Positions 1-64,000 of a DNA stretch of 64,000 nt are shown here, piece after piece. Position numbers and translations under genes: made by a program. The stretch spans positions 248,001-312,000 of the forward strand of contig NZ_SZVI01000013.1 of the NCBI RefSeq assembly GCF_013416775.1, given 5' to 3'. Every line of letters starts with the position of its first letter. The first letter of the stretch is position 1. Source of the DNA: Rhodoferax sp. BLA1 (lineage in GTDB: Bacteria; Pseudomonadota; Gammaproteobacteria; Burkholderiales; Burkholderiaceae_C). Below the pieces are notes generated by a model. The model had not been told where the DNA came from. It saw only the letters and a list, made by a program, of their open reading frames with translations, and made no database searches.

Positions 1-461
1 TGACCCATGGCGCCACCATGGTCAACAGCACCGACGAGTCACGCGCCCTGGCCAGCCGCCACGGCCCGATGGTGATCCTGTCGGCCAGCGGCATGGCCAC
101 CGGCGGGCGGGTGTTACACCACTTGGCGCACTACGCGGGTGACCACCGCAACATGGTCATCCTGACCGGTTATCAGGCGCCCGGCACTCGGGGCGCCAGC
201 TTTGCCAGCGGTGCGAAAACCGTGCGTATCCATGGCCGCGATGTGGTCGTGAATGCGGAGGTGGTGCAACTGCAATCGGCCTCGGCCCACGCCGATGCCA
301 ACCAGCTGATCAGCTGGCTGCGCACGATGCCGCAGGCGCCCGATCAGGTCTACATCGTGCATGGTGAAGCGGGTCCGTCCGACACCCTGCGCGCGCGCAT
401 CAAACACGAGCTGGGCTGGCGTGCGCTGGTGCCAGAGGCCGGGTCCACCTGGCCCACCTGA
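1..461 (+). CDS. Beta-CASP metallo-beta-lactamase RNA nuclease, C-terminal part (5' end outside window)
   Basis: The reading frame is open to the left edge, so the gene begins outside the window and only about its last 150 codons are present. The visible part matches the C-terminal half of beta-CASP metallo-beta-lactamase nucleases, which cut or degrade RNA in the cytoplasm. The stretch VILSASGMATGGRVL is the conserved 'SASGM..GGR' block of the family, and SASAHAD and VHGEAG are the two histidine motifs of the RMMBL domain that complete the two-zinc site. The catalytic HxHxDH motif would be upstream of the window. The gene converges on the nitronate monooxygenase gene, with a palindromic element between the two stop codons. 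The family call is firm; the exact RNA substrate cannot be told. Confidence 0.85.
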   Translation, partial: THGATMVNSTDESRALASRHGPMVILSASGMATGGRVLHHLAHYAGDHRNMVILTGYQAPGTRGASFASGAKTVRIHGRDVVVNAEVVQLQSASAHADANQLISWLRTMPQAPDQVYIVHGEAGPSDTLRARIKHELGWRALVPEAGSTWPT

Positions 462-493
462 ACACATCAGACGATTCACTTGCTACGGTAAGA

Positions 494-530
494 ATAGCTA
501 CCTGCCCTTTTCAATAAAGGGCTAGAGGCC
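494..530 (+). repeat. Dispersed palindromic element, copy 1 (intergenic)
   Basis: This copy is close to the consensus of a repeat found twelve times in the window: ATAGCTAC, two bases, then an inverted pair GCCCTT/AAGGGC around a 7-base loop, then TAGAGGCC. It sits between two convergent genes, 7 bp from the stop codon of the nitronate monooxygenase gene, so its 6-bp perfect stem could also help end transcription from either side. A second TGCTAC block lies just upstream at 481, as in several other copies. Confidence 0.85.
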
Positions 531-536
531 AATTTC

Positions 537-1496
537 TTATACAACACCTAGCAAACGCTCACGCGCTGCCGCGTACTCGCGTTTGAGCTGCGCCACAAAA
601 TCAGCCGTGCTCTGCACCTGGCTGACGGCGCCGATGCCTTGGCCACAGCCCCAGATGTCTTTCCAGGCTTTGGCCTTGTCACCGCCAAAATTCATCGCGC
701 TCGGGTCGCTCTCGGGCAGGTTCTCAGGGTCCAGACCGGCGGCGCGGATGCTGGGCGCCAGGTAGTTGCCGTGCACACCGGTGAACAGGTTGCTGTAGAT
801 GATGTCGTCGGAGTTGCTGGCCACAATCGCCTGTTTGTAGGCCTCTGACGCACGCGCCTCGTGGGTGGCGATGAAGGCCGAGCCAATGTAGGCAAAGTCC
901 GCCCCACAAGCTTGGGCCGCCAGCACCGCACCACCGCTGGCGATTGAGCCGCTGAGCACCAGCGGACCGTCAAACCACTGGCGGATTTCCTGCACCAAGG
1001 CAAACGGGCTTTTGACGCCAGCGTGCCCACCGGCACCTGCGGCCACCGCAATCAGGCCGTCGGCACCTTTCTCGATGGCTTTGTGGGCGTGTTTGTTGTT
1101 GATCACATCGTGCAACACCACGCCGCCGTAGCTGTGGGCGGCAGCGTTGATGTCTTCGCGCGCACCCAGACTGGTGATGATGATCGGCACCTTGTATTTG
1201 ACACACAGCGCCATGTCGTGTTCAAGCCGCTCATTGCTTTTGTGCACGATCTGGTTGATGGCAAAGGGTGCAGCGGGTTGCAGCGGGTGCGCCCGGTTGT
1301 GGGCAGCCAGCGCCTCGGTGATCTCGATCAGCCAGTCCTCCAACTGCTCGGCGGGTCGGGCGTTCAGCGCAGGCATGCTGCCCACCACACCGGCGATACA
1401 TTGGGCGATCACCAGCTGCGGGTTGCTGATGATGAACAGTGGTGAGCCAATCACCGGGAACGGCAAACGGTCAAGGGGCGTGGGGAGTCTGGACAT
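537..1496 (-). CDS. Nitronate monooxygenase (2-nitropropane dioxygenase family)
   Basis: An FMN-dependent TIM-barrel enzyme of about 319 residues that oxidises nitronates such as propionate-3-nitronate to the carbonyl compound and nitrite. The family signature GAGGHAGVKSPFALV carries the conserved catalytic-region histidine, and GPLVLSGSIASGGAVLAA followed by GADFAYIGSAF is the phosphate-binding end of the barrel. I chose the ATG at 1496 (MSRLPTPLD) because family members begin with this short proline-rich lead; a GTG at 1520 would add eight residues. It is the last gene of a same-strand series behind the acyl-CoA dehydrogenase and an alpha/beta hydrolase (30-bp gap), so it may be co-transcribed with etfBA. 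Physiological substrate is unknown. Confidence 0.85.
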   Translation of the reverse strand: MSRLPTPLDRLPFPVIGSPLFIISNPQLVIAQCIAGVVGSMPALNARPAEQLEDWLIEITEALAAHNRAHPLQPAAPFAINQIVHKSNERLEHDMALCVKYKVPIIITSLGAREDINAAAHSYGGVVLHDVINNKHAHKAIEKGADGLIAVAAGAGGHAGVKSPFALVQEIRQWFDGPLVLSGSIASGGAVLAAQACGADFAYIGSAFIATHEARASEAYKQAIVASNSDDIIYSNLFTGVHGNYLAPSIRAAGLDPENLPESDPSAMNFGGDKAKAWKDIWGCGQGIGAVSQVQSTADFVAQLKREYAAARERLLGVV

Positions 1497-1526
1497 AGGA
1501 TGACTTTTCTGAATGACCACAGCGGG

Positions 1527-2315
1527 TCAGTGACTTGGGTGCTTGATCCAGCCGCTGATCTGGTCCACCGCCTGGGCTTCCATACCGACATAACCGTGGT
1601 GATGGAAAGCCTCGCAGGGGCCGCTGCTGGGTTCGGTTCCACCATCGACTTCGATGTACTGTTTGACCGGTGCAGACACCAGTCGGCTGATCAAACGCTG
1701 CGCCGCAGCGGGTGGGGTGATGCGGCAGGCGTCGTGCTTGTGCTGAAAGATCAGAACAGGCACCGTGATGTCCTCCAGCGCAATGTCGACCACGGAGCCA
1801 CCCGGCTGCGATCCAGTGACGGTGGAACTCAGCACCACACCGGCAATCCGGGCGCCCAGTGCCACGCTGTTGGCAGCCGCGCTGAGGGTGCCCTGGCTGG
1901 TGCCGACCAGCCACACCGGAACGTTGCTGCGCTGGCCAATGTCATCCAAGATGGTGCGCACATCGGCCTGATGTTCGCCCGAGCGGCGAAACGCCGGGGT
2001 CATTTGTCTGGCGTCGTTCGGGTTGCCAACCAGGGCAACATTGAAGCCAGCACGCGCGAAATCGTCGCGCGAGCGGATCAGAAAGTTGCCTGATTGGGGC
2101 ACACCGCCCTTGAGCCCGATACCACCATGGCCACCCGCAAACAACAGCACCGTGGCCACGGCACCGTCACGCGGCATCCACCAGTAACTGATGCCCACAT
2201 CACCACGCGAGCTCAGGACCACCAGTCCGTCCTGTGCCATGGCCGAGGTCGCAGCCAAGCAGGCCAACAGCGCACCAAAGACCCAGCGCAGGGCCGAGTC
2301 TGGCCAGCGGCTCAA
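1527..2315 (-). CDS. Secreted alpha/beta hydrolase
   Basis: A 262-residue protein with an N-terminal hydrophobic segment ending in AMAQDG, a plausible signal peptide, so it is probably periplasmic. The nucleophile elbow GTSQG (around residue 137) contains the predicted catalytic serine, an acidic residue follows in the HKHDACR region, and FHHHGYVG near residue 240 gives the histidine. This is the alpha/beta hydrolase fold without a recognisable specific subfamily. The start is a TTG that overlaps the stop codon of the preceding acyl-CoA dehydrogenase gene (TTGA), suggesting translational coupling; no in-frame ATG exists before the signal peptide ends. Substrate is not predictable. Confidence 0.75.
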   Translation of the reverse strand: MSRWPDSALRWVFGALLACLAATSAMAQDGLVVLSSRGDVGISYWWMPRDGAVATVLLFAGGHGGIGLKGGVPQSGNFLIRSRDDFARAGFNVALVGNPNDARQMTPAFRRSGEHQADVRTILDDIGQRSNVPVWLVGTSQGTLSAAANSVALGARIAGVVLSSTVTGSQPGGSVVDIALEDITVPVLIFQHKHDACRITPPAAAQRLISRLVSAPVKQYIEVDGGTEPSSGPCEAFHHHGYVGMEAQAVDQISGWIKHPSH

Positions 2316-4102
2316 AACGCGTCCAGCGCCAGTGCGGTCACGCTACCTGCACCGTCCACAATGCTGTCGCGCAGGCCGGGCACCTTGGTCAGGATGTGAT
2401 CGGCGTAAAAGCGCGCGGTTGTGACCTTGGACTGCATAAAAGCCACGTCCTCACCCCGTGCCAGTGCCTCTTGCGCCACCAGCAGGGCACGGCCCATCTG
2501 CCAGCCCGCCATCAAATTACCCGCGAGCATCAGGTAGGGCACGCTACCGGCAAACACAACATTGGGGTGGACCTTGGTGTTGCCCGACACAAAGTCCACC
2601 ACCTCGATGAAGGCCAGGCGCGCCGCCGCCAGGCGCTTGGCCATGGCCAGGGCATCTGGCGTAGCGCTGGCAGTCAGATCAGCTTCGGTATGGGCGATCT
2701 GAGCGGCGAGTGCCTTGGCGGTCTGGCCACCATCACGCGCGGTTTTGCGACCGACCAGGTCATTGGCCTGGATCGCGGTGGTGCCTTCGTAGATGGTAAG
2801 TATCTTCGAGTCGCGGTAGTACTGGGCGCAGCCGGTTTCCTCGATGAAGCCCATGCCACCATGCACCTGCACACCCAATGAAGTGACCTCCTGGCTCATC
2901 TCGGTGGAAAAGCCTTTGATCAGCGGCACCATGAACTCGTAGAAGGTTTCGTTCTGCTCACGCGTCTGGGCATCGGGGTGGTGGTGCGCCGCGTCGTAAG
3001 CCGCAGCCGCCACACTCGACAAGGCACGGCAACCCTCGGTGTAGGCACGCATGGTCATCAACATGCGTTTGACATCGGGGTGGTGAATGATCGGCCCCGC
3101 TGTGGGCAAGGAGCCATCCACCGGGCGGCTCTGGATGCGCTCCCTGGCAAACTCAACCGCCTTCTGGTACGCCATCTGAGCAATCGCAATACCCTGCACC
3201 CCCACACCGTAGCGGGCGGCGTTCATCATGATGAACATGTACTCCAGGCCCCGGTTTTCCTGCCCCACCAGATACCCCACGGCACCGCCCTTATCGCCAA
3301 ACTGCAGCACACAGGTGGGGCTGGCCTTGATCCCCAACTTGTGCTCGATGCTGACGCAAGCCACATCATTGCGCACACCGATCGAGCCGTCGGTTTTGAC
3401 CAAAAACTTCGGCACCACAAACAGGCTGATGCCTTTGACGCCAGCAGGCGCGCCATTCACGCGTGCCAGCACCAGGTGCACGATGTTCTCGGCCAGGTCG
3501 TGTTCGCCCCAGGTGATGAAAATCTTGGTGCCGGCGATCTTGTAGCTGCCATCGGGCTGGGGTTCGGCTTTGGTGCGCACCGCCGCCAGATCGCTGCCTG
3601 CCTGTGGCTCGGTCAGGTTCATGGTGCCGGTCCACAAACCGCTGACCAGTTTTTCCAGGTAGATGGCATTGAGTTCACTGGAGCCTGCTGTCAGCAGCGC
3701 CTCGATGGCACCGTCGGACAACAGCGGCAACAAGGCAAAACTCATGTTGGCCGAGTTTTGCATTTCCCCGACGGCCGAACCGATGGTTTTGGGCAGGCCC
3801 TGACCGCCGTAAGCCACCGGGTGTTGCAGGCCCTGCCAGCCGGCTTCGGTGTAGGCCTTGAACGCTTCCTTGAAGCCGGGTGTGGCGGTGACCACACCGT
3901 CTTTCCAGCTGGTGGGGTTCTGGTCACCGACCCAGTTCAGGGGTGCCAGCACAGTTTCATTAAATTTGGCGGCTTCTTCGAGCACTGCCTGCGCGGTCTC
4001 GAGGCCGGTATCCTCCATGCCCGGCAACTGCGCGATCTGATCAATACCCGCCAGGTAGCGGATGTTGAACAACATGTCTTTGAGGGGGGCGATATAACTC
4101 AT
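2312..4102 (-). CDS. Acyl-CoA dehydrogenase with extra C-terminal domain
   Basis: A 596-residue FAD enzyme of the long acyl-CoA dehydrogenase subgroup (DmdC/FadE5-like), longer than classical ~390-residue members because of a C-terminal domain from about residue 460. It oxidises an acyl-CoA to the enoyl-CoA and passes electrons to ETF. Recognisable blocks are MNLTEPQAGSDLAAVRT with KIFITWGEHD (FAD/substrate binding), QVHGGMGFIEETG, and the motif YYRDSKILTIYEGTTAIQAN that carries the family glutamate. The ATG at 4102 follows AGGAGACAAGC, a strong ribosome site; a longer frame to 4303 has no support. It follows etfA by 97 bp, so dehydrogenase and electron acceptor are likely made together. Chain-length specificity is unknown. 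Confidence 0.9.
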   Translation of the reverse strand: MSYIAPLKDMLFNIRYLAGIDQIAQLPGMEDTGLETAQAVLEEAAKFNETVLAPLNWVGDQNPTSWKDGVVTATPGFKEAFKAYTEAGWQGLQHPVAYGGQGLPKTIGSAVGEMQNSANMSFALLPLLSDGAIEALLTAGSSELNAIYLEKLVSGLWTGTMNLTEPQAGSDLAAVRTKAEPQPDGSYKIAGTKIFITWGEHDLAENIVHLVLARVNGAPAGVKGISLFVVPKFLVKTDGSIGVRNDVACVSIEHKLGIKASPTCVLQFGDKGGAVGYLVGQENRGLEYMFIMMNAARYGVGVQGIAIAQMAYQKAVEFARERIQSRPVDGSLPTAGPIIHHPDVKRMLMTMRAYTEGCRALSSVAAAAYDAAHHHPDAQTREQNETFYEFMVPLIKGFSTEMSQEVTSLGVQVHGGMGFIEETGCAQYYRDSKILTIYEGTTAIQANDLVGRKTARDGGQTAKALAAQIAHTEADLTASATPDALAMAKRLAAARLAFIEVVDFVSGNTKVHPNVVFAGSVPYLMLAGNLMAGWQMGRALLVAQEALARGEDVAFMQSKVTTARFYADHILTKVPGLRDSIVDGAGSVTALALDAF

Positions 4103-4199
4103 GCTTGTCTCCTGGTTTTTTTGAGGCTTGAGCGCACCAGTGCCCATGCTCTGGCGAAAAAAAAGGGCATCACATGGATGCCCTGGTAACCGGCTTGCC

Positions 4200-5135
4200 T
4201 TACAGGGCAGCCACCAGTTCCGGCACCGCAACGAACAGGTCAGCCTCCAGCCCGTAGTCGGCCACGCTGAAAATTGGTGCCTCGGGGTCTTTGTTAATGG
4301 CAACGATCACCTTGCTGTCCTTCATGCCTGCCAAGTGCTGGATGGCACCGCTGATGCCCGCTGCAATGTAGAGCTGGGGAGCGACGATCTTGCCGGTCTG
4401 GCCCACTTGCCAGTCGTTCGGTGCATACCCGGCATCCACTGCGGCGCGGCTGGCACCAATGGCGGCACCGAGCTTGTCGGCCAGCGGCACCATCACTTCG
4501 TTGAACTTTTCCTGAGAACCCAGAGCGCGGCCACCGCTGACGATGACCTTGGCGGCGGTGAGTTCGGGGCGGTCGTTCTTGGCGATCTCGCTGCCCAAAT
4601 AGGTGCTGCCACCCGTAACAGCCACAGCAGCTACCGTTTCAATAGCTACTGACCCTTGTACTGCTTGGGCTGCAGCATCAAAAGCTGTGGTACGCACGGT
4701 GATCACCTTGATCGTATCCAGGCTCTGCACGGTGGCAATCGCGTTGCCAGCGTAGATTGGACGCTCAAAGGTGTCGGGGCTGATGACTTTGCTCAGGTCA
4801 GAAATCTGACCGACATCGAGCTTGGCGGCCACACGTGGGGCGATGTTTTTGCCCGATGCGGTGGCTGCAAACAGGATGTGGCTGTAGCTGGGCGCCAGCG
4901 CCACCACCTGGGCCGTGACGTTTTCGGCCACACCATGGGCCAGGCTGTCAGCATCGATGTGGATCACTTTGGCCACACCGGCGACCTGGGCGGCGGCAGC
5001 GGCAACAGCAGCGGCGTTGGCGCCAGCCACCAGCACATGCACGTCACCACCGAGTTGGCTGGCTGCGCTGATGGTGTTCAAGGTGGCGGGCTTGAGATGG
5101 GTGTTGTCGTGTTCGGCAATAACAAGAGAGCTCAT
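4200..5135 (-). CDS. etfA: Electron transfer flavoprotein subunit alpha
   Basis: This 311-residue protein is the FAD-binding subunit of the EtfAB heterodimer, which carries electrons from acyl-CoA dehydrogenases to ETF:quinone oxidoreductase. The C-terminal FAD domain is clear: [50 protein letters not shown] and [16 protein letters not shown]. The start at 5135 has GGAAG upstream. The gene is 35 bp behind etfB. Residues about 154-164 are encoded by a copy of the dispersed palindromic element and read [13 protein letters not shown], at the hinge between the N-terminal domain and the FAD domain, a place that tolerates length variation. Apart from this insertion it looks normal. Confidence 0.95.
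4642..4675 (+). repeat. Dispersed palindromic element, copy 2 (inside etfA)
   Basis: The plus strand reads ATAGCTACTGACCCTTG, a short loop, then TTGGGCTGCAGC, matching the consensus element with some decay. A GCTAC block at 4630 also matches the outer part of the repeat. Because etfA is on the minus strand, the element is translated in antisense and contributes a short in-frame peptide without a stop codon. Confidence 0.75.
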
Positions 5136-5170
5136 GTGTCTTCCTTCAATCTGTGGGCTCAGGCGCTGGG

Positions 5171-5920
5171 TCAGATGACCTTGGCTTCGGTTTTGAGTTT
5201 GGCGACCAGCGTGGCCACGTCAGGCACCTTGATGCCGGCGCTGCGTTTGGGCGGCTCGGAGACTTTGAGGGTCTTGATGCGGGCGATCACATCGACACCG
5301 AGGTCTTCCACCTTGATGATGTCGAGCGGCTTTTTCTTGGCCTTCATGATGTTGGGCAGGGTGACGTAGCGCGGCTCGTTGAGGCGCAGGTCAGCGGTCA
5401 TGACCGCTGGCAAAGTGACGCTGAGGATTTCAGAACCACCGTCGATTTCGCGGGTGATGCTGGCTTTGCCGTCGGTCACTTCGATTTTGCTGGCGCAGGT
5501 GACTTGAGGCAGGTCGGTCAGGGCCGCGAGCATCTGGCCAGTCTGGTTGCAATCGTCGTCGATGGCTTGTTTGCCCAGGATCACCAGGCCGGGTTGTTCC
5601 TTGTCCACAATCGCCTTGAGGATCTTGGCCACCGCCAATGGCTGCAACTCGGCTGCGGTCTCGACCAGGATGGCGCGGTCAGCACCAATGGCCATGGCGG
5701 TGCGCAGGGTTTCCTGGCACTGGGTGACACCACAGGACACCGCGATGATTTCGGTGGCGATGCCTTTTTCTTTGAGACGCACCGCTTCTTCGATGCCAAT
5801 CTCGTCAAACGGGTTCATGCTCATTTTGACGTTGGCAATATCTACACCGGTGTTGTCCGACTTGACCCGGACCTTCACGTTGTAGTCCACCACGCGTTTG
5901 ACTGCGACCAGGACTTTCAT
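5171..5920 (-). CDS. etfB: Electron transfer flavoprotein subunit beta
   Basis: A 249-residue protein that is the AMP-binding partner of EtfA. The N-terminus [19 protein letters not shown] and the blocks [47 protein letters not shown] and [20 protein letters not shown] are typical; the last contains the ETF beta signature. The ATG at 5920 is preceded by GGAGAGACG, while a longer frame to 5968 adds an unrelated stretch and is not supported. It is the first gene of the etfB-etfA-dehydrogenase series and has a 190-bp upstream region with two strong palindromes (5981-5996 and 6068-6081), suggesting control by fatty-acid or branched-chain degradation regulators. Confidence 0.95.
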
Positions 5921-5980
5921 AAAAACGTCTCTCCAAAGTAAAAATGAATGGCAAAACACACCGTGCACCGGTCAATTCCA

Positions 5981-5996
5981 TTGACGTGCACGTCAA
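5981..5996. promoter_or_regulatory. Perfect 16-bp palindrome, candidate LiuR-like operator
   Basis: TTGACGTGCACGTCAA is a perfect inverted repeat 61 bp upstream of etfB. It lies a few bases downstream of a TAAAAT sequence (minus strand, 6009-6004) that could serve as the -10 box, so a bound protein would block transcription. The shape resembles the binding motif I recall for MerR-family LiuR regulators of branched-chain amino acid degradation; that identity is an inference. Confidence 0.55.
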
Positions 5997-6067
5997 CCTG
6001 GGCATTTTATGCGGGCACACCAGCCAGCCTGGTCAAACCACAGACAATCCGCCAGAAAACCAATAAT

Positions 6068-6081
6068 AGAACGACCGTTCT
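6068..6081. promoter_or_regulatory. 14-bp inverted repeat, candidate TetR-family operator
   Basis: AGAACGACCGTTCT has perfect 6-bp arms around a 2-bp centre, the usual form of a TetR-family site. It is 148 bp upstream of etfB and 32 bp beyond a TTGACC sequence that could be a -35 box. Fatty-acid regulators of this family control etf and acyl-CoA dehydrogenase genes in related bacteria, which would fit; no regulator gene is adjacent. Confidence 0.5.
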
Positions 6082-6112
6082 TTTTTAAGTATACCCACTG
6101 CTTGGCTTGTGC

Positions 6113-7378
6113 TCAAGCGGCGCGTTGATGAATGACACGTTGTGGGAAAGGAATTTCGATCCGGTTCTCGCGCAGCAGCTGCAAAATCGCCAGATTGATC
6201 AAGGAGCGCAGATTGTCGCTGCCGTTTTCGGGGTCGCGAATCCAGTAGCCCAGGCGGAACTCCAGCCCGTCGGCACCAAAGTTCATCAGTGCCACCGCCG
6301 GGCCAGGCTCCTGCAGCACCCGCTCTTGCATCGACGCGGCCTGCAGCAGCAGCCGCGTGACCAGGTCCACATCACTCTCATAACCCACCGACACCGTGGT
6401 GGACTGCCAGACCTTGGGGTCGGCCAGCGAGAGGTTTTCGACCCGGCTGGTGATCAGCATCTCGTTGGGCACAATCGATTCACGGCCGCTGAGCGAACGT
6501 ATCACCGTGTAGCGTGCATTGATCTCGGTGATAACACCGCTGAAGTTATCCACCTGCACCGTGTCACCAATACGCATGCTGCGCTCAGCCAGAATGACAA
6601 AACCCGAGACGTAATTGGCGGCAAGCTTCTGCAGGCCAAAACCAATACCGACCCCCACCGCACCACCCAGCACCGACAGCGCCGACATGTCGATGCCCAC
6701 CGCCGACATCGCCAGCAACAGGCCGACAAACATCAACAGCGCCTTGGCTGCGTTGCTAAAGGCCTTGCGCAGGCTCAGCTCACCACCGGTGACATGGCGC
6801 AGCAGCTTGGACTCCAGTGCCGAAGAAATCCACAAGGTGATGATCAGCACCAGACCGGCGGTGAGTGAGCCCTCAATGATCTTGCGCACCGACAGCTGGC
6901 TGGAGCCCACTTTCCAGCTGATCTGGTCGAGCTCTTCCATCACCACCGGCAACAAACCACTGACCCACAGCACCATGGCCAGCCAAGCCACCCAGGAGAT
7001 GGTGCGCTCCAGAAAACGGATCAAGGGTGTTTCGCTGAACGCCGCCTGAAGCACCTTGACACCCAGGCGGATCACCAGCAGCGACATCAGCACCGGTATC
7101 GCAATCTTGAACGCCGCCAGTGGCAAGGTATGGCCCAACAGCTGACGCGCCAGATAAGCCAGTGCCAGCCACAGCGCCGGAAACAACACACCATCCACAA
7201 TGCGCCGACCAAAGGTGATGCTGTTGGCGTCGCGGCCCACAAAGGCCTTGGCGGCCAGGTGCGCCAGCAGCCAGGCCAGCAAGGCGCAGCCGAGCAGCAC
7301 CGCCAGTTCGATCAGAGTGCTGGTCTGCGCCAGCGCCGCCAGCCAGTTTTGCAGGTCGTCGGGTTGCACCTCAGACAT
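6113..7378 (-). CDS. Mechanosensitive ion channel, MscS family
   Basis: A 421-residue inner-membrane protein. Five hydrophobic stretches span residues about 20-260; the pore-lining helix and beta domain are seen in SVLGGAVGVGIGFGLQKLA, VILAERSMRIGDTVQV and VIRSLSGRESIVPNEML, which follow the MscS pattern (glycine/alanine-rich helix, then GD.V and P-N-..L). Such channels open under membrane tension and release solutes after hypo-osmotic shock. Its start overlaps the stop of the upstream histone-deacetylase-like gene by 8 bp, so the two are probably translated together, although no functional link between them is known to me. Confidence 0.9.
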   Translation of the reverse strand: MSEVQPDDLQNWLAALAQTSTLIELAVLLGCALLAWLLAHLAAKAFVGRDANSITFGRRIVDGVLFPALWLALAYLARQLLGHTLPLAAFKIAIPVLMSLLVIRLGVKVLQAAFSETPLIRFLERTISWVAWLAMVLWVSGLLPVVMEELDQISWKVGSSQLSVRKIIEGSLTAGLVLIITLWISSALESKLLRHVTGGELSLRKAFSNAAKALLMFVGLLLAMSAVGIDMSALSVLGGAVGVGIGFGLQKLAANYVSGFVILAERSMRIGDTVQVDNFSGVITEINARYTVIRSLSGRESIVPNEMLITSRVENLSLADPKVWQSTTVSVGYESDVDLVTRLLLQAASMQERVLQEPGPAVALMNFGADGLEFRLGYWIRDPENGSDNLRSLINLAILQLLRENRIEIPFPQRVIHQRAA

Positions 7379-8324
7379 CGGCCATCACCCGGATATGCGC
7401 CTCCACACTGCGCGCCAGCGGGCTCATCACATAACCACCTTCCAGGCAGCTGATCACCCGCCCCTGCGCATGACGCCGCGCCACATCCATGATGCGGCCA
7501 GTCATCCAGGCGTAGTCGCTTTCCACCAGGCCAAGCTGACCCATGTCGTCCTCACGGTGGGCATCAAAGCCGGCGCTGATCAGGATCAGCTCGGGCTGGA
7601 ACTCCTCCAGGCGCGGCATCCAGGCGGCTTCGATCATCTCGCGGATTTCCATACCCTTGGTGTAGGCGGGTACCGGCAGGTTGACCAGGTTGGGCGCGCT
7701 GGAGTGTTGCCAGTCCAACGGGTAAAACGGGTGCTGGTAAAAGCTCACCATCAAAATCCGGTCATCCCCCTTGACAATGTCCTCGGTGCCGTTGCCGTGG
7801 TGCACATCAAAGTCAACAATCGCCACGCGCTGCAGGTTGTGCCGCTCCAGTGCGTATTTGGCGGCAATCGCCACGTTGTTGAAAAAGCAAAAACCACCGG
7901 CCTTGTCGCGACAGGCGTGGTGCCCGGGCGGGCGCACCGCACAAAAGGCGGTGTTCATCTCACCGGCCAGCACCGCGTCGACCGCGTCGGTGGCCGCACC
8001 CACCGCATGCAGGGCCGCAGTCCAGGTGTGGATGTTGATGCTGGTGTCGGGGTCGATCTGCAGGTGGTCGGCACCACCGGCAGCGATGTCTTCCTTGAGT
8101 TCGGCGTTGAGCCCGCGAATGGCGGCGACATACATGCGGCCATGGGCCAGTTCGATGTCGGAGGTGGATGCGGGTGTGGCTTCGCGCCGGTCCAGCGCCA
8201 CATCCAACCCGCTGATCAGCAGCCGGTCATCAATCGCGTCCAGCCGCTCAGGGCATTCAGGGTGCCCCGGACCCATTTCATGTTTGCGAAAGCTCGGGTG
8301 TGTAAAGTATCCGGTCATTGACAT
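7371..8324 (-). CDS. Histone deacetylase family hydrolase
   Basis: A 317-residue arginase/deacetylase-fold zinc hydrolase. The catalytic blocks are all present: RPPGHHA (the histidine pair of the charge relay), VDFDVHHGNGTEDI (zinc-binding Asp and His), SAGFDAHREDDMG (second zinc Asp) and CLEGGYV. Bacterial members deacetylate small amides such as acetylpolyamines or act on acetylated proteins; the exact substrate is not known. The ATG at 8324 has AGGAG 10 bases upstream; an alternative ATG is six bases downstream. The gene diverges from moxR with only 43 bp between start codons, so the two promoters must overlap each other or the coding ends. Confidence 0.9.
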   Translation of the reverse strand: MSMTGYFTHPSFRKHEMGPGHPECPERLDAIDDRLLISGLDVALDRREATPASTSDIELAHGRMYVAAIRGLNAELKEDIAAGGADHLQIDPDTSINIHTWTAALHAVGAATDAVDAVLAGEMNTAFCAVRPPGHHACRDKAGGFCFFNNVAIAAKYALERHNLQRVAIVDFDVHHGNGTEDIVKGDDRILMVSFYQHPFYPLDWQHSSAPNLVNLPVPAYTKGMEIREMIEAAWMPRLEEFQPELILISAGFDAHREDDMGQLGLVESDYAWMTGRIMDVARRHAQGRVISCLEGGYVMSPLARSVEAHIRVMADV

Positions 8325-8367
8325 ACAGGTTTGTCTCCTGGAATGATTTTTTTGGTAAGGTTACCTG

Positions 8368-9288
<921 letters not shown>

Positions 9289-9294
9289 AGTTCC

Positions 9295-9628
9295 CCCCCG
9301 AATCGCCTTCGGCGCCTCCCCCTCAAGGGGGCGCACCCACTGGCCTGGCAAAGCCAGTTCCACGGGTGCCCTGGCTTAAAGCGCGGCAGCGACACCTGTC
9401 TCCGACTATGACTGCACCCCGAAGCGCTTCAGAAGCCTCCCCCTCAAGGGGGCGCACCCAGTGGCCTGGCCAAGCCAGTGCCACGGGTGCTCTGGCCTGA
9501 AGGCCGGTAGCGACACCTGAATGGCTCCCGACCGAAGCACCTCACAGGCCTCCCGCGCCAAGTGGCGCATCTGGTGGTCTGGCATCACCAGTGCCACAGC
9601 TGAGCTGACCTGGAGCCCGGTTGCGTCG
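9295..9628 (+). repeat. Three tandem degenerate ~115-bp repeats
   Basis: Three related units are seen: about 9295-9398, 9416-9519 and 9530-9628. The first two share CTCCCCCTCAAGGGGGCGCA, then a TGGCCTGGC..AGCCAGT..CACGGGTGC block and an ending AGCGACACCTG. The third is strongly decayed but keeps the order (CCTCCCGCGCCAAGTGGCGCA, TGGTCTGGCATCACCAGTGCCAC, GGTTGCGTCG). Inner CCCCCTCAAGGGGG is palindromic, so each unit can fold. The third unit lies within the start of the DUF58 reading frame. Confidence 0.75.
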
Positions 9629-10567
9629 CTACGAGCAAGGTTTGAGCGTTGGTGGCAGGCACGTTTGCCAGCATCCGACAGCGTGACTCTGACCCAGCGC
9701 ACGGTCTACATCCTGCCCACCCGCGCAGGCTGGATGCTGGCCCTGACCCTGCTGGTGCTGCTGCTGGCCTCCATCAACTACCAGCTCAACCTGGGTTACC
9801 TGCTGACCTTTTTGCTGGCCGGTTGTTCACTGGTGGCCATGCATGTGAGCCATGCCAACTTGCGTGGCATCACCATGAGCTTGATAGCACCTGACCCAGT
9901 ATTTGCGGGGGCTAGAGCCGTTTTTGACATCCAACTGCTGAACCCCAGCCAGCGCACCCGACCGGCCCTGGCGCTGGCCATCCAGGGCAGCCAGCAGTGG
10001 GTGTATACCGATCTGGCGCCGCTGTCGCAGGCACGCGTGCAACTGGCCTGTTTACCGGGCCAGCGTGGCCTGCACCCGCTGCCTACGGTGCGTGCCCAGA
10101 CCCTGTTTCCGCTGGGCAGTTTTTGTGTCTGGACCCTGTGGCGACCAGCCAGCCAGTTACTGGTCTACCCGCTCCCTGAAACCCAGCCGCCGCCCCTGCC
10201 CGGCGGGTCATCCGAGACCGGCCACGGCCCGACCCGTACCGCACCGCATCACCACGGCGAGCCAGACAGCATCCGGCCCTACCGGCGTGGAGACCCCTTA
10301 AAAAACATCCTGTGGAAACAGGTGGCCAAAACCGGCGCGCTGGTCAGCCGCGACAGTGTGGCGGCGCAGCAGCATGACCTCTGGCTCAGCCGCCCGCTGA
10401 CCGGGCTGGCGCATCCTGAGCAGCAGCTCAACCGCCTGTGTGCATGGGTGCTGCGGGCCGACCAGCTGGGCCTGCGTTACGGCCTGCGCTTGAACGGCCA
10501 GGACATCGGCCCCGACCACGGCCCACAACACCTGCAACGCTGCCTGCGTGCGCTGGCTCTCGCATGA
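9521..10567 (+). CDS. DUF58 domain protein
   Basis: A 348-residue membrane-anchored protein of the DUF58 family that accompanies MoxR ATPases and TgpA-type transglutaminases. TLTQRTVYILPTRAGWMLAL opens the conserved part; two hydrophobic helices follow at about residues 68-108, and the DUF58 core is GEPDSIRPYRRGDPLKNILWK near residue 245. An in-frame TGA directly precedes the ATG at 9521 and no other ATG exists before the first helix, so the first ~35 residues come from the third unit of the tandem repeat and have no family similarity that I recognise. Residues 122-134 (LIAPDPVFAGARA) come from a palindromic element. The 3' end overlaps the next gene by ATGA. Confidence 0.85.
   Translation: MAPDRSTSQASRAKWRIWWSGITSATAELTWSPVASLRARFERWWQARLPASDSVTLTQRTVYILPTRAGWMLALTLLVLLLASINYQLNLGYLLTFLLAGCSLVAMHVSHANLRGITMSLIAPDPVFAGARAVFDIQLLNPSQRTRPALALAIQGSQQWVYTDLAPLSQARVQLACLPGQRGLHPLPTVRAQTLFPLGSFCVWTLWRPASQLLVYPLPETQPPPLPGGSSETGHGPTRTAPHHHGEPDSIRPYRRGDPLKNILWKQVAKTGALVSRDSVAAQQHDLWLSRPLTGLAHPEQQLNRLCAWVLRADQLGLRYGLRLNGQDIGPDHGPQHLQRCLRALALA
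9884..9920 (+). repeat. Dispersed palindromic element, copy 3 (inside DUF58 gene)
   Basis: The sequence ATAGCACCTGACCC, a loop, GGGGGCTAGAGCCG follows the consensus with decay in the central stem. It is translated in the sense direction in the phase that gives I-A-x-x-P...R-A, the same phase as the copies in mltB, comEC (first) and the patatin gene. Confidence 0.65.
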
Positions 10568-12585
10568 AGCTGCCCGACACCCTGAGCCACTTGCCGCGCG
10601 ACACCCGCGACACGCTGTTTGTGCTGGCAGTGATCGGCTGGGTGGTGGCGCCCATGCTCTCTGAGTTGCCGCTGTGGTGTGGGCCACTGACTGGGGTGCT
10701 GATGTTGTGGCGCGGGGTGCTGGCCTGGCGTGGTCAGGCGCTGCCCTCACGCTGGTGGCGCCTGGGCCTGCTGGTGGTGGCGGTCGGTGCCACGCTGCTG
10801 TCGTTCAGAACCCTGCTCGGGCGTGACGCCGGGGTGACCCTGGTGGTGGTCTTGCTGGCACTCAAAACCCTTGAGTTACGTGCCCAGCGCGACGCCTATG
10901 TGGTGTTTTTCCTCAGCTTCTTCTTGATGTTGACCAACTTCTTCTACTCACAGTCGTTGCTGACCGCCGCCGTCATGCTGATCGCGCTGTGGGGCTTGTT
11001 GACGGCGCTGGTCAACGCCCATTTGCCAGTGGGACGACCGCCGCTGTGGCAGTCGGCACGCACTGCGGGTGGCATGGCGCTGTTGGGGGCGCCGATCATG
11101 CTGGTGCTGTTCCTGCTGTTCCCGCGCATGGCGCCGCTGTGGGGCCTGCCGGGGGACGCGATGACCGGGCGCAGTGGTTTGTCCAACGACATGACGGTGG
11201 GCAACATCGCCAGCCTGGCGCTGGACGACAGCGTGGCCATGCGTATCAACTTCAGTGGCACACCACCTGCGCAAAAAGACCTGTACTTTCGTGGCCCTGT
11301 GCTGTCCAACTTTGACGGTGTGCGCTGGCGGCCCAGCGAGGCAGCGGGCGTGTGGCGCGCTGCCGAAGCCGCTCTGCAGGTGCAGGGCCAGGCGGTAGCC
11401 TACCAGGTCACGCTGGAGCCCAACCAGCGGCCCTGGCTGCTCACGCTGGACGCCACCCCCAGCGCGCCTGAGCTGCCGCAGGGCCGCGCGCGCATGTCGG
11501 CTGAGCTGCAATGGCAACAAGACCGCCAAGCCACCGCGCTGCTGCGTTACCAGGCCACCAGCTACCCCCAGTTCAGCTACGGCAAAAACCAGAGTCCGGC
11601 GCGACTTGCGCCCTACCTGGCCTTGCCGAGCGGCTTCAACCCGCGCACGCTGGCACTCGCGCAGGCCCTGCAACGTGAGGCCCCCGCTGGTGAGGGTGCC
11701 AACAGCCACCTGGTGCAGGCCGCGCTGGAGCGTTTGCGCACCGGTGGTTTTGTCTACACGCTGGAACCTGGTCTGTATGGTCGCGACAGTGCCGACGAGT
11801 TCTGGTTTGACCGCAAGGCCGGGTTTTGTGAACACTTTGCGGCGGGTTTTGTGATCCTGATGCGCGGCGCCGGGGTGCCCGCACGGGTGGTGACCGGTTA
11901 CCAGGGAGGTGAGCGCAATAACGTGGATGGTTTCTGGACGGTACGCCAGAGTGATGCCCACGCCTGGGCCGAGGTCTGGTTGCCTGGCCAGGGCTGGCAG
12001 CGGGTTGACCCAACGTCCATGGTGGCACCCATGCGTACCGGCAGTTTTGCCCGACTGGAAACACCACGCGGGGTGATTGCCAATGCGATTCTGGGCAATG
12101 TCAACCCGCGTTTTGCGCTGAACATACGTGCCAGCTGGGACGCCCTCAACAACCGCTGGAACCAGTGGGTGCTGAACTACACCCAGGCCAAGCAGCTCGA
12201 TTTACTCAAAAGCATCGGTTTTGAGGCGCCCAGTTGGGAAGACCTGATTCTCTTGCTGTGTGCCATCGTGGTGACGGTGAGCCTGCTCGGCGCGGGCTGG
12301 AGTGCCTGGGAGCGGCAGCGGCAGGACCCCTGGCTGCGTCTGCTGGGCCAAGCCCGTGTGCGGCTGTTACGCGCCGGACTGCCCGCACCAGACAACAGCA
12401 CACCGCGTGAACTGGCCGAGCAGCTGCGGGCCCGAGGCGGCACCGCCACCGAGGTCCAGGCACTGATGGACTGGCTGCTGCGCCTGGAAGCGCTGCGCTA
12501 CGCCCCACCAAATGGGCACAGCGGCCACAAGCGCCAGCTCACTACACTGCAACACGAACTCCGGCGCCTACGCTGGGGTGATTGA
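10564..12585 (+). CDS. TgpA-like transmembrane transglutaminase
   Basis: A 673-residue inner-membrane protein: about six hydrophobic helices in residues 15-195, a large periplasmic domain, one more helix near residue 560, and a cytoplasmic DUF4129-like tail. The transglutaminase core has the full triad: Cys422 in KAGFCEHFA, His466 in SDAHAWAEVW and Asp482 in RVDPT. It probably acts on proteins or peptides at the cell envelope. The start at 10564 overlaps the DUF58 stop (ATGA), and the end overlaps the mltB start, so the three are co-translated. MoxR-DUF58-TgpA clusters are widespread; the biological substrate is not established. Confidence 0.9.
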   Translation: MKLPDTLSHLPRDTRDTLFVLAVIGWVVAPMLSELPLWCGPLTGVLMLWRGVLAWRGQALPSRWWRLGLLVVAVGATLLSFRTLLGRDAGVTLVVVLLALKTLELRAQRDAYVVFFLSFFLMLTNFFYSQSLLTAAVMLIALWGLLTALVNAHLPVGRPPLWQSARTAGGMALLGAPIMLVLFLLFPRMAPLWGLPGDAMTGRSGLSNDMTVGNIASLALDDSVAMRINFSGTPPAQKDLYFRGPVLSNFDGVRWRPSEAAGVWRAAEAALQVQGQAVAYQVTLEPNQRPWLLTLDATPSAPELPQGRARMSAELQWQQDRQATALLRYQATSYPQFSYGKNQSPARLAPYLALPSGFNPRTLALAQALQREAPAGEGANSHLVQAALERLRTGGFVYTLEPGLYGRDSADEFWFDRKAGFCEHFAAGFVILMRGAGVPARVVTGYQGGERNNVDGFWTVRQSDAHAWAEVWLPGQGWQRVDPTSMVAPMRTGSFARLETPRGVIANAILGNVNPRFALNIRASWDALNNRWNQWVLNYTQAKQLDLLKSIGFEAPSWEDLILLLCAIVVTVSLLGAGWSAWERQRQDPWLRLLGQARVRLLRAGLPAPDNSTPRELAEQLRARGGTATEVQALMDWLLRLEALRYAPPNGHSGHKRQLTTLQHELRRLRWGD

Positions 12586-13745
12586 AACAACAATTGACCA
12601 TGCCTTTGCCAGCCTTGAGACCTTTACTTGCACTGCTTTTGATAGCTGTCACCGCTTTACCCATCAGGGCTGAGGCCAAAAAACACCCACATCATCCGAA
12701 AAAAGCTGCCAAAACGGTGGCCAGCGCTCCGGTGCCCGGCCCGAGTTACGCCCAGCGCAGTGACGCAATGGCAGCCGCCGACGAGATCGCCCAGCAGCGC
12801 GACCTGGACCCGGCCTGGGTGCGCCAGACGCTGGCCCAGGCACGCTACATCCCCGCCATTGCCCAGGCGGTGACACCACCCGCCGTGGGTGTGGCCAAAA
12901 ACTGGCAGCTGTACCGCAGCCGTTTTGTCGAGCCCAAACGCATCCGCGCGGGTGTCGTCTTCTGGCAATTGCACCGCGACACCCTGCTGCGGGCGCAAGC
13001 CCATACCGGTGTGCCGGTGGACATCCTGCTGGGCATCATTGGTGTGGAAACCATCTATGGCCAGCAAATGGGCACTTACCGGGTGCTGGATGCGCTGGCC
13101 ACGCTGGCCTTTGACTTTCCCCAAAGCCACCCACGCGCCGCCACACGCAGCCAATACTTCAAAGGGGAACTCGCGCAGTTTCTGAGCATGATGCAACGTG
13201 GTGACATCGACCCGACGTTGTGGCGCGGCAGTTATGCCGGGGCGCTGGGCCTACCGCAGTTCATGCCCAGCAGCTGGCACAAACATGCGGTGGACTTTGA
13301 CGCGGACGGCAAGGTCGACCTGTTCACCAGCCCCGGGGATGCGATTGGCTCGGTGGCCAACTACCTCGCCGCTTTTGGCTGGCAGCCCGGGCAGCCGACC
13401 CACTTTGCTCTGAGTTTTGACAGCACCCGGCTCGACCTGCCCGCGCTGATGGCGCCAGACATCCTGCCGACCTTCAGTGTGGCGGAATTTCAGGCCAAAG
13501 GTATAGTGCTGGAGGCGGCTGCCCAGTCCTACCCCGGTAAACTGGCGCTGATCGAGCTGCAAAACGGTGATGCACCGGCGAGCTACCTGGCAGGCACCGA
13601 AAACTTTTACGTGATCACCCGCTACAACTGGAGCAGTTATTACGCGATGGCCGTGATTGAACTGGGTCAAGCGGTCTTGAAAGTGGCCACCCAGCTGGAT
13701 GCAGCCAACAGCTTTGAAGCCATCAAACCGACCAGCACGCCGTGA
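12582..13745 (+). CDS. mltB: Lytic murein transglycosylase B
   Basis: A 387-residue periplasmic muramidase that cleaves the glycan strand with formation of 1,6-anhydro ends. The catalytic glutamate lies in ILLGIIGVETIYGQQMGTY, and GSYAGALGLPQFMPSSW is the substrate-binding block of the SLT_2/MltB family. The TTG at 12582 overlaps the stop of the transglutaminase gene; an ATG at 12600 is the other choice. The N-terminal signal segment LLALLLIAVTALPIRAEA is partly encoded by a palindromic element (12642-12677), so the signal sequence and processing region are built from repeat DNA. I see no lipobox cysteine, so the mature enzyme is probably soluble. Confidence 0.9.
   Translation: MKQQLTMPLPALRPLLALLLIAVTALPIRAEAKKHPHHPKKAAKTVASAPVPGPSYAQRSDAMAAADEIAQQRDLDPAWVRQTLAQARYIPAIAQAVTPPAVGVAKNWQLYRSRFVEPKRIRAGVVFWQLHRDTLLRAQAHTGVPVDILLGIIGVETIYGQQMGTYRVLDALATLAFDFPQSHPRAATRSQYFKGELAQFLSMMQRGDIDPTLWRGSYAGALGLPQFMPSSWHKHAVDFDADGKVDLFTSPGDAIGSVANYLAAFGWQPGQPTHFALSFDSTRLDLPALMAPDILPTFSVAEFQAKGIVLEAAAQSYPGKLALIELQNGDAPASYLAGTENFYVITRYNWSSYYAMAVIELGQAVLKVATQLDAANSFEAIKPTSTP
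12642..12677 (+). repeat. Dispersed palindromic element, copy 4 (inside mltB signal peptide)
   Basis: ATAGCTGTCACCGCTTTACC followed by ATCAGGGCTGAGGCC matches the consensus element. Read in the sense strand it encodes IAVTALPIRAEA, the end of the hydrophobic core and the likely signal-peptidase region of MltB. Confidence 0.75.
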
Positions 13746-13761
13746 ATTTGCTACATCAAAC

Positions 13762-13796
13762 GTAGCTAGATACCCTTATGAAATAAGGGCTAGGTG
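13762..13796 (+). repeat. Dispersed palindromic element, copy 5 (between convergent genes)
   Basis: GTAGCTAGATACCCTTATGA followed by AATAAGGGCTAGGTG matches the consensus, with a 7-bp stem CCCTTAT/ATAAGGG. The outer TTGCTAC block is also present at 13748. It lies between mltB and the convergent HDOD gene, and the CTA at 13790-13792 inside the element is the stop codon (TAG) of the HDOD gene. The stem could help stop transcription from both sides. Confidence 0.8.
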
Positions 13797-14659
13797 ACAA
13801 TCACACCCTCAAACACCGGAAACAACTCGTCAACCCAGGTTTCGACCTCTTCGGCGCCAATCTGCAGAAACGCCAGACACTGCGCTCCCGATTTTTCCCA
13901 CTCACGCTGGTTCTGGACACCTTCGTGATGAGCCACCAGGTGGTCGGCGATGGCCGCGATGGCCACCAGCTGGCGCACCTGCAGCGGCACACGGGCGTCG
14001 GTCAGTGACGAAAAATCATGGTGCAGCCGCACCGCATAGACCACCTCGGCGGGCAGGCGCCAGGTTTTAGCCACAATCGCACCCACCACCGCGTGGTCGG
14101 TGCGGTGGGCAGCGTTTTCGGTCTGGACAAAGGTGCGGTCCTGGCGCGCCATGGCCTCTACCAAGGTGCCGCTGTAGCCGCGCACACCTTGCAGCATCAC
14201 CGGGATGCCCACATGGAAAAACAGGCCGCAGGTTTTGCACACATCCAGGTCCAGCCCGTACATCTGCCCGGCAATGTGGGCCATAGCCAACGATCGACGG
14301 GTGGACGACTCCCAAAAATGCTCGATCAGTGTCGGGTCAATGCGAATCGCGTTGCGCAGCAAAAAACCGGTCAGGATGCTGGCCGTGGGTTTGACACCCA
14401 GCATGCTGATCGCCTGCGCCACCGAATGCACCGGCTCGCGGCGCGCGTACAAAGAGCTGTTGGCCACCTTGATCAACGCGGCGGCCATCGCCACGTCGGC
14501 ACCTGCAATCTCGGCCACCCGTTGCGGGTTGGGGTCAGCCTGGGCCAGCTCGTCTTGCAATTGCACCAGCAGCTGCGGACAGGGTGGAATGACAATATCT
14601 TTGACCGGACCCGCGTCACGCGCGGCATCCAGTTCACGGTTCAAGGCTCGGATGGACAT
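13790..14659 (-). CDS. HDOD domain protein
   Basis: A 289-residue cytoplasmic protein made almost entirely of one HDOD domain: PPCPQLLVQLQDEL, ADVAMAAALIKVANSSLYAR, VHSVAQAISMLGVKPTASIL and MAHIAGQMYGLDLDVCKTCGLFFHVGIP. HDOD domains look like HD phosphohydrolases but lack the metal residues and are used for signalling; here the HD pair is replaced (FFHVG). AGGAG precedes the ATG. It is 58 bp behind the large GGDEF-EAL gene, so it may belong to the same transcript and pass on or modulate its signal. Its stop codon is provided by a palindromic element. Confidence 0.85.
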   Translation of the reverse strand: MSIRALNRELDAARDAGPVKDIVIPPCPQLLVQLQDELAQADPNPQRVAEIAGADVAMAAALIKVANSSLYARREPVHSVAQAISMLGVKPTASILTGFLLRNAIRIDPTLIEHFWESSTRRSLAMAHIAGQMYGLDLDVCKTCGLFFHVGIPVMLQGVRGYSGTLVEAMARQDRTFVQTENAAHRTDHAVVGAIVAKTWRLPAEVVYAVRLHHDFSSLTDARVPLQVRQLVAIAAIADHLVAHHEGVQNQREWEKSGAQCLAFLQIGAEEVETWVDELFPVFEGVIVT

Positions 14660-14717
14660 GCAAAAAACTCCTGATGCCGATTATTGCCACGAAACCCTGA
14701 CCGGCCCCCCAGTCAGA

Positions 14718-17700
14718 TCAAACACAGGCGTGTCTGTGCTCCAGCTTCTTTTGCCCCTGGAACACATGCTGCTCCAGTGCGCGCGCGCTCAGCGGCCGCG
14801 AGAAATAATAACCCTGCAACTCGTCACAACCCAGGGCCTTGAGCTGAATGGCCTGTTGCTGATGCTCCACCCCTTCACCCACCAGGCGCAGACCCAGCGC
14901 ATGGCCCAGCGCAATGATGGAGCGCACGATGGCCAGGTCGGCGTCGTCATCGAGCATACTTTGCACAAAAGACTGGTCGATTTTCAACTCATCAATCGGA
15001 AAGCGTTTGAGGTAGGCCAGGCTGGAGTAGCCGGTACCGAAGTCGTCAATTGACAGCTGCAGGCCAAGCGCCTTGATGGCAGAGAGCTTGGCGCTGGCGG
15101 CCACCGGGTCGGCCATCAGATGAGACTCGGTGATTTCCAGCACCATCCGTTGGGGGTCGCAGCCGTGGCGTTCAATGCAGTGCTGCACCAGGCCGACCAG
15201 CTCGGGGTCGGCCAGCTGCGCCGCTGACAGGTTGATCGACAGGTCCAGCGCATCCAGACCCAAAGCCTGCCAGGCGGCTTTTTGCCGAAACGCCTCGTTC
15301 ATCACCCAGCGGCCTATCGGCTGGATCAGGCCACACTCTTCGGCCACCGGGATAAAGCGGGTCGGAGAAATCTCGCCCAGCTCGGCGCTGTTCCAGCGCA
15401 ACAAAGCTTCGACACCCACCACCTGCTGGCTCTGTGCGTCCACCTGGGGTTGGTAGTGCAGGCAGAACTCACCGCGCTCCAGCGCCAGGCGCAGATGCTG
15501 CTCGAGCGACTGGCGCTCACGGATGGCCAGGTCAATCGATACATCAAACACCCGGGCGGCATCACGGCCAGAGGTTTTGGCCTCGTACATGGCAGCGTCG
15601 GCGCGGCGCATCAGCTCCACCAGGTCGTGGCCATCGTTCGGGAAGATCGCGATGCCCACACTGCACGACACCCGCAGCTCATGACCGTGCACCTGGTGCG
15701 GTTGGCGGATCAGCGGGATCAGGCGCTGCTCGGCCTGCCAGCGCGCCTGGGCACCGTCTTGCAGCTGGCGCAAAATCACCACAAACTCGTCCCCGCCCAG
15801 GCGGCTGACCAGATCACCAGAGCGCACCGCCTGTTGCAGACGCTGCGCCACCGACTGCAGCAAACCGTCACCAATGTGGTGACCCAGGGTGTCGTTGATG
15901 ACCTTGAAGCGGTCCAGGTCAATGAACAGCACCGCCAGGCATTCACCGCTGGCGCTGGCCTGCTGGAGGGCGGCCTCCAACATCTCGACACACATGGCGC
16001 GGTTGGGCAACTCGGTCAGCACATCGTGGTGGGCCAGGAACTTGACACGTGCTTCGGTGCGTTTGCGGTCGGTGATGTCTACCGCGATACAAATGTAGTG
16101 AGAAATGTCTTCCTGCAGCGAGGACTCACGCACCGCCGAAATCATCATCCAGGCCGGGTAGGTTTCACCGGTACGCTTGCGCAGCAACACCTCGCCCTGC
16201 CACTCGTTGCGCTTGTGGATGGCGCGGATGATGTCGGCCAGCACAAGCGCATCCATCGCGTCGGAGGCATCGTCGGCCGAGTTGTGCTGCTCGTGCCCAA
16301 GCAGGCGCCCCAGATGTTCACCCACCACCTCATAAAAATCGTAAGAAGTGGCGCGGCAATAGGCCCGGTTGACGCTGAGCACCTTTTGCTGACTGTCCAG
16401 AATGATGATGCCTTCGCTGGAGGCCTCAAACACCTTGGCCCACAACTCCATACGCTGTTCCATGAGCTTGAGCACATTGATCGGGGTGAACGTGGTCAAC
16501 ACAGCGTCCTGGCCCTGAAAACTCAGGCGCCGCGCCGACAAGACTGCCCACGCGCTCTCCACACCACCGAGCCAACGCACCTCAAACTCGTCAATCTGCT
16601 CGCGGTCTGAGAGTTGCTGGAAAAAACGCGAACGCACACCGGGCTCCAGGCCCTTGTGCCAGGGGTCGGTGGTGCAGCCGGCCAGCCAGGGCTGGGCTGT
16701 TTCGTTGGCATGCAAGACCCGGTGATCGGGGATTGAGGTGACCATCATCGCCACCGGGATTGACTCCAGCAACTCAGCCTGGGCCAGCGCGGCACGGGCG
16801 TTGGCGGCCAGTTCCTCACGGGCCGAGCGGTCCTGGTCCAGCTGGGCCAGCATGCCGTTGAACGTATTCACCAGGTGGCCAATCTCGTCCTGGCTGTCCC
16901 ACTGCGCCCGCAGGTTGTAGTTGCCACTCTGGCGCACATCGTTGGCCACACCCGCAAGTTGTTTCAAGGGCCGGGCAATCAGCCGCGCCACGGTGAACAC
17001 CAGGCTCAGAATGGCCAGCAACAAGGCCAAGGCGGTGCCCAGATGCAGCCACATCTTGTGGAACTGGGCCTCGACCCGGGCCTGCAACAAACCGCTCAGC
17101 GCCTGGGACGAGGCCACCCAGGCCTGGTTCAGTCTGTCCAGTGCGTCACCATGGCTGCTGGCAAAAATCTGACGTTCGTGTTCGGTGGTGCCTTGCTCGG
17201 ACGCCCGTTGCACCTGGCTGAGCAGATCTGCCAACTGGGCATCCAGCTTTTCCCGCTGCGGTTGTAAAGCCGCCTTGAGGGCCGGGCTACCAGCCGCCAG
17301 CGCCTGGGCGTAGTCCGAGGCAATGCCCTGGCGGATCGCGTCAAGCCGCCCCGCCAGAATCAGCAAGGTGGTGCTGTGTAACGAGGACGCCACCACCGAG
17401 CGCGGGGTCTGTTTGCCAACCGCCTGCGCGGTATCCAGCAGCACATCCACCAGTTCCGGAAAACGCAGCACCACCAGCGACATGTTGTAGTAACTGTCCA
17501 GATCGGGGTCGAGGATCAGGTTGGACTGGTTGCCCACGGTGGTGATCAGCGCACGGGCGCTGCTGATCACTGGCTTGAACGAGGCAGGTGTCGCCGCCGA
17601 GGCGGCGCCTGGCGCGTCAAAACTGGCCACAAAGGCCTGGCTGTCGGCCTGGGCGTTGAGCTGGACATCGAACAAAGCACGTTGGGACGCCAAACGATAA

Positions 17701-17987
17701 CGCGCGGCGGTCACATCCACCTGCGCCAGACTGGGTGTGCCCACCTGGGGCATCAACATATCACGCACCGCGTTGGTGTAGCTGATGCCCACCATTTCCT
17801 TGCGAGCAAAATCGATGGCCAGGTATTTTTCGTTGATCAGGATGCCGGAGACAAAAATCACCGCCGTCAAGTCCAGGAGGTAAATCAGCGTCAGCTTGCG
17901 GCTCACGCTCAAGCGCCCCAGCCAAGCCGCCACCGGCCTGAACAGCCGGCTGATCTGCGAATACATCGCCTGTCGCAGGCGCCTCAC
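14718..17987 (-). CDS. Membrane sensor with HAMP, PAS, GGDEF and EAL domains
   Basis: A 1089-residue cyclic-di-GMP turnover protein. Helix 1 (about residues 30-50) and helix 2 (312-336) enclose a periplasmic sensing region; then come HAMP (337-390), two PAS-like regions (about 410-520 and 530-650), GGDEF (motif intact, residues 731-735, with FIDLDRFKVINDTLGH upstream) and EAL (Glu860-Ala-Leu, with LEITESHLM and IDDFGTGYSSLAYLKRFP). Both cyclase and phosphodiesterase signatures look competent. The GTG start overlaps the stop of the alpha-E gene; an ATG seven codons in is the alternative. This coupling ties the sensor to the ATP-grasp/alpha-E pair upstream, an association worth testing. Confidence 0.9.
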   Translation of the reverse strand: MRRLRQAMYSQISRLFRPVAAWLGRLSVSRKLTLIYLLDLTAVIFVSGILINEKYLAIDFARKEMVGISYTNAVRDMLMPQVGTPSLAQVDVTAARYRLASQRALFDVQLNAQADSQAFVASFDAPGAASAATPASFKPVISSARALITTVGNQSNLILDPDLDSYYNMSLVVLRFPELVDVLLDTAQAVGKQTPRSVVASSLHSTTLLILAGRLDAIRQGIASDYAQALAAGSPALKAALQPQREKLDAQLADLLSQVQRASEQGTTEHERQIFASSHGDALDRLNQAWVASSQALSGLLQARVEAQFHKMWLHLGTALALLLAILSLVFTVARLIARPLKQLAGVANDVRQSGNYNLRAQWDSQDEIGHLVNTFNGMLAQLDQDRSAREELAANARAALAQAELLESIPVAMMVTSIPDHRVLHANETAQPWLAGCTTDPWHKGLEPGVRSRFFQQLSDREQIDEFEVRWLGGVESAWAVLSARRLSFQGQDAVLTTFTPINVLKLMEQRMELWAKVFEASSEGIIILDSQQKVLSVNRAYCRATSYDFYEVVGEHLGRLLGHEQHNSADDASDAMDALVLADIIRAIHKRNEWQGEVLLRKRTGETYPAWMMISAVRESSLQEDISHYICIAVDITDRKRTEARVKFLAHHDVLTELPNRAMCVEMLEAALQQASASGECLAVLFIDLDRFKVINDTLGHHIGDGLLQSVAQRLQQAVRSGDLVSRLGGDEFVVILRQLQDGAQARWQAEQRLIPLIRQPHQVHGHELRVSCSVGIAIFPNDGHDLVELMRRADAAMYEAKTSGRDAARVFDVSIDLAIRERQSLEQHLRLALERGEFCLHYQPQVDAQSQQVVGVEALLRWNSAELGEISPTRFIPVAEECGLIQPIGRWVMNEAFRQKAAWQALGLDALDLSINLSAAQLADPELVGLVQHCIERHGCDPQRMVLEITESHLMADPVAASAKLSAIKALGLQLSIDDFGTGYSSLAYLKRFPIDELKIDQSFVQSMLDDDADLAIVRSIIALGHALGLRLVGEGVEHQQQAIQLKALGCDELQGYYFSRPLSARALEQHVFQGQKKLEHRHACV

Positions 17988-18946
17988 ACCGGGGTCGGAA
18001 TCAGAAAGTCCCGGCTGATGTGGGCGCCCAGGTCATTGACCCGGTCCAGAAACTGCGTCAGGTAGGCGTGCAGGCCGGTTGCCAGAATTTCGTCGATGCG
18101 GCCATATTCCAGCTCAGCGCGCAACTTGCCAGCCCGGCGCTGGGTCTCGGTGCTTTGGTCGTTGGCCACCATCTTGAGGTTACTCACCACCTCGTTGAGG
18201 CTGGAGTGAAGGCTGCGCGGCATGTCCGGACGCAAGATCAGCAACTCAGCCACACGCTCGGGTTTGATCACATCGCGGTAGACCTTGCGGTACACCTCAA
18301 AACCGCTGACGCTACGCAAAATGGCGCTCCAGTGGTAGAAGTCGTACTCTTGGTCTTTCTTGAGGTTGGCGGTGCCATAGAAGTCGCTCTCGACCGCATG
18401 AAACTTCACATCCACCAAGCGCGCGGTGTTGTCAGCACGCTCCAGAAAAGTGCCCAGGCGCATGAAATACAGCGCCTCGTCCATCAACATGGTGCCCACG
18501 GTGACACCACGCGACAGGTGGGAGCGGAACTTGACCCAGTCAAAAAACTGCGCGGGGTCGTCCTCAAACTCACCGGCCTTGACCTTGCGTTTGACTTCCA
18601 GCCAGGTCTGGTTGAGGGTTTCCCAGACTTCGGTGGTGAGGGCACCCCGCACCGCGCGGGCGTTTTCACGCGCGGCGGTCAGGCAAGACAGGATGCTGGA
18701 TGGGTTACTCTCGTCCTTGACCATGAAGTCCATGACCTTTTTGGCATTGATCTCACCGTGTTTTTCCTTGTAGCTGAACATCAGCTCGCTGATCGACAGC
18801 AAGCCCTGCCAACCCGACAGTGCGACCGCCTCGGACTGCGGCAGCAGCGAAGTCTGGTAATTGACATCCAGCAGGCGCGCGGTGTTTTCAGCTCGCTCGG
18901 TGTAACGGTTCATCCAGAACAGGTGGTCGGCGGTTCGTGACAACAT
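17984..18946 (-). CDS. Alpha-E domain protein (DUF403)
   Basis: A 320-residue, almost entirely helical protein of the alpha-E family, recognised from MLSRTADHLFWMNRYTERAE, NTARLLDVNYQ, SNPSSILSCLTAARENARAVR and FLERADNTARLVDVKFH. Alpha-E proteins are encoded beside circularly permuted ATP-grasp proteins, as here (28-bp gap), and the pair is predicted to make or attach a peptide-like product; the chemistry is not established. The ATG at 18946 fits the family N-terminus, while the longer frame to 19084 overlaps the upstream gene and has no support. The ribosome site is weak (AAGAAAG). Confidence 0.88.
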   Translation of the reverse strand: MLSRTADHLFWMNRYTERAENTARLLDVNYQTSLLPQSEAVALSGWQGLLSISELMFSYKEKHGEINAKKVMDFMVKDESNPSSILSCLTAARENARAVRGALTTEVWETLNQTWLEVKRKVKAGEFEDDPAQFFDWVKFRSHLSRGVTVGTMLMDEALYFMRLGTFLERADNTARLVDVKFHAVESDFYGTANLKKDQEYDFYHWSAILRSVSGFEVYRKVYRDVIKPERVAELLILRPDMPRSLHSSLNEVVSNLKMVANDQSTETQRRAGKLRAELEYGRIDEILATGLHAYLTQFLDRVNDLGAHISRDFLIPTPV

Positions 18947-18974
18947 AAGTGGCTTTCTTGGGTGATCTGGGTGG

Positions 18975-20504
18975 TCAGCTCGGGTCGGGCTCGCCGCTGG
19001 ACTGGGTCTGCGACTGTGCCTGCGCCGCATGGGCGGCGGCAGAACGGTCGTCCTCCAACACCCAGGTGTCCTTGGTGCCACCACCTTGCGAGGAGTTGAC
19101 CACCAGCGAGCCTTCTTTCAGCGCCACACGGGTCAGGCCACCCGGCACCATCTGCACAGATTTGCCGCTCAGCACATAGGGGCGCAGGTCAATGTGGCGT
19201 GGGGCAATGCCGCTCTCGACAAAGGTCGGGCAGCTCGACAGACTCAGCGTGGGCTGGGCGATGTACCCCGAGGGGTTGGCCATCACCGCTTTTTTGAAGT
19301 CTTCGACCTCGGCCTTGGTCGAGGCGGGGCCCACCAGCATGCCGTAGCCGCCCGCACCGTGCACCTCTTTGACCACCAGGTCCTTCATGTTGGCCAGCAC
19401 ATAAGCCAGGTCGTCCTTGTTGCGGCACATGTAGGTGGGCACATTGTTGAGGATCGGCTTTTCACCCAGGTAAAACTCGATCATCTTGGGCACATAGGGG
19501 TAGATCGACTTGTCGTCGGCGACACCCGTGCCGACCCCGTTGCAGATGCTCACATGGCCGGCCTTGTACACATCAAGCAGGCCGGCGCAGCCCAAGGTGG
19601 ACTTGGGTCGAAACACGGTGGGGTCCAAAAAGTCGTCATCCACACGGCGGTAGATCACATCCACCCGCTGCGGGCCCCGGGTGGTGCGCATGTAGCAAAA
19701 GTTGTCCTTGCAGAACAAGTCCTGGCCTTCCACCAGCTCGACCCCCATCTGCTGCGCCAGGAAGGCGTGTTCAAAATAGGCGCTGTTGTACATGCCGGGG
19801 GTGAGCACCACCACGGTGGGCTCGGCCGTGGTGGCCGGGCTGCTTTCACGCAGGGTTTCCAGCAGCAAGTCAGGATAGTGGGCAATCGGCGCCACCCGGT
19901 GTTTGTTGAACAGGTCGGGAAAAAGCCGCATCATCATTTTGCGGTCTTCGAGCATGTAACTCACACCGCTGGGCACCCGCAGGTTGTCTTCGAGCACGTA
20001 GTACTCACCTTTGCCCTGGGCGTCAGGTGCACGCACCATGTCGATGCCCGAAATCTGTGAATACACCTGGTTGGGCACATCCACACCCATCATCTGTGGG
20101 CGGAACTGGGCGTTTTGTTCAATCTGCTCGCGCGGAATGTGCCCGGCTTTCAGAATGTCTTGGTCGTGGTAGATGTCATGCAGAAAGCGGTTCAGCGCGT
20201 TGACACGTTGGGCCAGACCCGCCTCCAGCATGCGCCACTCGTTGGCTGGGACAATGCGCGGAATCAGGTCAAACGGGATCAGGCGCTCGGTGCCCGCACC
20301 GTCTTCATCCTTGTCGCCATACACCGCAAAGGTGATGCCGACACGGCGGAAGATCATCTCAGCTTCTTCACGGCGTTTGGCCATCATGTCGCCCGGCTGG
20401 CGGGCTAGCCATTCGTCGTAAATTTTGTAGTGATCGCGGATTTGCGCGCCATGGGTGAAGAACTCATAGGGCAATTGCGTGTACATCTCGTCGAATTTCT
20501 GCAT
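18975..20504 (-). CDS. Circularly permuted ATP-grasp protein (DUF404/DUF407)
   Basis: A 509-residue predicted ligase. Diagnostic blocks are IPFDLIPRIVPANEWRMLEA, ADLxP-like GEYYVLEDNLRVPSGVSYML, VVVLTPGMYNSAYFEHAFLA, EGQDLFCKDNFCYMRTT and VVKEVHGAGGYGMLVGP, the last being the glycine-rich ATP-binding loop of the permuted ATP-grasp fold. The family is predicted to form amide bonds with ATP. The ATG at 20504 has AGGAGAAG upstream; the frame upstream adds 14 residues without support. It heads the series ATP-grasp, alpha-E, GGDEF-EAL, HDOD. A transglutaminase-like gene often completes such clusters; here a different one (TgpA-like) lies 6 kb away. Confidence 0.9.
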   Translation of the reverse strand: MQKFDEMYTQLPYEFFTHGAQIRDHYKIYDEWLARQPGDMMAKRREEAEMIFRRVGITFAVYGDKDEDGAGTERLIPFDLIPRIVPANEWRMLEAGLAQRVNALNRFLHDIYHDQDILKAGHIPREQIEQNAQFRPQMMGVDVPNQVYSQISGIDMVRAPDAQGKGEYYVLEDNLRVPSGVSYMLEDRKMMMRLFPDLFNKHRVAPIAHYPDLLLETLRESSPATTAEPTVVVLTPGMYNSAYFEHAFLAQQMGVELVEGQDLFCKDNFCYMRTTRGPQRVDVIYRRVDDDFLDPTVFRPKSTLGCAGLLDVYKAGHVSICNGVGTGVADDKSIYPYVPKMIEFYLGEKPILNNVPTYMCRNKDDLAYVLANMKDLVVKEVHGAGGYGMLVGPASTKAEVEDFKKAVMANPSGYIAQPTLSLSSCPTFVESGIAPRHIDLRPYVLSGKSVQMVPGGLTRVALKEGSLVVNSSQGGGTKDTWVLEDDRSAAAHAAQAQSQTQSSGEPDPS

Positions 20505-20682
20505 GAATTTCTTCTCCTGAGCAAACGATAGCAAGCTTTGGGCCAATCACCGGGGCAGTTGCCCCAGCGGCACAGGTTTATTTATGCCCCTTGATCCTGT
20601 CGTCAGGCTTTCCCAGGCGCGGGCTCCAAACCTGGCAAGTCTCAAAAAAAGCAAGGTGTTGGCAAGTCAGCCATGCAGCATC

Positions 20683-23151
20683 TCAGGGCACCGGGTGGTG
20701 CCAATAATGCCGATCCACCTGACGCTGACAGCGCACAACCTGCGCCACCCACGACCGCCATGTCGCAGCACCACAATGGGGCGTATCAAACAGCTGGACA
20801 TCAAGCGTTTGATAACGCACCAAAACAGGGTGCGCCGGATGACCAAAGCGGTTTCTGTAACCCGCTTGCACCAGCGCAATGCGCGGTTGCACGGCTGTCA
20901 GAAAGGCCAAACTGCTGGAGGACTTGCTGCCGTGGTGCGGCACCAGCAGCACATCGGCGCGCAATGTGGACACGGCACCGGGCGGGCCACTGGCCAGCGC
21001 CTGCACCAATTGGGCCTCCTGCGGCTGCTCAATGTCTCCCGCCAGCAAGGCCGTCTGCTGGCCGTTGGTGATGCGCAGCACACAACTCAGGGCGTTGGGC
21101 TTGGTGAGCCGACCATAGTCGGCGGCCTGCGGGTGCAACACCTCAAAGTCCACCCTGTCCCACTGCCAGCGCTGGCCTGCCACACAGCGCTGGGCCGGGT
21201 CTGGTGTGACCAGGCCGTCCTCACCGGCCATCGAACTGATCAGCTGGGCCTGCGGCTGCATCGTCAACACCGCCTGGGCGCCACCGCTGTGATCGCTGTC
21301 GCGGTGGCTCAGCATCACGGTGTCGAGCCGCACTCCCAAAGCCCGCAGCAATGGCACCAGCACACGCTGGCCGGCATCACTCTCGCTGCTGAAGCGTGGG
21401 CCCGCGTCGTACAACAAAGTATGGTGCTGGGTGCGCACCAGCACCGCACTGCCCTGCCCGATGTCTGCAGCCAACAGCTCAAACTGACCAAGTGGCGGCC
21501 TGGGTGCCTGCCACAACAGCACCGGCAGCACCAGCGGCAGTGCGGCCAGACGCAGGCTCCAAGGCAGACGCAAGGCCAGCAACACACCTCCCAAGACCGC
21601 TGCCGCGCCAGCCCACCACGGTGCCTTGGCCACCCAGAGCACCGCCCACGGCCAGGCCGCAAGCCAGCGCAACACCTCGCCCAACAGGTCAATCACTCCA
21701 GCAGCCCAGGTCCACAAGCCGGGCACCACCACCCCGACCATGGCCAGCGGTGTCACCAGCAGCGTCACCAGCGGAATCGCCAACACATTCGCCAGCAAAC
21801 CCACCAGAGAGACCTGACCAAACAACAACAGGCTCAAGGGTGTGAGCGCCAGCGTGATCACCCATTGCTCCCGCAACATCGCAACAAATCGGTCTCTAGC
21901 CCTTTTATCGATTGGGCTGGTAGCTCCCGAATCTGAAGCAAACAACACACCCACCGCCACAAAACTCAGCCAGAAGCCCGCCTGCAACAGGGCCCACGGG
22001 TCGAGCACCACCACCATCAAACAGGCCAGCAGCCAGACCTGCGGCCATGGCCAGCGCAGACCCAGCAAACGCAAGACACCCACGGTGGCCAGCATCAGCA
22101 CCGTGCGTTGGGCGGGCACCCCCCAGCCGCTGAACAGGGCGTACAACGCCGCCAGCACCAAGCCACCGAGCAAGGCCGCGCTCGGTGCACTCAGCCACAG
22201 GCACAAGCGCGTGGAGCGCCGCCACACACCACCCACCAGCGCGGCGGCCAACCAGGCAAACATCGTGATATGCAGGCCAGAAATGCTCATCAAATGGGCC
22301 ACACCGGTGGCGCGAAACACATCCCAGTCAGAGCGCTCAATCGCGCCTTGGTCACCCGTGACCAAGGCCGCCAACACACCGGCAGCGCGTGGGTCGGGCA
22401 CCCTGGAAAAAATGGACGACCGCACCTGTTGACGCAAACGGTCCACCGGGTGCTGCCAGGTTTGCCCCAGACGCTGGGGCGGCGGGTCACGGCGGCCAGC
22501 GCGCACATAACCGATGGCCTGCACCCCCCGCTCCCACTGCCACAGCTCGTAGTCAAAGCCATGCGGGTTGAGGCCACCATGGGGCGCTTTGAGCCGCACA
22601 TTGAACTGCCAACGCTCACCCGCCTGCACCTCAGACGGTGTGCGTTGCACCTCCCCCGACGGATCACTCGCGCCATCCCCCTGGCCAAACACACCGCTGT
22701 ACCAGGCCAGCTCTAGGCGCTGCGGCAGCGCCACCGGCTGCCCATCGAGCCGGGCTGCGTCCTGCTCAAAACGAAAACGCAAACCCCCTTCAAAAGGCTG
22801 CGGCAAACCGGCCACCACACCGGTGAGCGCGATGTCACGTCCCTCCAGCGCTGGCGCCAAGGCCGAGTCGACAAACAGCGTGGCACGCCAGCCGGTGACA
22901 CCCACCGCCAACACCGCAAAAGCCAGGCAAGTGGCGAGCGCCACCGCGCGCCCATATGCTTTTAAATATATAGCTATCAGCCCATATCCTATAAGAGCCA
23001 GAAGCACAAAAAGCATATAAATGGCAGACGGCCACAGTGCCGCCTGCTGCAGCTGCAGGGCGCTGCCCGCCAGGATCCCCAAGAGCGCAGGCGTCAAGCC
23101 CGGCAGACGCTGCGCTGTCGTGTGGTGAGAAGGGCCATGAAGCTCGGGCAT
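20683..23151 (-). CDS. comEC: ComEC/Rec2 DNA uptake channel
   Basis: An 822-residue inner-membrane protein that carries single-stranded DNA into the cytoplasm during natural transformation. The order is standard: N-terminal helices and DUF4131-like region, the Competence domain (GVAHLMSISGLHITMFAW, PAQRTVLMLATVGVLRLL), then a C-terminal metallo-beta-lactamase domain (LLAADIGQGSAVLVRT, VMLSHRDSDHSGG, LVPHHGSKSSSS). The lactamase HxDxDH-type motif is SHRDSDH. Two palindromic elements lie in the gene without breaking it: one encodes part of a helix at residues 50-61, the other a loop at about 409-420. Start ATG at 23151. Confidence 0.93.
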   Translation of the reverse strand: MPELHGPSHHTTAQRLPGLTPALLGILAGSALQLQQAALWPSAIYMLFVLLALIGYGLIAIYLKAYGRAVALATCLAFAVLAVGVTGWRATLFVDSALAPALEGRDIALTGVVAGLPQPFEGGLRFRFEQDAARLDGQPVALPQRLELAWYSGVFGQGDGASDPSGEVQRTPSEVQAGERWQFNVRLKAPHGGLNPHGFDYELWQWERGVQAIGYVRAGRRDPPPQRLGQTWQHPVDRLRQQVRSSIFSRVPDPRAAGVLAALVTGDQGAIERSDWDVFRATGVAHLMSISGLHITMFAWLAAALVGGVWRRSTRLCLWLSAPSAALLGGLVLAALYALFSGWGVPAQRTVLMLATVGVLRLLGLRWPWPQVWLLACLMVVVLDPWALLQAGFWLSFVAVGVLFASDSGATSPIDKRARDRFVAMLREQWVITLALTPLSLLLFGQVSLVGLLANVLAIPLVTLLVTPLAMVGVVVPGLWTWAAGVIDLLGEVLRWLAAWPWAVLWVAKAPWWAGAAAVLGGVLLALRLPWSLRLAALPLVLPVLLWQAPRPPLGQFELLAADIGQGSAVLVRTQHHTLLYDAGPRFSSESDAGQRVLVPLLRALGVRLDTVMLSHRDSDHSGGAQAVLTMQPQAQLISSMAGEDGLVTPDPAQRCVAGQRWQWDRVDFEVLHPQAADYGRLTKPNALSCVLRITNGQQTALLAGDIEQPQEAQLVQALASGPPGAVSTLRADVLLVPHHGSKSSSSLAFLTAVQPRIALVQAGYRNRFGHPAHPVLVRYQTLDVQLFDTPHCGAATWRSWVAQVVRCQRQVDRHYWHHPVP
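21891..21926 (-). repeat. Dispersed palindromic element, copy 6 (comEC, loop)
   Basis: On the plus strand GGTCTCTAGCCCTTTTATCG followed by ATTGGGCTGGTAGCT is the reverse complement of the consensus. ComEC is read on the minus strand, so this copy is translated in sense and gives GATSPIDKRARD, a short hydrophilic stretch between helices. Confidence 0.8.
22969..23003 (+). repeat. Dispersed palindromic element, copy 7 (comEC, membrane helix)
   Basis: TATAGCTATCAGCCCATATCC then TATAAGAGCCAGAAG follows the consensus with decay, and the outer TGCTTTTAAATA block is present just before it. It is translated in antisense and encodes LALIGYGLIAIYLK, a hydrophobic segment within the N-terminal membrane region. 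Confidence 0.65.
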
Positions 23152-23177
23152 GCCAAGATGCTAACGCCCGGCCTGCG

Positions 23178-24602
23178 TTAAAACAGCTTTAGCCCCTTGA
23201 GCATCACGATCAAGATCAAGGCTGGCGACACATAACGCAGCAAGAAAAACACCACGCGGACCAGTTGTTGGTTGTGCAACTGGCCTTGGTTGCTCATAGC
23301 TTGGCTGAACTTGTCCAACCCCCAGGCCCAGCCGACAAACAAGGCAATGAAAATGCCGCCAATCGGCAGGATGATGTTGGACGAGACAAAGTCAGCCAAA
23401 TCAAACGCCGTCAAACCAAACAGCTTGAAATCAGCCAGCGTGCTGTTGCTCAGGGCACTGGCCGAGCCCAGAACCACCAGCAAAGCAATGGTCAACAGCG
23501 TGGCTTTCGGGCGCGACAACCCCATACGCTCATGCAGAATCACCACCGGCACCTCCATCAGCGACAACATGGCACCGGTGGCAGCAATGGAGGCCAGCAC
23601 AAAGAAAACCACCATCAAGCCCTGCCCCATCGGAATCTGGGAAAACACCGCCGGAATCGTGATGAACACCAAGGCGGGTCCGGCCGTGGGTTCAAAACCA
23701 AAGGTGAACACCGCCGGAAAAATGGCGATACCAGCCAGCATCGAGATACACAAATCCGCCGCCATAACACGCACCGTGGTGAGCGGGATGTTCTGATCGT
23801 CACGGAAATAACTGCCATAGGTCATCATGGTGCCCATGCCAATCGACAGCTTGAAAAAGGCCAGCCCCATGGCGGTCAGCACCACCGAGGCGGTGATTTT
23901 GCTGAAATCGGGCTGGAACAAAAAGGCCAGGCCCTCCAACGCCTTGTCCAGGGTCAGACTGACGGCACACAACAACACCAGCAGCAGCAACAGGATCGGC
24001 ATCAGCTTCTTGGTCATGGCCTCAATGCCCTTGGTGACCCCCATCAGCAAGATGCCACCAATAAACACCAGCACCGCCCACTGCCACAACAGCGATTGCA
24101 GCGGGTCACTGATCAAGGCGCCAAACGCGGCCTCGGTCACCTTCGGGTCACTGCTGAGGATGGCGCCACTCAACGCCTTGACCACATAGGCAAAAACCCA
24201 GGCGACCACTTCGGAATAAAACGACAAAATCAAAAAGGCGCCCAACATACCCGCCGCACCAATCAACCACCAGGGCTGACCTTTGGGTGCCAAAGCCTGC
24301 AAGGTGGAAATCGGGTTGGCCTTGCCCACACGCCCGAGTGAGATCTCGGCCATCATCACCGGCAAGCCAACCAGCAGGGTGGCCAGCACATACACCAGCA
24401 AAAAGCCAGCCCCCCCATTGGCGCCAGTCAGGTACGGGAACTTCCAGATGTTGCCCAGACCCACCGCCGAACCCAGCGTGGCCGCCAGCACACCAAAGCC
24501 GGTGCTGAAACCAACACGCGCAAGCCCAGACTTGGAAACCAGAGCAGAACTGGGGGCTGCCCCATCGGGCGTGATCAAATGGCTATTTTTATGACGTGAC
24601 AT
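23178..24602 (-). CDS. Sodium-dependent transporter, NSS/SNF family
   Basis: A 474-residue secondary transporter with about 12 hydrophobic helices, of the LeuT-like neurotransmitter:sodium symporter family. The conserved first helix GSAVGLGNIWKFPYLTGANGGAGF contains the unwound sodium- and substrate-binding stretch; AEISLGRVG and SIGMGTMMTYGSYF are also family blocks. Substrates are usually amino acids; none can be assigned. The ATG at 24602 (MSRHKNS) gives a normal cytoplasmic N-terminus. The gene is separated from comEC by 26 bp on the same strand, and its 335-bp upstream region contains two hairpins but no riboswitch I recognise. Confidence 0.9.
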   Translation of the reverse strand: MSRHKNSHLITPDGAAPSSALVSKSGLARVGFSTGFGVLAATLGSAVGLGNIWKFPYLTGANGGAGFLLVYVLATLLVGLPVMMAEISLGRVGKANPISTLQALAPKGQPWWLIGAAGMLGAFLILSFYSEVVAWVFAYVVKALSGAILSSDPKVTEAAFGALISDPLQSLLWQWAVLVFIGGILLMGVTKGIEAMTKKLMPILLLLLVLLCAVSLTLDKALEGLAFLFQPDFSKITASVVLTAMGLAFFKLSIGMGTMMTYGSYFRDDQNIPLTTVRVMAADLCISMLAGIAIFPAVFTFGFEPTAGPALVFITIPAVFSQIPMGQGLMVVFFVLASIAATGAMLSLMEVPVVILHERMGLSRPKATLLTIALLVVLGSASALSNSTLADFKLFGLTAFDLADFVSSNIILPIGGIFIALFVGWAWGLDKFSQAMSNQGQLHNQQLVRVVFFLLRYVSPALILIVMLKGLKLF

Positions 24603-24937
24603 AGAGACACACCGCAAAGGTGCTGCAAAAAGAAATAACGCTCAGGGCTTCGTGCAAAGCTCACACGGCCCAGGACCAGGTTTTGGTTGCCAGCGGCAGA
24701 CCACAACAAATGACAGTCTGAAGCCCCAGGATAAAACCCCTGGCGCCACGTCCTCCTCTCTATCTCTGCAACCCTTATCACGTCATCTCGATGCTCCATG
24801 GTGGCCAAGGGGAAACATGCCGACCACACGCAGCAACACAGATTACTTCTTCAAACCATGTACCCATGACGACACAGGCCACCACCGGTGCAAAAAAAAA
24901 CCTGCTAGTTTTAAAACAGCAGGTTTTTTGAATGACT
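24603..24937. other. Gene-free stretch upstream of the NSS transporter
   Basis: No coding frame with support is seen. Two inverted repeats could fold in the transporter leader: CAGAC/GTCTG at 24697-24720 and CCAGG/CCTGG at 24726-24743. I compared it by eye with glycine, TPP and SAM aptamers and found no match. The tRNA-His terminator lies at the right end. Confidence 0.4.
24892..24923 (-). terminator. Rho-independent terminator of tRNA-His
   Basis: Read on the minus strand, CCTGCT, a short A/T-rich stretch and AGCAGG form a hairpin whose stem is extended by GTTTT/AAAAC pairing, followed by nine T residues. It lies 15 bases past the tRNA 3' end. The T-run on the opposite strand is also present, so it may work in both directions. 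Confidence 0.8.
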
Positions 24938-25014
24938 TGGGGTGGCTGATGGGGCTCGAACCCACGACAACAGGAATCACAATCCTGGACTCTACCAACT
25001 GAGCTACAGCCACC
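24938..25014 (-). tRNA. tRNA-His (GTG anticodon)
   Basis: The minus strand folds into a full cloverleaf: acceptor GTGGCTG/CAGCCAC, D arm with AGCTCAGTTGGTAGAG, anticodon stem CAGGA/TCCTG with loop TTGTGAT (anticodon GTG), and T arm with GGTTCGAGCCC. The extra G at position -1 opposite a C discriminator is the identity mark of tRNA-His. The CCA end is encoded. No integrated element is seen next to it. Confidence 0.95.
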
Positions 25015-25204
25015 GTGCCCAAAATTATAACATCACGTCACGGTCAAAATGCGGCGCGCTTGAATCCCAAAGCGAGACAGGGCCATTAACTTTCGATGGC
25101 CCCGCTGTGAGGACAACACAGTGCCTATGCAGACCCGCATGTTTTTGCACGCCTACCGAGAACACCTAACAACTGCGACAAAAAAACGATGGGCCAAAGC
25201 CGTA

Positions 25205-25573
25205 TCAACGCGGCGTGATACGTTTGGGCTCGACATCCGTGACTGCCGTCACATCCGTCACCTCAGCATCGACCACGTTGTCCGCTCTGGCTGCCGCCCC
25301 GCCAGGCTGACCAAAGCCGCCCTGGTTAAAGCGTTGCCACATGGCCTGCCGATTCATCTGAAACGTCCATGGGCTCACCGGCTGGCCGGTCAACTTGGCC
25401 CACAACGCACGCAACAGCCACAGGATCAGGAACAAAAAGCCAGCGGCCAGCAGGCTGGCAAAAAACACCAGACCGGCCAGCAGCAAACCCACACGCACAA
25501 TAAAACCCAGTAGTTTCAACAACACATCACTCAAAACATTGCTCCTTGTGAACCGTTCAGTTGGGGCGCTCAT
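25205..25573 (-). CDS. Small membrane protein of unknown function
   Basis: I do not recognise a family. The 122-residue product has two adjacent hydrophobic segments (about residues 14-30 and 34-52, LLGFIVRVGLLLAGLVFF and LLAAGFLFLILWLLRALW), a central region with PWTFQMNRQAMWQRFNQGG, and a valine/threonine/aspartate-rich tail. AAGGGG directly precedes the ATG at 25573. It is immediately downstream of the DinG-like helicase gene on the same strand (70 bp). Codon use is like the neighbours, and the hydrophobic plus charged layout suggests a real inner-membrane protein rather than noise. Confidence 0.65.
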   Translation of the reverse strand: MSAPTERFTRSNVLSDVLLKLLGFIVRVGLLLAGLVFFASLLAAGFLFLILWLLRALWAKLTGQPVSPWTFQMNRQAMWQRFNQGGFGQPGGAAARADNVVDAEVTDVTAVTDVEPKRITPR

Positions 25574-25642
25574 CCCCTTTTGCAAGCCACTTTACCTCGC
25601 CGATACAAGCCACCACACTCTGTGGCACAAGCGCTTTTTTCT

Positions 25643-27823
25643 TCAAAGCGACCCGGCAACGGCTTGCGTCTGCCCGCGCACCCGGCGCAGCACCGCATAG
25701 GGCGGCAAGCCCTGCAACATGCGCCTGCCATAGGCGGTGGACAGCAGGCGTTTGTCGTAACACACCACCCTCGCTTGATCGTCTTCGGTGCGGATGGCGC
25801 GCCCCGTCCACTGCAGCAGGCGGATGCCGGTGGCGGGCACGACCAGTTCAGAAAACGGGTCACGCCCTTCGCGTTTGAGCCACTCAGAGCGAGCCTCTTC
25901 CACCGGGTCAGACGGCGACGCAAACGGCAGCTTGGTGATGAACACCGTTTCACACAACTGTCCGGGTAAATCCAGCCCCTCACCAAACGACTGCATCCCA
26001 AAAATCACCGAGGGCTGGCCCGACTCCACGCGCGCCGTATGGGTGCCCAGCAAGCGCGCGCGCGACAACTGGCCCTGCACCAGCACTACACCCAACAGCG
26101 CAGCGTCCAGCGCGTCCACTGCGGCTTTCATCTGCACGCGTGAGGTGAACAACACCAATGCCCCGTGCGTCACCTCATGCAGATCTGCCTGCAAGGCGGC
26201 CACCATCTCGCGTGTGAAACTCTCCACCTGGCGCGGGTCGGCCACGGTGTCGACCACCAGCAACTGGCCCTGCTGGCGGTAGTCAAACGGACTGTCCACC
26301 GCCAGCGTACTGACGTGGTCGAGTTGATCGAGCCCTGTTTCTGCCAAAAAATAGTCAAAACTTCCACAACTGGTGAGGGACGCCGAGGTCACCACCGCAC
26401 CACGCACCTGCCGCCATAAATGTTGGCGCAGCAGGCTACCGGGCACGATCGGGCAGGCATGGGCACTCAGCGACACCAGGCCGCTGCTGGTGTCGGACTT
26501 GAGCCACTTGGCCATCGGCTGTGCTTCATGCGCCAACAGCATGGCGGAGGTGCCCAGCACACTGTTGAGCTTGGGTGCCATCTGGCCCAGCTTGGCGTAC
26601 TGCACCGAGTTCTGCGCGGCCTGTGTCGGGTCTTCCTTGGCGCGGAGTTTGAGTTCGGCACCGAGCGCTTCAAGCACGTCCGACAACCCCTTGGCGTGGC
26701 CGTGGATCAGGGTCATCGGTTCCACAAAGGCGTCGGGTAGGATACCGTCCGGAAATCGGTGCACGATGTCGTAACTGGCAGTCACACCACGCAGCAAATC
26801 CATCGCAATGCGGCCTGCGTCCAGCAGCGCGGTCTTGAGTTGCTGGGCCAGGGTGGTCACATCCTGCTCGACCGCCACACCCATTTTTTCAGCCACTTCG
26901 TGCAGGATTTTGGGCAGCTTGTCGAGCCAGCGCAGACCGGTCAGGTCCATCGCACCAGAGAACTGGTCGAGGGCCACCGCAGGCAGATGGTGGCCTTCGT
27001 CAAACACCACCAGGCAGTTGTCAAGTTCGGGCAGCGCTTTCATGCCGAGCGAGGCCAGCACCAGGTCATGGTTGGCCACAATCACCTGGGCCTGTGCGAG
27101 CAAGGTGCGCGCGTTGTAGTAACTGCAGTTGCGAAACAGCGGGCAGTGGCGTGCGGTGCAGGTGTGGCGCTCGGCCGCCACCGTGGACCAGTCGCGCGGG
27201 TCGGGTTGTTCGGCCAGGCTGTCGCGGTCACCATCCCAGCGGCCAGCGGCCAGCGCATTGGCCAGGGTGTCGTACAGGGCCATACGCCGCTCTTCGGGAG
27301 CTTGCCAGTCTTGGCCTTTGAGCTGTTTGGCGTACGCGGTGGGTGGTGGTGGCGCGTCTTCGTCCACCCCAAATAACTCGCTGCTGTCGTCCTCTCCGGC
27401 ACCTGCCAGGCGCTCGAGCTTGAGTTTGCAGACATAACGGCCTCGGCCTTTGGCCAGCGCGTAGACAAAAGGCGTGTCCAGCGCTGCCGCCAGCGCGGGC
27501 AGATCTTTGGTCATGAGCTGCTCTTGCAGCGCCACCGTGGCGGTGGACACAACCACCCGGGTTTTGCGTGCCAGCGCCATCGCCACCGTGGTGGACAGGT
27601 ACGCCGCCGATTTACCGACGCCAGTACCAGCCTGGATCACCGCAATGGCTTTTTCGGGGTCAGCATGCTCACCGAGGGTGACGTTGTGCAAGGCGGTGGC
27701 AATACGTTGGGCCATCTCACGCTGGCCGGGCCGGGACCGAAACGCCGAGGTGCTGGCGACCATCTGGTCAAACGCGGCCAGCGACAGCGCTGCCAAGGGC
27801 TGATCACTCAAAGCGCCACTCAC
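25643..27823 (-). CDS. DinG-like ATP-dependent DNA helicase (Rad3/XPD type)
   Basis: A ~726-residue superfamily 2 helicase. Walker A is IQAGTGVGKSAAYL, the Walker B box is VVFDEGHHLP (DEGH instead of DEAH), and four cysteines for an iron-sulfur cluster appear as YVCKLKL and HTCTARHCPLFRNC, as in DinG/XPD proteins. Motifs V-VI are seen near GMQSFGEGLDLPG and QWTGRAIRTEDD. Such enzymes unwind forked DNA, D-loops, R-loops or G-quadruplexes 5' to 3'. I prefer the GTG at 27823 because GGTGGG lies just upstream; a TTG at 27847 is the alternative. Confidence 0.88.
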   Translation of the reverse strand: MSGALSDQPLAALSLAAFDQMVASTSAFRSRPGQREMAQRIATALHNVTLGEHADPEKAIAVIQAGTGVGKSAAYLSTTVAMALARKTRVVVSTATVALQEQLMTKDLPALAAALDTPFVYALAKGRGRYVCKLKLERLAGAGEDDSSELFGVDEDAPPPPTAYAKQLKGQDWQAPEERRMALYDTLANALAAGRWDGDRDSLAEQPDPRDWSTVAAERHTCTARHCPLFRNCSYYNARTLLAQAQVIVANHDLVLASLGMKALPELDNCLVVFDEGHHLPAVALDQFSGAMDLTGLRWLDKLPKILHEVAEKMGVAVEQDVTTLAQQLKTALLDAGRIAMDLLRGVTASYDIVHRFPDGILPDAFVEPMTLIHGHAKGLSDVLEALGAELKLRAKEDPTQAAQNSVQYAKLGQMAPKLNSVLGTSAMLLAHEAQPMAKWLKSDTSSGLVSLSAHACPIVPGSLLRQHLWRQVRGAVVTSASLTSCGSFDYFLAETGLDQLDHVSTLAVDSPFDYRQQGQLLVVDTVADPRQVESFTREMVAALQADLHEVTHGALVLFTSRVQMKAAVDALDAALLGVVLVQGQLSRARLLGTHTARVESGQPSVIFGMQSFGEGLDLPGQLCETVFITKLPFASPSDPVEEARSEWLKREGRDPFSELVVPATGIRLLQWTGRAIRTEDDQARVVCYDKRLLSTAYGRRMLQGLPPYAVLRRVRGQTQAVAGSL

Positions 27824-28148
27824 CCGCACCCACCGTGGAAGCCTCAACAGCCTGCCACAGACAGCGCAACATGGGTATTTTTTTAATATAAATCATAGGC
27901 TTATGCCTAAACCAAGCTTCTGGCTCAGGCGCCAATGATTGTATCTGGCACGACGTCGCCCCTCGTGATGCACACCAAGACGGCCTTCACAGGTATGCCA
28001 TCCAGGGCCATAAGCCAATAACCGGATCAGCGCAAGGTTGGCAACTCGCTACGCCGCATAGGCAAACGGTGGCTGCGGCCCCCGTATTGTCATGAACTAG
28101 ACAGCGTTACCAAAGATACCCAACACCAGGTGTTGGCACCCAAAGGAT
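27824..28148. other. Gene-free stretch between dinG-like gene and ackA
   Basis: About 325 bp without a supported gene. It holds an A/T-rich tract with a small hairpin TAGGC/GCCTA at 27896-27909 and a perfect hairpin CCAACACC-A-GGTGTTGG at 28120-28136 just beyond the ackA stop codon, which has no T-run but may mark the end of the ackA transcript. Confidence 0.4.
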
Positions 28149-29345
28149 TTAGGCCGCCGCAAGCAGGTTCATCGCGTGTTTGGCAATCATCATTTCTTCG
28201 TTGGTCGGCACAACAAAAGTGGGAACGCGTGCTTCTGCGGCCGAAATGTTGAATTGACGCGAAGAGTTGGCATCAGCATCCAGCTTGACACCGAGCCAGG
28301 CCAGACGTTGGGCAATCATATTGCGGATGTACGGCGAGTTTTCTCCAATACCTGCCGTAAACACCAGGGCATCAAGTCCGCCCATGGAGGCGGCCATCGC
28401 AGCGACTTCCTTGGCTACGCGAAAGCAGAACAAGTCCACAGCTTCTTTGGCATGGGGGTCGTCCGATTCCTCGAGCACCTTCATGTCATTGGACAGGCCC
28501 GACACACCCAGCAAACCCGAGCGCCGATACAACAGATCCTCAATGGCTTCCAGGTCCATCTTTTTCTCACGCATCAAATACAGCAGCACACCCGGATCAA
28601 TGCTGCCCGTGCGGGTGCCCATCGGCACACCGTCCAGCGCCGTGAAGCCCATGGTGGTGTCCATGCTGAGACCGTCCTTGACGGCACACAGACTGGATCC
28701 ATTGCCCAAATGACAGATCACGATGTGGCCCGTGGCCAATTCCGGTCGTGTGGCCAGCAGTTGTTTGCTGACGTATTCGTAAGACAGGCCGTGAAAACCG
28801 TATTTGCAAACACCTTCGTCGCTGAGTGCACGTGGCAGCGCATAGGTCTTAGCCTGCTTGGGTTGGGTGCTATGGAAAGCGGTGTCAAAACAAGCTACCT
28901 GATCCAGCTCAGGGTGATTGCGTGCCAGGATGTGGATGGGCGCCAAATTGTGTGGCTGATGCAGCGGCGCCAGCGGAACCAACTGCTCCAGATCGTTCAA
29001 CAACTCAGGCGTGACTTTCATTGGCCGACCCAGGAAGCGCCCGCCATGAACAACACGGTGGCCAGCAGCAACAATCTGATCATCCACCAGGGTGGTGCTG
29101 ATCCAGTCCAGCAAATACTGGAGCATGATGTCGCGACTGTTCGAGTCGCTTTCGCTCCAGCTGTGTTTGGCCAAAACGCGGCGACTGGCGTCTTTGGCTT
29201 CAAAGGTGGCAAGACTGCCAATTCCCGCAATCTGCCCGGACAGAACAGTCTGCAACTCGGTGGAGTCTGTCACTTGCCGAAATACCGAAAACTTCAGACT
29301 CGAAGAACCGGCGTTGAGAACCAGATAGGCTTTGTGCTTGGTCAT
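28149..29345 (-). CDS. ackA: Acetate kinase
   Basis: A 398-residue enzyme that interconverts acetate plus ATP and acetyl phosphate plus ADP in the cytoplasm. The first signature LVLNAGSSSLKFSVF and the second GFHGLSYEYVSKQL are present, with catalytic-region blocks AGHRVVHGG, CFDTAFHST, VICHLGNGSSLCAV and GMSLD-like GLSMDTTMGFTALDGVPMGTR. The ATG at 29345 fits the family start; a GTG two codons earlier is possible. No phosphotransacetylase gene is adjacent. It diverges from the tagaturonate reductase gene across a 347-bp region with sugar-acid-type operator palindromes, so it could share that control. Confidence 0.95.
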   Translation of the reverse strand: MTKHKAYLVLNAGSSSLKFSVFRQVTDSTELQTVLSGQIAGIGSLATFEAKDASRRVLAKHSWSESDSNSRDIMLQYLLDWISTTLVDDQIVAAGHRVVHGGRFLGRPMKVTPELLNDLEQLVPLAPLHQPHNLAPIHILARNHPELDQVACFDTAFHSTQPKQAKTYALPRALSDEGVCKYGFHGLSYEYVSKQLLATRPELATGHIVICHLGNGSSLCAVKDGLSMDTTMGFTALDGVPMGTRTGSIDPGVLLYLMREKKMDLEAIEDLLYRRSGLLGVSGLSNDMKVLEESDDPHAKEAVDLFCFRVAKEVAAMAASMGGLDALVFTAGIGENSPYIRNMIAQRLAWLGVKLDADANSSRQFNISAAEARVPTFVVPTNEEMMIAKHAMNLLAAA

Positions 29346-29438
29346 GTTCACTTTTCACTGTGTTGGTTGAACAACGCCCAATGGACATCAAGTCACCTCA
29401 GGCTGAAGCCGAGAATATACGACAAAGTTTGCATTTTA

Positions 29439-29453
29439 TGAAACGTTGTTTCA
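29439..29453. promoter_or_regulatory. KdgR-like operator, box 1
   Basis: TGAAACGTTGTTTCA is a perfect inverted repeat with 6-bp arms. It matches the TGAAAC-N3-GTTTCA form of KdgR (IclR family) sites known from pectin and hexuronate genes of enterobacteria. Its place upstream of a hexuronate pathway gene supports the call, though the regulator here may be of another family. Confidence 0.6.
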
Positions 29454-29480
29454 ATTATTTGTGAAAAAAGTCATCACAAA

Positions 29481-29495
29481 CAAAACACTGTTTCA
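29481..29495. promoter_or_regulatory. KdgR-like operator, box 2 (imperfect)
   Basis: CAAAACACTGTTTCA keeps the right arm GTTTCA and four of six bases of the left arm found in box 1. It lies directly upstream of the putative -35 sequence, 42 bp (four helical turns) from box 1, so two bound dimers would sit on the same face. Confidence 0.45.
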
Positions 29496-29692
29496 TGTTT
29501 CTTGGATTTTGATCCAATTTGGTGTAGAGTCCGCGCCTGTCAAACACACACAAGTGTGAATCAAGCGATCAAGCGCCTGCCCAGGCCAAGCCTTACCCCA
29601 TTGGCCGCTTTGACGGCACATTCTGACAAACACCTGAAGTGAGCTGCGCTCTTGGAGACGCACCGGAACAAATGACCAGAAAGGATCAAGAC

Positions 29693-31189
29693 ATGTATGA
29701 ACTGAACCGCCAAAGGCTTGCCGAGGGCAAACTGAGCGTTGAATCAACAGCCCCGTCGTCCCTGAAACCCGTGCGCATTCTGCAAATTGGTGACGGCAAT
29801 TTTCTGCGCGCCTTTGTCGACTGGATGGTCGATGTGACCAATGGTGCCGGCCTGATGAACGCCGAAGTGATCATGGCGCAGCCCATCGACCGCGGTATCG
29901 CCGACCTGATGAAAGCCCAGGACCAGCTGTTCACGGTTTTGCTGCGCGGCGTGCAAAACGGCCAACCGGTCCAGTCCAAGCGCTTGGTGAGCTGTGTCAA
30001 AGACACCCTCAACCCCTACACCCAATGGGATGCCATGCTAGCCACCATGCAGGACCCGGCGCTGCGTTTTGTCGTCTCCAACACCACCGAGGCCGGTATC
30101 GCCTATGTCCCAGAAGCCATGGTCGAGGGCAAATGCCCTGCCAACTTCCCGGCCAAAGTGACGGCGCTGCTGTTGGCCCGTTTCAAAGCATTTGGAGGCT
30201 CTCCTGAGTCGGGCTTGGTGTTCCTGCCCGCTGAGCTGATCGAGGCCAACGGCACCAAGCTCAAAAACTACTTGCTGCAGTTTGCACAAGCCTGGGACTT
30301 GCCCGCAGAGTTCATCAACTGGGTGCAGGCACATAACGTGTTCTGCAACACCCTGGTGGACCGCATCGTCCCGGGCTTTCCTGCTGCTGAAGCAGAAGCA
30401 CTGTTTGCCGACTTTGGCTACAAGGACCCCTTGACCGTGGCGGCCGAGCCGTTCCTGCTGTGGGTCATCGAAGGGCCGGCCAAGATCGCCGACGAACTGC
30501 CGCTGCACAAGGCTGGCCTGGATGTGGTGTGGACAGAGGACTTGCAGCCCTACCGCACACGCAAGGTGCGCATTCTCAATGGTGCCCATACCGCGAGCTC
30601 GCTGGCTGCCTACTGCGCCGGGCTGGACACCGTGCGTGAGATGACCGAAGACGCTGTGGTGTCCAAGTTCCTGAACAAGGTGATGTTCGAGGAGATTGTT
30701 CCCTTTGTGCCGCTGCCTGAGGCCGAGCGCAAGGCTTATGCAGAAACCATTGTGGAGCGTTTTGCCAACCCACACATCCGCCACGAACTGATCTCGATTG
30801 CCTTGAATTCGGTCTCCAAGTGGCAGGTGCGCGTGTTGCCCACCATCAAGGATTACGCCGCCAAACACGGCAATTCACCCGCCGGGCTCTCGTTTTCATT
30901 GGCTGCGTTGCTCACTTTTTATGACGGACAGTTCGCTGCCAACGGGGACTACCAGGGTCTGCGCCAGGGACAAAGTTATCCGATCAAAGACAACGCCGAC
31001 ATCCTGGTCATCATGCACGCTGCGTGGCATGGCGCCACGGACATGGGCCAAGTCGCCACATCTCTGCTTGCAGACATCCGCCTGTGGGGCGAGGACCTGA
31101 CCCAGGTTCCCGGCTTGGCGCAGCAGACGACCAACGCTTTGATCCGGATCAAGGAGATCGGTATCAAGTCAGCCATGAGCGCGCTGTGA
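29693..31189 (+). CDS. uxaB: Tagaturonate reductase (altronate oxidoreductase)
   Basis: A 498-residue NAD-dependent enzyme of the polyol-specific long-chain dehydrogenase family that reduces D-tagaturonate to D-altronate in galacturonate breakdown. The Rossmann region RILQIGDGNFLRAFVDWMVD, the block VSNTTEAGIAY, and the C-terminal KVRILNGAHTASS (Lys and His-containing active-site motif) fit UxaB better than mannitol or fructuronate enzymes. The ATG at 29693 follows AAAGGATCAAG. No other hexuronate genes (uxaA, uxaC, transporter) are in the window, so it stands alone before pyruvate kinase, 223 bp downstream. KdgR-like boxes upstream support the pathway assignment. Confidence 0.85.
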   Translation: MYELNRQRLAEGKLSVESTAPSSLKPVRILQIGDGNFLRAFVDWMVDVTNGAGLMNAEVIMAQPIDRGIADLMKAQDQLFTVLLRGVQNGQPVQSKRLVSCVKDTLNPYTQWDAMLATMQDPALRFVVSNTTEAGIAYVPEAMVEGKCPANFPAKVTALLLARFKAFGGSPESGLVFLPAELIEANGTKLKNYLLQFAQAWDLPAEFINWVQAHNVFCNTLVDRIVPGFPAAEAEALFADFGYKDPLTVAAEPFLLWVIEGPAKIADELPLHKAGLDVVWTEDLQPYRTRKVRILNGAHTASSLAAYCAGLDTVREMTEDAVVSKFLNKVMFEEIVPFVPLPEAERKAYAETIVERFANPHIRHELISIALNSVSKWQVRVLPTIKDYAAKHGNSPAGLSFSLAALLTFYDGQFAANGDYQGLRQGQSYPIKDNADILVIMHAAWHGATDMGQVATSLLADIRLWGEDLTQVPGLAQQTTNALIRIKEIGIKSAMSAL

Positions 31190-31412
31190 ACCCGTGAAGA
31201 AGGCAAAATACAGGTTCCTGCGCTTTACATCAACAAGCTAACAGAAAACTGACTATCCACAATGACCACATACACGATCTAGCGCAAGTCGACCATCGAT
31301 GGCACCGAGCGTGAACAGGTTCCACCTGGCTCGATGCTCCCTAGCGGAACATCGAGTGAACGTTAATGACTCACAGAGCGAGATTTTTAAAATGACTAAG
31401 GAATTGAAAAAA

Positions 31413-32831
31413 ATGCACCGTAACCGTAACGCCAAAATCGTCGCTACCCTCGGACCAGCCAGTGCTGACCGTGAAACCATTCAAGCCCTGTTTGAAGCTG
31501 GCGCCGACGTTTTCCGTCTGAATTTCAGCCACGGCACACAAGAAGACCACAAACAGCGCCTGGACACCATCCGCGCCATCGAACGCCATGCCGGCCGCCC
31601 GATTGGCGTGCTGCTCGATCTGCAAGGCCCCAAGTTGCGCCTGGGCACGTTTGCCAAGGGACCGATCATGCTGGCCGAAGGCGCGTCTTTCCGTCTGGAC
31701 TTGAACACCGACAAACCCGGTGATCAAACCCGGGCGCCGATGCCCCACCCTGAAATTTTTAATGCCTTGGAAATTGGCACCGACTTGTTGGTCGACGACG
31801 GCCGGGTGCGCCTGCGGGTGGAGAGTTTTGGCCCCGACTTTGCAGAAACCCGCGTGATCGCCGGTGGTGCTGTGTCTGACCGCAAAGGTGTCAATGTGCC
31901 GGGTGTCGTCCTGCCGCTGTCGGCCCTGACAGAAAAAGACCGTTCAGACTTGGACTACGGACTGACACTGGGTATCGACTGGATTGCGCTGTCATTTGTT
32001 CAGCGCCCAGAAGACATCGTCGAAATCAAAGCCATCGTCAAAGGCCGGGCACGTATTGTGGCCAAGCTTGAAAAACCGGCAGCCATCCTGAGCCTCGATG
32101 CCATCGTGGCTGAAACGGATGCGGTGATGGTGGCGCGTGGTGATCTGGGTGTGGAAATGCCGCCAGAACAAGTGCCAGCCATTCAGAAACGCATCGTCCG
32201 TGCGTGCCGCGAAGCCGGCAAACCGGTGATTGTGGCCACACAGATGCTCGAATCCATGGTCACCGCACCGGTGCCCACCCGTGCCGAAGCCTCCGACGTG
32301 GCCACCGCGATTTACGACGGCGCCGATGCCGTGATGTTGTCCGCCGAGTCCGCCTCCGGCAAATACCCAGTCGAAGCCGTGAGCATGATGAACTCCATCA
32401 TTGCGCAAACCGAAGCTGACCCCTACTACCGTGAGGCGATCAAAGCCTCTCAGACCACCCACATCCCGGTACCGTCTGACGCCATCGGTGTGGCGGTGCG
32501 CAACGTGGCTGAGCTACTGAATGTGGCAGCTGTTGTAGCCTACACCAGCTCGGGTTATTCCGCGCTGCGTATGGCACGCGAACGCCCTCAGGCACCCATC
32601 ATTGGCATGACACCAAAGCGTGCCGTTGCACGTCAGTTGGCCCTGACCTGGGGCGTCTACCCAGTGTTGTGCCATGACGTTCAAGACGTGCTGGAGATGA
32701 GCGACTGGGCCTGCGAAACTGCCAAAAAAGAAGGCTTGGGCAAAACGGGCGACACCATCGTGGTGTCGGCTGGTGTTCCCTTCAACACTTCAGGCACCAC
32801 CAATTTGATGCGTATCGCACAAATCGGCTGA
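31413..32831 (+). CDS. pyk: Pyruvate kinase
   Basis: A 472-residue glycolytic enzyme converting phosphoenolpyruvate and ADP to pyruvate and ATP. Key blocks are RNAKIVATLGPAS, RLNFSHGTQEDH, LLDLQGPKLRLG, the active-site signature IVAKLEKPAAILSLDAI (catalytic Lys), MVARGDLGVEMPPE, and VIVATQMLESMV. I place the start at the ATG 31413 (MHRNRNAK), which matches family N-termini and has AAGGA 10 bases upstream; an in-frame ATG at 31392 would add seven residues. The C-terminal regulatory domain is complete. A strong terminator follows at 32851. Confidence 0.95.
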   Translation: MHRNRNAKIVATLGPASADRETIQALFEAGADVFRLNFSHGTQEDHKQRLDTIRAIERHAGRPIGVLLDLQGPKLRLGTFAKGPIMLAEGASFRLDLNTDKPGDQTRAPMPHPEIFNALEIGTDLLVDDGRVRLRVESFGPDFAETRVIAGGAVSDRKGVNVPGVVLPLSALTEKDRSDLDYGLTLGIDWIALSFVQRPEDIVEIKAIVKGRARIVAKLEKPAAILSLDAIVAETDAVMVARGDLGVEMPPEQVPAIQKRIVRACREAGKPVIVATQMLESMVTAPVPTRAEASDVATAIYDGADAVMLSAESASGKYPVEAVSMMNSIIAQTEADPYYREAIKASQTTHIPVPSDAIGVAVRNVAELLNVAAVVAYTSSGYSALRMARERPQAPIIGMTPKRAVARQLALTWGVYPVLCHDVQDVLEMSDWACETAKKEGLGKTGDTIVVSAGVPFNTSGTTNLMRIAQIG

Positions 32832-32850
32832 TAAAAAAAAGCTAGCGCCA

Positions 32851-32890
32851 ACGCGCTTGTCCCGGCTTCGGGGCAAGCGCGTTTTTCTTT
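32851..32890 (+). terminator. Rho-independent terminator after pyk
   Basis: ACGCGCTTG and CAAGCGCGT form a 9-bp stem, extended by CCC/GGG around a GGCTTCG-type loop, and are followed by TTTTTCTTTTT. It lies 20 bases past the pyruvate kinase stop codon and also separates it from the convergent lysR gene. Confidence 0.9.
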
Positions 32891-32897
32891 TTGTGCG

Positions 32898-33788
32898 TTA
32901 CCACGGCACCGTGGCAAAACGCGCCACCAGATAGTCCAGCAAAGCGCGCACCGCCGGGGACAAATTCTTGCGTGAGGGGTACAGCGCGTAGATCACCATG
33001 TCGGGCAGTGTCCATTCGGGCAACACCTGTTGCAGACTGCCGTCGGCCAGATGGCGGTTGGCCAGATAAGTCGGCTGCAGCGCAATGCCACCACTGGCCA
33101 GCGCGGCGCTCAACAAGGCGGTGGCTTCGTTGGCGCTGAGGTGGCTGCCCACGCTGACTTGGGCTTGCTCTTCCCCACGGCGCAGTGTCCAGACACTTTT
33201 ACCAAAGTTGGCGTAACTCAGGCAGCGGTGTTTGGCCAGGTCGGCCGGGCCCTCAGGCAGACCGTGTGTCGCCAGGTAAGACCTGGAGGCCACCAGCACC
33301 GAAGCACACGGTGCCAACACGCGGCCAATCAGCGCCGGGTCAGGCTCGGCGCTGATACGGATGGCCAGGTCAATGCGCGCGTCCACCAAATTGAGCGCCC
33401 CTTCGCTGGCATTGAGGTCGATCTTGAGCTGCGGGTACTGCACCAGAAAGTCGGCCACAGCCGCCGCCAGCTGCGCGTAGGCAAACGACACACTGCAGGT
33501 GATGCGCAACTGCCCACGCAGGGCACTGTCAGGGCTGCTGGTTTCTTCCTCCACGTCAGCCATCAGCGCCAGCATTTGCTGGCTGCGGCGCAGGCAGTGT
33601 TCACCGGCATCGGTGAGTCTCACGCTGCGGGTGGTGCGCTGCAACAGGCGCGCGCCGAGCCACTGCTCCAGCTCAGCCACATACCGCGTCACCATGGCGC
33701 GGGACATGTCCAGCTTGTCGGCCGTGGCGCTGAAGCTGCCACTGCTGGCCACGTCCACAAACACCTGCATGGCGCTTAAACGGTCCAT
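32898..33788 (-). CDS. LysR family transcriptional regulator
   Basis: A 296-residue DNA-binding regulator. The N-terminal winged helix-turn-helix reads MQVFVDVASSGSFSATADKL..SRAMVTRYVAELEQWLGARLLQRTTRSV, and the C-terminal substrate-binding domain follows from about residue 92. It resembles the CrgA/AaeR-like subgroup by its N-terminus. It diverges from a small operon (MBL-fold, DsbA-family and SnoaL-like proteins) across 124 bp and is the natural candidate to regulate it. A perfect palindrome ATTTGATCAAAT (33789-33800) abuts its own start codon and may be an autoregulatory site. Effector unknown. Confidence 0.92.
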   Translation of the reverse strand: MDRLSAMQVFVDVASSGSFSATADKLDMSRAMVTRYVAELEQWLGARLLQRTTRSVRLTDAGEHCLRRSQQMLALMADVEEETSSPDSALRGQLRITCSVSFAYAQLAAAVADFLVQYPQLKIDLNASEGALNLVDARIDLAIRISAEPDPALIGRVLAPCASVLVASRSYLATHGLPEGPADLAKHRCLSYANFGKSVWTLRRGEEQAQVSVGSHLSANEATALLSAALASGGIALQPTYLANRHLADGSLQQVLPEWTLPDMVIYALYPSRKNLSPAVRALLDYLVARFATVPW

Positions 33789-33800
33789 ATTTGATCAAAT
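33789..33800. promoter_or_regulatory. 12-bp palindrome at the lysR start
   Basis: ATTTGATCAAAT is a perfect inverted repeat directly upstream of the lysR start codon, in the divergent region to the MBL-fold gene. It contains the T-N-A symmetry of LysR boxes but is shorter than the usual T-N11-A, so the assignment is tentative. Confidence 0.35.
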
Positions 33801-33912
33801 TTTGAAACAGTAACGGCCGGATTATGCTGTTTATCTGCGCGATTATTGCAATTACAGTTCATTTCAGCGCTACAGAGTAGCCATTCTTTGAACCACATAC
33901 TAGGAGTTTTCC

Positions 33913-34776
33913 ATGATCCGCACCACCGTTATCGCCGCCTCTCTCGCCATTGCTTTCACCGCCCAAGCCGCCCAGCCCTTGAGCGTCAAGGTCTACAACG
34001 CTGACGGCAACAGCTTCAATGTCAACGCCACCTTGGTCTATGGCGAAAAAGACGCTGTAGTCATTGACGCGGGCTTCACCCGGGCCGACGCCCTGCGTAT
34101 CGCCGCCAATGTGCTCGACAGCGGCAAACAGCTCACCACCATTTACGTCAGCCAAGCCGACCCGGACTACTACTTTGGCGTGGAAACCCTGAAAACGTTC
34201 TTCCCCCAGGCCGATGTGGTGAGCACACCCGCCGTGCTGGCCAAACTCACCGCCAAGCTGGCAGGCAAGGTCACCTTCTGGGGCCCCAAGATGGGTGCCA
34301 ATGCGCCGCACACGCCAGTGGTGCCTCATGCATTGGAGGGCAACACCCTGACGCTGGAAGGCCAAACGATTGAGATCCGTGGCACCCAGGGCCTGTTGGC
34401 GCACCGCCCCTATGCCTGGATTCCGTCCATCAAGGCCATCGCTGGCAACATCGGTGTGTTTGGCAACATGCATGTGTGGACCGCTGATACCCAGACTGCC
34501 GCTGAACGCGCCGCCTGGGTCGCGCAACTCGATGAGATGGCCGCGCTGAAGCCCGCCTTGGTGGTACCCGGCCACATGAAGGCAGGCAGCGCGGTGGATG
34601 CCAGCGCGATCAGCTTCACCAAGGACTACCTGCTGAGCTTTGAGAAAAATCTGGCGGCCAGCAAGACCAGCGCCGAGCTGATTGGTGCCATGAAACAGGC
34701 CTACCCACATCTCACCGATGGTGCCATGTCGCTCGACATCGGCGCCAAGGTCAACACCGGTGAAATGAAGTGGTAA
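33913..34776 (+). CDS. Metallo-beta-lactamase-fold protein with altered metal site, exported
   Basis: A 287-residue protein with a clear signal peptide (MIRTTVIAASLAIAFTAQAA) and the beta-lactamase-like fold: VIDAGFTRADAL after the first strands, then the segment that should be HxHxDH. Here it reads S-Q-A-D-P-D-Y (residues 80-86): the first His is Gln81, the second is Asp83, Asp85 is kept and the last His is Tyr86. A later VVPGHMKAG keeps one His. Zinc binding of the normal kind is therefore unlikely. AGGAG precedes the ATG. It is followed 5 bp later by a DsbA-family gene and controlled probably by the divergent LysR. Function unknown. Confidence 0.8.
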   Translation: MIRTTVIAASLAIAFTAQAAQPLSVKVYNADGNSFNVNATLVYGEKDAVVIDAGFTRADALRIAANVLDSGKQLTTIYVSQADPDYYFGVETLKTFFPQADVVSTPAVLAKLTAKLAGKVTFWGPKMGANAPHTPVVPHALEGNTLTLEGQTIEIRGTQGLLAHRPYAWIPSIKAIAGNIGVFGNMHVWTADTQTAAERAAWVAQLDEMAALKPALVVPGHMKAGSAVDASAISFTKDYLLSFEKNLAASKTSAELIGAMKQAYPHLTDGAMSLDIGAKVNTGEMKW

Positions 34777-34781
34777 GCAGC

Positions 34782-35417
34782 ATGCCAAACACCCTCACCT
34801 ACCTGTTTGACCCGCTGTGTGGCTGGTGTTATGGCGCCTCACCCGTGCTCCAGCAGCTGGCGCAACACAGCCACATTCACCTGGAACTGGCCCCCACGGG
34901 CCTGTTCAGCGGAGCGGGTGGGCGCGTCATGGATGCAGGGTTTGCGGCCTATGCCTGGTCCAACGACCAACGCATCCAAAAACTCACCGGCCAGCGTTTT
35001 ACCGAGGCCTATAGGGCGCAGGTTCTGGGCAAAACCGGTAGCCGTTTTGACTCTGATGCGGTCACACTGGCCTTGACGGCGGTGTCACTGACCGAACCGC
35101 ATCGTGAACTGGCAGCCTTGAAGCTACTGCAGGAAGCCCGTTATGTGCAGGGGCAGGACACCAGCGCACTGTCCACCGTGGTCGATATCCTGCGCGAACA
35201 CGACCTGGCCCTTGCCGCTGAGCTTCTGCTGGCCGGTGACAGCCAACTGAAAACAGCCAACAACTCGCGTGTACAACAAGCACAACAGCTGATGCACAGC
35301 CTGGGCGCACAAGGTGTGCCCGCCTTGGTACTGAGCCAAGGCGGCTCCCTGCGCTTGCTGCGCAGTGAGCTGCTATTTGGCAACATCGAGGCCCTGCTGG
35401 CGGCGATCACGGCTTGA
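34782..35417 (+). CDS. DsbA-family (thioredoxin-fold) protein
   Basis: A 211-residue protein without signal peptide, so cytoplasmic. The thioredoxin-type redox motif is Cys13-Gly-Trp-Cys16 in YLFDPLCGWCYGA, followed by the helical insertion typical of DsbA/FrnE-like proteins, and the cis-proline loop GVPALVL near residue 180. It may act as a thiol oxidoreductase or isomerase. The ATG at 34782 is preferred; a GTG at 34770 overlaps the previous stop. The gene sits between the MBL-fold and SnoaL-like genes. Confidence 0.8.
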   Translation: MPNTLTYLFDPLCGWCYGASPVLQQLAQHSHIHLELAPTGLFSGAGGRVMDAGFAAYAWSNDQRIQKLTGQRFTEAYRAQVLGKTGSRFDSDAVTLALTAVSLTEPHRELAALKLLQEARYVQGQDTSALSTVVDILREHDLALAAELLLAGDSQLKTANNSRVQQAQQLMHSLGAQGVPALVLSQGGSLRLLRSELLFGNIEALLAAITA

Positions 35418-35437
35418 GCTACAAACAAAAGGCACCT

Positions 35438-35836
35438 ATGGACACCAACACAACCCCAATCAACATCGTCCGCGCACATTACGCCGCGTCGGCCAAGGGC
35501 GACATTCAAGCGATGATGGCCCATGTGTCACCCCAAGTGCGCTGGACAGAAATGGCCGGATTCCCCTGCGCTGGCACCTGGATCGGGCCACGGGCCGTGA
35601 TCGACAACGTCTTTGTCGCGCTGGGCCGGGATTGGGACGGTTTTCACTTTGAACTGGAGCAACTCATTGATGGAGGTAACCACATCGTCGGCATCGGCAC
35701 CTACTACGGCACTTGCCGCAGCACGGGCAAACCCATGCAGGCGCGTGTCACCCATGTCTGGAAATTACACGGTGGGGAGGTGGTGGCTTTCGAGCAGTTC
35801 ACCGACACCCTGCTGGTCCACCAAGCCATGCAATAA
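35438..35836 (+). CDS. SnoaL-like (NTF2-fold) protein
   Basis: A 132-residue protein with the cone-shaped NTF2-like fold of SnoaL/ketosteroid isomerase relatives: VRAHYAASAKGDIQAMMAHV, VRWTEMAGFPCAGTWIGP and VTHVWKLHGGEVVAFEQFTDT. Members bind or isomerise small hydrophobic molecules, but many have no known activity. The ATG at 35438 follows AAAGGCACC; a TTG at 35414 overlapping the previous stop would add eight residues. It is the last gene of the small operon behind the LysR gene, 20 bp after the DsbA-family gene. Confidence 0.8.
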   Translation: MDTNTTPINIVRAHYAASAKGDIQAMMAHVSPQVRWTEMAGFPCAGTWIGPRAVIDNVFVALGRDWDGFHFELEQLIDGGNHIVGIGTYYGTCRSTGKPMQARVTHVWKLHGGEVVAFEQFTDTLLVHQAMQ

Positions 35837-35839
35837 CAC

Positions 35840-36160
35840 TCAGGCCGCAGACGACAGCTTCAAACCCACAATGCCTGCCACCACCAGGCCCAGACTGAAG
35901 AGCCGCGCTGCCGAGACAGGCTCACTCAACAGGATCATGCCAACAATGGCTGTGCCCACCGCGCCAACACCCACCCAAACCGCATAGGCCGTCCCCACCG
36001 GCAAGTCACGCATGGCCCAGCCCAGCAAACCCACGCTGATGGCCATGGCGGCAACGGTTCCCACAGACGGCCAAAAGCGGCTAACACCTTCGGTGTATTT
36101 CAAGCCCACAGCCCAGCCCACTTCAAACAATCCGGCAACAAGAAGAACCAACCAGTTCAT
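35840..36160 (-). CDS. gdx: Guanidinium exporter Gdx (SMR family)
   Basis: A 106-residue four-helix inner-membrane antiporter of the small multidrug resistance family. The sequence is of the Gdx (SugE) type, not Emr[20 protein letters not shown] with the essential Glu, then [24 protein letters not shown] and GIVGLKLSS. Gdx proteins export guanidinium in exchange for protons. GGAG lies 5 bases before the ATG. The leader folds into a guanidine-II riboswitch (36180-36222), which independently confirms the function. It diverges from the bufferin operon and converges on the SnoaL-like gene with only 3 bp between. Confidence 0.95.
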
Positions 36161-36179
36161 AGACGCTCCACAGTCGAGT

Positions 36180-36222
36180 GGGGCCGTCCCCGATGAATGT
36201 CACCAAGCAAAGTCGTCCCTGC
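36180..36222 (-). ncRNA. Guanidine-II (mini-ykkC) riboswitch upstream of gdx
   Basis: On the minus strand two hairpins carry the diagnostic ACGR loops. P1 is GCAGGG-ACGA-CTTTGC (36222-36207) with G-U pairs in the stem, and P2 is GGGG-ACGG-CCCC (36191-36180). They are separated by 15 nt, and P2 is close to the GGAG ribosome site of gdx. In the class as known, two hairpins dock loop to loop around guanidinium and free the ribosome site, turning the gene on. Confidence 0.9.
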
Positions 36223-36421
36223 ATTGGGCCATCACCACGGTGGCGACAGCGCGGGGATTTTAGGGTTGACCTGTGTGACCTGCGTCCGCCAGGGGGAAGG
36301 GCTGGGCCCTTGGGTGCATCCCTCTCCTCGTCAGCAGTTGCATGCCAAGGAAGTGGCCAAGTGCTGCGTGATGCATCAGCCCACGATGTACCAGACACCT
36401 GCAAGTTTTTTTGCCGTGTTG

Positions 36422-36450
36422 TGTAAGAAATCGACCGCCCCACCGACTAA
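36422..36450 (+). promoter_or_regulatory. Candidate ECF-sigma promoter of the bufferin operon
   Basis: TGTAAG, 16 bases, CGACTAA. The same layout (CGTAAG, 16 bases, CGTTGAT) occurs upstream of the ECF sigma gene on the minus strand at 40029-40001. Shared GTAAG and CG elements at identical spacing suggest that the sigma factor transcribes both itself and this operon. The leader to bufA would be about 70 nt. Confidence 0.5.
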
Positions 36451-36526
36451 ACCATCAGCACGGTACAAAAAGTGTTTCGTGCGGTTCCCCTACTTCCCCT
36501 ATGTCAACTTTTTAAAGGACAGTCAC

Positions 36527-36841
36527 ATGACAACCCAAACCACCACTTCACGTTACACCACAACTGCTGGCCTGGCGCTGGCCATGAGCGCGGCCCTGAC
36601 CATTGCGGCAACCCCTATCGCCGCCCAAGCGGCCGACATGGAGAAGTGTTTTGGCGTGGCCCTCAAAGGCAAAAACGACTGCAAAGCAGGTGCGGGTACC
36701 ACCTGCGCAGGCACCTCCAAGATGGACTACCAAGGCAATGCCTGGTCGATGGTTCCCAAGGGTACCTGCGAAAAAACCATGTCCAAAACCTCGCCCACAG
36801 GTTTTGGACAACTGCAAGAGTTCAAGGAAGTCAAAGCCTGA
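36527..36841 (+). CDS. Bufferin precursor (DUF2282), BufA1-type metal-binding peptide
   Basis: A 104-residue exported precursor: signal peptide residues 1-36 ([17 protein letters not shown]), then a core with four cysteines at 41, 52, 60 and 81 in [24 protein letters not shown] and KGTCEK. This is the DUF2282 pattern of bufferins, peptides whose cysteines are modified by a DUF692/DUF2063 enzyme pair and which bind copper or other thiophilic metals in the periplasm. The ATG follows AAAGGACAG. It is followed by the two modifying-enzyme genes and a DoxX gene, the complete known operon. An ECF promoter candidate lies upstream. Confidence 0.88.
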
Positions 36842-36869
36842 TCGGCCCTTAAGGAACGGAGCACCTGGC

Positions 36870-37796
36870 ATGTTGAACCTGACCAACACAGAGCTTCAGA
36901 CCCAGCTTGCTCCCACCCACCCCCTGCCCACCCGGGCGGGGGTGGGGCTCAAGCCTGAACACTTTCAGGACGTCTTGAGCACGCAGCCAGACATCGGCTT
37001 CTTTGAAATCCATGCCGAAAATTACATGGTGCCCGGGGGGCCGTTTCACCATTACCTCACCTGCATCAGGGAACGTTATGCACTCTCGATCCACGGTGTG
37101 GGGCTGTCCATCGGCGCCGATGGGCCGCTGAACCTGGATCATCTGCAAAACCTGAAGCACTTGCTGGACCGTTATCAGCCGCAATCGTTCTCGGAACATC
37201 TGGCCTGGTCAACACACGGCACAAGCTTCTTGAACGACTTGCTGCCGCTACCTTACACCACCACCACACTGCAGGGTGTATGCGACCACATTGACCAGGT
37301 GCAGTTGCACCTGGGTCGGCGTATGTTGCTGGAAAACCCGGCCACCTACCTTGAATTTGCATCATCCACCTGGAGCGAAGCCGCGTTTTTATCCGAGGTG
37401 ATTCGGCGTACTGGCTGCGGGCTGCTGCTGGACGTGAACAACGTGTATGTCAGCAGCATCAACCACCAGCGCAACGCACAGGCCGTCATCCGCGCCTTGC
37501 CCTTGGCCCAGGTCGGTGAGATCCATGTGGCCGGTTTTGCCGAGTCTCAAGACAGCAACGGTGATCTGCTGCTGATTGACAGCCATGGCACCCCGGTGGC
37601 GCAAGCCGTGTGGGACTTGTACACCTTCACCCTGGCGTTGACCGGCCCAGTGGCCACCCTGCTGGAACGCGACAACCACATTCCGCCTTGGCCGGTGTTG
37701 CTGGCCGAGGCCGGGCTGGCCGAAGACCATTTGCGCGCAGCGGCGGGCAAACATCAACCCAGCCAACGACCTTGCCCAGCTGAGGTGAGCGCATGA
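36870..37796 (+). CDS. Multinuclear non-heme iron oxidase (DUF692), BufB-type
   Basis: A 308-residue TIM-barrel enzyme of the MNIO family (related to MbnB), which uses two or three iron ions and oxygen to modify cysteines of a partner peptide. Conserved metal-binding stretches include [56 protein letters not shown] and LIDSHGTPV, giving the expected His, Glu, Asp and Asn ligands. The ATG at 36870 has GGAG 9 bases upstream. It lies 28 bp after the bufferin precursor gene and overlaps the DUF2063 partner by ATGA, so the enzyme complex is translated in a coupled way. Confidence 0.9.
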
Positions 37797-38608
37797 GCAA
37801 CCAGGCCGACTTCGCACGCGCGCTGCTCGACCCCGAATTGGCTTGCCCGGGTGGTCTGCACAGCTGGAACGGCAGCAACCCGGCCACACGTTTTGCGGTG
37901 TACCGCAACAACGTGATGGTGTCTTTGGTCGACGCCCTGGCTGACACCTACCCGGTCGTGCAAGCGCTGGTGGGCAACGATTTTTTCAGCGCCATGGCGC
38001 GTGTTTTTGCCCAAGCCAAGCCGCCTCGCTCAGCCGTTTTGGCGTATTACGGACAAGACTTTGCCGCGTTCATCGACAGCTTTGCGCCAGCAACCAGCGT
38101 GCCCTATCTGGCGGATGTGGCCCGGCTGGAAATGGCCCGGGTGTTGGCCTACCATGCAGCCGATGTGGCGCCGATCTCCCCGCAGACATTACAAAACGTG
38201 CTGACTGACCCACAACAACTGGCCTCGGCACAGCTGGTCTTACACCCCTCGGCTCAGATCATGGCCTCACCCTTTGCTGTGTTGTCCATTTGGGCTGCGC
38301 ATCAGGACAAGGACAACCCGTCGGCATTCGACCCCACCCCAGCCCAGACGGTGCTGGTGTTCAGACACGGCCTGGCTGTGGACATGCTGGAACTGCTCAA
38401 GGGGACAGCACAGTTTGTCCAGGCCCTGCACACCGGGCACACGCTGCTGGTGGCTGCCGAGCAGGCTGCCCAATGTGAGGCGGCATTTGACCTGACCCAG
38501 ACCCTGGCGTTGCTGCTGCGCTTGCAGCTCATCACCCACTTCACCAGCAAAGACCCAAGCCATGACAACACACCCAGACCCCTTGAGACCGCCGACGCTA
38601 CCCCATGA
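37793..38608 (+). CDS. DUF2063 partner protein, BufC-type
   Basis: A 271-residue protein whose N-terminal half is the DUF2063 putative DNA-binding-type domain: [40 protein letters not shown] and [20 protein letters not shown]. In bufferin and methanobactin systems such proteins (BufC, MbnC) hold the precursor peptide for the DUF692 oxidase. The C-terminal half (residues 150-271) is the variable wing that could contact the peptide. The start overlaps the bufB-type gene (ATGA) and its end overlaps the DoxX gene by 47 bp. Confidence 0.88.
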
Positions 38609-39089
38609 CAGCGGGGTCTCTGGCTTGATGTGGCGGTTCATCCGTTTGACTGAGTCTTTCCCCAACAGCTTGCTGGCGTTTGTGGCACGTTTTTCCATCG
38701 CTGCGGTGTTCTGGAAGTCGGGGCAGACCAAAATCCAAGGCTTTGAGCTGGACATCGTCAACGGTGAATTCATCTGGGGTTGGCCACGCCTGTCGGATTC
38801 GGTGGTGGATCTGTTCCGTGATGAGTACCGCCTGCCCCTGCTGCCACCAGACATCGCCGCCATGCTGGCGGCAACGGCTGAACATGTCTTCCCGGTACTG
38901 ATCCTGCTGGGCCTCGCAACCCGCCTGTCGGCGTTGGCACTGCTGGGCATGACGCTGACCATCCAGTTGCTTGTCTACCCCGATGCCTACCCCACCCACG
39001 GCACCTGGGCTGCTGTCTTGTTGTACCTGACGGCGCATGGGCCGGGCCAGCTGTCTGTAGACCACTGGATAACCCGGCGTTACCGCTGA
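38562..39089 (+). CDS. DoxX family membrane protein
   Basis: A 175-residue protein with four hydrophobic helices: LLAFVARFSIAAVFWKSGQTK, IAAMLAATAEHVFPVLILLGLATRL, ALALLGMTLTIQLLVY and WAAVLLYLTAHGPGQLSVD. DoxX-family genes are a regular fourth member of bufferin operons (for example the gig operon of Cupriavidus); the role may be electron transfer or membrane anchoring but is not proven. The start overlaps the end of the DUF2063 gene by 47 bp in another frame, an unusually long overlap. Confidence 0.88.
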   Translation: MTTHPDPLRPPTLPHDSGVSGLMWRFIRLTESFPNSLLAFVARFSIAAVFWKSGQTKIQGFELDIVNGEFIWGWPRLSDSVVDLFRDEYRLPLLPPDIAAMLAATAEHVFPVLILLGLATRLSALALLGMTLTIQLLVYPDAYPTHGTWAAVLLYLTAHGPGQLSVDHWITRRYR

Positions 39090-39152
39090 GCAGCAGCGTG
39101 TGCTGCAAATGGCCAGGTCACAGGTCTGACCAACACCCGCAGGGCCAGTCGT

Positions 39153-39359
39153 CTATTTGGGCGGCTCTTTTGGTGGGGCTTCGTCGTAGCCCTGTGCATA
39201 GGCCTTCATGGCCTGACTCAGAAACGGCAGCTGCACACTGAAATTCTTACAGCCGGAACACATCATCAAGTGGAGTTTCAGACCCACTTTTTCTGGCAGC
39301 AACAAAGCGCGTTCTTGTGACTCGGAAATCAGTTTTGTGGCGTGTTGACAGTTCATCAT
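39153..39359 (-). CDS. Zinc-finger anti-sigma factor
   Basis: A 68-residue protein with the zf-HC2 pattern: NCQHATKLISESQE, then KLHLMMCSGCKNF, i.e. Cys, His-x3-Cys-x2-Cys zinc ligands. Such small proteins hold an ECF sigma factor inactive and release it on a signal, often oxidation or metal stress. It has no membrane segment, so it is a cytoplasmic type. The start overlaps the sigma gene stop (ATGA). The cysteines could themselves sense copper or oxidant; that is inference. Confidence 0.85.
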   Translation of the reverse strand: MMNCQHATKLISESQERALLLPEKVGLKLHLMMCSGCKNFSVQLPFLSQAMKAYAQGYDEAPPKEPPK

Positions 39360-39982
39360 GCGTGTTCACCCCTCACAAACCAATTGTTCTCCAGACACTC
39401 ACGCAGGCGCAGGCGCGCCCGGTGCAACATCACATTGAGATTGGTGGTGGTGACGCCGACGGCGGTACAAATTTCACCAGCATCCAGTTCAACAAATTCT
39501 TTCATCATGAACACCCTGGCCTGATTGCCGGGTAGCCGCTCCAGGCAAATCTCGAAAACTTTCCAGAACTGCTGCTGATGCAGGGCTTCATGTGGATTGC
39601 CCCAGTGGGCGGGCCTTTCATCGGCCTGCCAATGCCCCTGCGGGTCAAACAGCTCCGAGAAGTCTTCACTTTCCTCCTGTTCCCGCAACAGGCAACTCGC
39701 CTCAACCACGCGCTGTTTGTGCCGCAAAACATCGGCAATCTTGTTGCGCAAAATGGCAAACACCCAGGTTTTTAACGCGGCCCGTCCGGCAAATGCTTTG
39801 GCATTTTTTAACGCCCCAACCAGCGCCTCTTGCACAGCATCTTCCGCCGCATGGCTGCTGGCGAGTTGCAGCGTCGCAAACTTCAACATCTGGCGACGCA
39901 AGTCACTCAAGAAAGCGGTGTCGGACAACATCGACGCACCGGGCGGCTCCGGCACCAAGGCTTCATGCAGTTGCGCGTCCAT
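39356..39982 (-). CDS. ECF RNA polymerase sigma factor
   Basis: A 208-residue sigma-70 factor of the ECF group with regions 2 and 4: MLKFATLQLASSHAAEDAVQEALVGALKN and LKTWVFAILRNKIADVLR (region 2), CLERLPGNQARVFMMKEFVELDAGEICTAVGVTTTNLNVMLHRARLRLRECL (region 4). The acidic linker with EQEESEDFSELF is long. It is co-translated with the zinc-finger anti-sigma gene and lies just beyond the bufferin operon, transcribed towards it. A promoter motif shared with bufA suggests that this pair controls metal-buffer synthesis. The ATG at 39982 is preferred to the GTG one codon earlier. Confidence 0.92.
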   Translation of the reverse strand: MDAQLHEALVPEPPGASMLSDTAFLSDLRRQMLKFATLQLASSHAAEDAVQEALVGALKNAKAFAGRAALKTWVFAILRNKIADVLRHKQRVVEASCLLREQEESEDFSELFDPQGHWQADERPAHWGNPHEALHQQQFWKVFEICLERLPGNQARVFMMKEFVELDAGEICTAVGVTTTNLNVMLHRARLRLRECLENNWFVRGEHA

Positions 39983-40000
39983 CACAGCGAGCCTCTGGAC

Positions 40001-40029
40001 ATCAACGACTCCCCGTCAGCAGCCTTACG
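40001..40029 (-). promoter_or_regulatory. Candidate autoregulatory ECF promoter of the sigma gene
   Basis: On the minus strand CGTAAG, 16 bases, CGTTGAT, with the -10 part 19 bases before the sigma-factor ATG. The layout equals the motif upstream of bufA (36422-36450). Confidence 0.45.
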
Positions 40030-40143
40030 GCCATCACCACAGCACATCGCTTGAAACTCATCAGACCCACTCCCTACTGTTCAATCCAAAGTGATTGGCG
40101 CCGCAGACTATGGCGGCAAAAAACCGGCGATACAAGCATTTTT

Positions 40144-40180
40144 GGCCTGTAGCCCTTGTATCACTTGGGCTATTAGCTAT
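40144..40180 (-). repeat. Dispersed palindromic element, copy 8 (intergenic)
   Basis: GGCCTGTAGCCCTTGTATCA then CTTGGGCTATTAGCTAT is the reverse complement of the consensus, nearly identical to the copy within the patatin gene at 48731. It lies between the sigma-factor promoter region and the CBS-domain gene. Confidence 0.85.
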
Positions 40181-40375
40181 GTTTTTTAAAGTATCCCACA
40201 AACACCCTCAAGAGTTCGCCGGCAAGCAAGGTGTGATGTTGAGCAGCATCAAGGTACCAGAACATGGGGTGCCAATCAGCTACCGTGCCGAGTCAAGCGG
40301 CAACTGGTCCGAGACACGCGGCGCAATGCCACTGTGGGTGCGGGCAAGATCAGGCGCTCGCTGCGCCTGCAACAC

Positions 40376-40804
40376 TCAGCTATTGATGTAGCTGGTCAAC
40401 TGCGAAATGGTTTGTTCGTTGACGGCAATGATGTCGTCCATGATGTCCCGGATCGAGATCAGTCCAAGCACTTTGCCAGATTCCATCACTGGCAAATGTC
40501 GAATTCTCTTGTGGCTCATCAGGCTCATGCAATCACGTGTACCGGTCTGCGGCGTGACGGTGATCACGTCGCGGGTCATGATATCGGCCACCGTCGTCTC
40601 TTTGGAGTTGCGGCCCTGCAACGCGACCTTGCGGGTGTAGTCACGCTCTGACACAACCCCCTGCAGCTTGCCGTCTTCCATCACAAGCAAGGCGCCTACC
40701 TCAAGTTCAGCCAACAACTGCAGCGCATCAAAAACGCTGGCCGTTGGCGCAATTTGGTAAAGCATGGAGTCATGCTGTGTTAACAATTCAGAAACTGGTT
40801 TCAT
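40376..40804 (-). CDS. CBS domain pair protein
   Basis: A 142-residue cytoplasmic protein made of two CBS domains: VFDALQLLAELEVGALLVME..LQGVVSERDYTRKV and VADIMTRDVITVTPQTGTRDCMSLMSHKRIRHLPVMES..LGLISIRDIMDD. Such pairs bind adenine nucleotides and often modulate a partner enzyme; the partner is unknown. GGAGACTTCC precedes the ATG at 40804. It forms a minus-strand group with the Usp gene 100 bp upstream, a combination common in stress-response regions. Confidence 0.9.
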   Translation of the reverse strand: MKPVSELLTQHDSMLYQIAPTASVFDALQLLAELEVGALLVMEDGKLQGVVSERDYTRKVALQGRNSKETTVADIMTRDVITVTPQTGTRDCMSLMSHKRIRHLPVMESGKVLGLISIRDIMDDIIAVNEQTISQLTSYINS

Positions 40805-40908
40805 GGAAGTCTCCGTGTCGATGTTGACGCATCTCAATATACGCATGATTCATGCATTTCATGTGACCTGCCGTGCGAATGCCCATACACACTGGATGCC
40901 TACGCCTT

Positions 40909-41346
40909 TTAATGCGTGATGACCACCAGCACGCTGCAGGACGCATGCTCAATCAGTGATTTGGAGATAGAGCCGCGCCACCAACGAGCCGCCCACCCAT
41001 CCAGGTGTTTATGGCCCACCACGATCAGGTTGGCCTCAATCGCACGGGCACAGCGAACAATCTCAGTCACGGCATCCCCTATCACCAATTCGCCACGAGC
41101 GACCAGCCCGTTTTCTGCCAATTTGCGCACGCCAGTATCAAGAATGGCCTGGTAGCGCTGCTTCTCGCTTTCATGCACCGTCTCGCTGTAAACACCACCC
41201 TCAGGCCCAATGCTTGTCAGGGGCAGTGGCATCACCGCGATCAGGGTCAACTCTGACCGACTCCATTGTGCGATTTCGTGACAGTCCAACAGGGCCTGCT
41301 GTCCAGTAACGGAGCCATCGTAAGCGAGCAAAATCCGTTTGTACAT
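40909..41346 (-). CDS. Universal stress protein (UspA family)
   Basis: A 145-residue protein with the UspA fold: MYKRILLAYDGSVTGQQALL at the start and the ATP-binding-type loop VVGHKHLDGWAARWWRGSISKSLIEHASCSVLVV at the end, matching G-x2-G-x9-G-S loosely. Usp proteins are induced by stress and often bind nucleotides. It precedes the CBS-domain gene on the same strand. It belongs to a stress-related region that continues with catalase and alternative oxidase genes. Confidence 0.9.
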   Translation of the reverse strand: MYKRILLAYDGSVTGQQALLDCHEIAQWSRSELTLIAVMPLPLTSIGPEGGVYSETVHESEKQRYQAILDTGVRKLAENGLVARGELVIGDAVTEIVRCARAIEANLIVVGHKHLDGWAARWWRGSISKSLIEHASCSVLVVITH

Positions 41347-41538
41347 GACGCATCTCCTTTAGCGCTGACGTGGGCAGTGACGCCAGTCGACACCCGATCT
41401 TCATCGGTGCTTGCCGGTGCCCCACTTTGCCATCAACGACATGAACCAGGGTCTCGGTAACGGTCAACCACTGGGTTGTCCTTGCCGCCGAAAGCTTACG
41501 CGTTTTGCCTTGGGTCTGCAAACACGGCACAGGTCTTC

Positions 41539-41705
41539 CTCACAATTTCCGCACCACCCCCATCTCCGGTCGCGCCAGCCACTGCGCAAACTCGTCAGCC
41601 AGCTGCTGACCGGCTGACACGGCGGCGCCAACGCAGGTGTTTGTCCAGCCAACCCGGCACCACGCTGCGCTGGAAGTGGGGGTACAAAACCAGTGCCGCT
41701 GTCTC
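41539..41705 (-). pseudogene. Patatin gene remnant (3' end, internal deletion)
   Basis: The plus strand here is closely similar to 48402-48488 and 48634-48710, the 3' end of the intact patatin gene, including the stop codon region and CAGGTGTTTGTCCAGCCAAC. About 145 bp between these two parts are missing, which also breaks the frame. Similarity stops near 41700. This is a dead fragment of a second patatin copy or of a rearrangement. Confidence 0.8.
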
Positions 41706-41712
41706 GGCAGGG

Positions 41713-42765
41713 ATGGTGCCGACCCAGGATGCGCAACCAATGGGCTATTTTGTGGACTCGCTGTTCAGACGCCCCGGCGCTACCGCACCTGAGCTTGCAC
41801 CCCCAGCCCCTGCCACAGGCGCAATCACAGCCACACCCAGCGCAGCGACCATCGGCAGCGATGTGATGGCGCGCAGCTCTGACCAAGACAGCGCCGAGGT
41901 CAGCCGGATCTTCATGCAGGCCAGTCTGGCAGAAGTCCTGCAACCCGAAGACATGCGTTACGTGGGCCAACTGGTGGCCCAGCGCACCGGCTTGTCGCAG
42001 CAGGACGCTGAAAAGCGGGTGACCCATGTGTATGCCAAGGCACAGGCCAAGGCTCGTGACGCCGAAGTGACCGCCCGGGACACCGCCGACAAAGCACGCA
42101 AAGCCTCGGCCTACAGCGCGCTGTGGCTATTCGTGTCGCTGCTGATCGGCGCCTTTGTCACCGGCGATGTCTTGCATGGTCCGGACTATTTTCCTGCGTT
42201 GGCGCCTGCAGGCCAGGCGGCGGCGCAGATGTTCAGCAGCTCACCCAGCGGTGGCAGCGAAAGCATGCAGCTGATGTATCTGTTGGCCGTAACGGCGGCA
42301 TCACGCTCGATTGACCTGTCCGCCGCGTACTTTGTGCCCGACGCATTGACACAGCAGACCCTGGTGGCGGCGATGCAGCGCGGCGTCAGGTTACGCATCA
42401 TCGTGCCGGGTAAACACATCGACAGCGAGACCGTGCGCAAAGCGTCACGCGCCACCTGGCGGCCGCTGCTGGTCGTCGGCGCGGTGATTGCGGAATACCG
42501 CCCCACCATGTACCACTGCAAGGTGATGATCGTCGACGGTTTACTGGTCTCGGTGGGGTCAACCAACTTTGACAACCGCTCTTTCCGGTTAAACGACGAA
42601 GCGACGCTGAATGTCATTGACCCGGCCTTTGCGACGCTGCAGACCGCCACCTTTGAGGACGACCTCGCGAACGCGCAACAGCTGACCCATGCCCAGTGGC
42701 TTGCACGTCCAACCTATGAGCTCCTGCAAGAGACGCTGGCCAGCCTGTTGGACACGCAGCTATGA
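41713..42765 (+). CDS. Chimeric ORF: membrane-protein C-terminus fused to phospholipase D C-terminal half
   Basis: The open frame joins two unrelated pieces. Residues 1-148 (MGYFVDSLF, then EDMRYVGQLVAQRTGLSQQDAEKRV and a final helix SALWLFVSLLIGAFV) are the C-terminal part of a membrane protein family of unknown function common in Burkholderiales. From about 42157 the sequence TGDVLHGPDYFPAL, SSSPSGGSESMQLMYL, AAYFVPD and YHCKVMIVDG (second HxK(x)4D motif) is the C-terminal half of a cardiolipin synthase/phospholipase D; the first HKD domain is missing. The fusion probably arose by an in-frame deletion. Since two HKD motifs are normally needed, activity is doubtful unless it dimerises. The frame continues upstream to a TTG at 41476 only through the antisense of the patatin remnant. 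Confidence 0.6.
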   Translation: MVPTQDAQPMGYFVDSLFRRPGATAPELAPPAPATGAITATPSAATIGSDVMARSSDQDSAEVSRIFMQASLAEVLQPEDMRYVGQLVAQRTGLSQQDAEKRVTHVYAKAQAKARDAEVTARDTADKARKASAYSALWLFVSLLIGAFVTGDVLHGPDYFPALAPAGQAAAQMFSSSPSGGSESMQLMYLLAVTAASRSIDLSAAYFVPDALTQQTLVAAMQRGVRLRIIVPGKHIDSETVRKASRATWRPLLVVGAVIAEYRPTMYHCKVMIVDGLLVSVGSTNFDNRSFRLNDEATLNVIDPAFATLQTATFEDDLANAQQLTHAQWLARPTYELLQETLASLLDTQL

Positions 42766-42942
42766 ATCAGGTCTTTGAAAACGCCTCTGAGCAAACCAGT
42801 CACAGCGACGTTCGGTGCCGCACAGACGCAAACCCTGCCGTCGCCGACCATCTTCAGCGTCGTCAACATCTTTCCGTTCGGTACTGCGAGTTCAGGCTCG
42901 CGGTAGCGCCCCCAACCCCACACCGCGTTCAGACGCTCCACC

Positions 42943-43158
42943 ATGTACCCAACACAGCCGCCCCAACCTGATCTGCCGGACAACGACGTGCCTGACGAGT
43001 TCGAGCCGGGTGCGCCACCCGTCGAGCCCGACGAGGGACCGGTGCCCGCCTTCATCCCGGACGACCCTGAGCATGAGCGTGTGATCGATCCGGGTGCCAA
43101 AAGGGCTGTTTTGGCCCGGCATAACAGGCACCCGCTTGAGGTTGCCAGATGCCGATGA
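42943..43158 (+). CDS. Small proline/acid-rich protein, unknown function
   Basis: A 71-residue product rich in proline, aspartate and glutamate (MYPTQPPQPDLPDNDVPDEF..). No fold is expected; it is probably disordered. It overlaps the next small gene by 10 bp. I do not know its function; small acidic proteins of this kind are found next to catalase and cardiolipin synthase genes in related bacteria as far as I recall. The ribosome site is poor, so confidence is moderate. Confidence 0.5.
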   Translation: MYPTQPPQPDLPDNDVPDEFEPGAPPVEPDEGPVPAFIPDDPEHERVIDPGAKRAVLARHNRHPLEVARCR

Positions 43159-43436
43159 ACCCTGCAAACAAGCGCCCGGTCGGTCGCCAGCGGGCCACAC
43201 CCCCGCGTAACGCCAAAGCACCCCTGTCGCCTCCTGGTCTGGCACTGCCTCACGAACGCGACGAGTCGCCCGACGCCCCGCCCGCCAAGCCCGACCCCAA
43301 GATGGTCCAGGCCCAACGTGACGTTGTTACCGGCCAAGTCGACACCGACATGCATGCCACCCCAGGCCAAAACGCGGCCTTGCGCGAACGCATGGTTCCA
43401 GGCCCTGGCGGCAAGCCACCACCGTCGGGTGGTTGA
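43149..43436 (+). CDS. Small basic/proline-rich protein, unknown function
   Basis: A 95-residue product with a basic N-terminus (MNPANKRPVGRQRATPPRNAK) and a proline-rich tail ending PGPGGKPPPSGG. GAGG lies 7 bases before the ATG. It precedes the catalase gene by 56 bp and is likely co-transcribed with it. No family is recognised; the middle HERDESPDAPP and VVTGQVDTDMHATPGQNAALR stretches look conserved-type rather than random. Confidence 0.5.
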   Translation: MPMNPANKRPVGRQRATPPRNAKAPLSPPGLALPHERDESPDAPPAKPDPKMVQAQRDVVTGQVDTDMHATPGQNAALRERMVPGPGGKPPPSGG

Positions 43437-43492
43437 TCCCTGCAGCGAAAACGGTCCATCCGGCTTTTAACGTCCACATTACAAGGTCCCTC

Positions 43493-45814
43493 ATGAAAAC
43501 CACACCCAAGTCCAAAAATACCGACAAACCACAGCGCCAGGCCCTGCCGATGGCGGAGCAACTGGCCGCCGTGCAAGCCCTGGTGGCGGCCATGCCTTAC
43601 AACGTCAACAAGGCAGATGACTTCGGCCGCGAGAACGCCGTCGCACCGCCACGCGGCGCCAATGTGCCAAGCGACTCGCCCACGGTCTCAGCCAGCACGC
43701 TCAGTGAATCCAATATCTCTTCCAAAGCTGAAGCACTCAACAGTGCCCGCTCAGAGACATCCGGTCAGGTGCTTACCACCAATCAGGGGGTAGCGGTTGG
43801 GGACAACCAGAATTCGCTCAAAGCGGGCCTGCGCGGGCCGACCCTGATGGAAGACTTCATCCTGCGCGAGAAGATCACCCACTTTGACCACGAACGCATT
43901 CCCGAGCGCATCGTGCATGCGCGCGGCTCCGCTGCCCACGGCTATTTTGAAGCTTATGAGCCGATGACCGCGTTCACACGCGCCGCACCGTTCCAGGCCG
44001 CAGGCAAGATCACACCGGTGTTTGCACGCTTCTCCACCGTGGCGGGTGAACGGGGTTCCACCGACACGGCGCGCGACGTGCGCGGGTTTGCTGTCAAGTT
44101 CTACACCGACGAAGGCAACTGGGACCTGGTGGGCAACAACATCCCGGTGTTTTTTATCCAGGACGCGATGAAGTTCCCGGACCTGATCCACGCGGTGAAA
44201 CCCGAACCACACAACGCCATGCCGCAAGCCGCGTCGGCCCACGACACCTTCTGGGACTTTGCCTCGCTCAGCCCGGAGACCACCCACACGCTGATGTGGG
44301 TGATGTCTGACCGGGGCATCCCACGCAGCCTGCGCATGATGCAGGGTTTTGGTGTGCACACCTTCCGGTTGGTCAATGCGGCAGGTGAGTCACACTTCGT
44401 CAAGTTCCATTGGAAACCCAAGCTGGGCACCCATTCGCTGGTGTGGGACGAAGCCGTCAAGATATCGGGCGCTGATTCAGACTTCCACCGCCGCGATCTG
44501 TGGGACGCCATCGAGTCGGGCGAGTACCCGGAGTGGGAGTTGGGGCTGCAAATCTTCACCGAGGCCCAGGCCGAGAGCTTCAGTTTCGATGTGCTCGATG
44601 CCACCAAGCTGATCCCTGAGGAGCTGGTACCGGTGACACCGGTGGGTCGCATGGTGCTCAACCGCAACCCGGACAACTTCTTTGCCGAAACCGAGCAAGT
44701 GGCCTTTTGCACCGCCCACGTGATTCCCGGCATCGACTTCAGCAACGACCCCTTGCTGGCGGGACGCATCCACTCCTACCTGGACACCCAGATCACCCGC
44801 CTGGGTGGGGCCAACTTCCACGAGCTTCCGATCAACGCGCCGCTGACAACCGTGGCCAATAACCAGCGCGACGGATTACACCGCCAGGCCATCCCGCGTG
44901 GCCGTGTCGCGTACGAACCCAACTCGCTGGGGGGTGGTTGCCCGTTCCAGGCCGGCGCGGCAGGTTTTGTATCGTTCCCGCAACCAGTGGACGAGGGGCA
45001 AGGCGACAAGTTACGTGGCAAGCCCGAGAAATTTGCAGACCACTACACCCAGGCCACCTTGTTTTATGAGAGCCAGACGGCGCAAGAGAAAGCACATATC
45101 GCGGGCGGCTTTCGCTTCGAGTTGAGCAAACTCACGGTGCCTGCCATCCGCGAGCGCATGGTGTCGTCGCTGGTCAACGTCTCACCCGAACTCGCCGCCA
45201 CCGTCGCCGCTGGCTTGGGTATCGCCGTGCCGGACGCGATGCCAAAAGCGCTGGTTGATCCAGCATCGCCCGAGGTAAGCACTTCGCCGGCGCTGTCGCT
45301 CACCGCTTTGCCAGGTGATGGGGGGATTCGCACCCGCAAAGTGGCGATTCTGCTGGCCGATGGGGTCGCTGGACCGTCGGTTGCGGTCGTGCTTGACGCT
45401 TTGCTGGCGGCAGGTGCCGAGGTGCATCTGATCGCGGCCCGGCTGGGACGGGTGACGACAGAGAACAACAGCACGCTGGAGGCCAGCGCAACGTTTGAGA
45501 ACGCCCCCCCGGTTTTATTTGATGGCCTGGTATTGCCTGACGGTGCCGACGGTGTGGCAGCTCTGGGGGACTATGTTGAGGTGATGGACTTCATCTCAAA
45601 CCAGTACCGGCATGGTAAGACCATTCTGGCACTGGGGGCCGCCAGCACCCTGATTGAACGCGCTGGTATCTCGGCCACCCTGGCCAGCGGCGACGCAGAT
45701 CCGGGCATCGTGATGCCACTCAAAGTCAAAGCGGACCAGGCAGTGGTCGACTTCATCACCGCGCTGGGCAGACACCGCCATCCTGAGCGGGAGGCTGGTA
45801 GACCCACACACTGA
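43493..45814 (+). CDS. katE: Large-subunit catalase (HPII type)
   Basis: A 773-residue heme catalase that splits hydrogen peroxide to water and oxygen. His142 in [14 protein letters not shown] is the distal catalytic histidine, [16 protein letters not shown] holds the conserved asparagine, and Tyr429 in [18 protein letters not shown] is the proximal heme ligand. The extra C-terminal flavodoxin/DJ-1-like domain (residues about 615-765, [18 protein letters not shown]) marks it as HPII/KatE type. AAGG precedes the ATG at 43493; the frame upstream is not supported. It converges on the alternative oxidase gene. Confidence 0.95.
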
Positions 45815-45820
45815 GTCAGG

Positions 45821-45846
45821 CAGGGCGCGTCACACCCAGCGCCCTG
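45821..45846. terminator. Hairpin between convergent katE and alternative oxidase genes
   Basis: CAGGGCGC and GCGCCCTG form a perfect 8-bp stem around a 10-base loop, 6 bp past the katE stop codon. No T-run follows on either strand, so termination efficiency is uncertain. Confidence 0.4.
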
Positions 45847-45874
45847 GTACACACGCCGCGCTTGGGCTGGTTGT

Positions 45875-46501
45875 TCAGTCCTGGGCGTGGGCCAGTTCGT
45901 CGGAAAACTGGTGGTTCACATCGCGGTGGTGTGCTTCATCCGCCCGGATCAACACAATCACCTCGCGCAACAAGGTGCCGGGTGCCAGCTTCCAGTAATC
46001 CAGCGCGACCTGGGGCGCTGGCACATTCGGGTAGCTGCCGTTGTCGACCCCTGCCAGGTACTCGGTGTAGCTGTAAACCGCCTCTTCCTCCAGATAACCC
46101 ACGATGCGGTGCGCCGTTCTGGGTGAAAACACATACAGCAAAAAGAACAAGTTGTAGAACACACCCTGCACCCCTACCACCAACAGCCGCTCCAAACGCG
46201 AGGGTTGGGCAATCTCGATGAACGTCATCAGGTGCATACGTTCGTTTTCAGCCTCATCCAGCAACACGCGGATCCACCCTCGGTCACTTTCCATCCGGCG
46301 CAGCGCCCGCAAATGTTGCAAAGCGCCCGCCACCATGCCAGGTACAGCTGCCACAGTTTCCAACACCACCGCCCGGTTGCCATAACGTTTTGCAAAAAAT
46401 GCGTCCGCAAAAAACCGCATGAACTTGACCAAGCGGTAGGCGAATCGATCACGAAAACCCTGGGGTGGGTGGTGGTGAACTGGTTGCTTGTCCTTGATCA
46501 T
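45875..46501 (-). CDS. Alternative oxidase (cyanide-insensitive ubiquinol oxidase)
   Basis: A 208-residue membrane-bound diiron protein that passes electrons from ubiquinol to oxygen without proton pumping. All six iron ligands are visible: Glu48 (VVLETVA), Glu87 and His90 (ENERMHLM), a glutamate of [13 protein letters not shown] (138-140), Glu189 and His192 ([12 protein letters not shown]). The hydrophobic hairpin [16 protein letters not shown] anchors it. The ATG at 46501 gives the usual bacterial length; a TTG at 46576 would add an unsupported stretch. Its place beside katE fits a role in limiting oxidative stress or in nitric oxide or cyanide tolerance. Confidence 0.93.
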
Positions 46502-46782
46502 GTAGGAGGCGCCTCGCTGTGTTGTGTGGGATGGTTCATCTTCGACGGCACGGCTGCCGTACACCGTTGCGTTCAAACATGGCCGGTCGACTTGGCTTGG
46601 CGTTCAAAGGCCAACGCGCCTGACGCAAAAAAGCCACCCCATTCGGGCTGTGATTGCACCGCTCACGGCTGGCGCTGTCGGTCTGCCAGCCAACATACAG
46701 TCGGGCCGCGCTTTGTTCGTTGCCGTACTGACCAGGTGTGACTGAAGCCATACAGTGATTCATCCCAAGACCAGGTGACACC

Positions 46783-47103
46783 ATGAACTGCACTACTACC
46801 TCAGACGGCACAGAGCCTTTGGTCAGCCCGCAGACCCTTCACCGTGAGGCGATGGTTCAGCTCCAAAAGTCACTCAAACACCATCGGCAAGCGGCGGCGT
46901 TTCACGAGTCCGGTGACACCCAACAAGCCACAGCCCATGGCACGATGGCCTTTGATCGCGCGGCACACGCGGTGGAAATCAGCGGTCGGGCGATGTTTGT
47001 CCCAACAACGCCGCCTCGACCCCGGCAAAAACCCAAAACGCTGAGTTGGGAGAGTCTGCTGGCCGCCTTCTCGCAGTGGCGGCGCAGCGCTCGGTCAGCC
47101 TAG
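46783..47103 (+). CDS. Hypothetical protein, histidine/alanine-rich
   Basis: A 106-residue product with no family I recognise. The middle (HREAMVQLQKSLKHHRQAAAFHESGDTQQATAHGTMAFDRAAHAVE) is helical and rich in His and Ala, resembling a single tetratricopeptide-like pair; the tail is basic. AGGTGA is 6 bases before the ATG. It lies in the stress-related region between the alternative oxidase and PNPOx-like genes. It may be a real gene, but evidence is limited to layout and codon use. Confidence 0.5.
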   Translation: MNCTTTSDGTEPLVSPQTLHREAMVQLQKSLKHHRQAAAFHESGDTQQATAHGTMAFDRAAHAVEISGRAMFVPTTPPRPRQKPKTLSWESLLAAFSQWRRSARSA

Positions 47104-47255
47104 TACTGCACCACTGCCCGTTTTGTGATGCGTTAGTAAACGCACAGACCGGTGACGCACTGGCGCCTACATTGAACAGTCCTACCGCCAATTTACTTGA
47201 CCACACCTCGCAACCTGAGGATGTGACAACGTCACTTTCACCCCACAAAACAACC

Positions 47256-47783
47256 ATGAAAACAGAAACTCAGACCAGCGCCGATCTCGCCCACGTTGCC
47301 CAAATGATCGAGGGCACACACATTGCGATGCTGACCACCATCGAGTCCGACGGCACCTTGGCGAGCCGCCCGATGGCGCCCCTGGAAATGGACGCCACGG
47401 GTGCGATCTGGTTCTTCACCGACCTGCGATCCTCCACGCTTGAACACCTCACCGTCGCCAACCTCACGTTCACCGATGTGGCGCGCGGGACCTACGTGTC
47501 GCTGTCTGGCCGGGGAGAAATCGACAACGACCAAGCGCGCATCGACAGCCTGTGGACCCCCATGGCCAAGCCCTGGTTTCCAGAGGGCCCGACATCACCC
47601 ACGCTGGCCTTGCTGAAGTTTGTGCCCAACGTCGCCGACTATTGGGATGCCTCCAACAGCCGGATGGTCAGGGCCTTCAGCCTGATAGCGTCAGCGGTCA
47701 CAGGCAAACCCCTTGCCATGGGCGAACACGGTTCACACACCGGACTGTCAGCTGCGGCAGGTGCCCAGGGAGAAACGGCATGA
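47256..47783 (+). CDS. Pyridoxamine 5'-phosphate oxidase-like general stress protein
   Basis: A 175-residue split-barrel flavin-binding-type protein of the general-stress-protein-26 group. Family blocks are MIEGTHIAMLTTIESDGTLASRPMAPLEMD, AIWFFTDLRSSTLEHL and YVSLSGRGEIDNDQARIDSLWTPMAKPWFPEG. Such proteins bind FMN, FAD or F420-like cofactors; their reactions are mostly unknown. The ATG at 47256 starts the domain; the frame upstream is unsupported. DUF2177 follows 52 bp later. Confidence 0.88.
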   Translation: MKTETQTSADLAHVAQMIEGTHIAMLTTIESDGTLASRPMAPLEMDATGAIWFFTDLRSSTLEHLTVANLTFTDVARGTYVSLSGRGEIDNDQARIDSLWTPMAKPWFPEGPTSPTLALLKFVPNVADYWDASNSRMVRAFSLIASAVTGKPLAMGEHGSHTGLSAAAGAQGETA

Positions 47784-47835
47784 AGACACCCAGCACGTCA
47801 GGCGCTGCCGCCCAACTCAGGCCGGGGGTGGTGCG

Positions 47836-48243
47836 ATGAACAAGTATGTTGCTGGCTACGCCGCCGTGGCGGCGGTGATGCTGTTGCTGGACATGGTGTG
47901 GTTGGGTGTGGTGGCCAAATCGATGTACCAGGAGTCCATCGGCCACCTGATGGCTGATAAGCCCCGCATCGCTGCTGCAGCGGTGTTTTATGTGGTTTAT
48001 GCCATGGGTCTGATGGTTTTTGTGTTGGTGCCCCATGTGAACGACACCCAATGGGGTCGCACACTGCTTTTTGGCGCCCTGTTTGGCTTCGTGGCTTACG
48101 CCACCTATGACCTGAGCAACCTCGCCACACTCAAGAACTGGCCGGTGAAACTGACGTTGATCGACATGTGCTGGGGTTCGGTGCTCAGCGCTGTGTCGGC
48201 TGGTGCTGGCAAGGCCGCGATGAACTGGGCAGCGCGGCCTTGA
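47836..48243 (+). CDS. DUF2177 membrane protein
   Basis: A 135-residue protein with four hydrophobic helices, recognised as DUF2177 from YAAVAAVMLLLDMVWLGVVAKSMYQ, the block VFYVVYAMGLMVFVL, GALFGFVAYATYDLSNLATLKNWP and the final IDMCWGSVLSAVSA. Function unknown. The ATG at 47836 follows a weak GGGGTGGTG. It is probably co-transcribed with the PNPOx-like gene. Confidence 0.88.
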   Translation: MNKYVAGYAAVAAVMLLLDMVWLGVVAKSMYQESIGHLMADKPRIAAAAVFYVVYAMGLMVFVLVPHVNDTQWGRTLLFGALFGFVAYATYDLSNLATLKNWPVKLTLIDMCWGSVLSAVSAGAGKAAMNWAARP

Positions 48244-48401
48244 CGGTTGAACGGGTACATAAGCTGTGTGCCCTGCCCAAACTTCCGCGGGCTTGGCCAG
48301 CTCAATGCCCATCTCATGGGTAACTATGCGTGTTGATGGCCCATTCGGTGGCGCAGATACGGGACGCAGCCCCAACGCCCCAGCTACCCTGCTGCACTCC
48401 C

Positions 48402-49571
48402 TCACAACACCCGCACCACCCCCATGTCCGGGCGGTCCAGCCACTGCGCGAACTCTTCAGCCAGCTGCTGACTGGCTGACACGGCGGTGGTCCAGGCCTT
48501 GACGCGGCCTGACAGATCGGCGCCGTAGTGGGTGAAATCGGTGCGATCAGGCAGTTTGCCGTTGGGCAGGGTTTTGACCCACTCGGGGTTGGGGGCCAGC
48601 AGCAGCAGGTTGTCCAGAAACGGTGTGGCACGGTGGCGCCAGCGCAGGTGTTTGTCCAGCCAACCCGGCACCACGCTGCGCTGGAAGTGGGGGTACAACA
48701 CCAGCGCCGCCCCGCTTTGTGGATCTTTTTGACCTGTAGCCCTTGTATCACCTGGGCTACCAGCTATGTTTCTGGTAGTACCCAACGCTGCCGCCCAGTT
48801 CAGATGCAGGTGGTAGTCGGTCACACCACCGTCCCAATACGCACCGGTTGGGGCGCCTTCAATGTTGTGCACCGCCTCCAGCACAAACGGGATCGAGCAG
48901 CTGGCCTGCATCGCGGGCAAGAAGTTGGCCTCGGTTAAGCCGACCTGATGTGTCGGGTAGTCGCTCGCATCAAACGGCAAGCTGGCCAGCTGATGTGGCA
49001 CGCCCGGCAGCGGGCTGGAGAACACCACGCGTTGCAGCCACAGGCCCAGCGCCCGCCGCGCCAGCAGGTTGCTGGCAAAGGCCGCGCCATATCCGGCTGC
49101 GGTGGACCAGCCCGCTTCACGCTTGAGCAGGCCACGCCCGTGCGCTGTGAGCAGATGCAGCCGGTAACGCGGGTGCTGCAGCAGCTCGGTGATGCGCCCG
49201 CCATAAAAGGCCTGCAAGTTCTGACCAAACACCGCGCTGACCCGTGTCGCGGCAGGTCGTTTTTCACCGGGCAGCAATGCGTAGTTCTGGTGGATGTAGT
49301 CGTGCTCAAGTCGTTGGAGTGCGGCCACCGGCTCGTTCAGGCAGGCGGTAGCCATACGCCAGGCACCAATTGAGGCGCCCACCAGCGCTACCGTTTGGTT
49401 CGACTGCGGCAACCAGTGACCAAAAATGAACTGGTCCAGCGGCCCCAGGATCAGGCCCTTGGGGCCGCCCGCTGCGGCCGGTATCGCGGCAATATCCTGG
49501 CTGTGCAGGCCGTGGTGGCGCAGGTGCGCCAGCGCGCGCGGGCCAGCGTAAATATGCAGGGCTTTTGTCAT
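48402..49571 (-). CDS. Patatin-like phospholipase
   Basis: A 389-residue serine lipid hydrolase. AAAGGPKGLILGPLDQF is the oxyanion-type glycine block, VGASIGAW contains the nucleophile serine (GxSxG), and the aspartate of the catalytic dyad is in WDGGVTDYH. Substrates are phospholipids or acyl lipids. The ATG at 49571 gives a normal N-terminus, although the ribosome site is weak. Residues about 268-280 (IAGSPGDTRATGQ) come from a palindromic element located between the DGG block and LVLYPHFQRSVVPGWLDKHL. A dead copy of the 3' end lies at 41539-41705. Confidence 0.88.
   Translation of the reverse strand: MTKALHIYAGPRALAHLRHHGLHSQDIAAIPAAAGGPKGLILGPLDQFIFGHWLPQSNQTVALVGASIGAWRMATACLNEPVAALQRLEHDYIHQNYALLPGEKRPAATRVSAVFGQNLQAFYGGRITELLQHPRYRLHLLTAHGRGLLKREAGWSTAAGYGAAFASNLLARRALGLWLQRVVFSSPLPGVPHQLASLPFDASDYPTHQVGLTEANFLPAMQASCSIPFVLEAVHNIEGAPTGAYWDGGVTDYHLHLNWAAALGTTRNIAGSPGDTRATGQKDPQSGAALVLYPHFQRSVVPGWLDKHLRWRHRATPFLDNLLLLAPNPEWVKTLPNGKLPDRTDFTHYGADLSGRVKAWTTAVSASQQLAEEFAQWLDRPDMGVVRVL
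48731..48767 (-). repeat. Dispersed palindromic element, copy 9 (inside patatin gene)
   Basis: GACCTGTAGCCCTTGTATCA then CCTGGGCTACCAGCTAT is the reverse complement of the consensus and differs from the intergenic copy at 40144 at only a few bases, so this insertion is recent. It is translated in sense and adds about 12 residues in frame. Confidence 0.85.
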
Positions 49572-49825
49572 GGGCAAGGTGGGTAAAGAGGGGGTAAGAC
49601 CCGGGGATTGTCCAGCCACAGCGTGGCAAAGGCCGCACACACCGCCCTGATGTCGGTCTGATGGCAACACATCGGCCACAGCTGCGTGTCTTTGACTATC
49701 GCCAAAACGCCACACCGGCTAATATGACCCGTCCATCTTTGACTGTTGCCCCAGGCGCCCTGGCCTGCCCCGTGGCGTATGACAGTTCCCGCCCGGTGTG
49801 ATCCATCCTTGAACAGGTGTTGCCT

Positions 49826-51394
49826 ATGAAGATGCGTATCCGAATCCCCCTGACTTTTGCCATTGGTGCGGTGCTGATCCTCTGCGCGGGGCTGTTGGGC
49901 ATTGTGATGCTCAACGGCGCGGTGGCCAAGTTTGAAAACAATGTGCTGCAGCATGTGGCGGGCAGCAAAAAAGGCGCCGAGGTGGCCTCGGAATTTGCGG
50001 TGGCCATCCAGGAATGGAAAAACGTGCTGCTGCGTGGCAAAGACCCGGCCAATCTGGACAAATACTGGGCCGCACACCAAAAAGCCATGGGCCAGGTCAA
50101 CACCCACCTCACAACACTGGCAGATCTGGTGGCCGACGACCCGGCAGCCAAAGCGCTGGTGGCGCAATTGCAACCCGAGATGGCCGCAGCCCAGGCGGGC
50201 TATCAAAAAGCCTTTGCCACGTTCCAGGCCGCCGACCATGAACCCAGCGCCGGAGACAACGCCGCCAAAGGGGTGGACCGTGCCGCCGCCGCCACACTGG
50301 GCAAGGTGCTGGCCGCTCTGAGCACGGCAGAAGCTGCCGAAAGACAGCTGGCACACGACCATGCCCAACAGGCCACCTGGATGTCGGTCAGCGTGATGTT
50401 GCTGGTGGCCCTGCTGTCGGTGCTGACGGTGATCTGGATGACCTGGAAACAAACCATCGTGCCCCTGAGCTCGGCTTCCGGCCTGGCCAGCCGGGTGGCA
50501 GCGGGTGACCTCACCAGCACCGCCACCGCGGTGGTGGCCGATGAGGTGGGTGAGTTGATCGACGCCATGCACAGCATGCAAAACAATTTGGTGCAGGTGG
50601 TCAGCCGGGTGCGCCAGGGTGCCGAGGCAGTCGCTGCCGCCAGCACAGAGATCGCCCAGGGCAACCTGGACCTGTCAGCACGCACCGAGTCACAAGCCAG
50701 TGCACTGGAGCAAACCTCGGCCAGCATGGAAGAGCTCAGCGGGCGCGTCAAACAGAATGCCGACAGCGCCCAGCAGGCCAACCAGCTCGCGGTAAACGCC
50801 AGCCAGGTGGCGCAGCAAGGTGGTGTGGTGGTGAGTCAGGTGGTGGACACCATGCGTGGCATCAACGAAGCCTCACGCAAGATCAGCGACATCATCAGCG
50901 TGATCGACGGCATTGCGTTTCAGACCAACATCCTGGCCTTGAACGCCGCCGTGGAAGCCGCTCGCGCGGGCGAACAAGGGCGTGGTTTTGCGGTGGTGGC
51001 CTCAGAGGTGCGTTTGCTGGCCGGGCGCAGTGCCGAGGCCGCGCGCGAGATCAAGACCCTGATCCAGGCCAGCGTGGCACGCATCGACCAAGGCAATGCG
51101 CTGGTGGACCAAGCCGGCAGCACCATGCAAGAGGTGGTGCAGTCGGTGCAGCGGCTGACCAACATCATGAGCGAGATCAGCGCTGCCAGCCAAGAACAAA
51201 GCCACGGGGTGACCCAGATTGGTGAAGCCGTGATGCAGATGGACCAGGTCACCCAGCAAAACGCCGCACTGGTCGAAGAAATGACCGCCGCCGCCAGCAG
51301 CCTGAAGGTTCAGGCGCACGGCCTGGTGCAGACCGTGGCGATGTTCAAGCTGCAAACGCAGGGTTCACTGCCGGTGCCCGTCCACCAGACTTAA
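49826..51394 (+). CDS. Methyl-accepting chemotaxis protein
   Basis: A 522-residue chemoreceptor. Helix 1 (residues 5-28), a periplasmic four-helix ligand domain (about 30-185), helix 2 ([20 protein letters not shown]), HAMP, then the cytoplasmic signalling domain with the hairpin tip [32 protein letters not shown] that docks CheA/CheW. Methylation-type helices flank it. The ATG at 49826 has CAGGTG upstream. No CheB/CheR docking pentapeptide is visible at the C-terminus (it ends VPVHQT). It converges on the HDOD gene with a 4-bp overlap of stop codons. Ligand unknown. Confidence 0.95.
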
Positions 51395-52212
51395 ATCAGC
51401 GGGCGCCCGGGCTCCTGCATCGACCAGTCGATCGGGTCCTGCTGCAGCACCAGGTCAATGTCCAGGCCCATCACCTCAGCCACCAGCGACGGGAAACTCA
51501 CCGTCATTGCGTTTTCGCTCAAGCGCGCTTGCCGGACGCGGGCACGCCAGATCGCCAGGTGCACCACACCGGCCATGGGTTCGTGGGGCTCATGGTCAAA
51601 CGGCGCATGGGCAAACAGCAGCGCATCATGGATCAAGCTCGGTAAATGCCACTGGCGCGCCAGCCAGGCACTGACCTCGGTGTAACAAAACCCAAAGACG
51701 CGGCGCTCCACCCGACTGCGTTTGAGGCCCAGCGGGCGGGACCGGGCGTCCAGCGCCACCACCTGGCTCATGCCGGAGCGCATCGCCAGCTCACCCACCG
51801 CATGGATCAGCCCGCAGGTGAACGCCGCCTGCTGGTTGAGTCGTAACAACCCGGCCAGCGAACGCGCCACCTTGGCACAGTCCAGGCTGTAGGCCCAGAA
51901 CTGGGTGATGTCGAAACTGGGGCTGCTGGGGTAGCCCGGCACGGCGGCGGCCGACGCCACCATGGCCTGCACCTGGCCCAGGCGCAATACCGCCAGCGCC
52001 TCACTCACACCGTGGATCTGGCCGGTCAGCCCGAAGTAGTTGGCATTGGCCGCTTGCAACAGGCGCATGGCCAGCGCCGGGTCGGAGCTCACCAACTGGT
52101 CAATACGCCGCAAATCCGGCTCGGGCCGGGCCAACTCCACCAGCAGCAGCGCCACCGCCCGGGGCCTGCTGGGCATGACAAAGCGTGACGACAACAGGGC
52201 GGTGGGCTCCAT
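51391..52212 (-). CDS. HDOD domain protein
   Basis: A 273-residue protein with one HDOD domain ([72 protein letters not shown]). The HD metal pair is changed to IHAVG, as in this signalling family. It lies 7 bp behind tex on the same strand. It is one of five HDOD proteins in this window, four of them in the last 13 kb. Confidence 0.88.
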
Positions 52213-52218
52213 GGGGTG

Positions 52219-54657
52219 TCAGTTTCCCAAGCCTTTGAGTTTGGCAAATGCGGATGACATAGCCGTGGATTGTGGCGCATGTGGTGCAGCCCCCGCGCCA
52301 CGCGAACGCTGCTGTGCGCTGGCACCCTGAAAGCGGTTGTCGCCCGCGCCGCTGCGTGCGGGTGGCGTGCCGAGCTTCATGGTCAGAGCGATGCGTTTAC
52401 GCGCCACATCCACCTCGACCACCTGCACCTTGACGATGTCACCGGTCTTGACCACCTCGCGTGCGTCATTGACAAATTTGTGCGCCAGTTGGCTCACATG
52501 CACCAGGCCATCCTGGTGCACCCCCAGGTCGACAAAAGCGCCAAACGCGGCCACATTGCTGACCGTGCCCTCCAGAATCATGCCCTCTTTCAGGTCGCGG
52601 ATGTCTTCCACACCGTCGTTAAAACGCGCCACCTTGAAATCCGGCCGTGGATCGCGGCCCGGTTTTTCGAGTTCCGCCAGGATGTCTTTGACGGTGATGA
52701 CCCCAAACCGCTCGTTGGCAAACAACTCGGGGCGCAAGGTTTTGAGCATCTCGGCACGGCCCATCAGCTCAGCCACTTCTCTACCGGTCTTGGCCAGGAT
52801 CTGCTCGACCACCGGGTAGGTTTCGGGGTGCACACCGGTCATGTCCAACGGGTTGGCACCACCACGGATGCGCAAAAAGCCCGCACATTGCTCAAAGGTC
52901 TTGGCGCCCAGGCCGGTGACCTTGAGCAAATCCTGGCGGCTGGCAAAGGCACCATTGGCCTCACGCCAGCGCACCACCGCCTTGGCCACACCGGCACTCA
53001 GGCCCGAGACGCGGCTCAAGAGCGGCACACTGGCCATGTTCAGGTCCACACCCACCGAGTTGACACAGTCCTCCACCACGGCTTCCAGTGTTTTGGCGAG
53101 TTCACTCTGGTTCACATCGTGCTGGTACTGGCCCACACCAATCGACTTGGGGTCGATCTTGACCAGCTCGGCCAACGGGTCCTGCAGGCGCCGGGCGATG
53201 CTGGCAGCACCCCGCAGGCTCACATCCACATCGGGCATTTCTTGTGAGGCAAATTCGCTGGCCGAGTAGACCGAGGCACCGGCCTCAGACACAACTACTT
53301 TTTCAATAGCTACCTGCCCTTGTCCATTCTGGGCTGCAGGCGATTTAGCCATCAATTTGATGAGGTCGGCGGCCAATTTGTCGGTCTCGCGGCTGGCGGT
53401 GCCGTTGCCGATCGCAATCAGATTCACGCCGTGTTTTTGGCACAACGCAGCCAGAACGTGCAATGAGCCGTCCCAGTCCTTGCGTGGCTCGTGCGGGTAG
53501 ACGGTGCTGGTGTCCACCAGCTTGCCGGTGGCGTCCACCACCGCCACCTTGACGCCGGTGCGGATGCCGGGGTCCAGCCCCAGCACCACCCGTGGGCCGG
53601 CCGGTGCGGCCAGCAACAGGTCACGCAGGTTGTCGGCAAAGACCTTGATCGCCACCGCCTCGGAGGCCTCACGCAGCCGCGCAAACAAATCGCGCTCGGT
53701 CGACAGGCTCAGCTTCACGCGCCAAGTCCAGGCGACACATTTGCGGATCAGATCGTCGGCAGCACGGCCTTTGTGGCTCCAGCCCAGTTTGAGCGCGATG
53801 CGGCCTTCAGCCAGCGAGACCACCTGGCTTGCTCTTGTTTTTGTAACTACAGGACCTTTATCAATAAGGGCTGAAGGCTGATTTGATGCTTGACCACTGG
53901 CTACCGGTGGTTCTGGCAACACCAGCTTGGTCTCCAGAATCTCCAGGCTACGGCCGCGAAACACCGCCAGCGCGCGGTGTGATGGCACGCGGGCAATCGG
54001 CTCGTCGTAGTCAAAATAATCACGGAACTTGGCCACCTCGGGGTCAGACTCGTTTTTGCCGGCCATCAGGCTGCTCTTGAACAGGCCCTGCTCCCACAAC
54101 CAGCCACGCAGGTCTTGCACCAGCGCGGCGTCCTCGGCCCAGCGCTCACTCAAGATGTCGCGCACACCATCGAGCACCGCTTGCACCGTGGTGAAGTCGT
54201 CACCGGCTTCGGTTTTCTCTGTCTTCACATAGGCCTGCGCCTGCGCCGCCGGGTCCAGGCTCGGGTCGGCAAACAAAGCATCAGCCAGCGGTTCGATGCC
54301 CGCCTCGCGTGCGATCTGGCCCTTGGTGCGGCGTTTTTGTTTGAACGGCAGGTACAGGTCTTCGAGCTCCTGCTTGGTGGGTGCGGCCAGCAGTGCGGCC
54401 AGCAAGGCCGGAGTCATCTTGCCCTGCTCGTCGATGCTCTTGATCACCGCAGCGCGGCGGTCGCGCAGGTCGCGCAAATAACTCAGGCGGGCTTCCAGTT
54501 CACGCAGCTGGATGTCGTCCAGGCCGCCTGTGACTTCCTTGCGGTAGCGGGCAATAAAGGGAACGGTGGCGCCACCGTCGAGCAACTCCACCGCAGCCGC
54601 CACCTGGCGTTCCTGCACCCGTATTTCTTGCGCCAATTGCGCGATGATTTTCTGCAT
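52219..54657 (-). CDS. tex: Tex RNA-binding transcription accessory protein
   Basis: An 812-residue cytoplasmic protein with the Tex order: N-terminal helical domain (RYRKEVTGGLDDIQLRELE), YqgF/RuvC-like domain (VLGLDPGIRTGVKVAVVD), helix-hairpin-helix repeats (RVSGLSAGVAKAVV) and an S1 RNA-binding domain (EGMILEGTVSNVAAFGAFVDLGVHQDG). The gene carries two palindromic elements: residues about 260-272 (QPSALIDKGPVVTKT) and 439-451 (AAQNGQGQVAIEK). Both are between domains or in loops and keep the frame. The ATG at 54657 has no strong ribosome site. Tex affects transcription elongation and RNA turnover and is essential in some bacteria. Confidence 0.95.
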   Translation of the reverse strand: MQKIIAQLAQEIRVQERQVAAAVELLDGGATVPFIARYRKEVTGGLDDIQLRELEARLSYLRDLRDRRAAVIKSIDEQGKMTPALLAALLAAPTKQELEDLYLPFKQKRRTKGQIAREAGIEPLADALFADPSLDPAAQAQAYVKTEKTEAGDDFTTVQAVLDGVRDILSERWAEDAALVQDLRGWLWEQGLFKSSLMAGKNESDPEVAKFRDYFDYDEPIARVPSHRALAVFRGRSLEILETKLVLPEPPVASGQASNQPSALIDKGPVVTKTRASQVVSLAEGRIALKLGWSHKGRAADDLIRKCVAWTWRVKLSLSTERDLFARLREASEAVAIKVFADNLRDLLLAAPAGPRVVLGLDPGIRTGVKVAVVDATGKLVDTSTVYPHEPRKDWDGSLHVLAALCQKHGVNLIAIGNGTASRETDKLAADLIKLMAKSPAAQNGQGQVAIEKVVVSEAGASVYSASEFASQEMPDVDVSLRGAASIARRLQDPLAELVKIDPKSIGVGQYQHDVNQSELAKTLEAVVEDCVNSVGVDLNMASVPLLSRVSGLSAGVAKAVVRWREANGAFASRQDLLKVTGLGAKTFEQCAGFLRIRGGANPLDMTGVHPETYPVVEQILAKTGREVAELMGRAEMLKTLRPELFANERFGVITVKDILAELEKPGRDPRPDFKVARFNDGVEDIRDLKEGMILEGTVSNVAAFGAFVDLGVHQDGLVHVSQLAHKFVNDAREVVKTGDIVKVQVVEVDVARKRIALTMKLGTPPARSGAGDNRFQGASAQQRSRGAGAAPHAPQSTAMSSAFAKLKGLGN
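53306..53341 (+). repeat. Dispersed palindromic element, copy 10 (inside tex)
   Basis: ATAGCTACCTGCCCTTGTCC then ATTCTGGGCTGCAGGC matches the consensus; the outer ACTACTTTTTCA block is present upstream. Tex is on the minus strand, so the copy is translated in antisense and gives AAQNGQGQVAIE, close to the peptide made by the etfA copy. Confidence 0.8.
53843..53879 (+). repeat. Dispersed palindromic element, copy 11 (inside tex)
   Basis: GTAACTACAGGACCTTTATC then AATAAGGGCTGAAGGCT matches the consensus with a CCTTTAT/ATAAGGG-type stem; the outer TGCTCTTGTTTTT block is upstream. Antisense translation gives SALIDKGPVV. Confidence 0.75.
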
Positions 54658-54957
54658 AACTTACCAACTAGCCGACCTGGTGACCGGCCCCAAAACAAAC
54701 AGGTGCGGGAGTGTGCCACAAGGGACAAGGCAGCGTCGTTTATGAGCAACACCTGGATTCAGGCACGCTGTTTGCTGCAATCCATGGGCGACCGTCGGCT
54801 AGCACCAGCAACTGGGCGGTGTTCCATGTTTTGATAGCATCTCATACAGAAAGGATTTAGGGTTACACATGATCTATATCAATATATCTGCTATACAAAT
54901 TGCATCTAAGTGGTAAAAATTCACCCCTTGCTGTTATATTGACTTAGTCGTTGCGAC
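54658..54957. other. Divergent region tex / HDOD histidine kinase
   Basis: 300 bp without a gene. The last 110 bp are A/T-rich (TATATCAATATATC, TGCTATACAA, GTTATATTGACTTAG) in contrast to the surroundings and probably hold the kinase promoter. A GATAGCATCTCATACAGAAAGG stretch at 54833 may be a very decayed palindromic element, too weak to call. Confidence 0.4.
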
Positions 54958-57129
54958 ATGGAACATAACCAGGGCTCCCAGCTGGGCCCGCATACCACCT
55001 TATTTGTGAATTCTGTTCATCCTGATGACATCCGGAACCGCTTGCTGGTGGCGCGCCTGCCCACCATGCCGCAGATTCTGATCAAGCTCATTGACCTGTG
55101 CCAGGCCGATGAAGTTGGGATCACTGAGCTTGCCAAATTGATCGCCAACGACGCGGGCATGACCAGCCGGGTGCTGCGAGTGGCCAACAGCGCCGCCTAC
55201 CAGCGCAGTGGCCGCAAACTGGGCCTGCCCCAGGCGCTGACCACACTGGGTGCAGACTTGGTCAAGTCGCTGCTGATCAGCGAGTCGGTGTTCCAGACCT
55301 TCAGCGGTTTTCCACACACCGGCGGCACCGATCTGCGCCCGTTCTGGAAACATTCCCTGGCCGCCGCAGTCATCGCCCGCGATCTGGCCAAGGCGATGCA
55401 GTACCCGCAGATTGAAGAGGCTTACCTGGCTGGACTGTTGCACGATGTGGGTCGACTGGCCTTGCTGGCAGCGGCACCCGACACCTACAGCTTCAATTTT
55501 TATACCGCCGATGACGGCGACTTGTGCGCCACCGAGCAAAAGAGCCTGCACATCTCACACGCCGAAGCAGGCGCCTGGCTGATCGAACGCTGGGAGATGG
55601 ACTCGTTTCTGGCCGACGCGGTGCTCTACCACCACGAAAATCCGGCACGCGTCATGATGGCGCACCCGCTGATCCGCATCATCCATCTGGCGCATTTGCT
55701 CAGTGACCACCCGGTGGGCACCCCGCTGCCCGAGGACATGGGCGCGGTGTGTGGCATCGACGACGCCAAGCTGCTGGATATTTACCAGAGCTGCGAGGCG
55801 CAGGTGATGGTGGCCGCAGAGCATCTGGGCATCAACCTGACTGGCCTGCCGGAGCTGGTGGCCTCGGTCTCGGTGCCAGCAGCACCGGTGGCCGTGAACC
55901 CGGTGCAGCAGCGCCTGACCGAAGAAATCCGCAACCGCGCATTGAGCGCCGAACTCAGCCAGGTGTTTGCCCGCCAGAAAGACGGCACCCAGTTGCTCGA
56001 CAGCGTGCGGCAAAACGCCCGCATCCTGTTTGACCTGGATGACACCGCGGTGTTTCTGGTCAGCAACAACGGCCGCTCGCTGATCAGTGCCTCGGTGGGT
56101 GAACAGCGCCAGCGCCTGGCGGACTTTTCCATCAGCCTGGCCGGTGGTGGTATCGCCGACTCGGTGACCAGCAGACATCTGGCTTTTCTGGAGCGCGGCC
56201 GCAGCAGCCTGACGCTGACCGAAGAGCAACTGCTGCGCAGCTTCAACAGCCCCTGCCTGTTGTGTCTGCCGCTGGTGTCGGGCAACCGCAGTCTGGGCCT
56301 GCTGATCGCCGGGCTGGAAGCCTGGCGGGTGTCGGATTTGCAGCGCCAGGAAAAATTCCTGTTGGTGTTTGGCAACCAGGCCGCCAGCGCCATGGAGGCC
56401 GCCGCCAAAGAGCGCGGTGAAATGGACCGGCGCATCGCCACGCTGCAGGAAGAACACATCAAACAATCACGCAAAATCGTGCACGAGGCCAGCAACCCGC
56501 TGTCGATCATCAAGAACTACCTGGGCGTGCTGGACGACAAGCTGGCGCGCCAGGAGCCGGTGGGCGCCGAGTTGTCGATCCTCAACGAGGAAATCGACCG
56601 CGTGGGCAGCATCATCAAGGAGTTCGCACGGGTAACGCCTCCGGCGCCCGACACCCTGATCGATGTCAACAAGCTGATCAGCGACATCGTGCGTCTGTTC
56701 CGTGAGAGCCGGTTTTTGCCACCCACGGTGCAAATTGCGGCGGTGGTGCCAGACGAAGCCAGCACCATTTCAGGCACCAGCGGCGTGGTCAAACAGATTT
56801 TTGTCAACCTCATCAAGAACGCGGTCGAGGCCTTGTCCAAAGGGGGCCGCATCGAGGTCATCAACAACGGCATCACACAACGTGGCGGCGCCGAGTATTT
56901 TTCGCTGCAGGTCCGGGACAACGGCCCCGGTTTGCCCGACGAGGTGCTGGCCAAACTCTTCTCACCGGTGCGCAGTAGCAAGGCAGGCGACAACCGCGGC
57001 CTTGGCCTGAGCATCGTCCATGGTCTGGTGCAAAAGCTGCAGGGGTCAATCACCTGCAAAAGCTCCGCACTGGGAACCGTCTTTGAAATTTTGCTGCCAG
57101 CACGGCATGCCAAAAGCCAGGTTCAATGA
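54958..57129 (+). CDS. HDOD-GAF-histidine kinase
   Basis: A 723-residue soluble sensor kinase. HDOD (residues 22-230: VARLPTMPQILIKLIDLCQ, LLHDVGRLALLA), a GAF-like region (about 340-480), then the kinase: phospho-acceptor His509 in KIVHEASNPLSIIKNYLG, N-box FVNLIKNAVEAL, G1 DNGPGLP and G2 NRGLGLSIVHGL. All catalytic boxes are intact. The stop overlaps the start of a response-regulator gene by ATGA, which makes the next protein its likely partner. A paralogue with damaged kinase boxes follows at 59512. Confidence 0.93.
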   Translation: MEHNQGSQLGPHTTLFVNSVHPDDIRNRLLVARLPTMPQILIKLIDLCQADEVGITELAKLIANDAGMTSRVLRVANSAAYQRSGRKLGLPQALTTLGADLVKSLLISESVFQTFSGFPHTGGTDLRPFWKHSLAAAVIARDLAKAMQYPQIEEAYLAGLLHDVGRLALLAAAPDTYSFNFYTADDGDLCATEQKSLHISHAEAGAWLIERWEMDSFLADAVLYHHENPARVMMAHPLIRIIHLAHLLSDHPVGTPLPEDMGAVCGIDDAKLLDIYQSCEAQVMVAAEHLGINLTGLPELVASVSVPAAPVAVNPVQQRLTEEIRNRALSAELSQVFARQKDGTQLLDSVRQNARILFDLDDTAVFLVSNNGRSLISASVGEQRQRLADFSISLAGGGIADSVTSRHLAFLERGRSSLTLTEEQLLRSFNSPCLLCLPLVSGNRSLGLLIAGLEAWRVSDLQRQEKFLLVFGNQAASAMEAAAKERGEMDRRIATLQEEHIKQSRKIVHEASNPLSIIKNYLGVLDDKLARQEPVGAELSILNEEIDRVGSIIKEFARVTPPAPDTLIDVNKLISDIVRLFRESRFLPPTVQIAAVVPDEASTISGTSGVVKQIFVNLIKNAVEALSKGGRIEVINNGITQRGGAEYFSLQVRDNGPGLPDEVLAKLFSPVRSSKAGDNRGLGLSIVHGLVQKLQGSITCKSSALGTVFEILLPARHAKSQVQ

Positions 57130-59321
57130 GCAACTTAAGTCCACTTCAATGGGATTTCACGCTGGCCTCACGTGGGCTGCAAACCACCCAGATCCTGCAC
57201 AAACCGGCCAAACTGCTGCTGGTGGATGACGAACCCAGGCTGCTGCAAAGCCTATGTGACCTGCTCAATAACCGCGGCTTCATCCTGGTCACCGCCAACA
57301 ATGGCACCGAGGCGATTGAGCGGCTCAGCAGCGATAGCTTCGACCTGATCATCCTGGACTTGCGCATGCCCGACATCTCAGGGCATGAGGTCATGGACTA
57401 CATGAACCTGCACCAGATCGACGCCAACGTGATCGTCACCAGCGGCGACGTCGGCATCGAGGCGGCCATTGGAGCGCTGCGACGCGGCGCCTACGATTAC
57501 CTGCGCAAGCCCTACCCGCGCGAGGAATTGATCAAGGCGGTGCAAAACGCCCTGCACCAGCGTCAACTGGAAGCCGAGAACAAGCAGATTGCCGGCAGGC
57601 TGGAGAGTTCGGAGCGTATTTACCGCTACCTGGTGGACAGCTCACCCGACATCATCTTCACCCTCGACCACCAGGGCAAGCTGACCTTTGTCAACAACCG
57701 GATTCACCCGCTGCTGGGTTTTAATGCCGAAGAACTGATTGGCAAACACTATGCCGACATGGTGCATACGCGTGATCTGGAACGTGCCAACTACGTGTTC
57801 AGCGACGGGCAACAGCAGCAGCGCTGGTCACGCAACATCGAACTGAGGCTCAAGTCGCGCCATCTGGAAGATGAGGGGCGGGTCTTCAGCGTTGAACTCA
57901 TGAGTGTGTCGTTCACCACCCAGGTCATGCGCACCGAAGGGGTGCCGCAGAACCTGGAGCAGATGGGCATTTACGGTGTGGCACGCGACATCACCGACCG
58001 CAAGCGCGCCGACGAGTTGATCGCCTACCAGGCCTATTACGACATCCTCACCGATTTGCCCAACCGGGTCTTGTTCAAAGACCGGCTTAACCTGGCGCTG
58101 TTGCAGGCCAAACGCAAAAAAGGTGGTCTGGCCGTGATGTTTGTGGATCTAGACCGTTTCAAGGTGATCAACGACTCCCTGGGCCACCAGCTCGGTGACG
58201 AGCTGTTGCAGCAAGCCACGATTCGGCTCAAAGGCTGCCTGCGCCACAGCGACACCCTGTCGCGTTTTGGCAGCGACGAATTTAATGTGGTGTTGCCCGA
58301 GCTGGACTCGGTGCAAGACCCGACGCGGGTGGCACAGGCTTTTCTGGACGCCTTGCGTGCACCCTTTGCCCTGGGGGGCCAAACCGTGCACATCACCGCC
58401 AGCATTGGTGTGGCGGTGTACCCCAAAGACGGCGAAAGTGTCGACGAGCTGATCCGCAACGCCGATCTGGCGATGCATGCCAAGAAGTCCTCCGGGCGCA
58501 ACGGTTACCAGTTTTTTGAGCTGTCGATGCTCAACCAGAGTTTTGAGCAGATCTCTGTCGAAAGTGGCTTGCGCCTGGCGCTGTTGGCGGGTGAACTGGA
58601 GATGTATTACCAGCCGCAGGTGGATGCCAAAAGTGGCAAGGTGATTGGTGCCGAGGCACTGATGCGCTGGAACCATCCGCAGCGCGGCTTCCTGGGCGCG
58701 GGTGCATTTTTGCCCTATGCCGAAGAAAGTGGCCTGATCATTGCTATCAGCGACTGGATGCTCGAGGCGGTGTGCCGGGACCTGCTGGCCTGGAACACCC
58801 TGGGCGCAGACCGCCCTTACCTCTCGATCAACCTCTCGCCCCATTACCTGGACCGGGGCGACTTCTACGACAAGCTCAAGAACACACTGGAGCGTTACCA
58901 GATTTCGCCCTCGCAGCTGGAGGTCGAGATCACCGAAAACATCTGCATCCGCAACCCGCAGGCGGCCATTGACCAGCTCCAGAAGCTGTGCCAGCTGGGG
59001 GTCAGGGTGGCGATTGATGACTTTGGCACCGGCTACTCGTCGCTGGCGTATCTGCATCGGTTCCCGATCCATGTGCTGAAGATTGACCGCTCCTTTGTCA
59101 TGCCGATTGAAGACGACACCCTGCAGTTCCCGGTGGTGCTGGCGATCATCTCCATCGCCAAAGGCCTGGGCCTCAAACTGGTGGCCGAAGGGGTCGAGAC
59201 CGAGGTGCAACAACGTTACCTGGAGCAGGCCGGTTGCCAGACTTTCCAAGGTTTTTACTACCACCGGCCGATGCCACAAAGCGCCCTGATGGGGCTGCTG
59301 GACAGCCAGAGAATTCACTGA
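57126..59321 (+). CDS. Response regulator with PAS, GGDEF and EAL domains
   Basis: A 731-residue cytoplasmic protein. Receiver domain with phospho-acceptor Asp78 (LIILDLRMPDISGHE) and Lys in LRKPYPREE; PAS domain (about 160-295, YRYLVDSSPDIIFTLD); GGDEF-type domain whose motif is GSDEF (residues 382-386) after FVDLDRFKVINDSLGHQ; EAL domain with Glu510 (GAEALMRW), LEVEITENI and IDDFGTGYSSLAYLHRFP, all intact. It is probably a phosphorylation-controlled cyclic-di-GMP phosphodiesterase, with the GSDEF part possibly regulatory or weakly active. Co-translated with the HDOD kinase upstream. Confidence 0.93.
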   Translation: MSNLSPLQWDFTLASRGLQTTQILHKPAKLLLVDDEPRLLQSLCDLLNNRGFILVTANNGTEAIERLSSDSFDLIILDLRMPDISGHEVMDYMNLHQIDANVIVTSGDVGIEAAIGALRRGAYDYLRKPYPREELIKAVQNALHQRQLEAENKQIAGRLESSERIYRYLVDSSPDIIFTLDHQGKLTFVNNRIHPLLGFNAEELIGKHYADMVHTRDLERANYVFSDGQQQQRWSRNIELRLKSRHLEDEGRVFSVELMSVSFTTQVMRTEGVPQNLEQMGIYGVARDITDRKRADELIAYQAYYDILTDLPNRVLFKDRLNLALLQAKRKKGGLAVMFVDLDRFKVINDSLGHQLGDELLQQATIRLKGCLRHSDTLSRFGSDEFNVVLPELDSVQDPTRVAQAFLDALRAPFALGGQTVHITASIGVAVYPKDGESVDELIRNADLAMHAKKSSGRNGYQFFELSMLNQSFEQISVESGLRLALLAGELEMYYQPQVDAKSGKVIGAEALMRWNHPQRGFLGAGAFLPYAEESGLIIAISDWMLEAVCRDLLAWNTLGADRPYLSINLSPHYLDRGDFYDKLKNTLERYQISPSQLEVEITENICIRNPQAAIDQLQKLCQLGVRVAIDDFGTGYSSLAYLHRFPIHVLKIDRSFVMPIEDDTLQFPVVLAIISIAKGLGLKLVAEGVETEVQQRYLEQAGCQTFQGFYYHRPMPQSALMGLLDSQRIH

Positions 59322-59349
59322 GCCTGCAAATTGGGTGGACAACCCCAAC

Positions 59350-59361
59350 ATTGTTAACAAT
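59350..59361. promoter_or_regulatory. 12-bp palindrome upstream of the degenerate kinase gene
   Basis: ATTGTTAACAAT is a perfect inverted repeat 150 bp before the GTG start, in the 190-bp gap after the response-regulator gene. It could be an operator; no regulator can be named. Confidence 0.3.
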
Positions 59362-59511
59362 CCCTTACTTTTTTTGTCAGACACAAATTTTGGGGATGCA
59401 CTGAGCTGCACCGAAAATACTGGGGTAAGCTGCATCAACACACCCACCCCCTGCAGGCAGAACATGCATCCAGTTCCCCGGCGCTTTCGCTAGTCTGAAC
59501 CAAGGCCTGTT

Positions 59512-61515
59512 GTGAAACTACCGCCTGAAGACATCCACCAACGGCTGCTGGTCGCACGCCTGCCCAGCCCGCCGCAAACGCTGATGCGGCTGATGGTGTT
59601 GTGCCAGTCGGACGACGCGGGCATGGGTGAGTTGTCCGAGCTGATTGCCAGTGACCCCGGCCTGTCGGCCAAGGTCTTGTCGGTGGCCCACAGTGCCGCC
59701 TATTACCGCAGCAGTGCCAAAACCCTGACCCTGTTGCAAGCCACCAGCACGCTGGGCATGGCGCTGATCAAGGTGCTGGCGATCAGTGAGTCGGTGTTTC
59801 AAACTTTCCACGCCTTCCGGCAAACCACCAGCGCTGACCTGCGTAAATTCTGGAAACACAGCCTGAGTGTGGCGGTGCTGGCGCGTGCGCTGGCCGAGCG
59901 CCAGGACCGTGTCGGGGCAGAAGAAGCTTACCTGACCGGTTTGTTGCACGACGTGGGCCGTCTGGCCCTGCTGGTGGCGGTGCCCGAGCGTTACGGCGCC
60001 CTGTTTGGTTGGCCCGACGACGCCAGCCTGTGCAGCCAGGAGCAGCAACAGCTTGGAACCACCCACGCCGAAGCAGGCGCCTGGTTGCTGACGCACTGGC
60101 ACCTGAGCCGAACGATGACGCAGAGTGTGCTGGCGCACCACACCCCAACGGCCCAACTGGCAGAGCCCCAACCACTCACGCGCCTGATCCACTTGGCCCA
60201 CCTGCTCGAAGCGCTGCCGCCAGAGCCACCCGAGGTGGCCCCCGCCTGGGCCAGTGAACACAGCCTGACGCTGCAAGACATCAGTGAGCTGTTGCAAACC
60301 GCAGCCACCCAGGTGGCACAGATCGCCCGCGATCTGGGGGTGGACATCTCGGACGCCGGTGAGCCCAGCGCCGCCAGCCTGGCCGTCACCCGGCCCCAGC
60401 CGCTCGATGCCGACCAGAGCGCGCTGGCGCGTGATGTGCTGGACCGCAGTGTGCTCAACGAGATGGCCATGACGCTGATCAACCTGACCAGCACCAACGC
60501 CGCCTTGACCTCGATGCGCCAACACGCCAGCGCCCTGCTCCAGCTCGAAGACGCGATGGTGATGCTCACACGTGACAACCAGCACACGCTGGTGCCGGTG
60601 TCGATGAACGAGCGCCACCTGGCCGCCACACCGCTGGCGTTCGAGGTGGCGCTTGACCCGCCGATGGCGCACTGTATGACACAGCGCAAGGTGGTGTTTT
60701 CCAAACGCCAGGGCCTGTCGCCAAGCATCCTGCTCGATGTCATGGACACCAACGAAGTTGTGCTACTGCCCTTGCTCACCGCCCAGCAGTGCCTGGGCGT
60801 GCTGGCGGCCAGCGTGCCACCTGAGCTGAGCCAGCATCTCAAAAGCCAGCTGCCGACCTTGCAGGCCTTTGGGGTGTATGCCGGTCTGGCCCTGTCGCGC
60901 CGACGCCTGTCCGACAAAAACCGCTCCGGCCAGACCCTGTCGGCCAAAGAGGCGCAAAACTTGGAGCTCAAACGCGTGGCGCAGGCCGTTGATCTGCTGG
61001 TTGAGGCCTTGTCAAAGCCCCCACAGCCGACCACCATGGTGCCGGTTGACCTGAGCCTGGCCGTGCGTGACACGGTGCAGCTGCTGCAACACCGCCAGCT
61101 CATCCCCGGCAACATCGAGGTCAGTGCCGAGATGCCCAACCGCGCCGCCTGGGTGCAAGGCACACCCGGGAAAATCAAGCAGATCCTGCTGATCCTGATC
61201 AAAAACGCTTGCGAAACCATGCCAGATGGCGGGCAAATCATGGTCAACGGCGGCGGTCTGGTGCAGCGCGATGGGGGTGTCTACACCGTGCTCACGGTGG
61301 CAGACAGCGCCACCAGCACCAAAGAAGCCATTCAAGCCCAGCTGTATGAAAGCGCCCCGGACGCAGCACGCAGCAACCGGGGCCAGCCGAGCTTTGGCCT
61401 AGCCACGGTGAACCAGCTGATGGAACAGATGGCCGGGCACATCAAGTTCACCACCGGCCCCAGCGGCACCCGTTTCGACATCCTGCTGCCCTGCCCGCGC
61501 AACCCGACGGTATAA
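59512..61515 (+). CDS. HDOD-GAF protein with degenerate histidine-kinase domain
   Basis: A 667-residue paralogue of the HDOD kinase at 54958: HDOD (LVARLPSPPQTLMRLMVLCQ, LLHDVGRLALLVA), GAF-like middle, and an ATPase-like C-terminus. The histidine box is gone (NLELKRVAQAVDLLVEAL has no His), G1 reads VADSATSTKEA instead of DNGPG, and G2 reads PSFGLATVNQLMEQ. The N-box LILIKNACETM is kept. It cannot autophosphorylate in the usual way and may be a pseudokinase that modulates the active paralogue. The GTG start has AAGG 7 bases upstream. Confidence 0.85.
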   Translation: MKLPPEDIHQRLLVARLPSPPQTLMRLMVLCQSDDAGMGELSELIASDPGLSAKVLSVAHSAAYYRSSAKTLTLLQATSTLGMALIKVLAISESVFQTFHAFRQTTSADLRKFWKHSLSVAVLARALAERQDRVGAEEAYLTGLLHDVGRLALLVAVPERYGALFGWPDDASLCSQEQQQLGTTHAEAGAWLLTHWHLSRTMTQSVLAHHTPTAQLAEPQPLTRLIHLAHLLEALPPEPPEVAPAWASEHSLTLQDISELLQTAATQVAQIARDLGVDISDAGEPSAASLAVTRPQPLDADQSALARDVLDRSVLNEMAMTLINLTSTNAALTSMRQHASALLQLEDAMVMLTRDNQHTLVPVSMNERHLAATPLAFEVALDPPMAHCMTQRKVVFSKRQGLSPSILLDVMDTNEVVLLPLLTAQQCLGVLAASVPPELSQHLKSQLPTLQAFGVYAGLALSRRRLSDKNRSGQTLSAKEAQNLELKRVAQAVDLLVEALSKPPQPTTMVPVDLSLAVRDTVQLLQHRQLIPGNIEVSAEMPNRAAWVQGTPGKIKQILLILIKNACETMPDGGQIMVNGGGLVQRDGGVYTVLTVADSATSTKEAIQAQLYESAPDAARSNRGQPSFGLATVNQLMEQMAGHIKFTTGPSGTRFDILLPCPRNPTV

Positions 61516-61521
61516 GCGCCG

Positions 61522-62025
61522 TCACTCGGGGCGCAGCATCTCCAGGTGCGGTATGCCATCTTCCAGGTAGTGGGTACCGGTGTCGACAAAACCGTGCTGG
61601 GCATAAAAGTGCGTGAGTTGCAACTGGGCGCCGATGCGAATGGGCTGCGGGCCCCAGACCTGGCTGATAGCCGCAATCGCCTGGGTGACAAGGGCGTGGC
61701 CCAAACCGCCGCCACGGGCGCTCGGGCGCGTCAGCACCCGCCCGAAACTGGCCTCGGGAAATTTCACCCCGGCTTCAAAACAGCGCGCATAGGCCTGCAA
61801 CTCACCATGTTGCACGCCCAGCAAATGCATCGCCTGTCGGTCGGCACCGTCCATGTCCTGGAACAGGCACTGCTGCTCCACCACAAACACCTCGCTGCGC
61901 AGGCGCAGCACCTCGTATAACTCGTACACGCGTAAATCGTTAAACGCCAGCAAACGCCATACCGGCGCGGCGGTCTCACCGTGCTTGGCAGCGGCCGAGC
62001 CAATCGACCAGAGTTTGAATGTCAC
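61522..62025 (-). CDS. GNAT family N-acetyltransferase (ElaA-like)
   Basis: A 167-residue acetyltransferase. The ElaA-type pattern is VYELYEVLRLRSEVFVVEQQCLFQDMDGAD, then LQAYARCF and the acetyl-CoA loop VLTRPSARGGGLGHALV, and FYAQHGFVDTGTHYLEDGIPHLEM. The acceptor is unknown. GTG start with AGGAGG 8 bases upstream. It converges on the degenerate kinase gene, only 6 bp apart. Confidence 0.9.
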   Translation of the reverse strand: MTFKLWSIGSAAAKHGETAAPVWRLLAFNDLRVYELYEVLRLRSEVFVVEQQCLFQDMDGADRQAMHLLGVQHGELQAYARCFEAGVKFPEASFGRVLTRPSARGGGLGHALVTQAIAAISQVWGPQPIRIGAQLQLTHFYAQHGFVDTGTHYLEDGIPHLEMLRPE

Positions 62026-62132
62026 GGTACAACCTCCTGTGTGAGCGCATCACCGCTGCGCGAAAAACCCCCACCTGCACCATTACACCGGTGCACTTGC
62101 CCGTCAAAACACCACAAATCACTTTCAAATAC

Positions 62133-62169
62133 ATAGCTATAGACCCTTATTCCAAAAGGACCAGAGGCC
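62133..62169 (+). repeat. Dispersed palindromic element, copy 12 (intergenic)
   Basis: ATAGCTATAGACCCTTATTC then CAAAAGGACCAGAGGCC matches the consensus. It lies 15 bp past the stop codon of the kinase-HDOD gene, upstream of the GNAT gene on the same strand. Confidence 0.85.
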
Positions 62170-62183
62170 AAAATCACTAGCAA

Positions 62184-64000
62184 TCAAGCCGACTGCTTGA
62201 ACGCCATCACCGCCTGGTTGCGCAACGTGCGCAACAAAGAGAGTTCTTTTTCGTCCACCAACAGGCCGCCCTTGTGCGCCATGTCGGCATAGATCAGACC
62301 AAAAGGTTTGCCCTTGAGCACCAGCGGCAACACCAGAAACGTCGGTGCGTTGTAGGCCTGGATGTACCAGGCAGGCAGGCGCTGCACGATGCGGGGGTCG
62401 GCGGCGTCACTGATCAGGGTGTCGGCCGCCTTGAGACAAATGGTGGCAAACAGGTCGGGTGTGCCGTTGCTGCGCAGCGGCACATTGAACTGTTTGACCA
62501 CCGCCTCCACCCCCACGCCCAGACCGAAACGACCGGTAAGGGTGTCGGTCTTGGGGTCGCGCATGCAGAACACGATGCGGTGGAGGTCCAGCGCACGGAA
62601 CATGGCCTCCATGATCATGCGCAGCACATCACTGAGCTTGAAGTCGTCGACCATGGCGTTGGTGATGTCCTGCACACCGGCGGTCAGGGTTTGCGCCCGG
62701 CTGTCGGTGCCGGGCTGGGCCAGCGTCAGGATGGCGCCGGTGGGCTCCGAGCTGACCTGCGTGGGCATCGGCTGGGTCATGATCTGAGTGGCATGCAAGG
62801 CGTTGGCGTTCAGGGTGTCGGCCTCAGGGTCGACCACCAGGCTGCTGGGCTCCTGCTGCCGAGCATCCAGCTTGTGATCGAGCAGGTGTGCGGCCAAGGA
62901 GTCGGGTCGCACGGTGATCTCCATGGCCTGGGCCAGCTCCAGCAGCTTCTTGCGCGCCACCGCTGTGGCGGCGTTGAGCTGTTCGGTGGTCATACCCAGG
63001 GCCCGGCCATAGGTTTTGGCCACCTGGCCCAGGCGCACATCGACCACCTTGGCATCGGTGTGCAACACCGCATCGGCCATCTCGTTGGCGACACGGGTGC
63101 TCCAGCGCAAACGGCTCTGGCTGTCTTTGATGGGCAGGCTGGGCGGTGTGCCCGTGGGTTTGACCACACAACGCTGAATGCTCTCGGGCAGGCCCCAGGC
63201 TTTGCACACACCCAGGCCCAGCGCCTCGTAACTCAGGCCCAGCACCCGGGTGGCGGCGGCCTCCTCGCTGATCGCGTCACGCGGTGCACTCACCAGCTGG
63301 CGCACCGCCAGCGCTTCCTCTGGAAAATAAAACTGCGACAACATGCGCCCCAGGTTCTGGAACAGCGCACCAATAAAAGCGTCCTCCCCTTCGGTCTGGG
63401 TGGGGCACAGCGCGGCCGCAATGGCGCCAGCCATCAGCGCACGCAAAAACTCTTCTTTGAGCAGATGGGCGTTGGCCTTGTCCTGCATGTGCTCCAGCAG
63501 CACCAAGCTCAGCGCCATATTGCGGATACCGTTAAAACCCACCAGGCTGACCGCCCGCGACACCGTGCCGACACTGCTGCCGCGTGAATAATGCACGCTG
63601 TTGACCAGGCGCAGCAGCTTGTTGGTCAGTGCCACGTCCTTGAGGATCTCGTTGGTGACGCTGTTGATGCTTTCCTTGTCCGAGCTGGCCATGCTCTGGA
63701 TGCGGCCAATCGATTCGGACAGTGCCGGGAAATCGCTTTTGTTGCGCATGCGGCGCAACAAAAAGTCCAGCGTGCTGCTGGTTTTGCCGGTGGGGGTGGG
63801 CAGCTCGCTGTCGGCGCTGTCTTTGTGCTGGCCCGACCAGACCAGCAGATCATCCAGAAAAGCCTGGGCACTGGGGTAACGCTGGTCCACCGCCACGGCG
63901 GTGGCTGTCAGCAAGGCCGAGCGCAAGCCGTCATCCAGGCGCGCCATCAGGTCCGGCGGAAAAGCCTGCGGCTCGATGCTGATTTTTTGCAGGGTCTGCT
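62184..64000 (-). CDS. Kinase-HDOD-GAF signalling protein (5' part outside window)
   Basis: The frame is open through the right edge: before the internal Met at 63947 the codons read QKISIEPQAFPPDL. The first visible part, DGLRSALLTATAVAVDQRYPSAQAFLDDLL, matches the end of a Ser/Thr protein kinase C-lobe, so the full protein is probably kinase-HDOD-GAF. The HDOD domain follows (SDFPALSESIGRIQSMAS, VTNEILKDVALTNKLLRLVNS, FNGIRNMALSLVLLEHM), then a GAF domain at the C-terminus (ITNAMVDDFKLSDVLRMIMEAMF, FLVLPLVLKGKPFGLIYAD). At least 605 residues are present. Kinase activity cannot be judged without the missing part. Confidence 0.85.
   Translation of the reverse strand, partial: QTLQKISIEPQAFPPDLMARLDDGLRSALLTATAVAVDQRYPSAQAFLDDLLVWSGQHKDSADSELPTPTGKTSSTLDFLLRRMRNKSDFPALSESIGRIQSMASSDKESINSVTNEILKDVALTNKLLRLVNSVHYSRGSSVGTVSRAVSLVGFNGIRNMALSLVLLEHMQDKANAHLLKEEFLRALMAGAIAAALCPTQTEGEDAFIGALFQNLGRMLSQFYFPEEALAVRQLVSAPRDAISEEAAATRVLGLSYEALGLGVCKAWGLPESIQRCVVKPTGTPPSLPIKDSQSRLRWSTRVANEMADAVLHTDAKVVDVRLGQVAKTYGRALGMTTEQLNAATAVARKKLLELAQAMEITVRPDSLAAHLLDHKLDARQQEPSSLVVDPEADTLNANALHATQIMTQPMPTQVSSEPTGAILTLAQPGTDSRAQTLTAGVQDITNAMVDDFKLSDVLRMIMEAMFRALDLHRIVFCMRDPKTDTLTGRFGLGVGVEAVVKQFNVPLRSNGTPDLFATICLKAADTLISDAADPRIVQRLPAWYIQAYNAPTFLVLPLVLKGKPFGLIYADMAHKGGLLVDEKELSLLRTLRNQAVMAFKQSA

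What the first reader, a model, noticed from the sequence alone, without database searches (positions are those of the whole stretch)
494..62169. A ~36-nt palindromic element sits inside genes in frame, in only two reading phases
Twelve copies are seen at 494, 4642, 9884, 12642, 13762, 21891, 22969, 40144, 48731, 53306, 53843 and 62133. Consensus: ATAGCTAC-N2-GCCCTT-N7-AAGGGCTA-N-AGGCC, often with an outer TGCTAC block upstream. Eight copies lie in coding sequence (etfA, DUF58, mltB, comEC twice, patatin, tex twice) and none breaks the frame. In DUF58, mltB, comEC (first) and patatin the sense strand is read in the phase giving I-A-x-x-P..R-A; in etfA, comEC (second) and tex (both) the antisense is read in the phase giving A-x-x-x-x-G-x-x-A-I. 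This is the behaviour known for Rickettsia palindromic elements, but here in a betaproteobacterium. A stem-loop RNA or transposase-carried mobile unit could be its source.
Basis: partly seen in the sequence, partly recalled or inferred. Interest (0 to 1): 0.85.

Follow-up and report, generated by a model that had tools for sequence, protein, structure and literature searches.

The report
Long DNA motif grown inside genes
A palindromic DNA motif about 46 letters long, present hundreds of times in this bacterial genome, seems in many genes to have been written into the existing sequence rather than pasted in, much as DNA-uptake tags are in some other bacteria.

Summary
A weight matrix from 19 exact-core copies finds all 12 window sites and 91 in 464 kb of the genome, against 0 in reversed sequence. 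The two-phase rule holds for 23 of 29 in-gene copies. Block insertion, as in Rickettsia palindromic elements, is not borne out: at 6 of 13 in-gene sites with a motif-lacking orthologue the protein length agrees within 2 residues, six differ by -2 to +13, and one (patatin, +21) fits a whole element. MurJ, LpxB and KsgA align to distant solved proteins without a gap in the motif, EtfA with 1-2 residues. Substitutions toward the consensus exceed neutral expectation (29 against 8.4). Stem pairs do not covary. The third stem base differs between species in concert at orthologous sites. So it behaves as a recognised DNA motif, accreting and maintained in place; uptake-type drive is my best guess (0.45), a selected protein-binding site the main rival. 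Intergenic copies may be insertions. An Acidovorax form is in print as an unexplained motif (PMC5217627).

The parts
490..535 (+). motif copy, intergenic, exact core
   Evidence: matrix 60.3 bits; CM 56.4 bits
4638..4683 (+). motif copy inside etfA (gene 4200-5135, minus), phase A2
   Evidence: matrix 10.3, not found by the CM up to E = 10; partners score 22 in G079, 27 in G004, 18 in G024; length within 1 aa of motif-lacking G006 and G061
   Evidence: matrix 12.3; 0 aa length difference in 8 of 8 partners
   Evidence: matrix 30.0; classed intergenic by my gene caller
13758..13803 (+). motif copy between convergent genes, overlapping the 3' end of ORF 13790-14659
   Evidence: matrix 27.2
21886..21931 (-). 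motif copy in comEC (20683-23082, minus), phase S2
   Evidence: matrix 40.5; 0 aa difference in 8 of 8 partners, motif-lacking G006 and G061 included
22966..23011 (+). second comEC copy, phase A2, in a hydrophobic stretch (FVLLALIGYGLIAIY)
   Evidence: matrix 37.0; -1 to +2 aa in 9 of 9 partners
40139..40184 (-). motif copy, intergenic
   Evidence: matrix 30.0
48726..48771 (-). motif copy in a patatin-like gene (48402-49571, minus), phase S2; the one site whose size fits block insertion
   Evidence: matrix 24.2; +21 aa against G065, +5 against G061; Pfam Patatin below its cut-off
53302..53347 (+). motif copy in tex (52219-54657, minus), phase A2
   Evidence: matrix 30.9; +7 aa against 13 motif-lacking genomes, 0 against the other 16 partners
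53839..53884 (+). second tex copy, phase A2, in a variable linker
   Evidence: matrix 45.3; -2 to +13 aa against 11 motif-lacking genomes
62129..62174 (+). motif copy, intergenic
   Evidence: matrix 41.4

Best explanation
A DNA recognition motif of 46 to about 64 bp with a dyad core. Shown: it sits at the same chromosomal sites in close species, is maintained there, and inside genes it arose largely by substitution of existing sequence, mostly in the reading phases that spare the protein. Inferred: a trans-acting recogniser gives alleles that match the motif a transmission or fitness advantage. The most likely such recogniser is the DNA-uptake machinery of natural transformation, so that matching fragments are taken up and recombined back more often, as with the uptake sequences of Neisseria and Haemophilus. 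A change in the recogniser's specificity would explain why the third stem base differs between species at the same loci (GCGCTT/AAGCGC, GCGCTT/AAGGGC, GCCCTT/AAGGGC). No receptor, uptake experiment or phylogeny supports the last step yet.
For: In-place origin: 0-2 aa length difference at 6 of 13 in-gene sites with motif-lacking orthologues. Distant solved homologues align through the motif with no gap in MurJ, LpxB and KsgA and with a 1-2 aa gap in EtfA. Graded partial motifs occur at the same site across relatives, for example comEC, purL and the DUF58-like gene. Maintenance: at 40 orthologous sites in three close species, substitutions in 30 strong columns were 29 toward, 95 away and 19 neutral, against 8.4, 119.3 and 15.3 expected; each lineage alone exceeds expectation, and so do intergenic, genic and edge or unclassified sites apart. 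Stability: 40 of 102 own copies could be placed in both close species, and none of these was an absence. DNA rather than RNA level: no stem covariation in 85 copies; 29 genic sites against 1-4 in 6 synonymous shuffles; no orientation bias against GC skew, 43 to 48. Dialects: at 9 orthologous sites column 16 is C in 8 of 9 own copies and G in 9 of 9 G010 copies. Viral contigs: 1 exact match to the pattern of one dialect, 0 to the other.
Against: Known uptake sequences are much shorter (10-mers in Neisseriaceae, counts from 943 to nearly 6,000 per genome in the passages I saw of PMC3630211; a 9 bp core in Haemophilus, abstract in the listing); this motif is longer and, at about 880 per 4.46 Mb (extrapolated), sparser. 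Of 91 copies 62 lie outside genes or at their edges, and 54 of 64 with a neighbouring 3' end lie within 50 nt of it, which also suits terminators and REPs. Substitutions away still outnumber those toward, 95 to 29, so equilibrium is not shown. Intergenic regions that hold the motif were longer than motif-lacking counterparts (median +35 nt in 9 comparisons at four regions, against 0 in 144 controls); four of the nine concern the uncertain mltB start, and the other five are +10 to +76. Six of 13 genic sites have length differences of -2 to +13 aa, and PurL and Tex are 7 and 10 aa longer at the motif than their solved homologues. Work on Neisseria argues that uptake sequences often arise by recombination rather than point mutation (PMC2397512, passages incl. 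abstract). No competence gene or receptor was tested.
Confidence: 0.45

Rival explanations
1. A chromosomal binding site under ordinary selection: a dimeric nucleoid or chromosome-organising protein needs hundreds of sites, and each site is kept by selection, without transmission drive.
For: Dyad core without RNA covariation, in-place origin and maintenance, and concerted dialect difference fit any trans-acting DNA recogniser. No orientation bias against GC skew (43 to 48) and spacing not distinguishable from exponential (KS p 0.29 and 0.15) do not conflict.
Against: I looked for and found no such protein only in the sense that no call addressed it. A very long motif written into MurJ, LpxB and KsgA implies selection at each of hundreds of sites. 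The motif gives no match with model R1 in 17 of 36 genomes of the same genus (R1 is tuned to one dialect).
Confidence: 0.25
2. A REP-like family: small palindromes once dispersed by a RAYT-type transposase, since degraded, with genic copies being overwritten or converted sites.
For: Copies outside genes sit near gene 3' ends and avoid divergent promoters (38 tandem, 26 convergent, 2 divergent). A motif copy (score 39) overlaps the end of the genome's one Y1_Tnp gene. Intergenic regions with the motif are longer. REPs inside recBCD genes were reported in other bacteria (PMC3733652, passages); here recB has 2 copies and recC 1.
Against: Y1_Tnp is present in 53 of 60 genus genomes whether or not they hold the motif. 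No GTAG directly at the stem foot (definition recalled, partly seen). No length gain at several conserved proteins. Excess of changes toward the consensus.
Confidence: 0.18
3. Rickettsia-like palindromic element: a mobile block inserted in frame into genes.
For: In-frame presence in unrelated proteins with a recurrent peptide (about NxPLAxxxKGQxAI in phase A2); +21 aa at patatin and up to +13 aa at tex 53839.
Against: 12 of 13 testable genic sites stay below 15 aa and 6 of 13 within 2 aa; solved homologues of MurJ, LpxB, KsgA and EtfA align through the motif with gaps of 0-2 aa.
Confidence: 0.05
4. An RNA hairpin (terminator or mRNA 3'-end protector) under selection for structure.
For: Copies outside genes lie a median of 15.5 nt from the nearest gene 3' end.
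Against: No covariation at the six core stem pairs; genic copies are mostly antisense (20 of 29); both orientations downstream of genes (27 sense, 37 antisense); no Rfam match on the motif in the window.
Confidence: 0.07

Closest known systems
DNA uptake sequences of Neisseriaceae (DUS) and uptake signal sequences of Pasteurellaceae (USS)
   Same: Hundreds to thousands of copies at shared loci, inside and outside genes, a stop codon limiting the usable frames, species dialects, maintained against mutation (PMC2397512 and PMC3630211, passages).
   Different: Here 46-64 bp instead of about 10; a dyad inside one copy; sparser; no receptor or uptake data. One full-text search for an uptake sequence together with Comamonadaceae gave 0 papers.
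Statistical motif GCTTAT(N)5AAGCG of Acidovorax ebreus TPSY (and ATAGCT(N)22CAAAAG of Polaromonas naphthalenivorans CJ2), PMC5217627
   Same: The A. ebreus motif has the sequence and spacing of the GCGCTT-N7-AAGCGC dialect found here; mostly intergenic, convergent or co-oriented, close to genes (section 13 read). Rhodoferax ferrireducens had the most motif pairs (140; passage).
   Different: That section gives no mechanism, in-place origin or dialects. The P. naphthalenivorans spacing (22) does not match the consensus here, so kinship is unproven.
Rickettsia palindromic elements (RPE)
   Same: A palindromic repeat read in frame inside unrelated genes (PMC10969869, passage).
   Different: RPEs are about 150 bp blocks that insert; here 12 of 13 testable genic sites stay below 15 aa of length difference.
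REP elements with RAYT transposases
   Same: Small palindromes; some reported inside DNA-repair genes (PMC3733652, passages); here too near gene 3' ends.
   Different: Presence does not track the Y1_Tnp gene; several genic copies arose without length gain.
BRE of Bordetella and Comamonadaceae
   Same: A dispersed repeat in betaproteobacteria, sometimes inside genes (PMC3110155, section 14 read).
   Different: About 90 bp, GC-rich (69% in Bordetella), often tandem, at most 29 per genome.

Membership tests
Rickettsia palindromic element | inserted as a block, lengthening the host protein by the element | tested here: not met
   12 of 13 genic sites differ by less than 15 aa, 6 of 13 by at most 2 aa; patatin +21, tex 53839 up to +13
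Rickettsia palindromic element | read in frame in unrelated genes | tested here: met
   29 in-gene copies in called open frames, 23 of them in two phases
REP/RAYT | presence tracks a RAYT (Y1_Tnp) gene in the same genome | tested here: not met
   Y1_Tnp in 53 of 60 genus genomes, including 16 of the 17 that have no R1 match
REP/RAYT | extragenic, at gene 3' ends | tested here: inconclusive
   66 of 102 copies not inside genes, 54 of 64 within 50 nt of a 3' end, but 36 inside genes
DUS/USS | overrepresented motif maintained at shared loci, with species dialects | tested here: met
DUS/USS | new sites arise at existing sequence without block insertion | tested here: inconclusive
   several genic sites yes; intergenic regions longer by a median of 35 nt in 9 comparisons
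DUS/USS | increases DNA uptake or transformation through a receptor | not testable with these tools
   needs a bench assay
DUS/USS | short core of about 10 bp | tested here: not met
   30 of 46 columns have a consensus of at least 65% in 85 copies
RNA hairpin family | compensatory changes in the stem | tested here: not met
   paired fraction equals independence at six core stem pairs in 85 copies
BRE | about 90 bp GC-rich repeat, often tandem | tested here: not met
   46-64 bp, GC 0.33-0.57 for CM matches with E below 0.01, dispersed

The most novel reading that the evidence does not exclude
An uptake-type transmission drive in Comamonadaceae that uses a dyad motif several times longer than any uptake sequence I know of. 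It rewrites conserved proteins in place (MurJ, LpxB, PurL, RecB and RecC, ComEC, Tex) and has switched dialect one stem arm at a time between species, so that the evolution of recogniser specificity can be read at orthologous loci.
Probability: 0.4. Interest if true: 0.88.

Novelty: new variant of a known kind. Interest (0 to 1): 0.76.

Why it matters
If the reading holds, a large environmental family for which one literature search found no described uptake sequence has a self-recognition DNA tag that shapes the sequence of conserved proteins. The in-between dialects (G-C, G-G, C-G at one stem pair) would make a long-standing question testable: how a genome-wide recognition motif changes its sequence without losing function. 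Even if the recogniser is a chromosome-organising protein, the case shows that in-frame palindromes inside genes need not be insertions, which bears on how palindromes reported inside recBCD and similar genes elsewhere should be read.

Tried and rejected
RPE-like insertion: tested at 13 genic sites with motif-lacking orthologues; 12 stay below 15 aa. RAYT mobilisation by presence or absence of Y1_Tnp: no tracking. RNA structure: no covariation; no Rfam family on the motif. Polar motif of the KOPS or Chi sort: no orientation bias against GC skew. Avoidance of foreign DNA as an uptake signature: copy density rises with GC (0.067 to 0.276 per kb), but of ten proteins looked up from a motif-poor, low-GC stretch at least five were core genes (bamA-, rseP-, dxr-, cdsA- and tsf-like), so this was inconclusive. 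Presence/absence breakpoints between the closest species: none found, because every copy that could be placed was shared. A large syntenic block of G079 assumed from tex proved rearranged, with about 25 kb of 400 kb aligned. Phase bias as mere stop avoidance explains part only (p = 0.0025 left).

Weak points: the gene caller is my own; the matrix and the consensus come partly from the copies used in the tests; sites were picked in the own genome, which inflates away-changes in the two relatives; no tree was built, so one of the three lineages is not strictly polarised (all three give the same result). In-gene counts differ by sample: 29 of 91 copies in 464 kb, 36 of 102 in 532 kb. Of 29 genic copies only 15 had an aligned partner and 13 a motif-lacking one; the glutamine-synthetase-like site among the six is weak (score 14, one partner of 44% identity). 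The nine motif-poor relatives were chosen as poor, some by the same matrix. Solved homologues were sought for eight chosen proteins only; the part of the PurL alignment that would cover its other motif site was cut from the output, and the first tex site lies outside the aligned stretches.
Full report
OBSERVATION. A matrix built from 19 copies with an exact core (alignment A1) recovers all twelve and no others in the window at score 8 or more. In 464 kb of the genome it finds 91 sites at score 10 or more, and 0 in the reversed sequence. The exact core alone occurs 219 times in the 4.46 Mb genome, against 0 for the pattern read backwards. A covariance model finds 11 of the 12 window copies up to E = 10, several of them weakly; the etfA copy falls below that. 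Copies inside genes are often degenerate. That the weak genic ones are real rests on four things: the reversed control; synonymous codon shuffles of 416 called genes, 29 sites against 1-4 in 6 shuffles at score 10, and 22 against 0-1 at score 20; nine relatives chosen as motif-poor, 1 site in 187 kb; and higher scores at the same site in close relatives, for example etfA with 10 here and 22 and 27 in G079 and G004.

PHASE. Of 91 copies, 49 were intergenic, 29 inside genes and 13 at gene edges by my gene caller. Of the 29, 17 are read antisense in phase A2 and 6 sense in phase S2; the other 6 are A0 (2), S1 (2), S0 (1) and A1 (1). The 49 intergenic copies show which frames are free of stops: S2 0.63, A0 0.67, A2 0.39, the others 0.02-0.16. 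Stop avoidance alone would put 51% in A2 or S2; the observed share is 79% (p = 0.0025). A0, open as often as S2, holds only 2. So the phase rule is partly trivial and partly a choice of tolerable peptides: phase A2 reads about NxPLAxxxKGQxAI in soluble proteins (RecB NLPLALINQGQTAIN, PurL NQALALLEQGQSATN, Tex NQPSALIDKGPVVTK) and a hydrophobic version in membrane proteins (ComEC FVLLALIGYGLIAIY, MurJ IWLLALILIGSAAIY; peptides, gene names).

MOSTLY NOT BLOCK INSERTIONS IN GENES. The decisive finding came from orthologues. I compared 29 genic copies with stretches of other genomes of the genus; 15 had at least one aligned partner and 13 had a partner without the motif (matrix score below 0). At six (etfA, DUF58-like, comEC twice, the second purL site, and a weak site in a glutamine-synthetase-like gene with one partner of 44% identity) every motif-lacking partner has the same length to within 2 residues. 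At six (tex twice, recB twice, recC, the first purL site) the difference is -2 to +13 residues. Patatin, +21 against G065 and +5 against G061, is the one that fits an insertion of the whole element (15 residues for 46 nt, 21 for 64 nt); tex 53839, in a linker of variable length, comes near with +13 against 5 of 11 partners. To exclude an old insertion that had merely decayed in the motif-lacking relatives, I aligned eight host proteins to solved homologues. MurJ, LpxB and KsgA have no gap within the motif, EtfA has 1 to 2 residues, ornithine carbamoyltransferase 3. Against this, PurL is 7 residues longer at its second site, the one where motif-lacking genus members have equal length, and Tex 10. 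In the CysN-like protein the motif lies outside the aligned part. Sites also show graded motif scores across relatives at constant length, for example comEC 48, 40, 40, 32, 27, 22, 8, -7, -13 (own 40 included). At many sites the motif was therefore written into existing coding sequence, with small indels at flexible places.

MAINTENANCE. In three close species (G000, G079, G004) 40 of 102 own copies could be placed in both others; none of these was an absence (two low scores were truncated segments of one recB site). In 30 strong columns of these 40 sites, substitutions unique to one species were 29 toward the consensus, 95 away and 19 neither, where neutral mutation with the spectrum of the flanks gives 8.4, 119.3 and 15.3 (0 of 1000 simulations reached 29). 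Each lineage alone shows it (10, 7 and 12 against 3.1, 2.0 and 3.4), and so do intergenic (7 against 1.6), genic (13 against 3.9) and edge or unclassified sites (9 against 2.9). Consensus bases change at 0.095 per column, against 0.178 per column in the 15-nt flanks. Away-changes still dominate, so this shows maintenance, not equilibrium.

DNA, NOT RNA. In 85 copies with score 20 or more the fraction of paired stem positions equals the product of the column frequencies at the six core pairs, for example 0.85 against 0.85 at the third. Orientation shows no bias against GC skew (43 to 48) and little with respect to the neighbouring gene (27 sense, 37 antisense). The motif thus looks like a dyad recognised as double-stranded DNA (inference).

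DIALECTS. The third stem pair (columns 16 and 30), scored with those columns neutral, is C-G in 65 of 82 copies of G000, 55 of 70 of G079, 17 of 21 of G004, 16 of 21 of G024 and 10 of 13 of G069; G-G in 6 of 7 of G025; G-G in 9 and G-C in 8 of 20 of G010; C-G in 8 and G-G in 6 of 16 of G005; and G-C in 35 of 47 copies, not used as seeds, in contigs named Acidovorax, Simplicispira, Giesbergeria and others. At 9 orthologous sites column 16 is C in 8 of 9 own copies and G in 9 of 9 G010 copies; against G005 it is mixed (7 of 13 sites C-G in both). Old sites thus differ between species in concert at one position, as expected if a recogniser changed specificity. That the order was G-C, G-G, C-G is my inference; no tree was built.

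DISTRIBUTION. Model R1, which is tuned to the C-G dialect and so underestimates others, finds the motif in 19 of 36 genomes of the genus and 0 of 24 from other families of the order, and in 29 of 150 genomes of the family, 25 of 141 genera (stricter filters). Viral contigs hold 1 exact match to the pattern of one dialect and 0 to the other. Outside genes 38 copies lie between tandem, 26 between convergent and 2 between divergent genes, and 54 of 64 lie within 50 nt of a gene 3' end, median 15.5.

MECHANISM. A good mechanism must explain a motif that grows in place in genes, is renewed toward its consensus, ignores strand and RNA pairing, and differs in dialect in concert. A trans-acting DNA recogniser does. 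Biased uptake in natural transformation is the process I know that does this without any benefit at the single site, and I hold it most likely (0.45). A chromosome-organising protein with selection at each site is the main rival (0.25). A REP-like origin, with later conversion, keeps 0.18, chiefly because intergenic regions that hold the motif are longer (median +35 nt in 9 comparisons at four regions, against 0 in 144 controls; four of the nine concern the uncertain mltB start) and because copies cluster at gene 3' ends. Origin and upkeep may differ: dispersal between genes by copying and accretion inside genes by drive are compatible.

KNOWN OR NEW. An Acidovorax form is in print as an unexplained statistical motif: GCTTAT(N)5AAGCG in A. 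ebreus, 114 copies, 107 intergenic and 5 in genes (PMC5217627, section 13 and passages read). The Polaromonas motif in the same table does not match in spacing. BRE (PMC3110155, section 14 and passages read) is a different, GC-rich repeat. In PMC2755013 (passages) I saw no mention of this repeat. For uptake sequences and REPs I read passages only (PMC2397512, PMC3630211, PMC3733652); for RPE a passage of a review (PMC10969869). Three term searches that joined Comamonadaceae or Acidovorax with palindromic element, DNA uptake sequence, or interspersed repeat returned 0 papers; one joining REP and Comamonadaceae gave 2, of which I opened one; one joining repeats, palindromic, Polaromonas and Rhodoferax gave 8, of which I opened three. 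Supplementary tables could not be read, and the library lacks most subscription journals, so absence from it is weak evidence. In-place origin, maintenance and dialect shift of this motif are, as far as these searches go, new.

Noticed in passing
L025 1459-2163 (+) and 2158-2203 (-): The genome's only Y1_Tnp (RAYT-like, 234 aa ORF) gene, with a motif copy (score 39) overlapping its 3' end; the family is present in 53 of 60 genus genomes.
   Followed up: partly
window 40139-40199, 41535-41699, 48397-48710, 48726-48786: Scattered direct repeats of 61-91 nt (84-94% identical) link the patatin-like gene region with the stretch at 40.1-41.7 kb, one motif copy on each side included; looks like a broken partial duplication.
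   Followed up: no
window 9296-9632: Three tandem copies of about 103 nt (85% and 62% identity to the first) just before and at the start of the DUF58-like gene region.
   Followed up: no
window 24941-25013 (-): A tRNA gene, the only Rfam match at gathering score in the window.
   Followed up: no
own genome, 106 bins of 5 kb (L005-L024, L126-L128, L131, window): Density of this AT-rich motif rises with local GC, from 0.067 per kb below 57% GC (3 bins) to 0.276 per kb at 62% and above; a motif-poor, low-GC stretch holds core genes such as bamA-, dxr- and tsf-like ones.
   Followed up: partly
L015 8254-15302 (-): recB holds two and recC one copy of the motif; REPs inside recBCD genes were reported in other bacteria (PMC3733652, passage).
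   Followed up: partly
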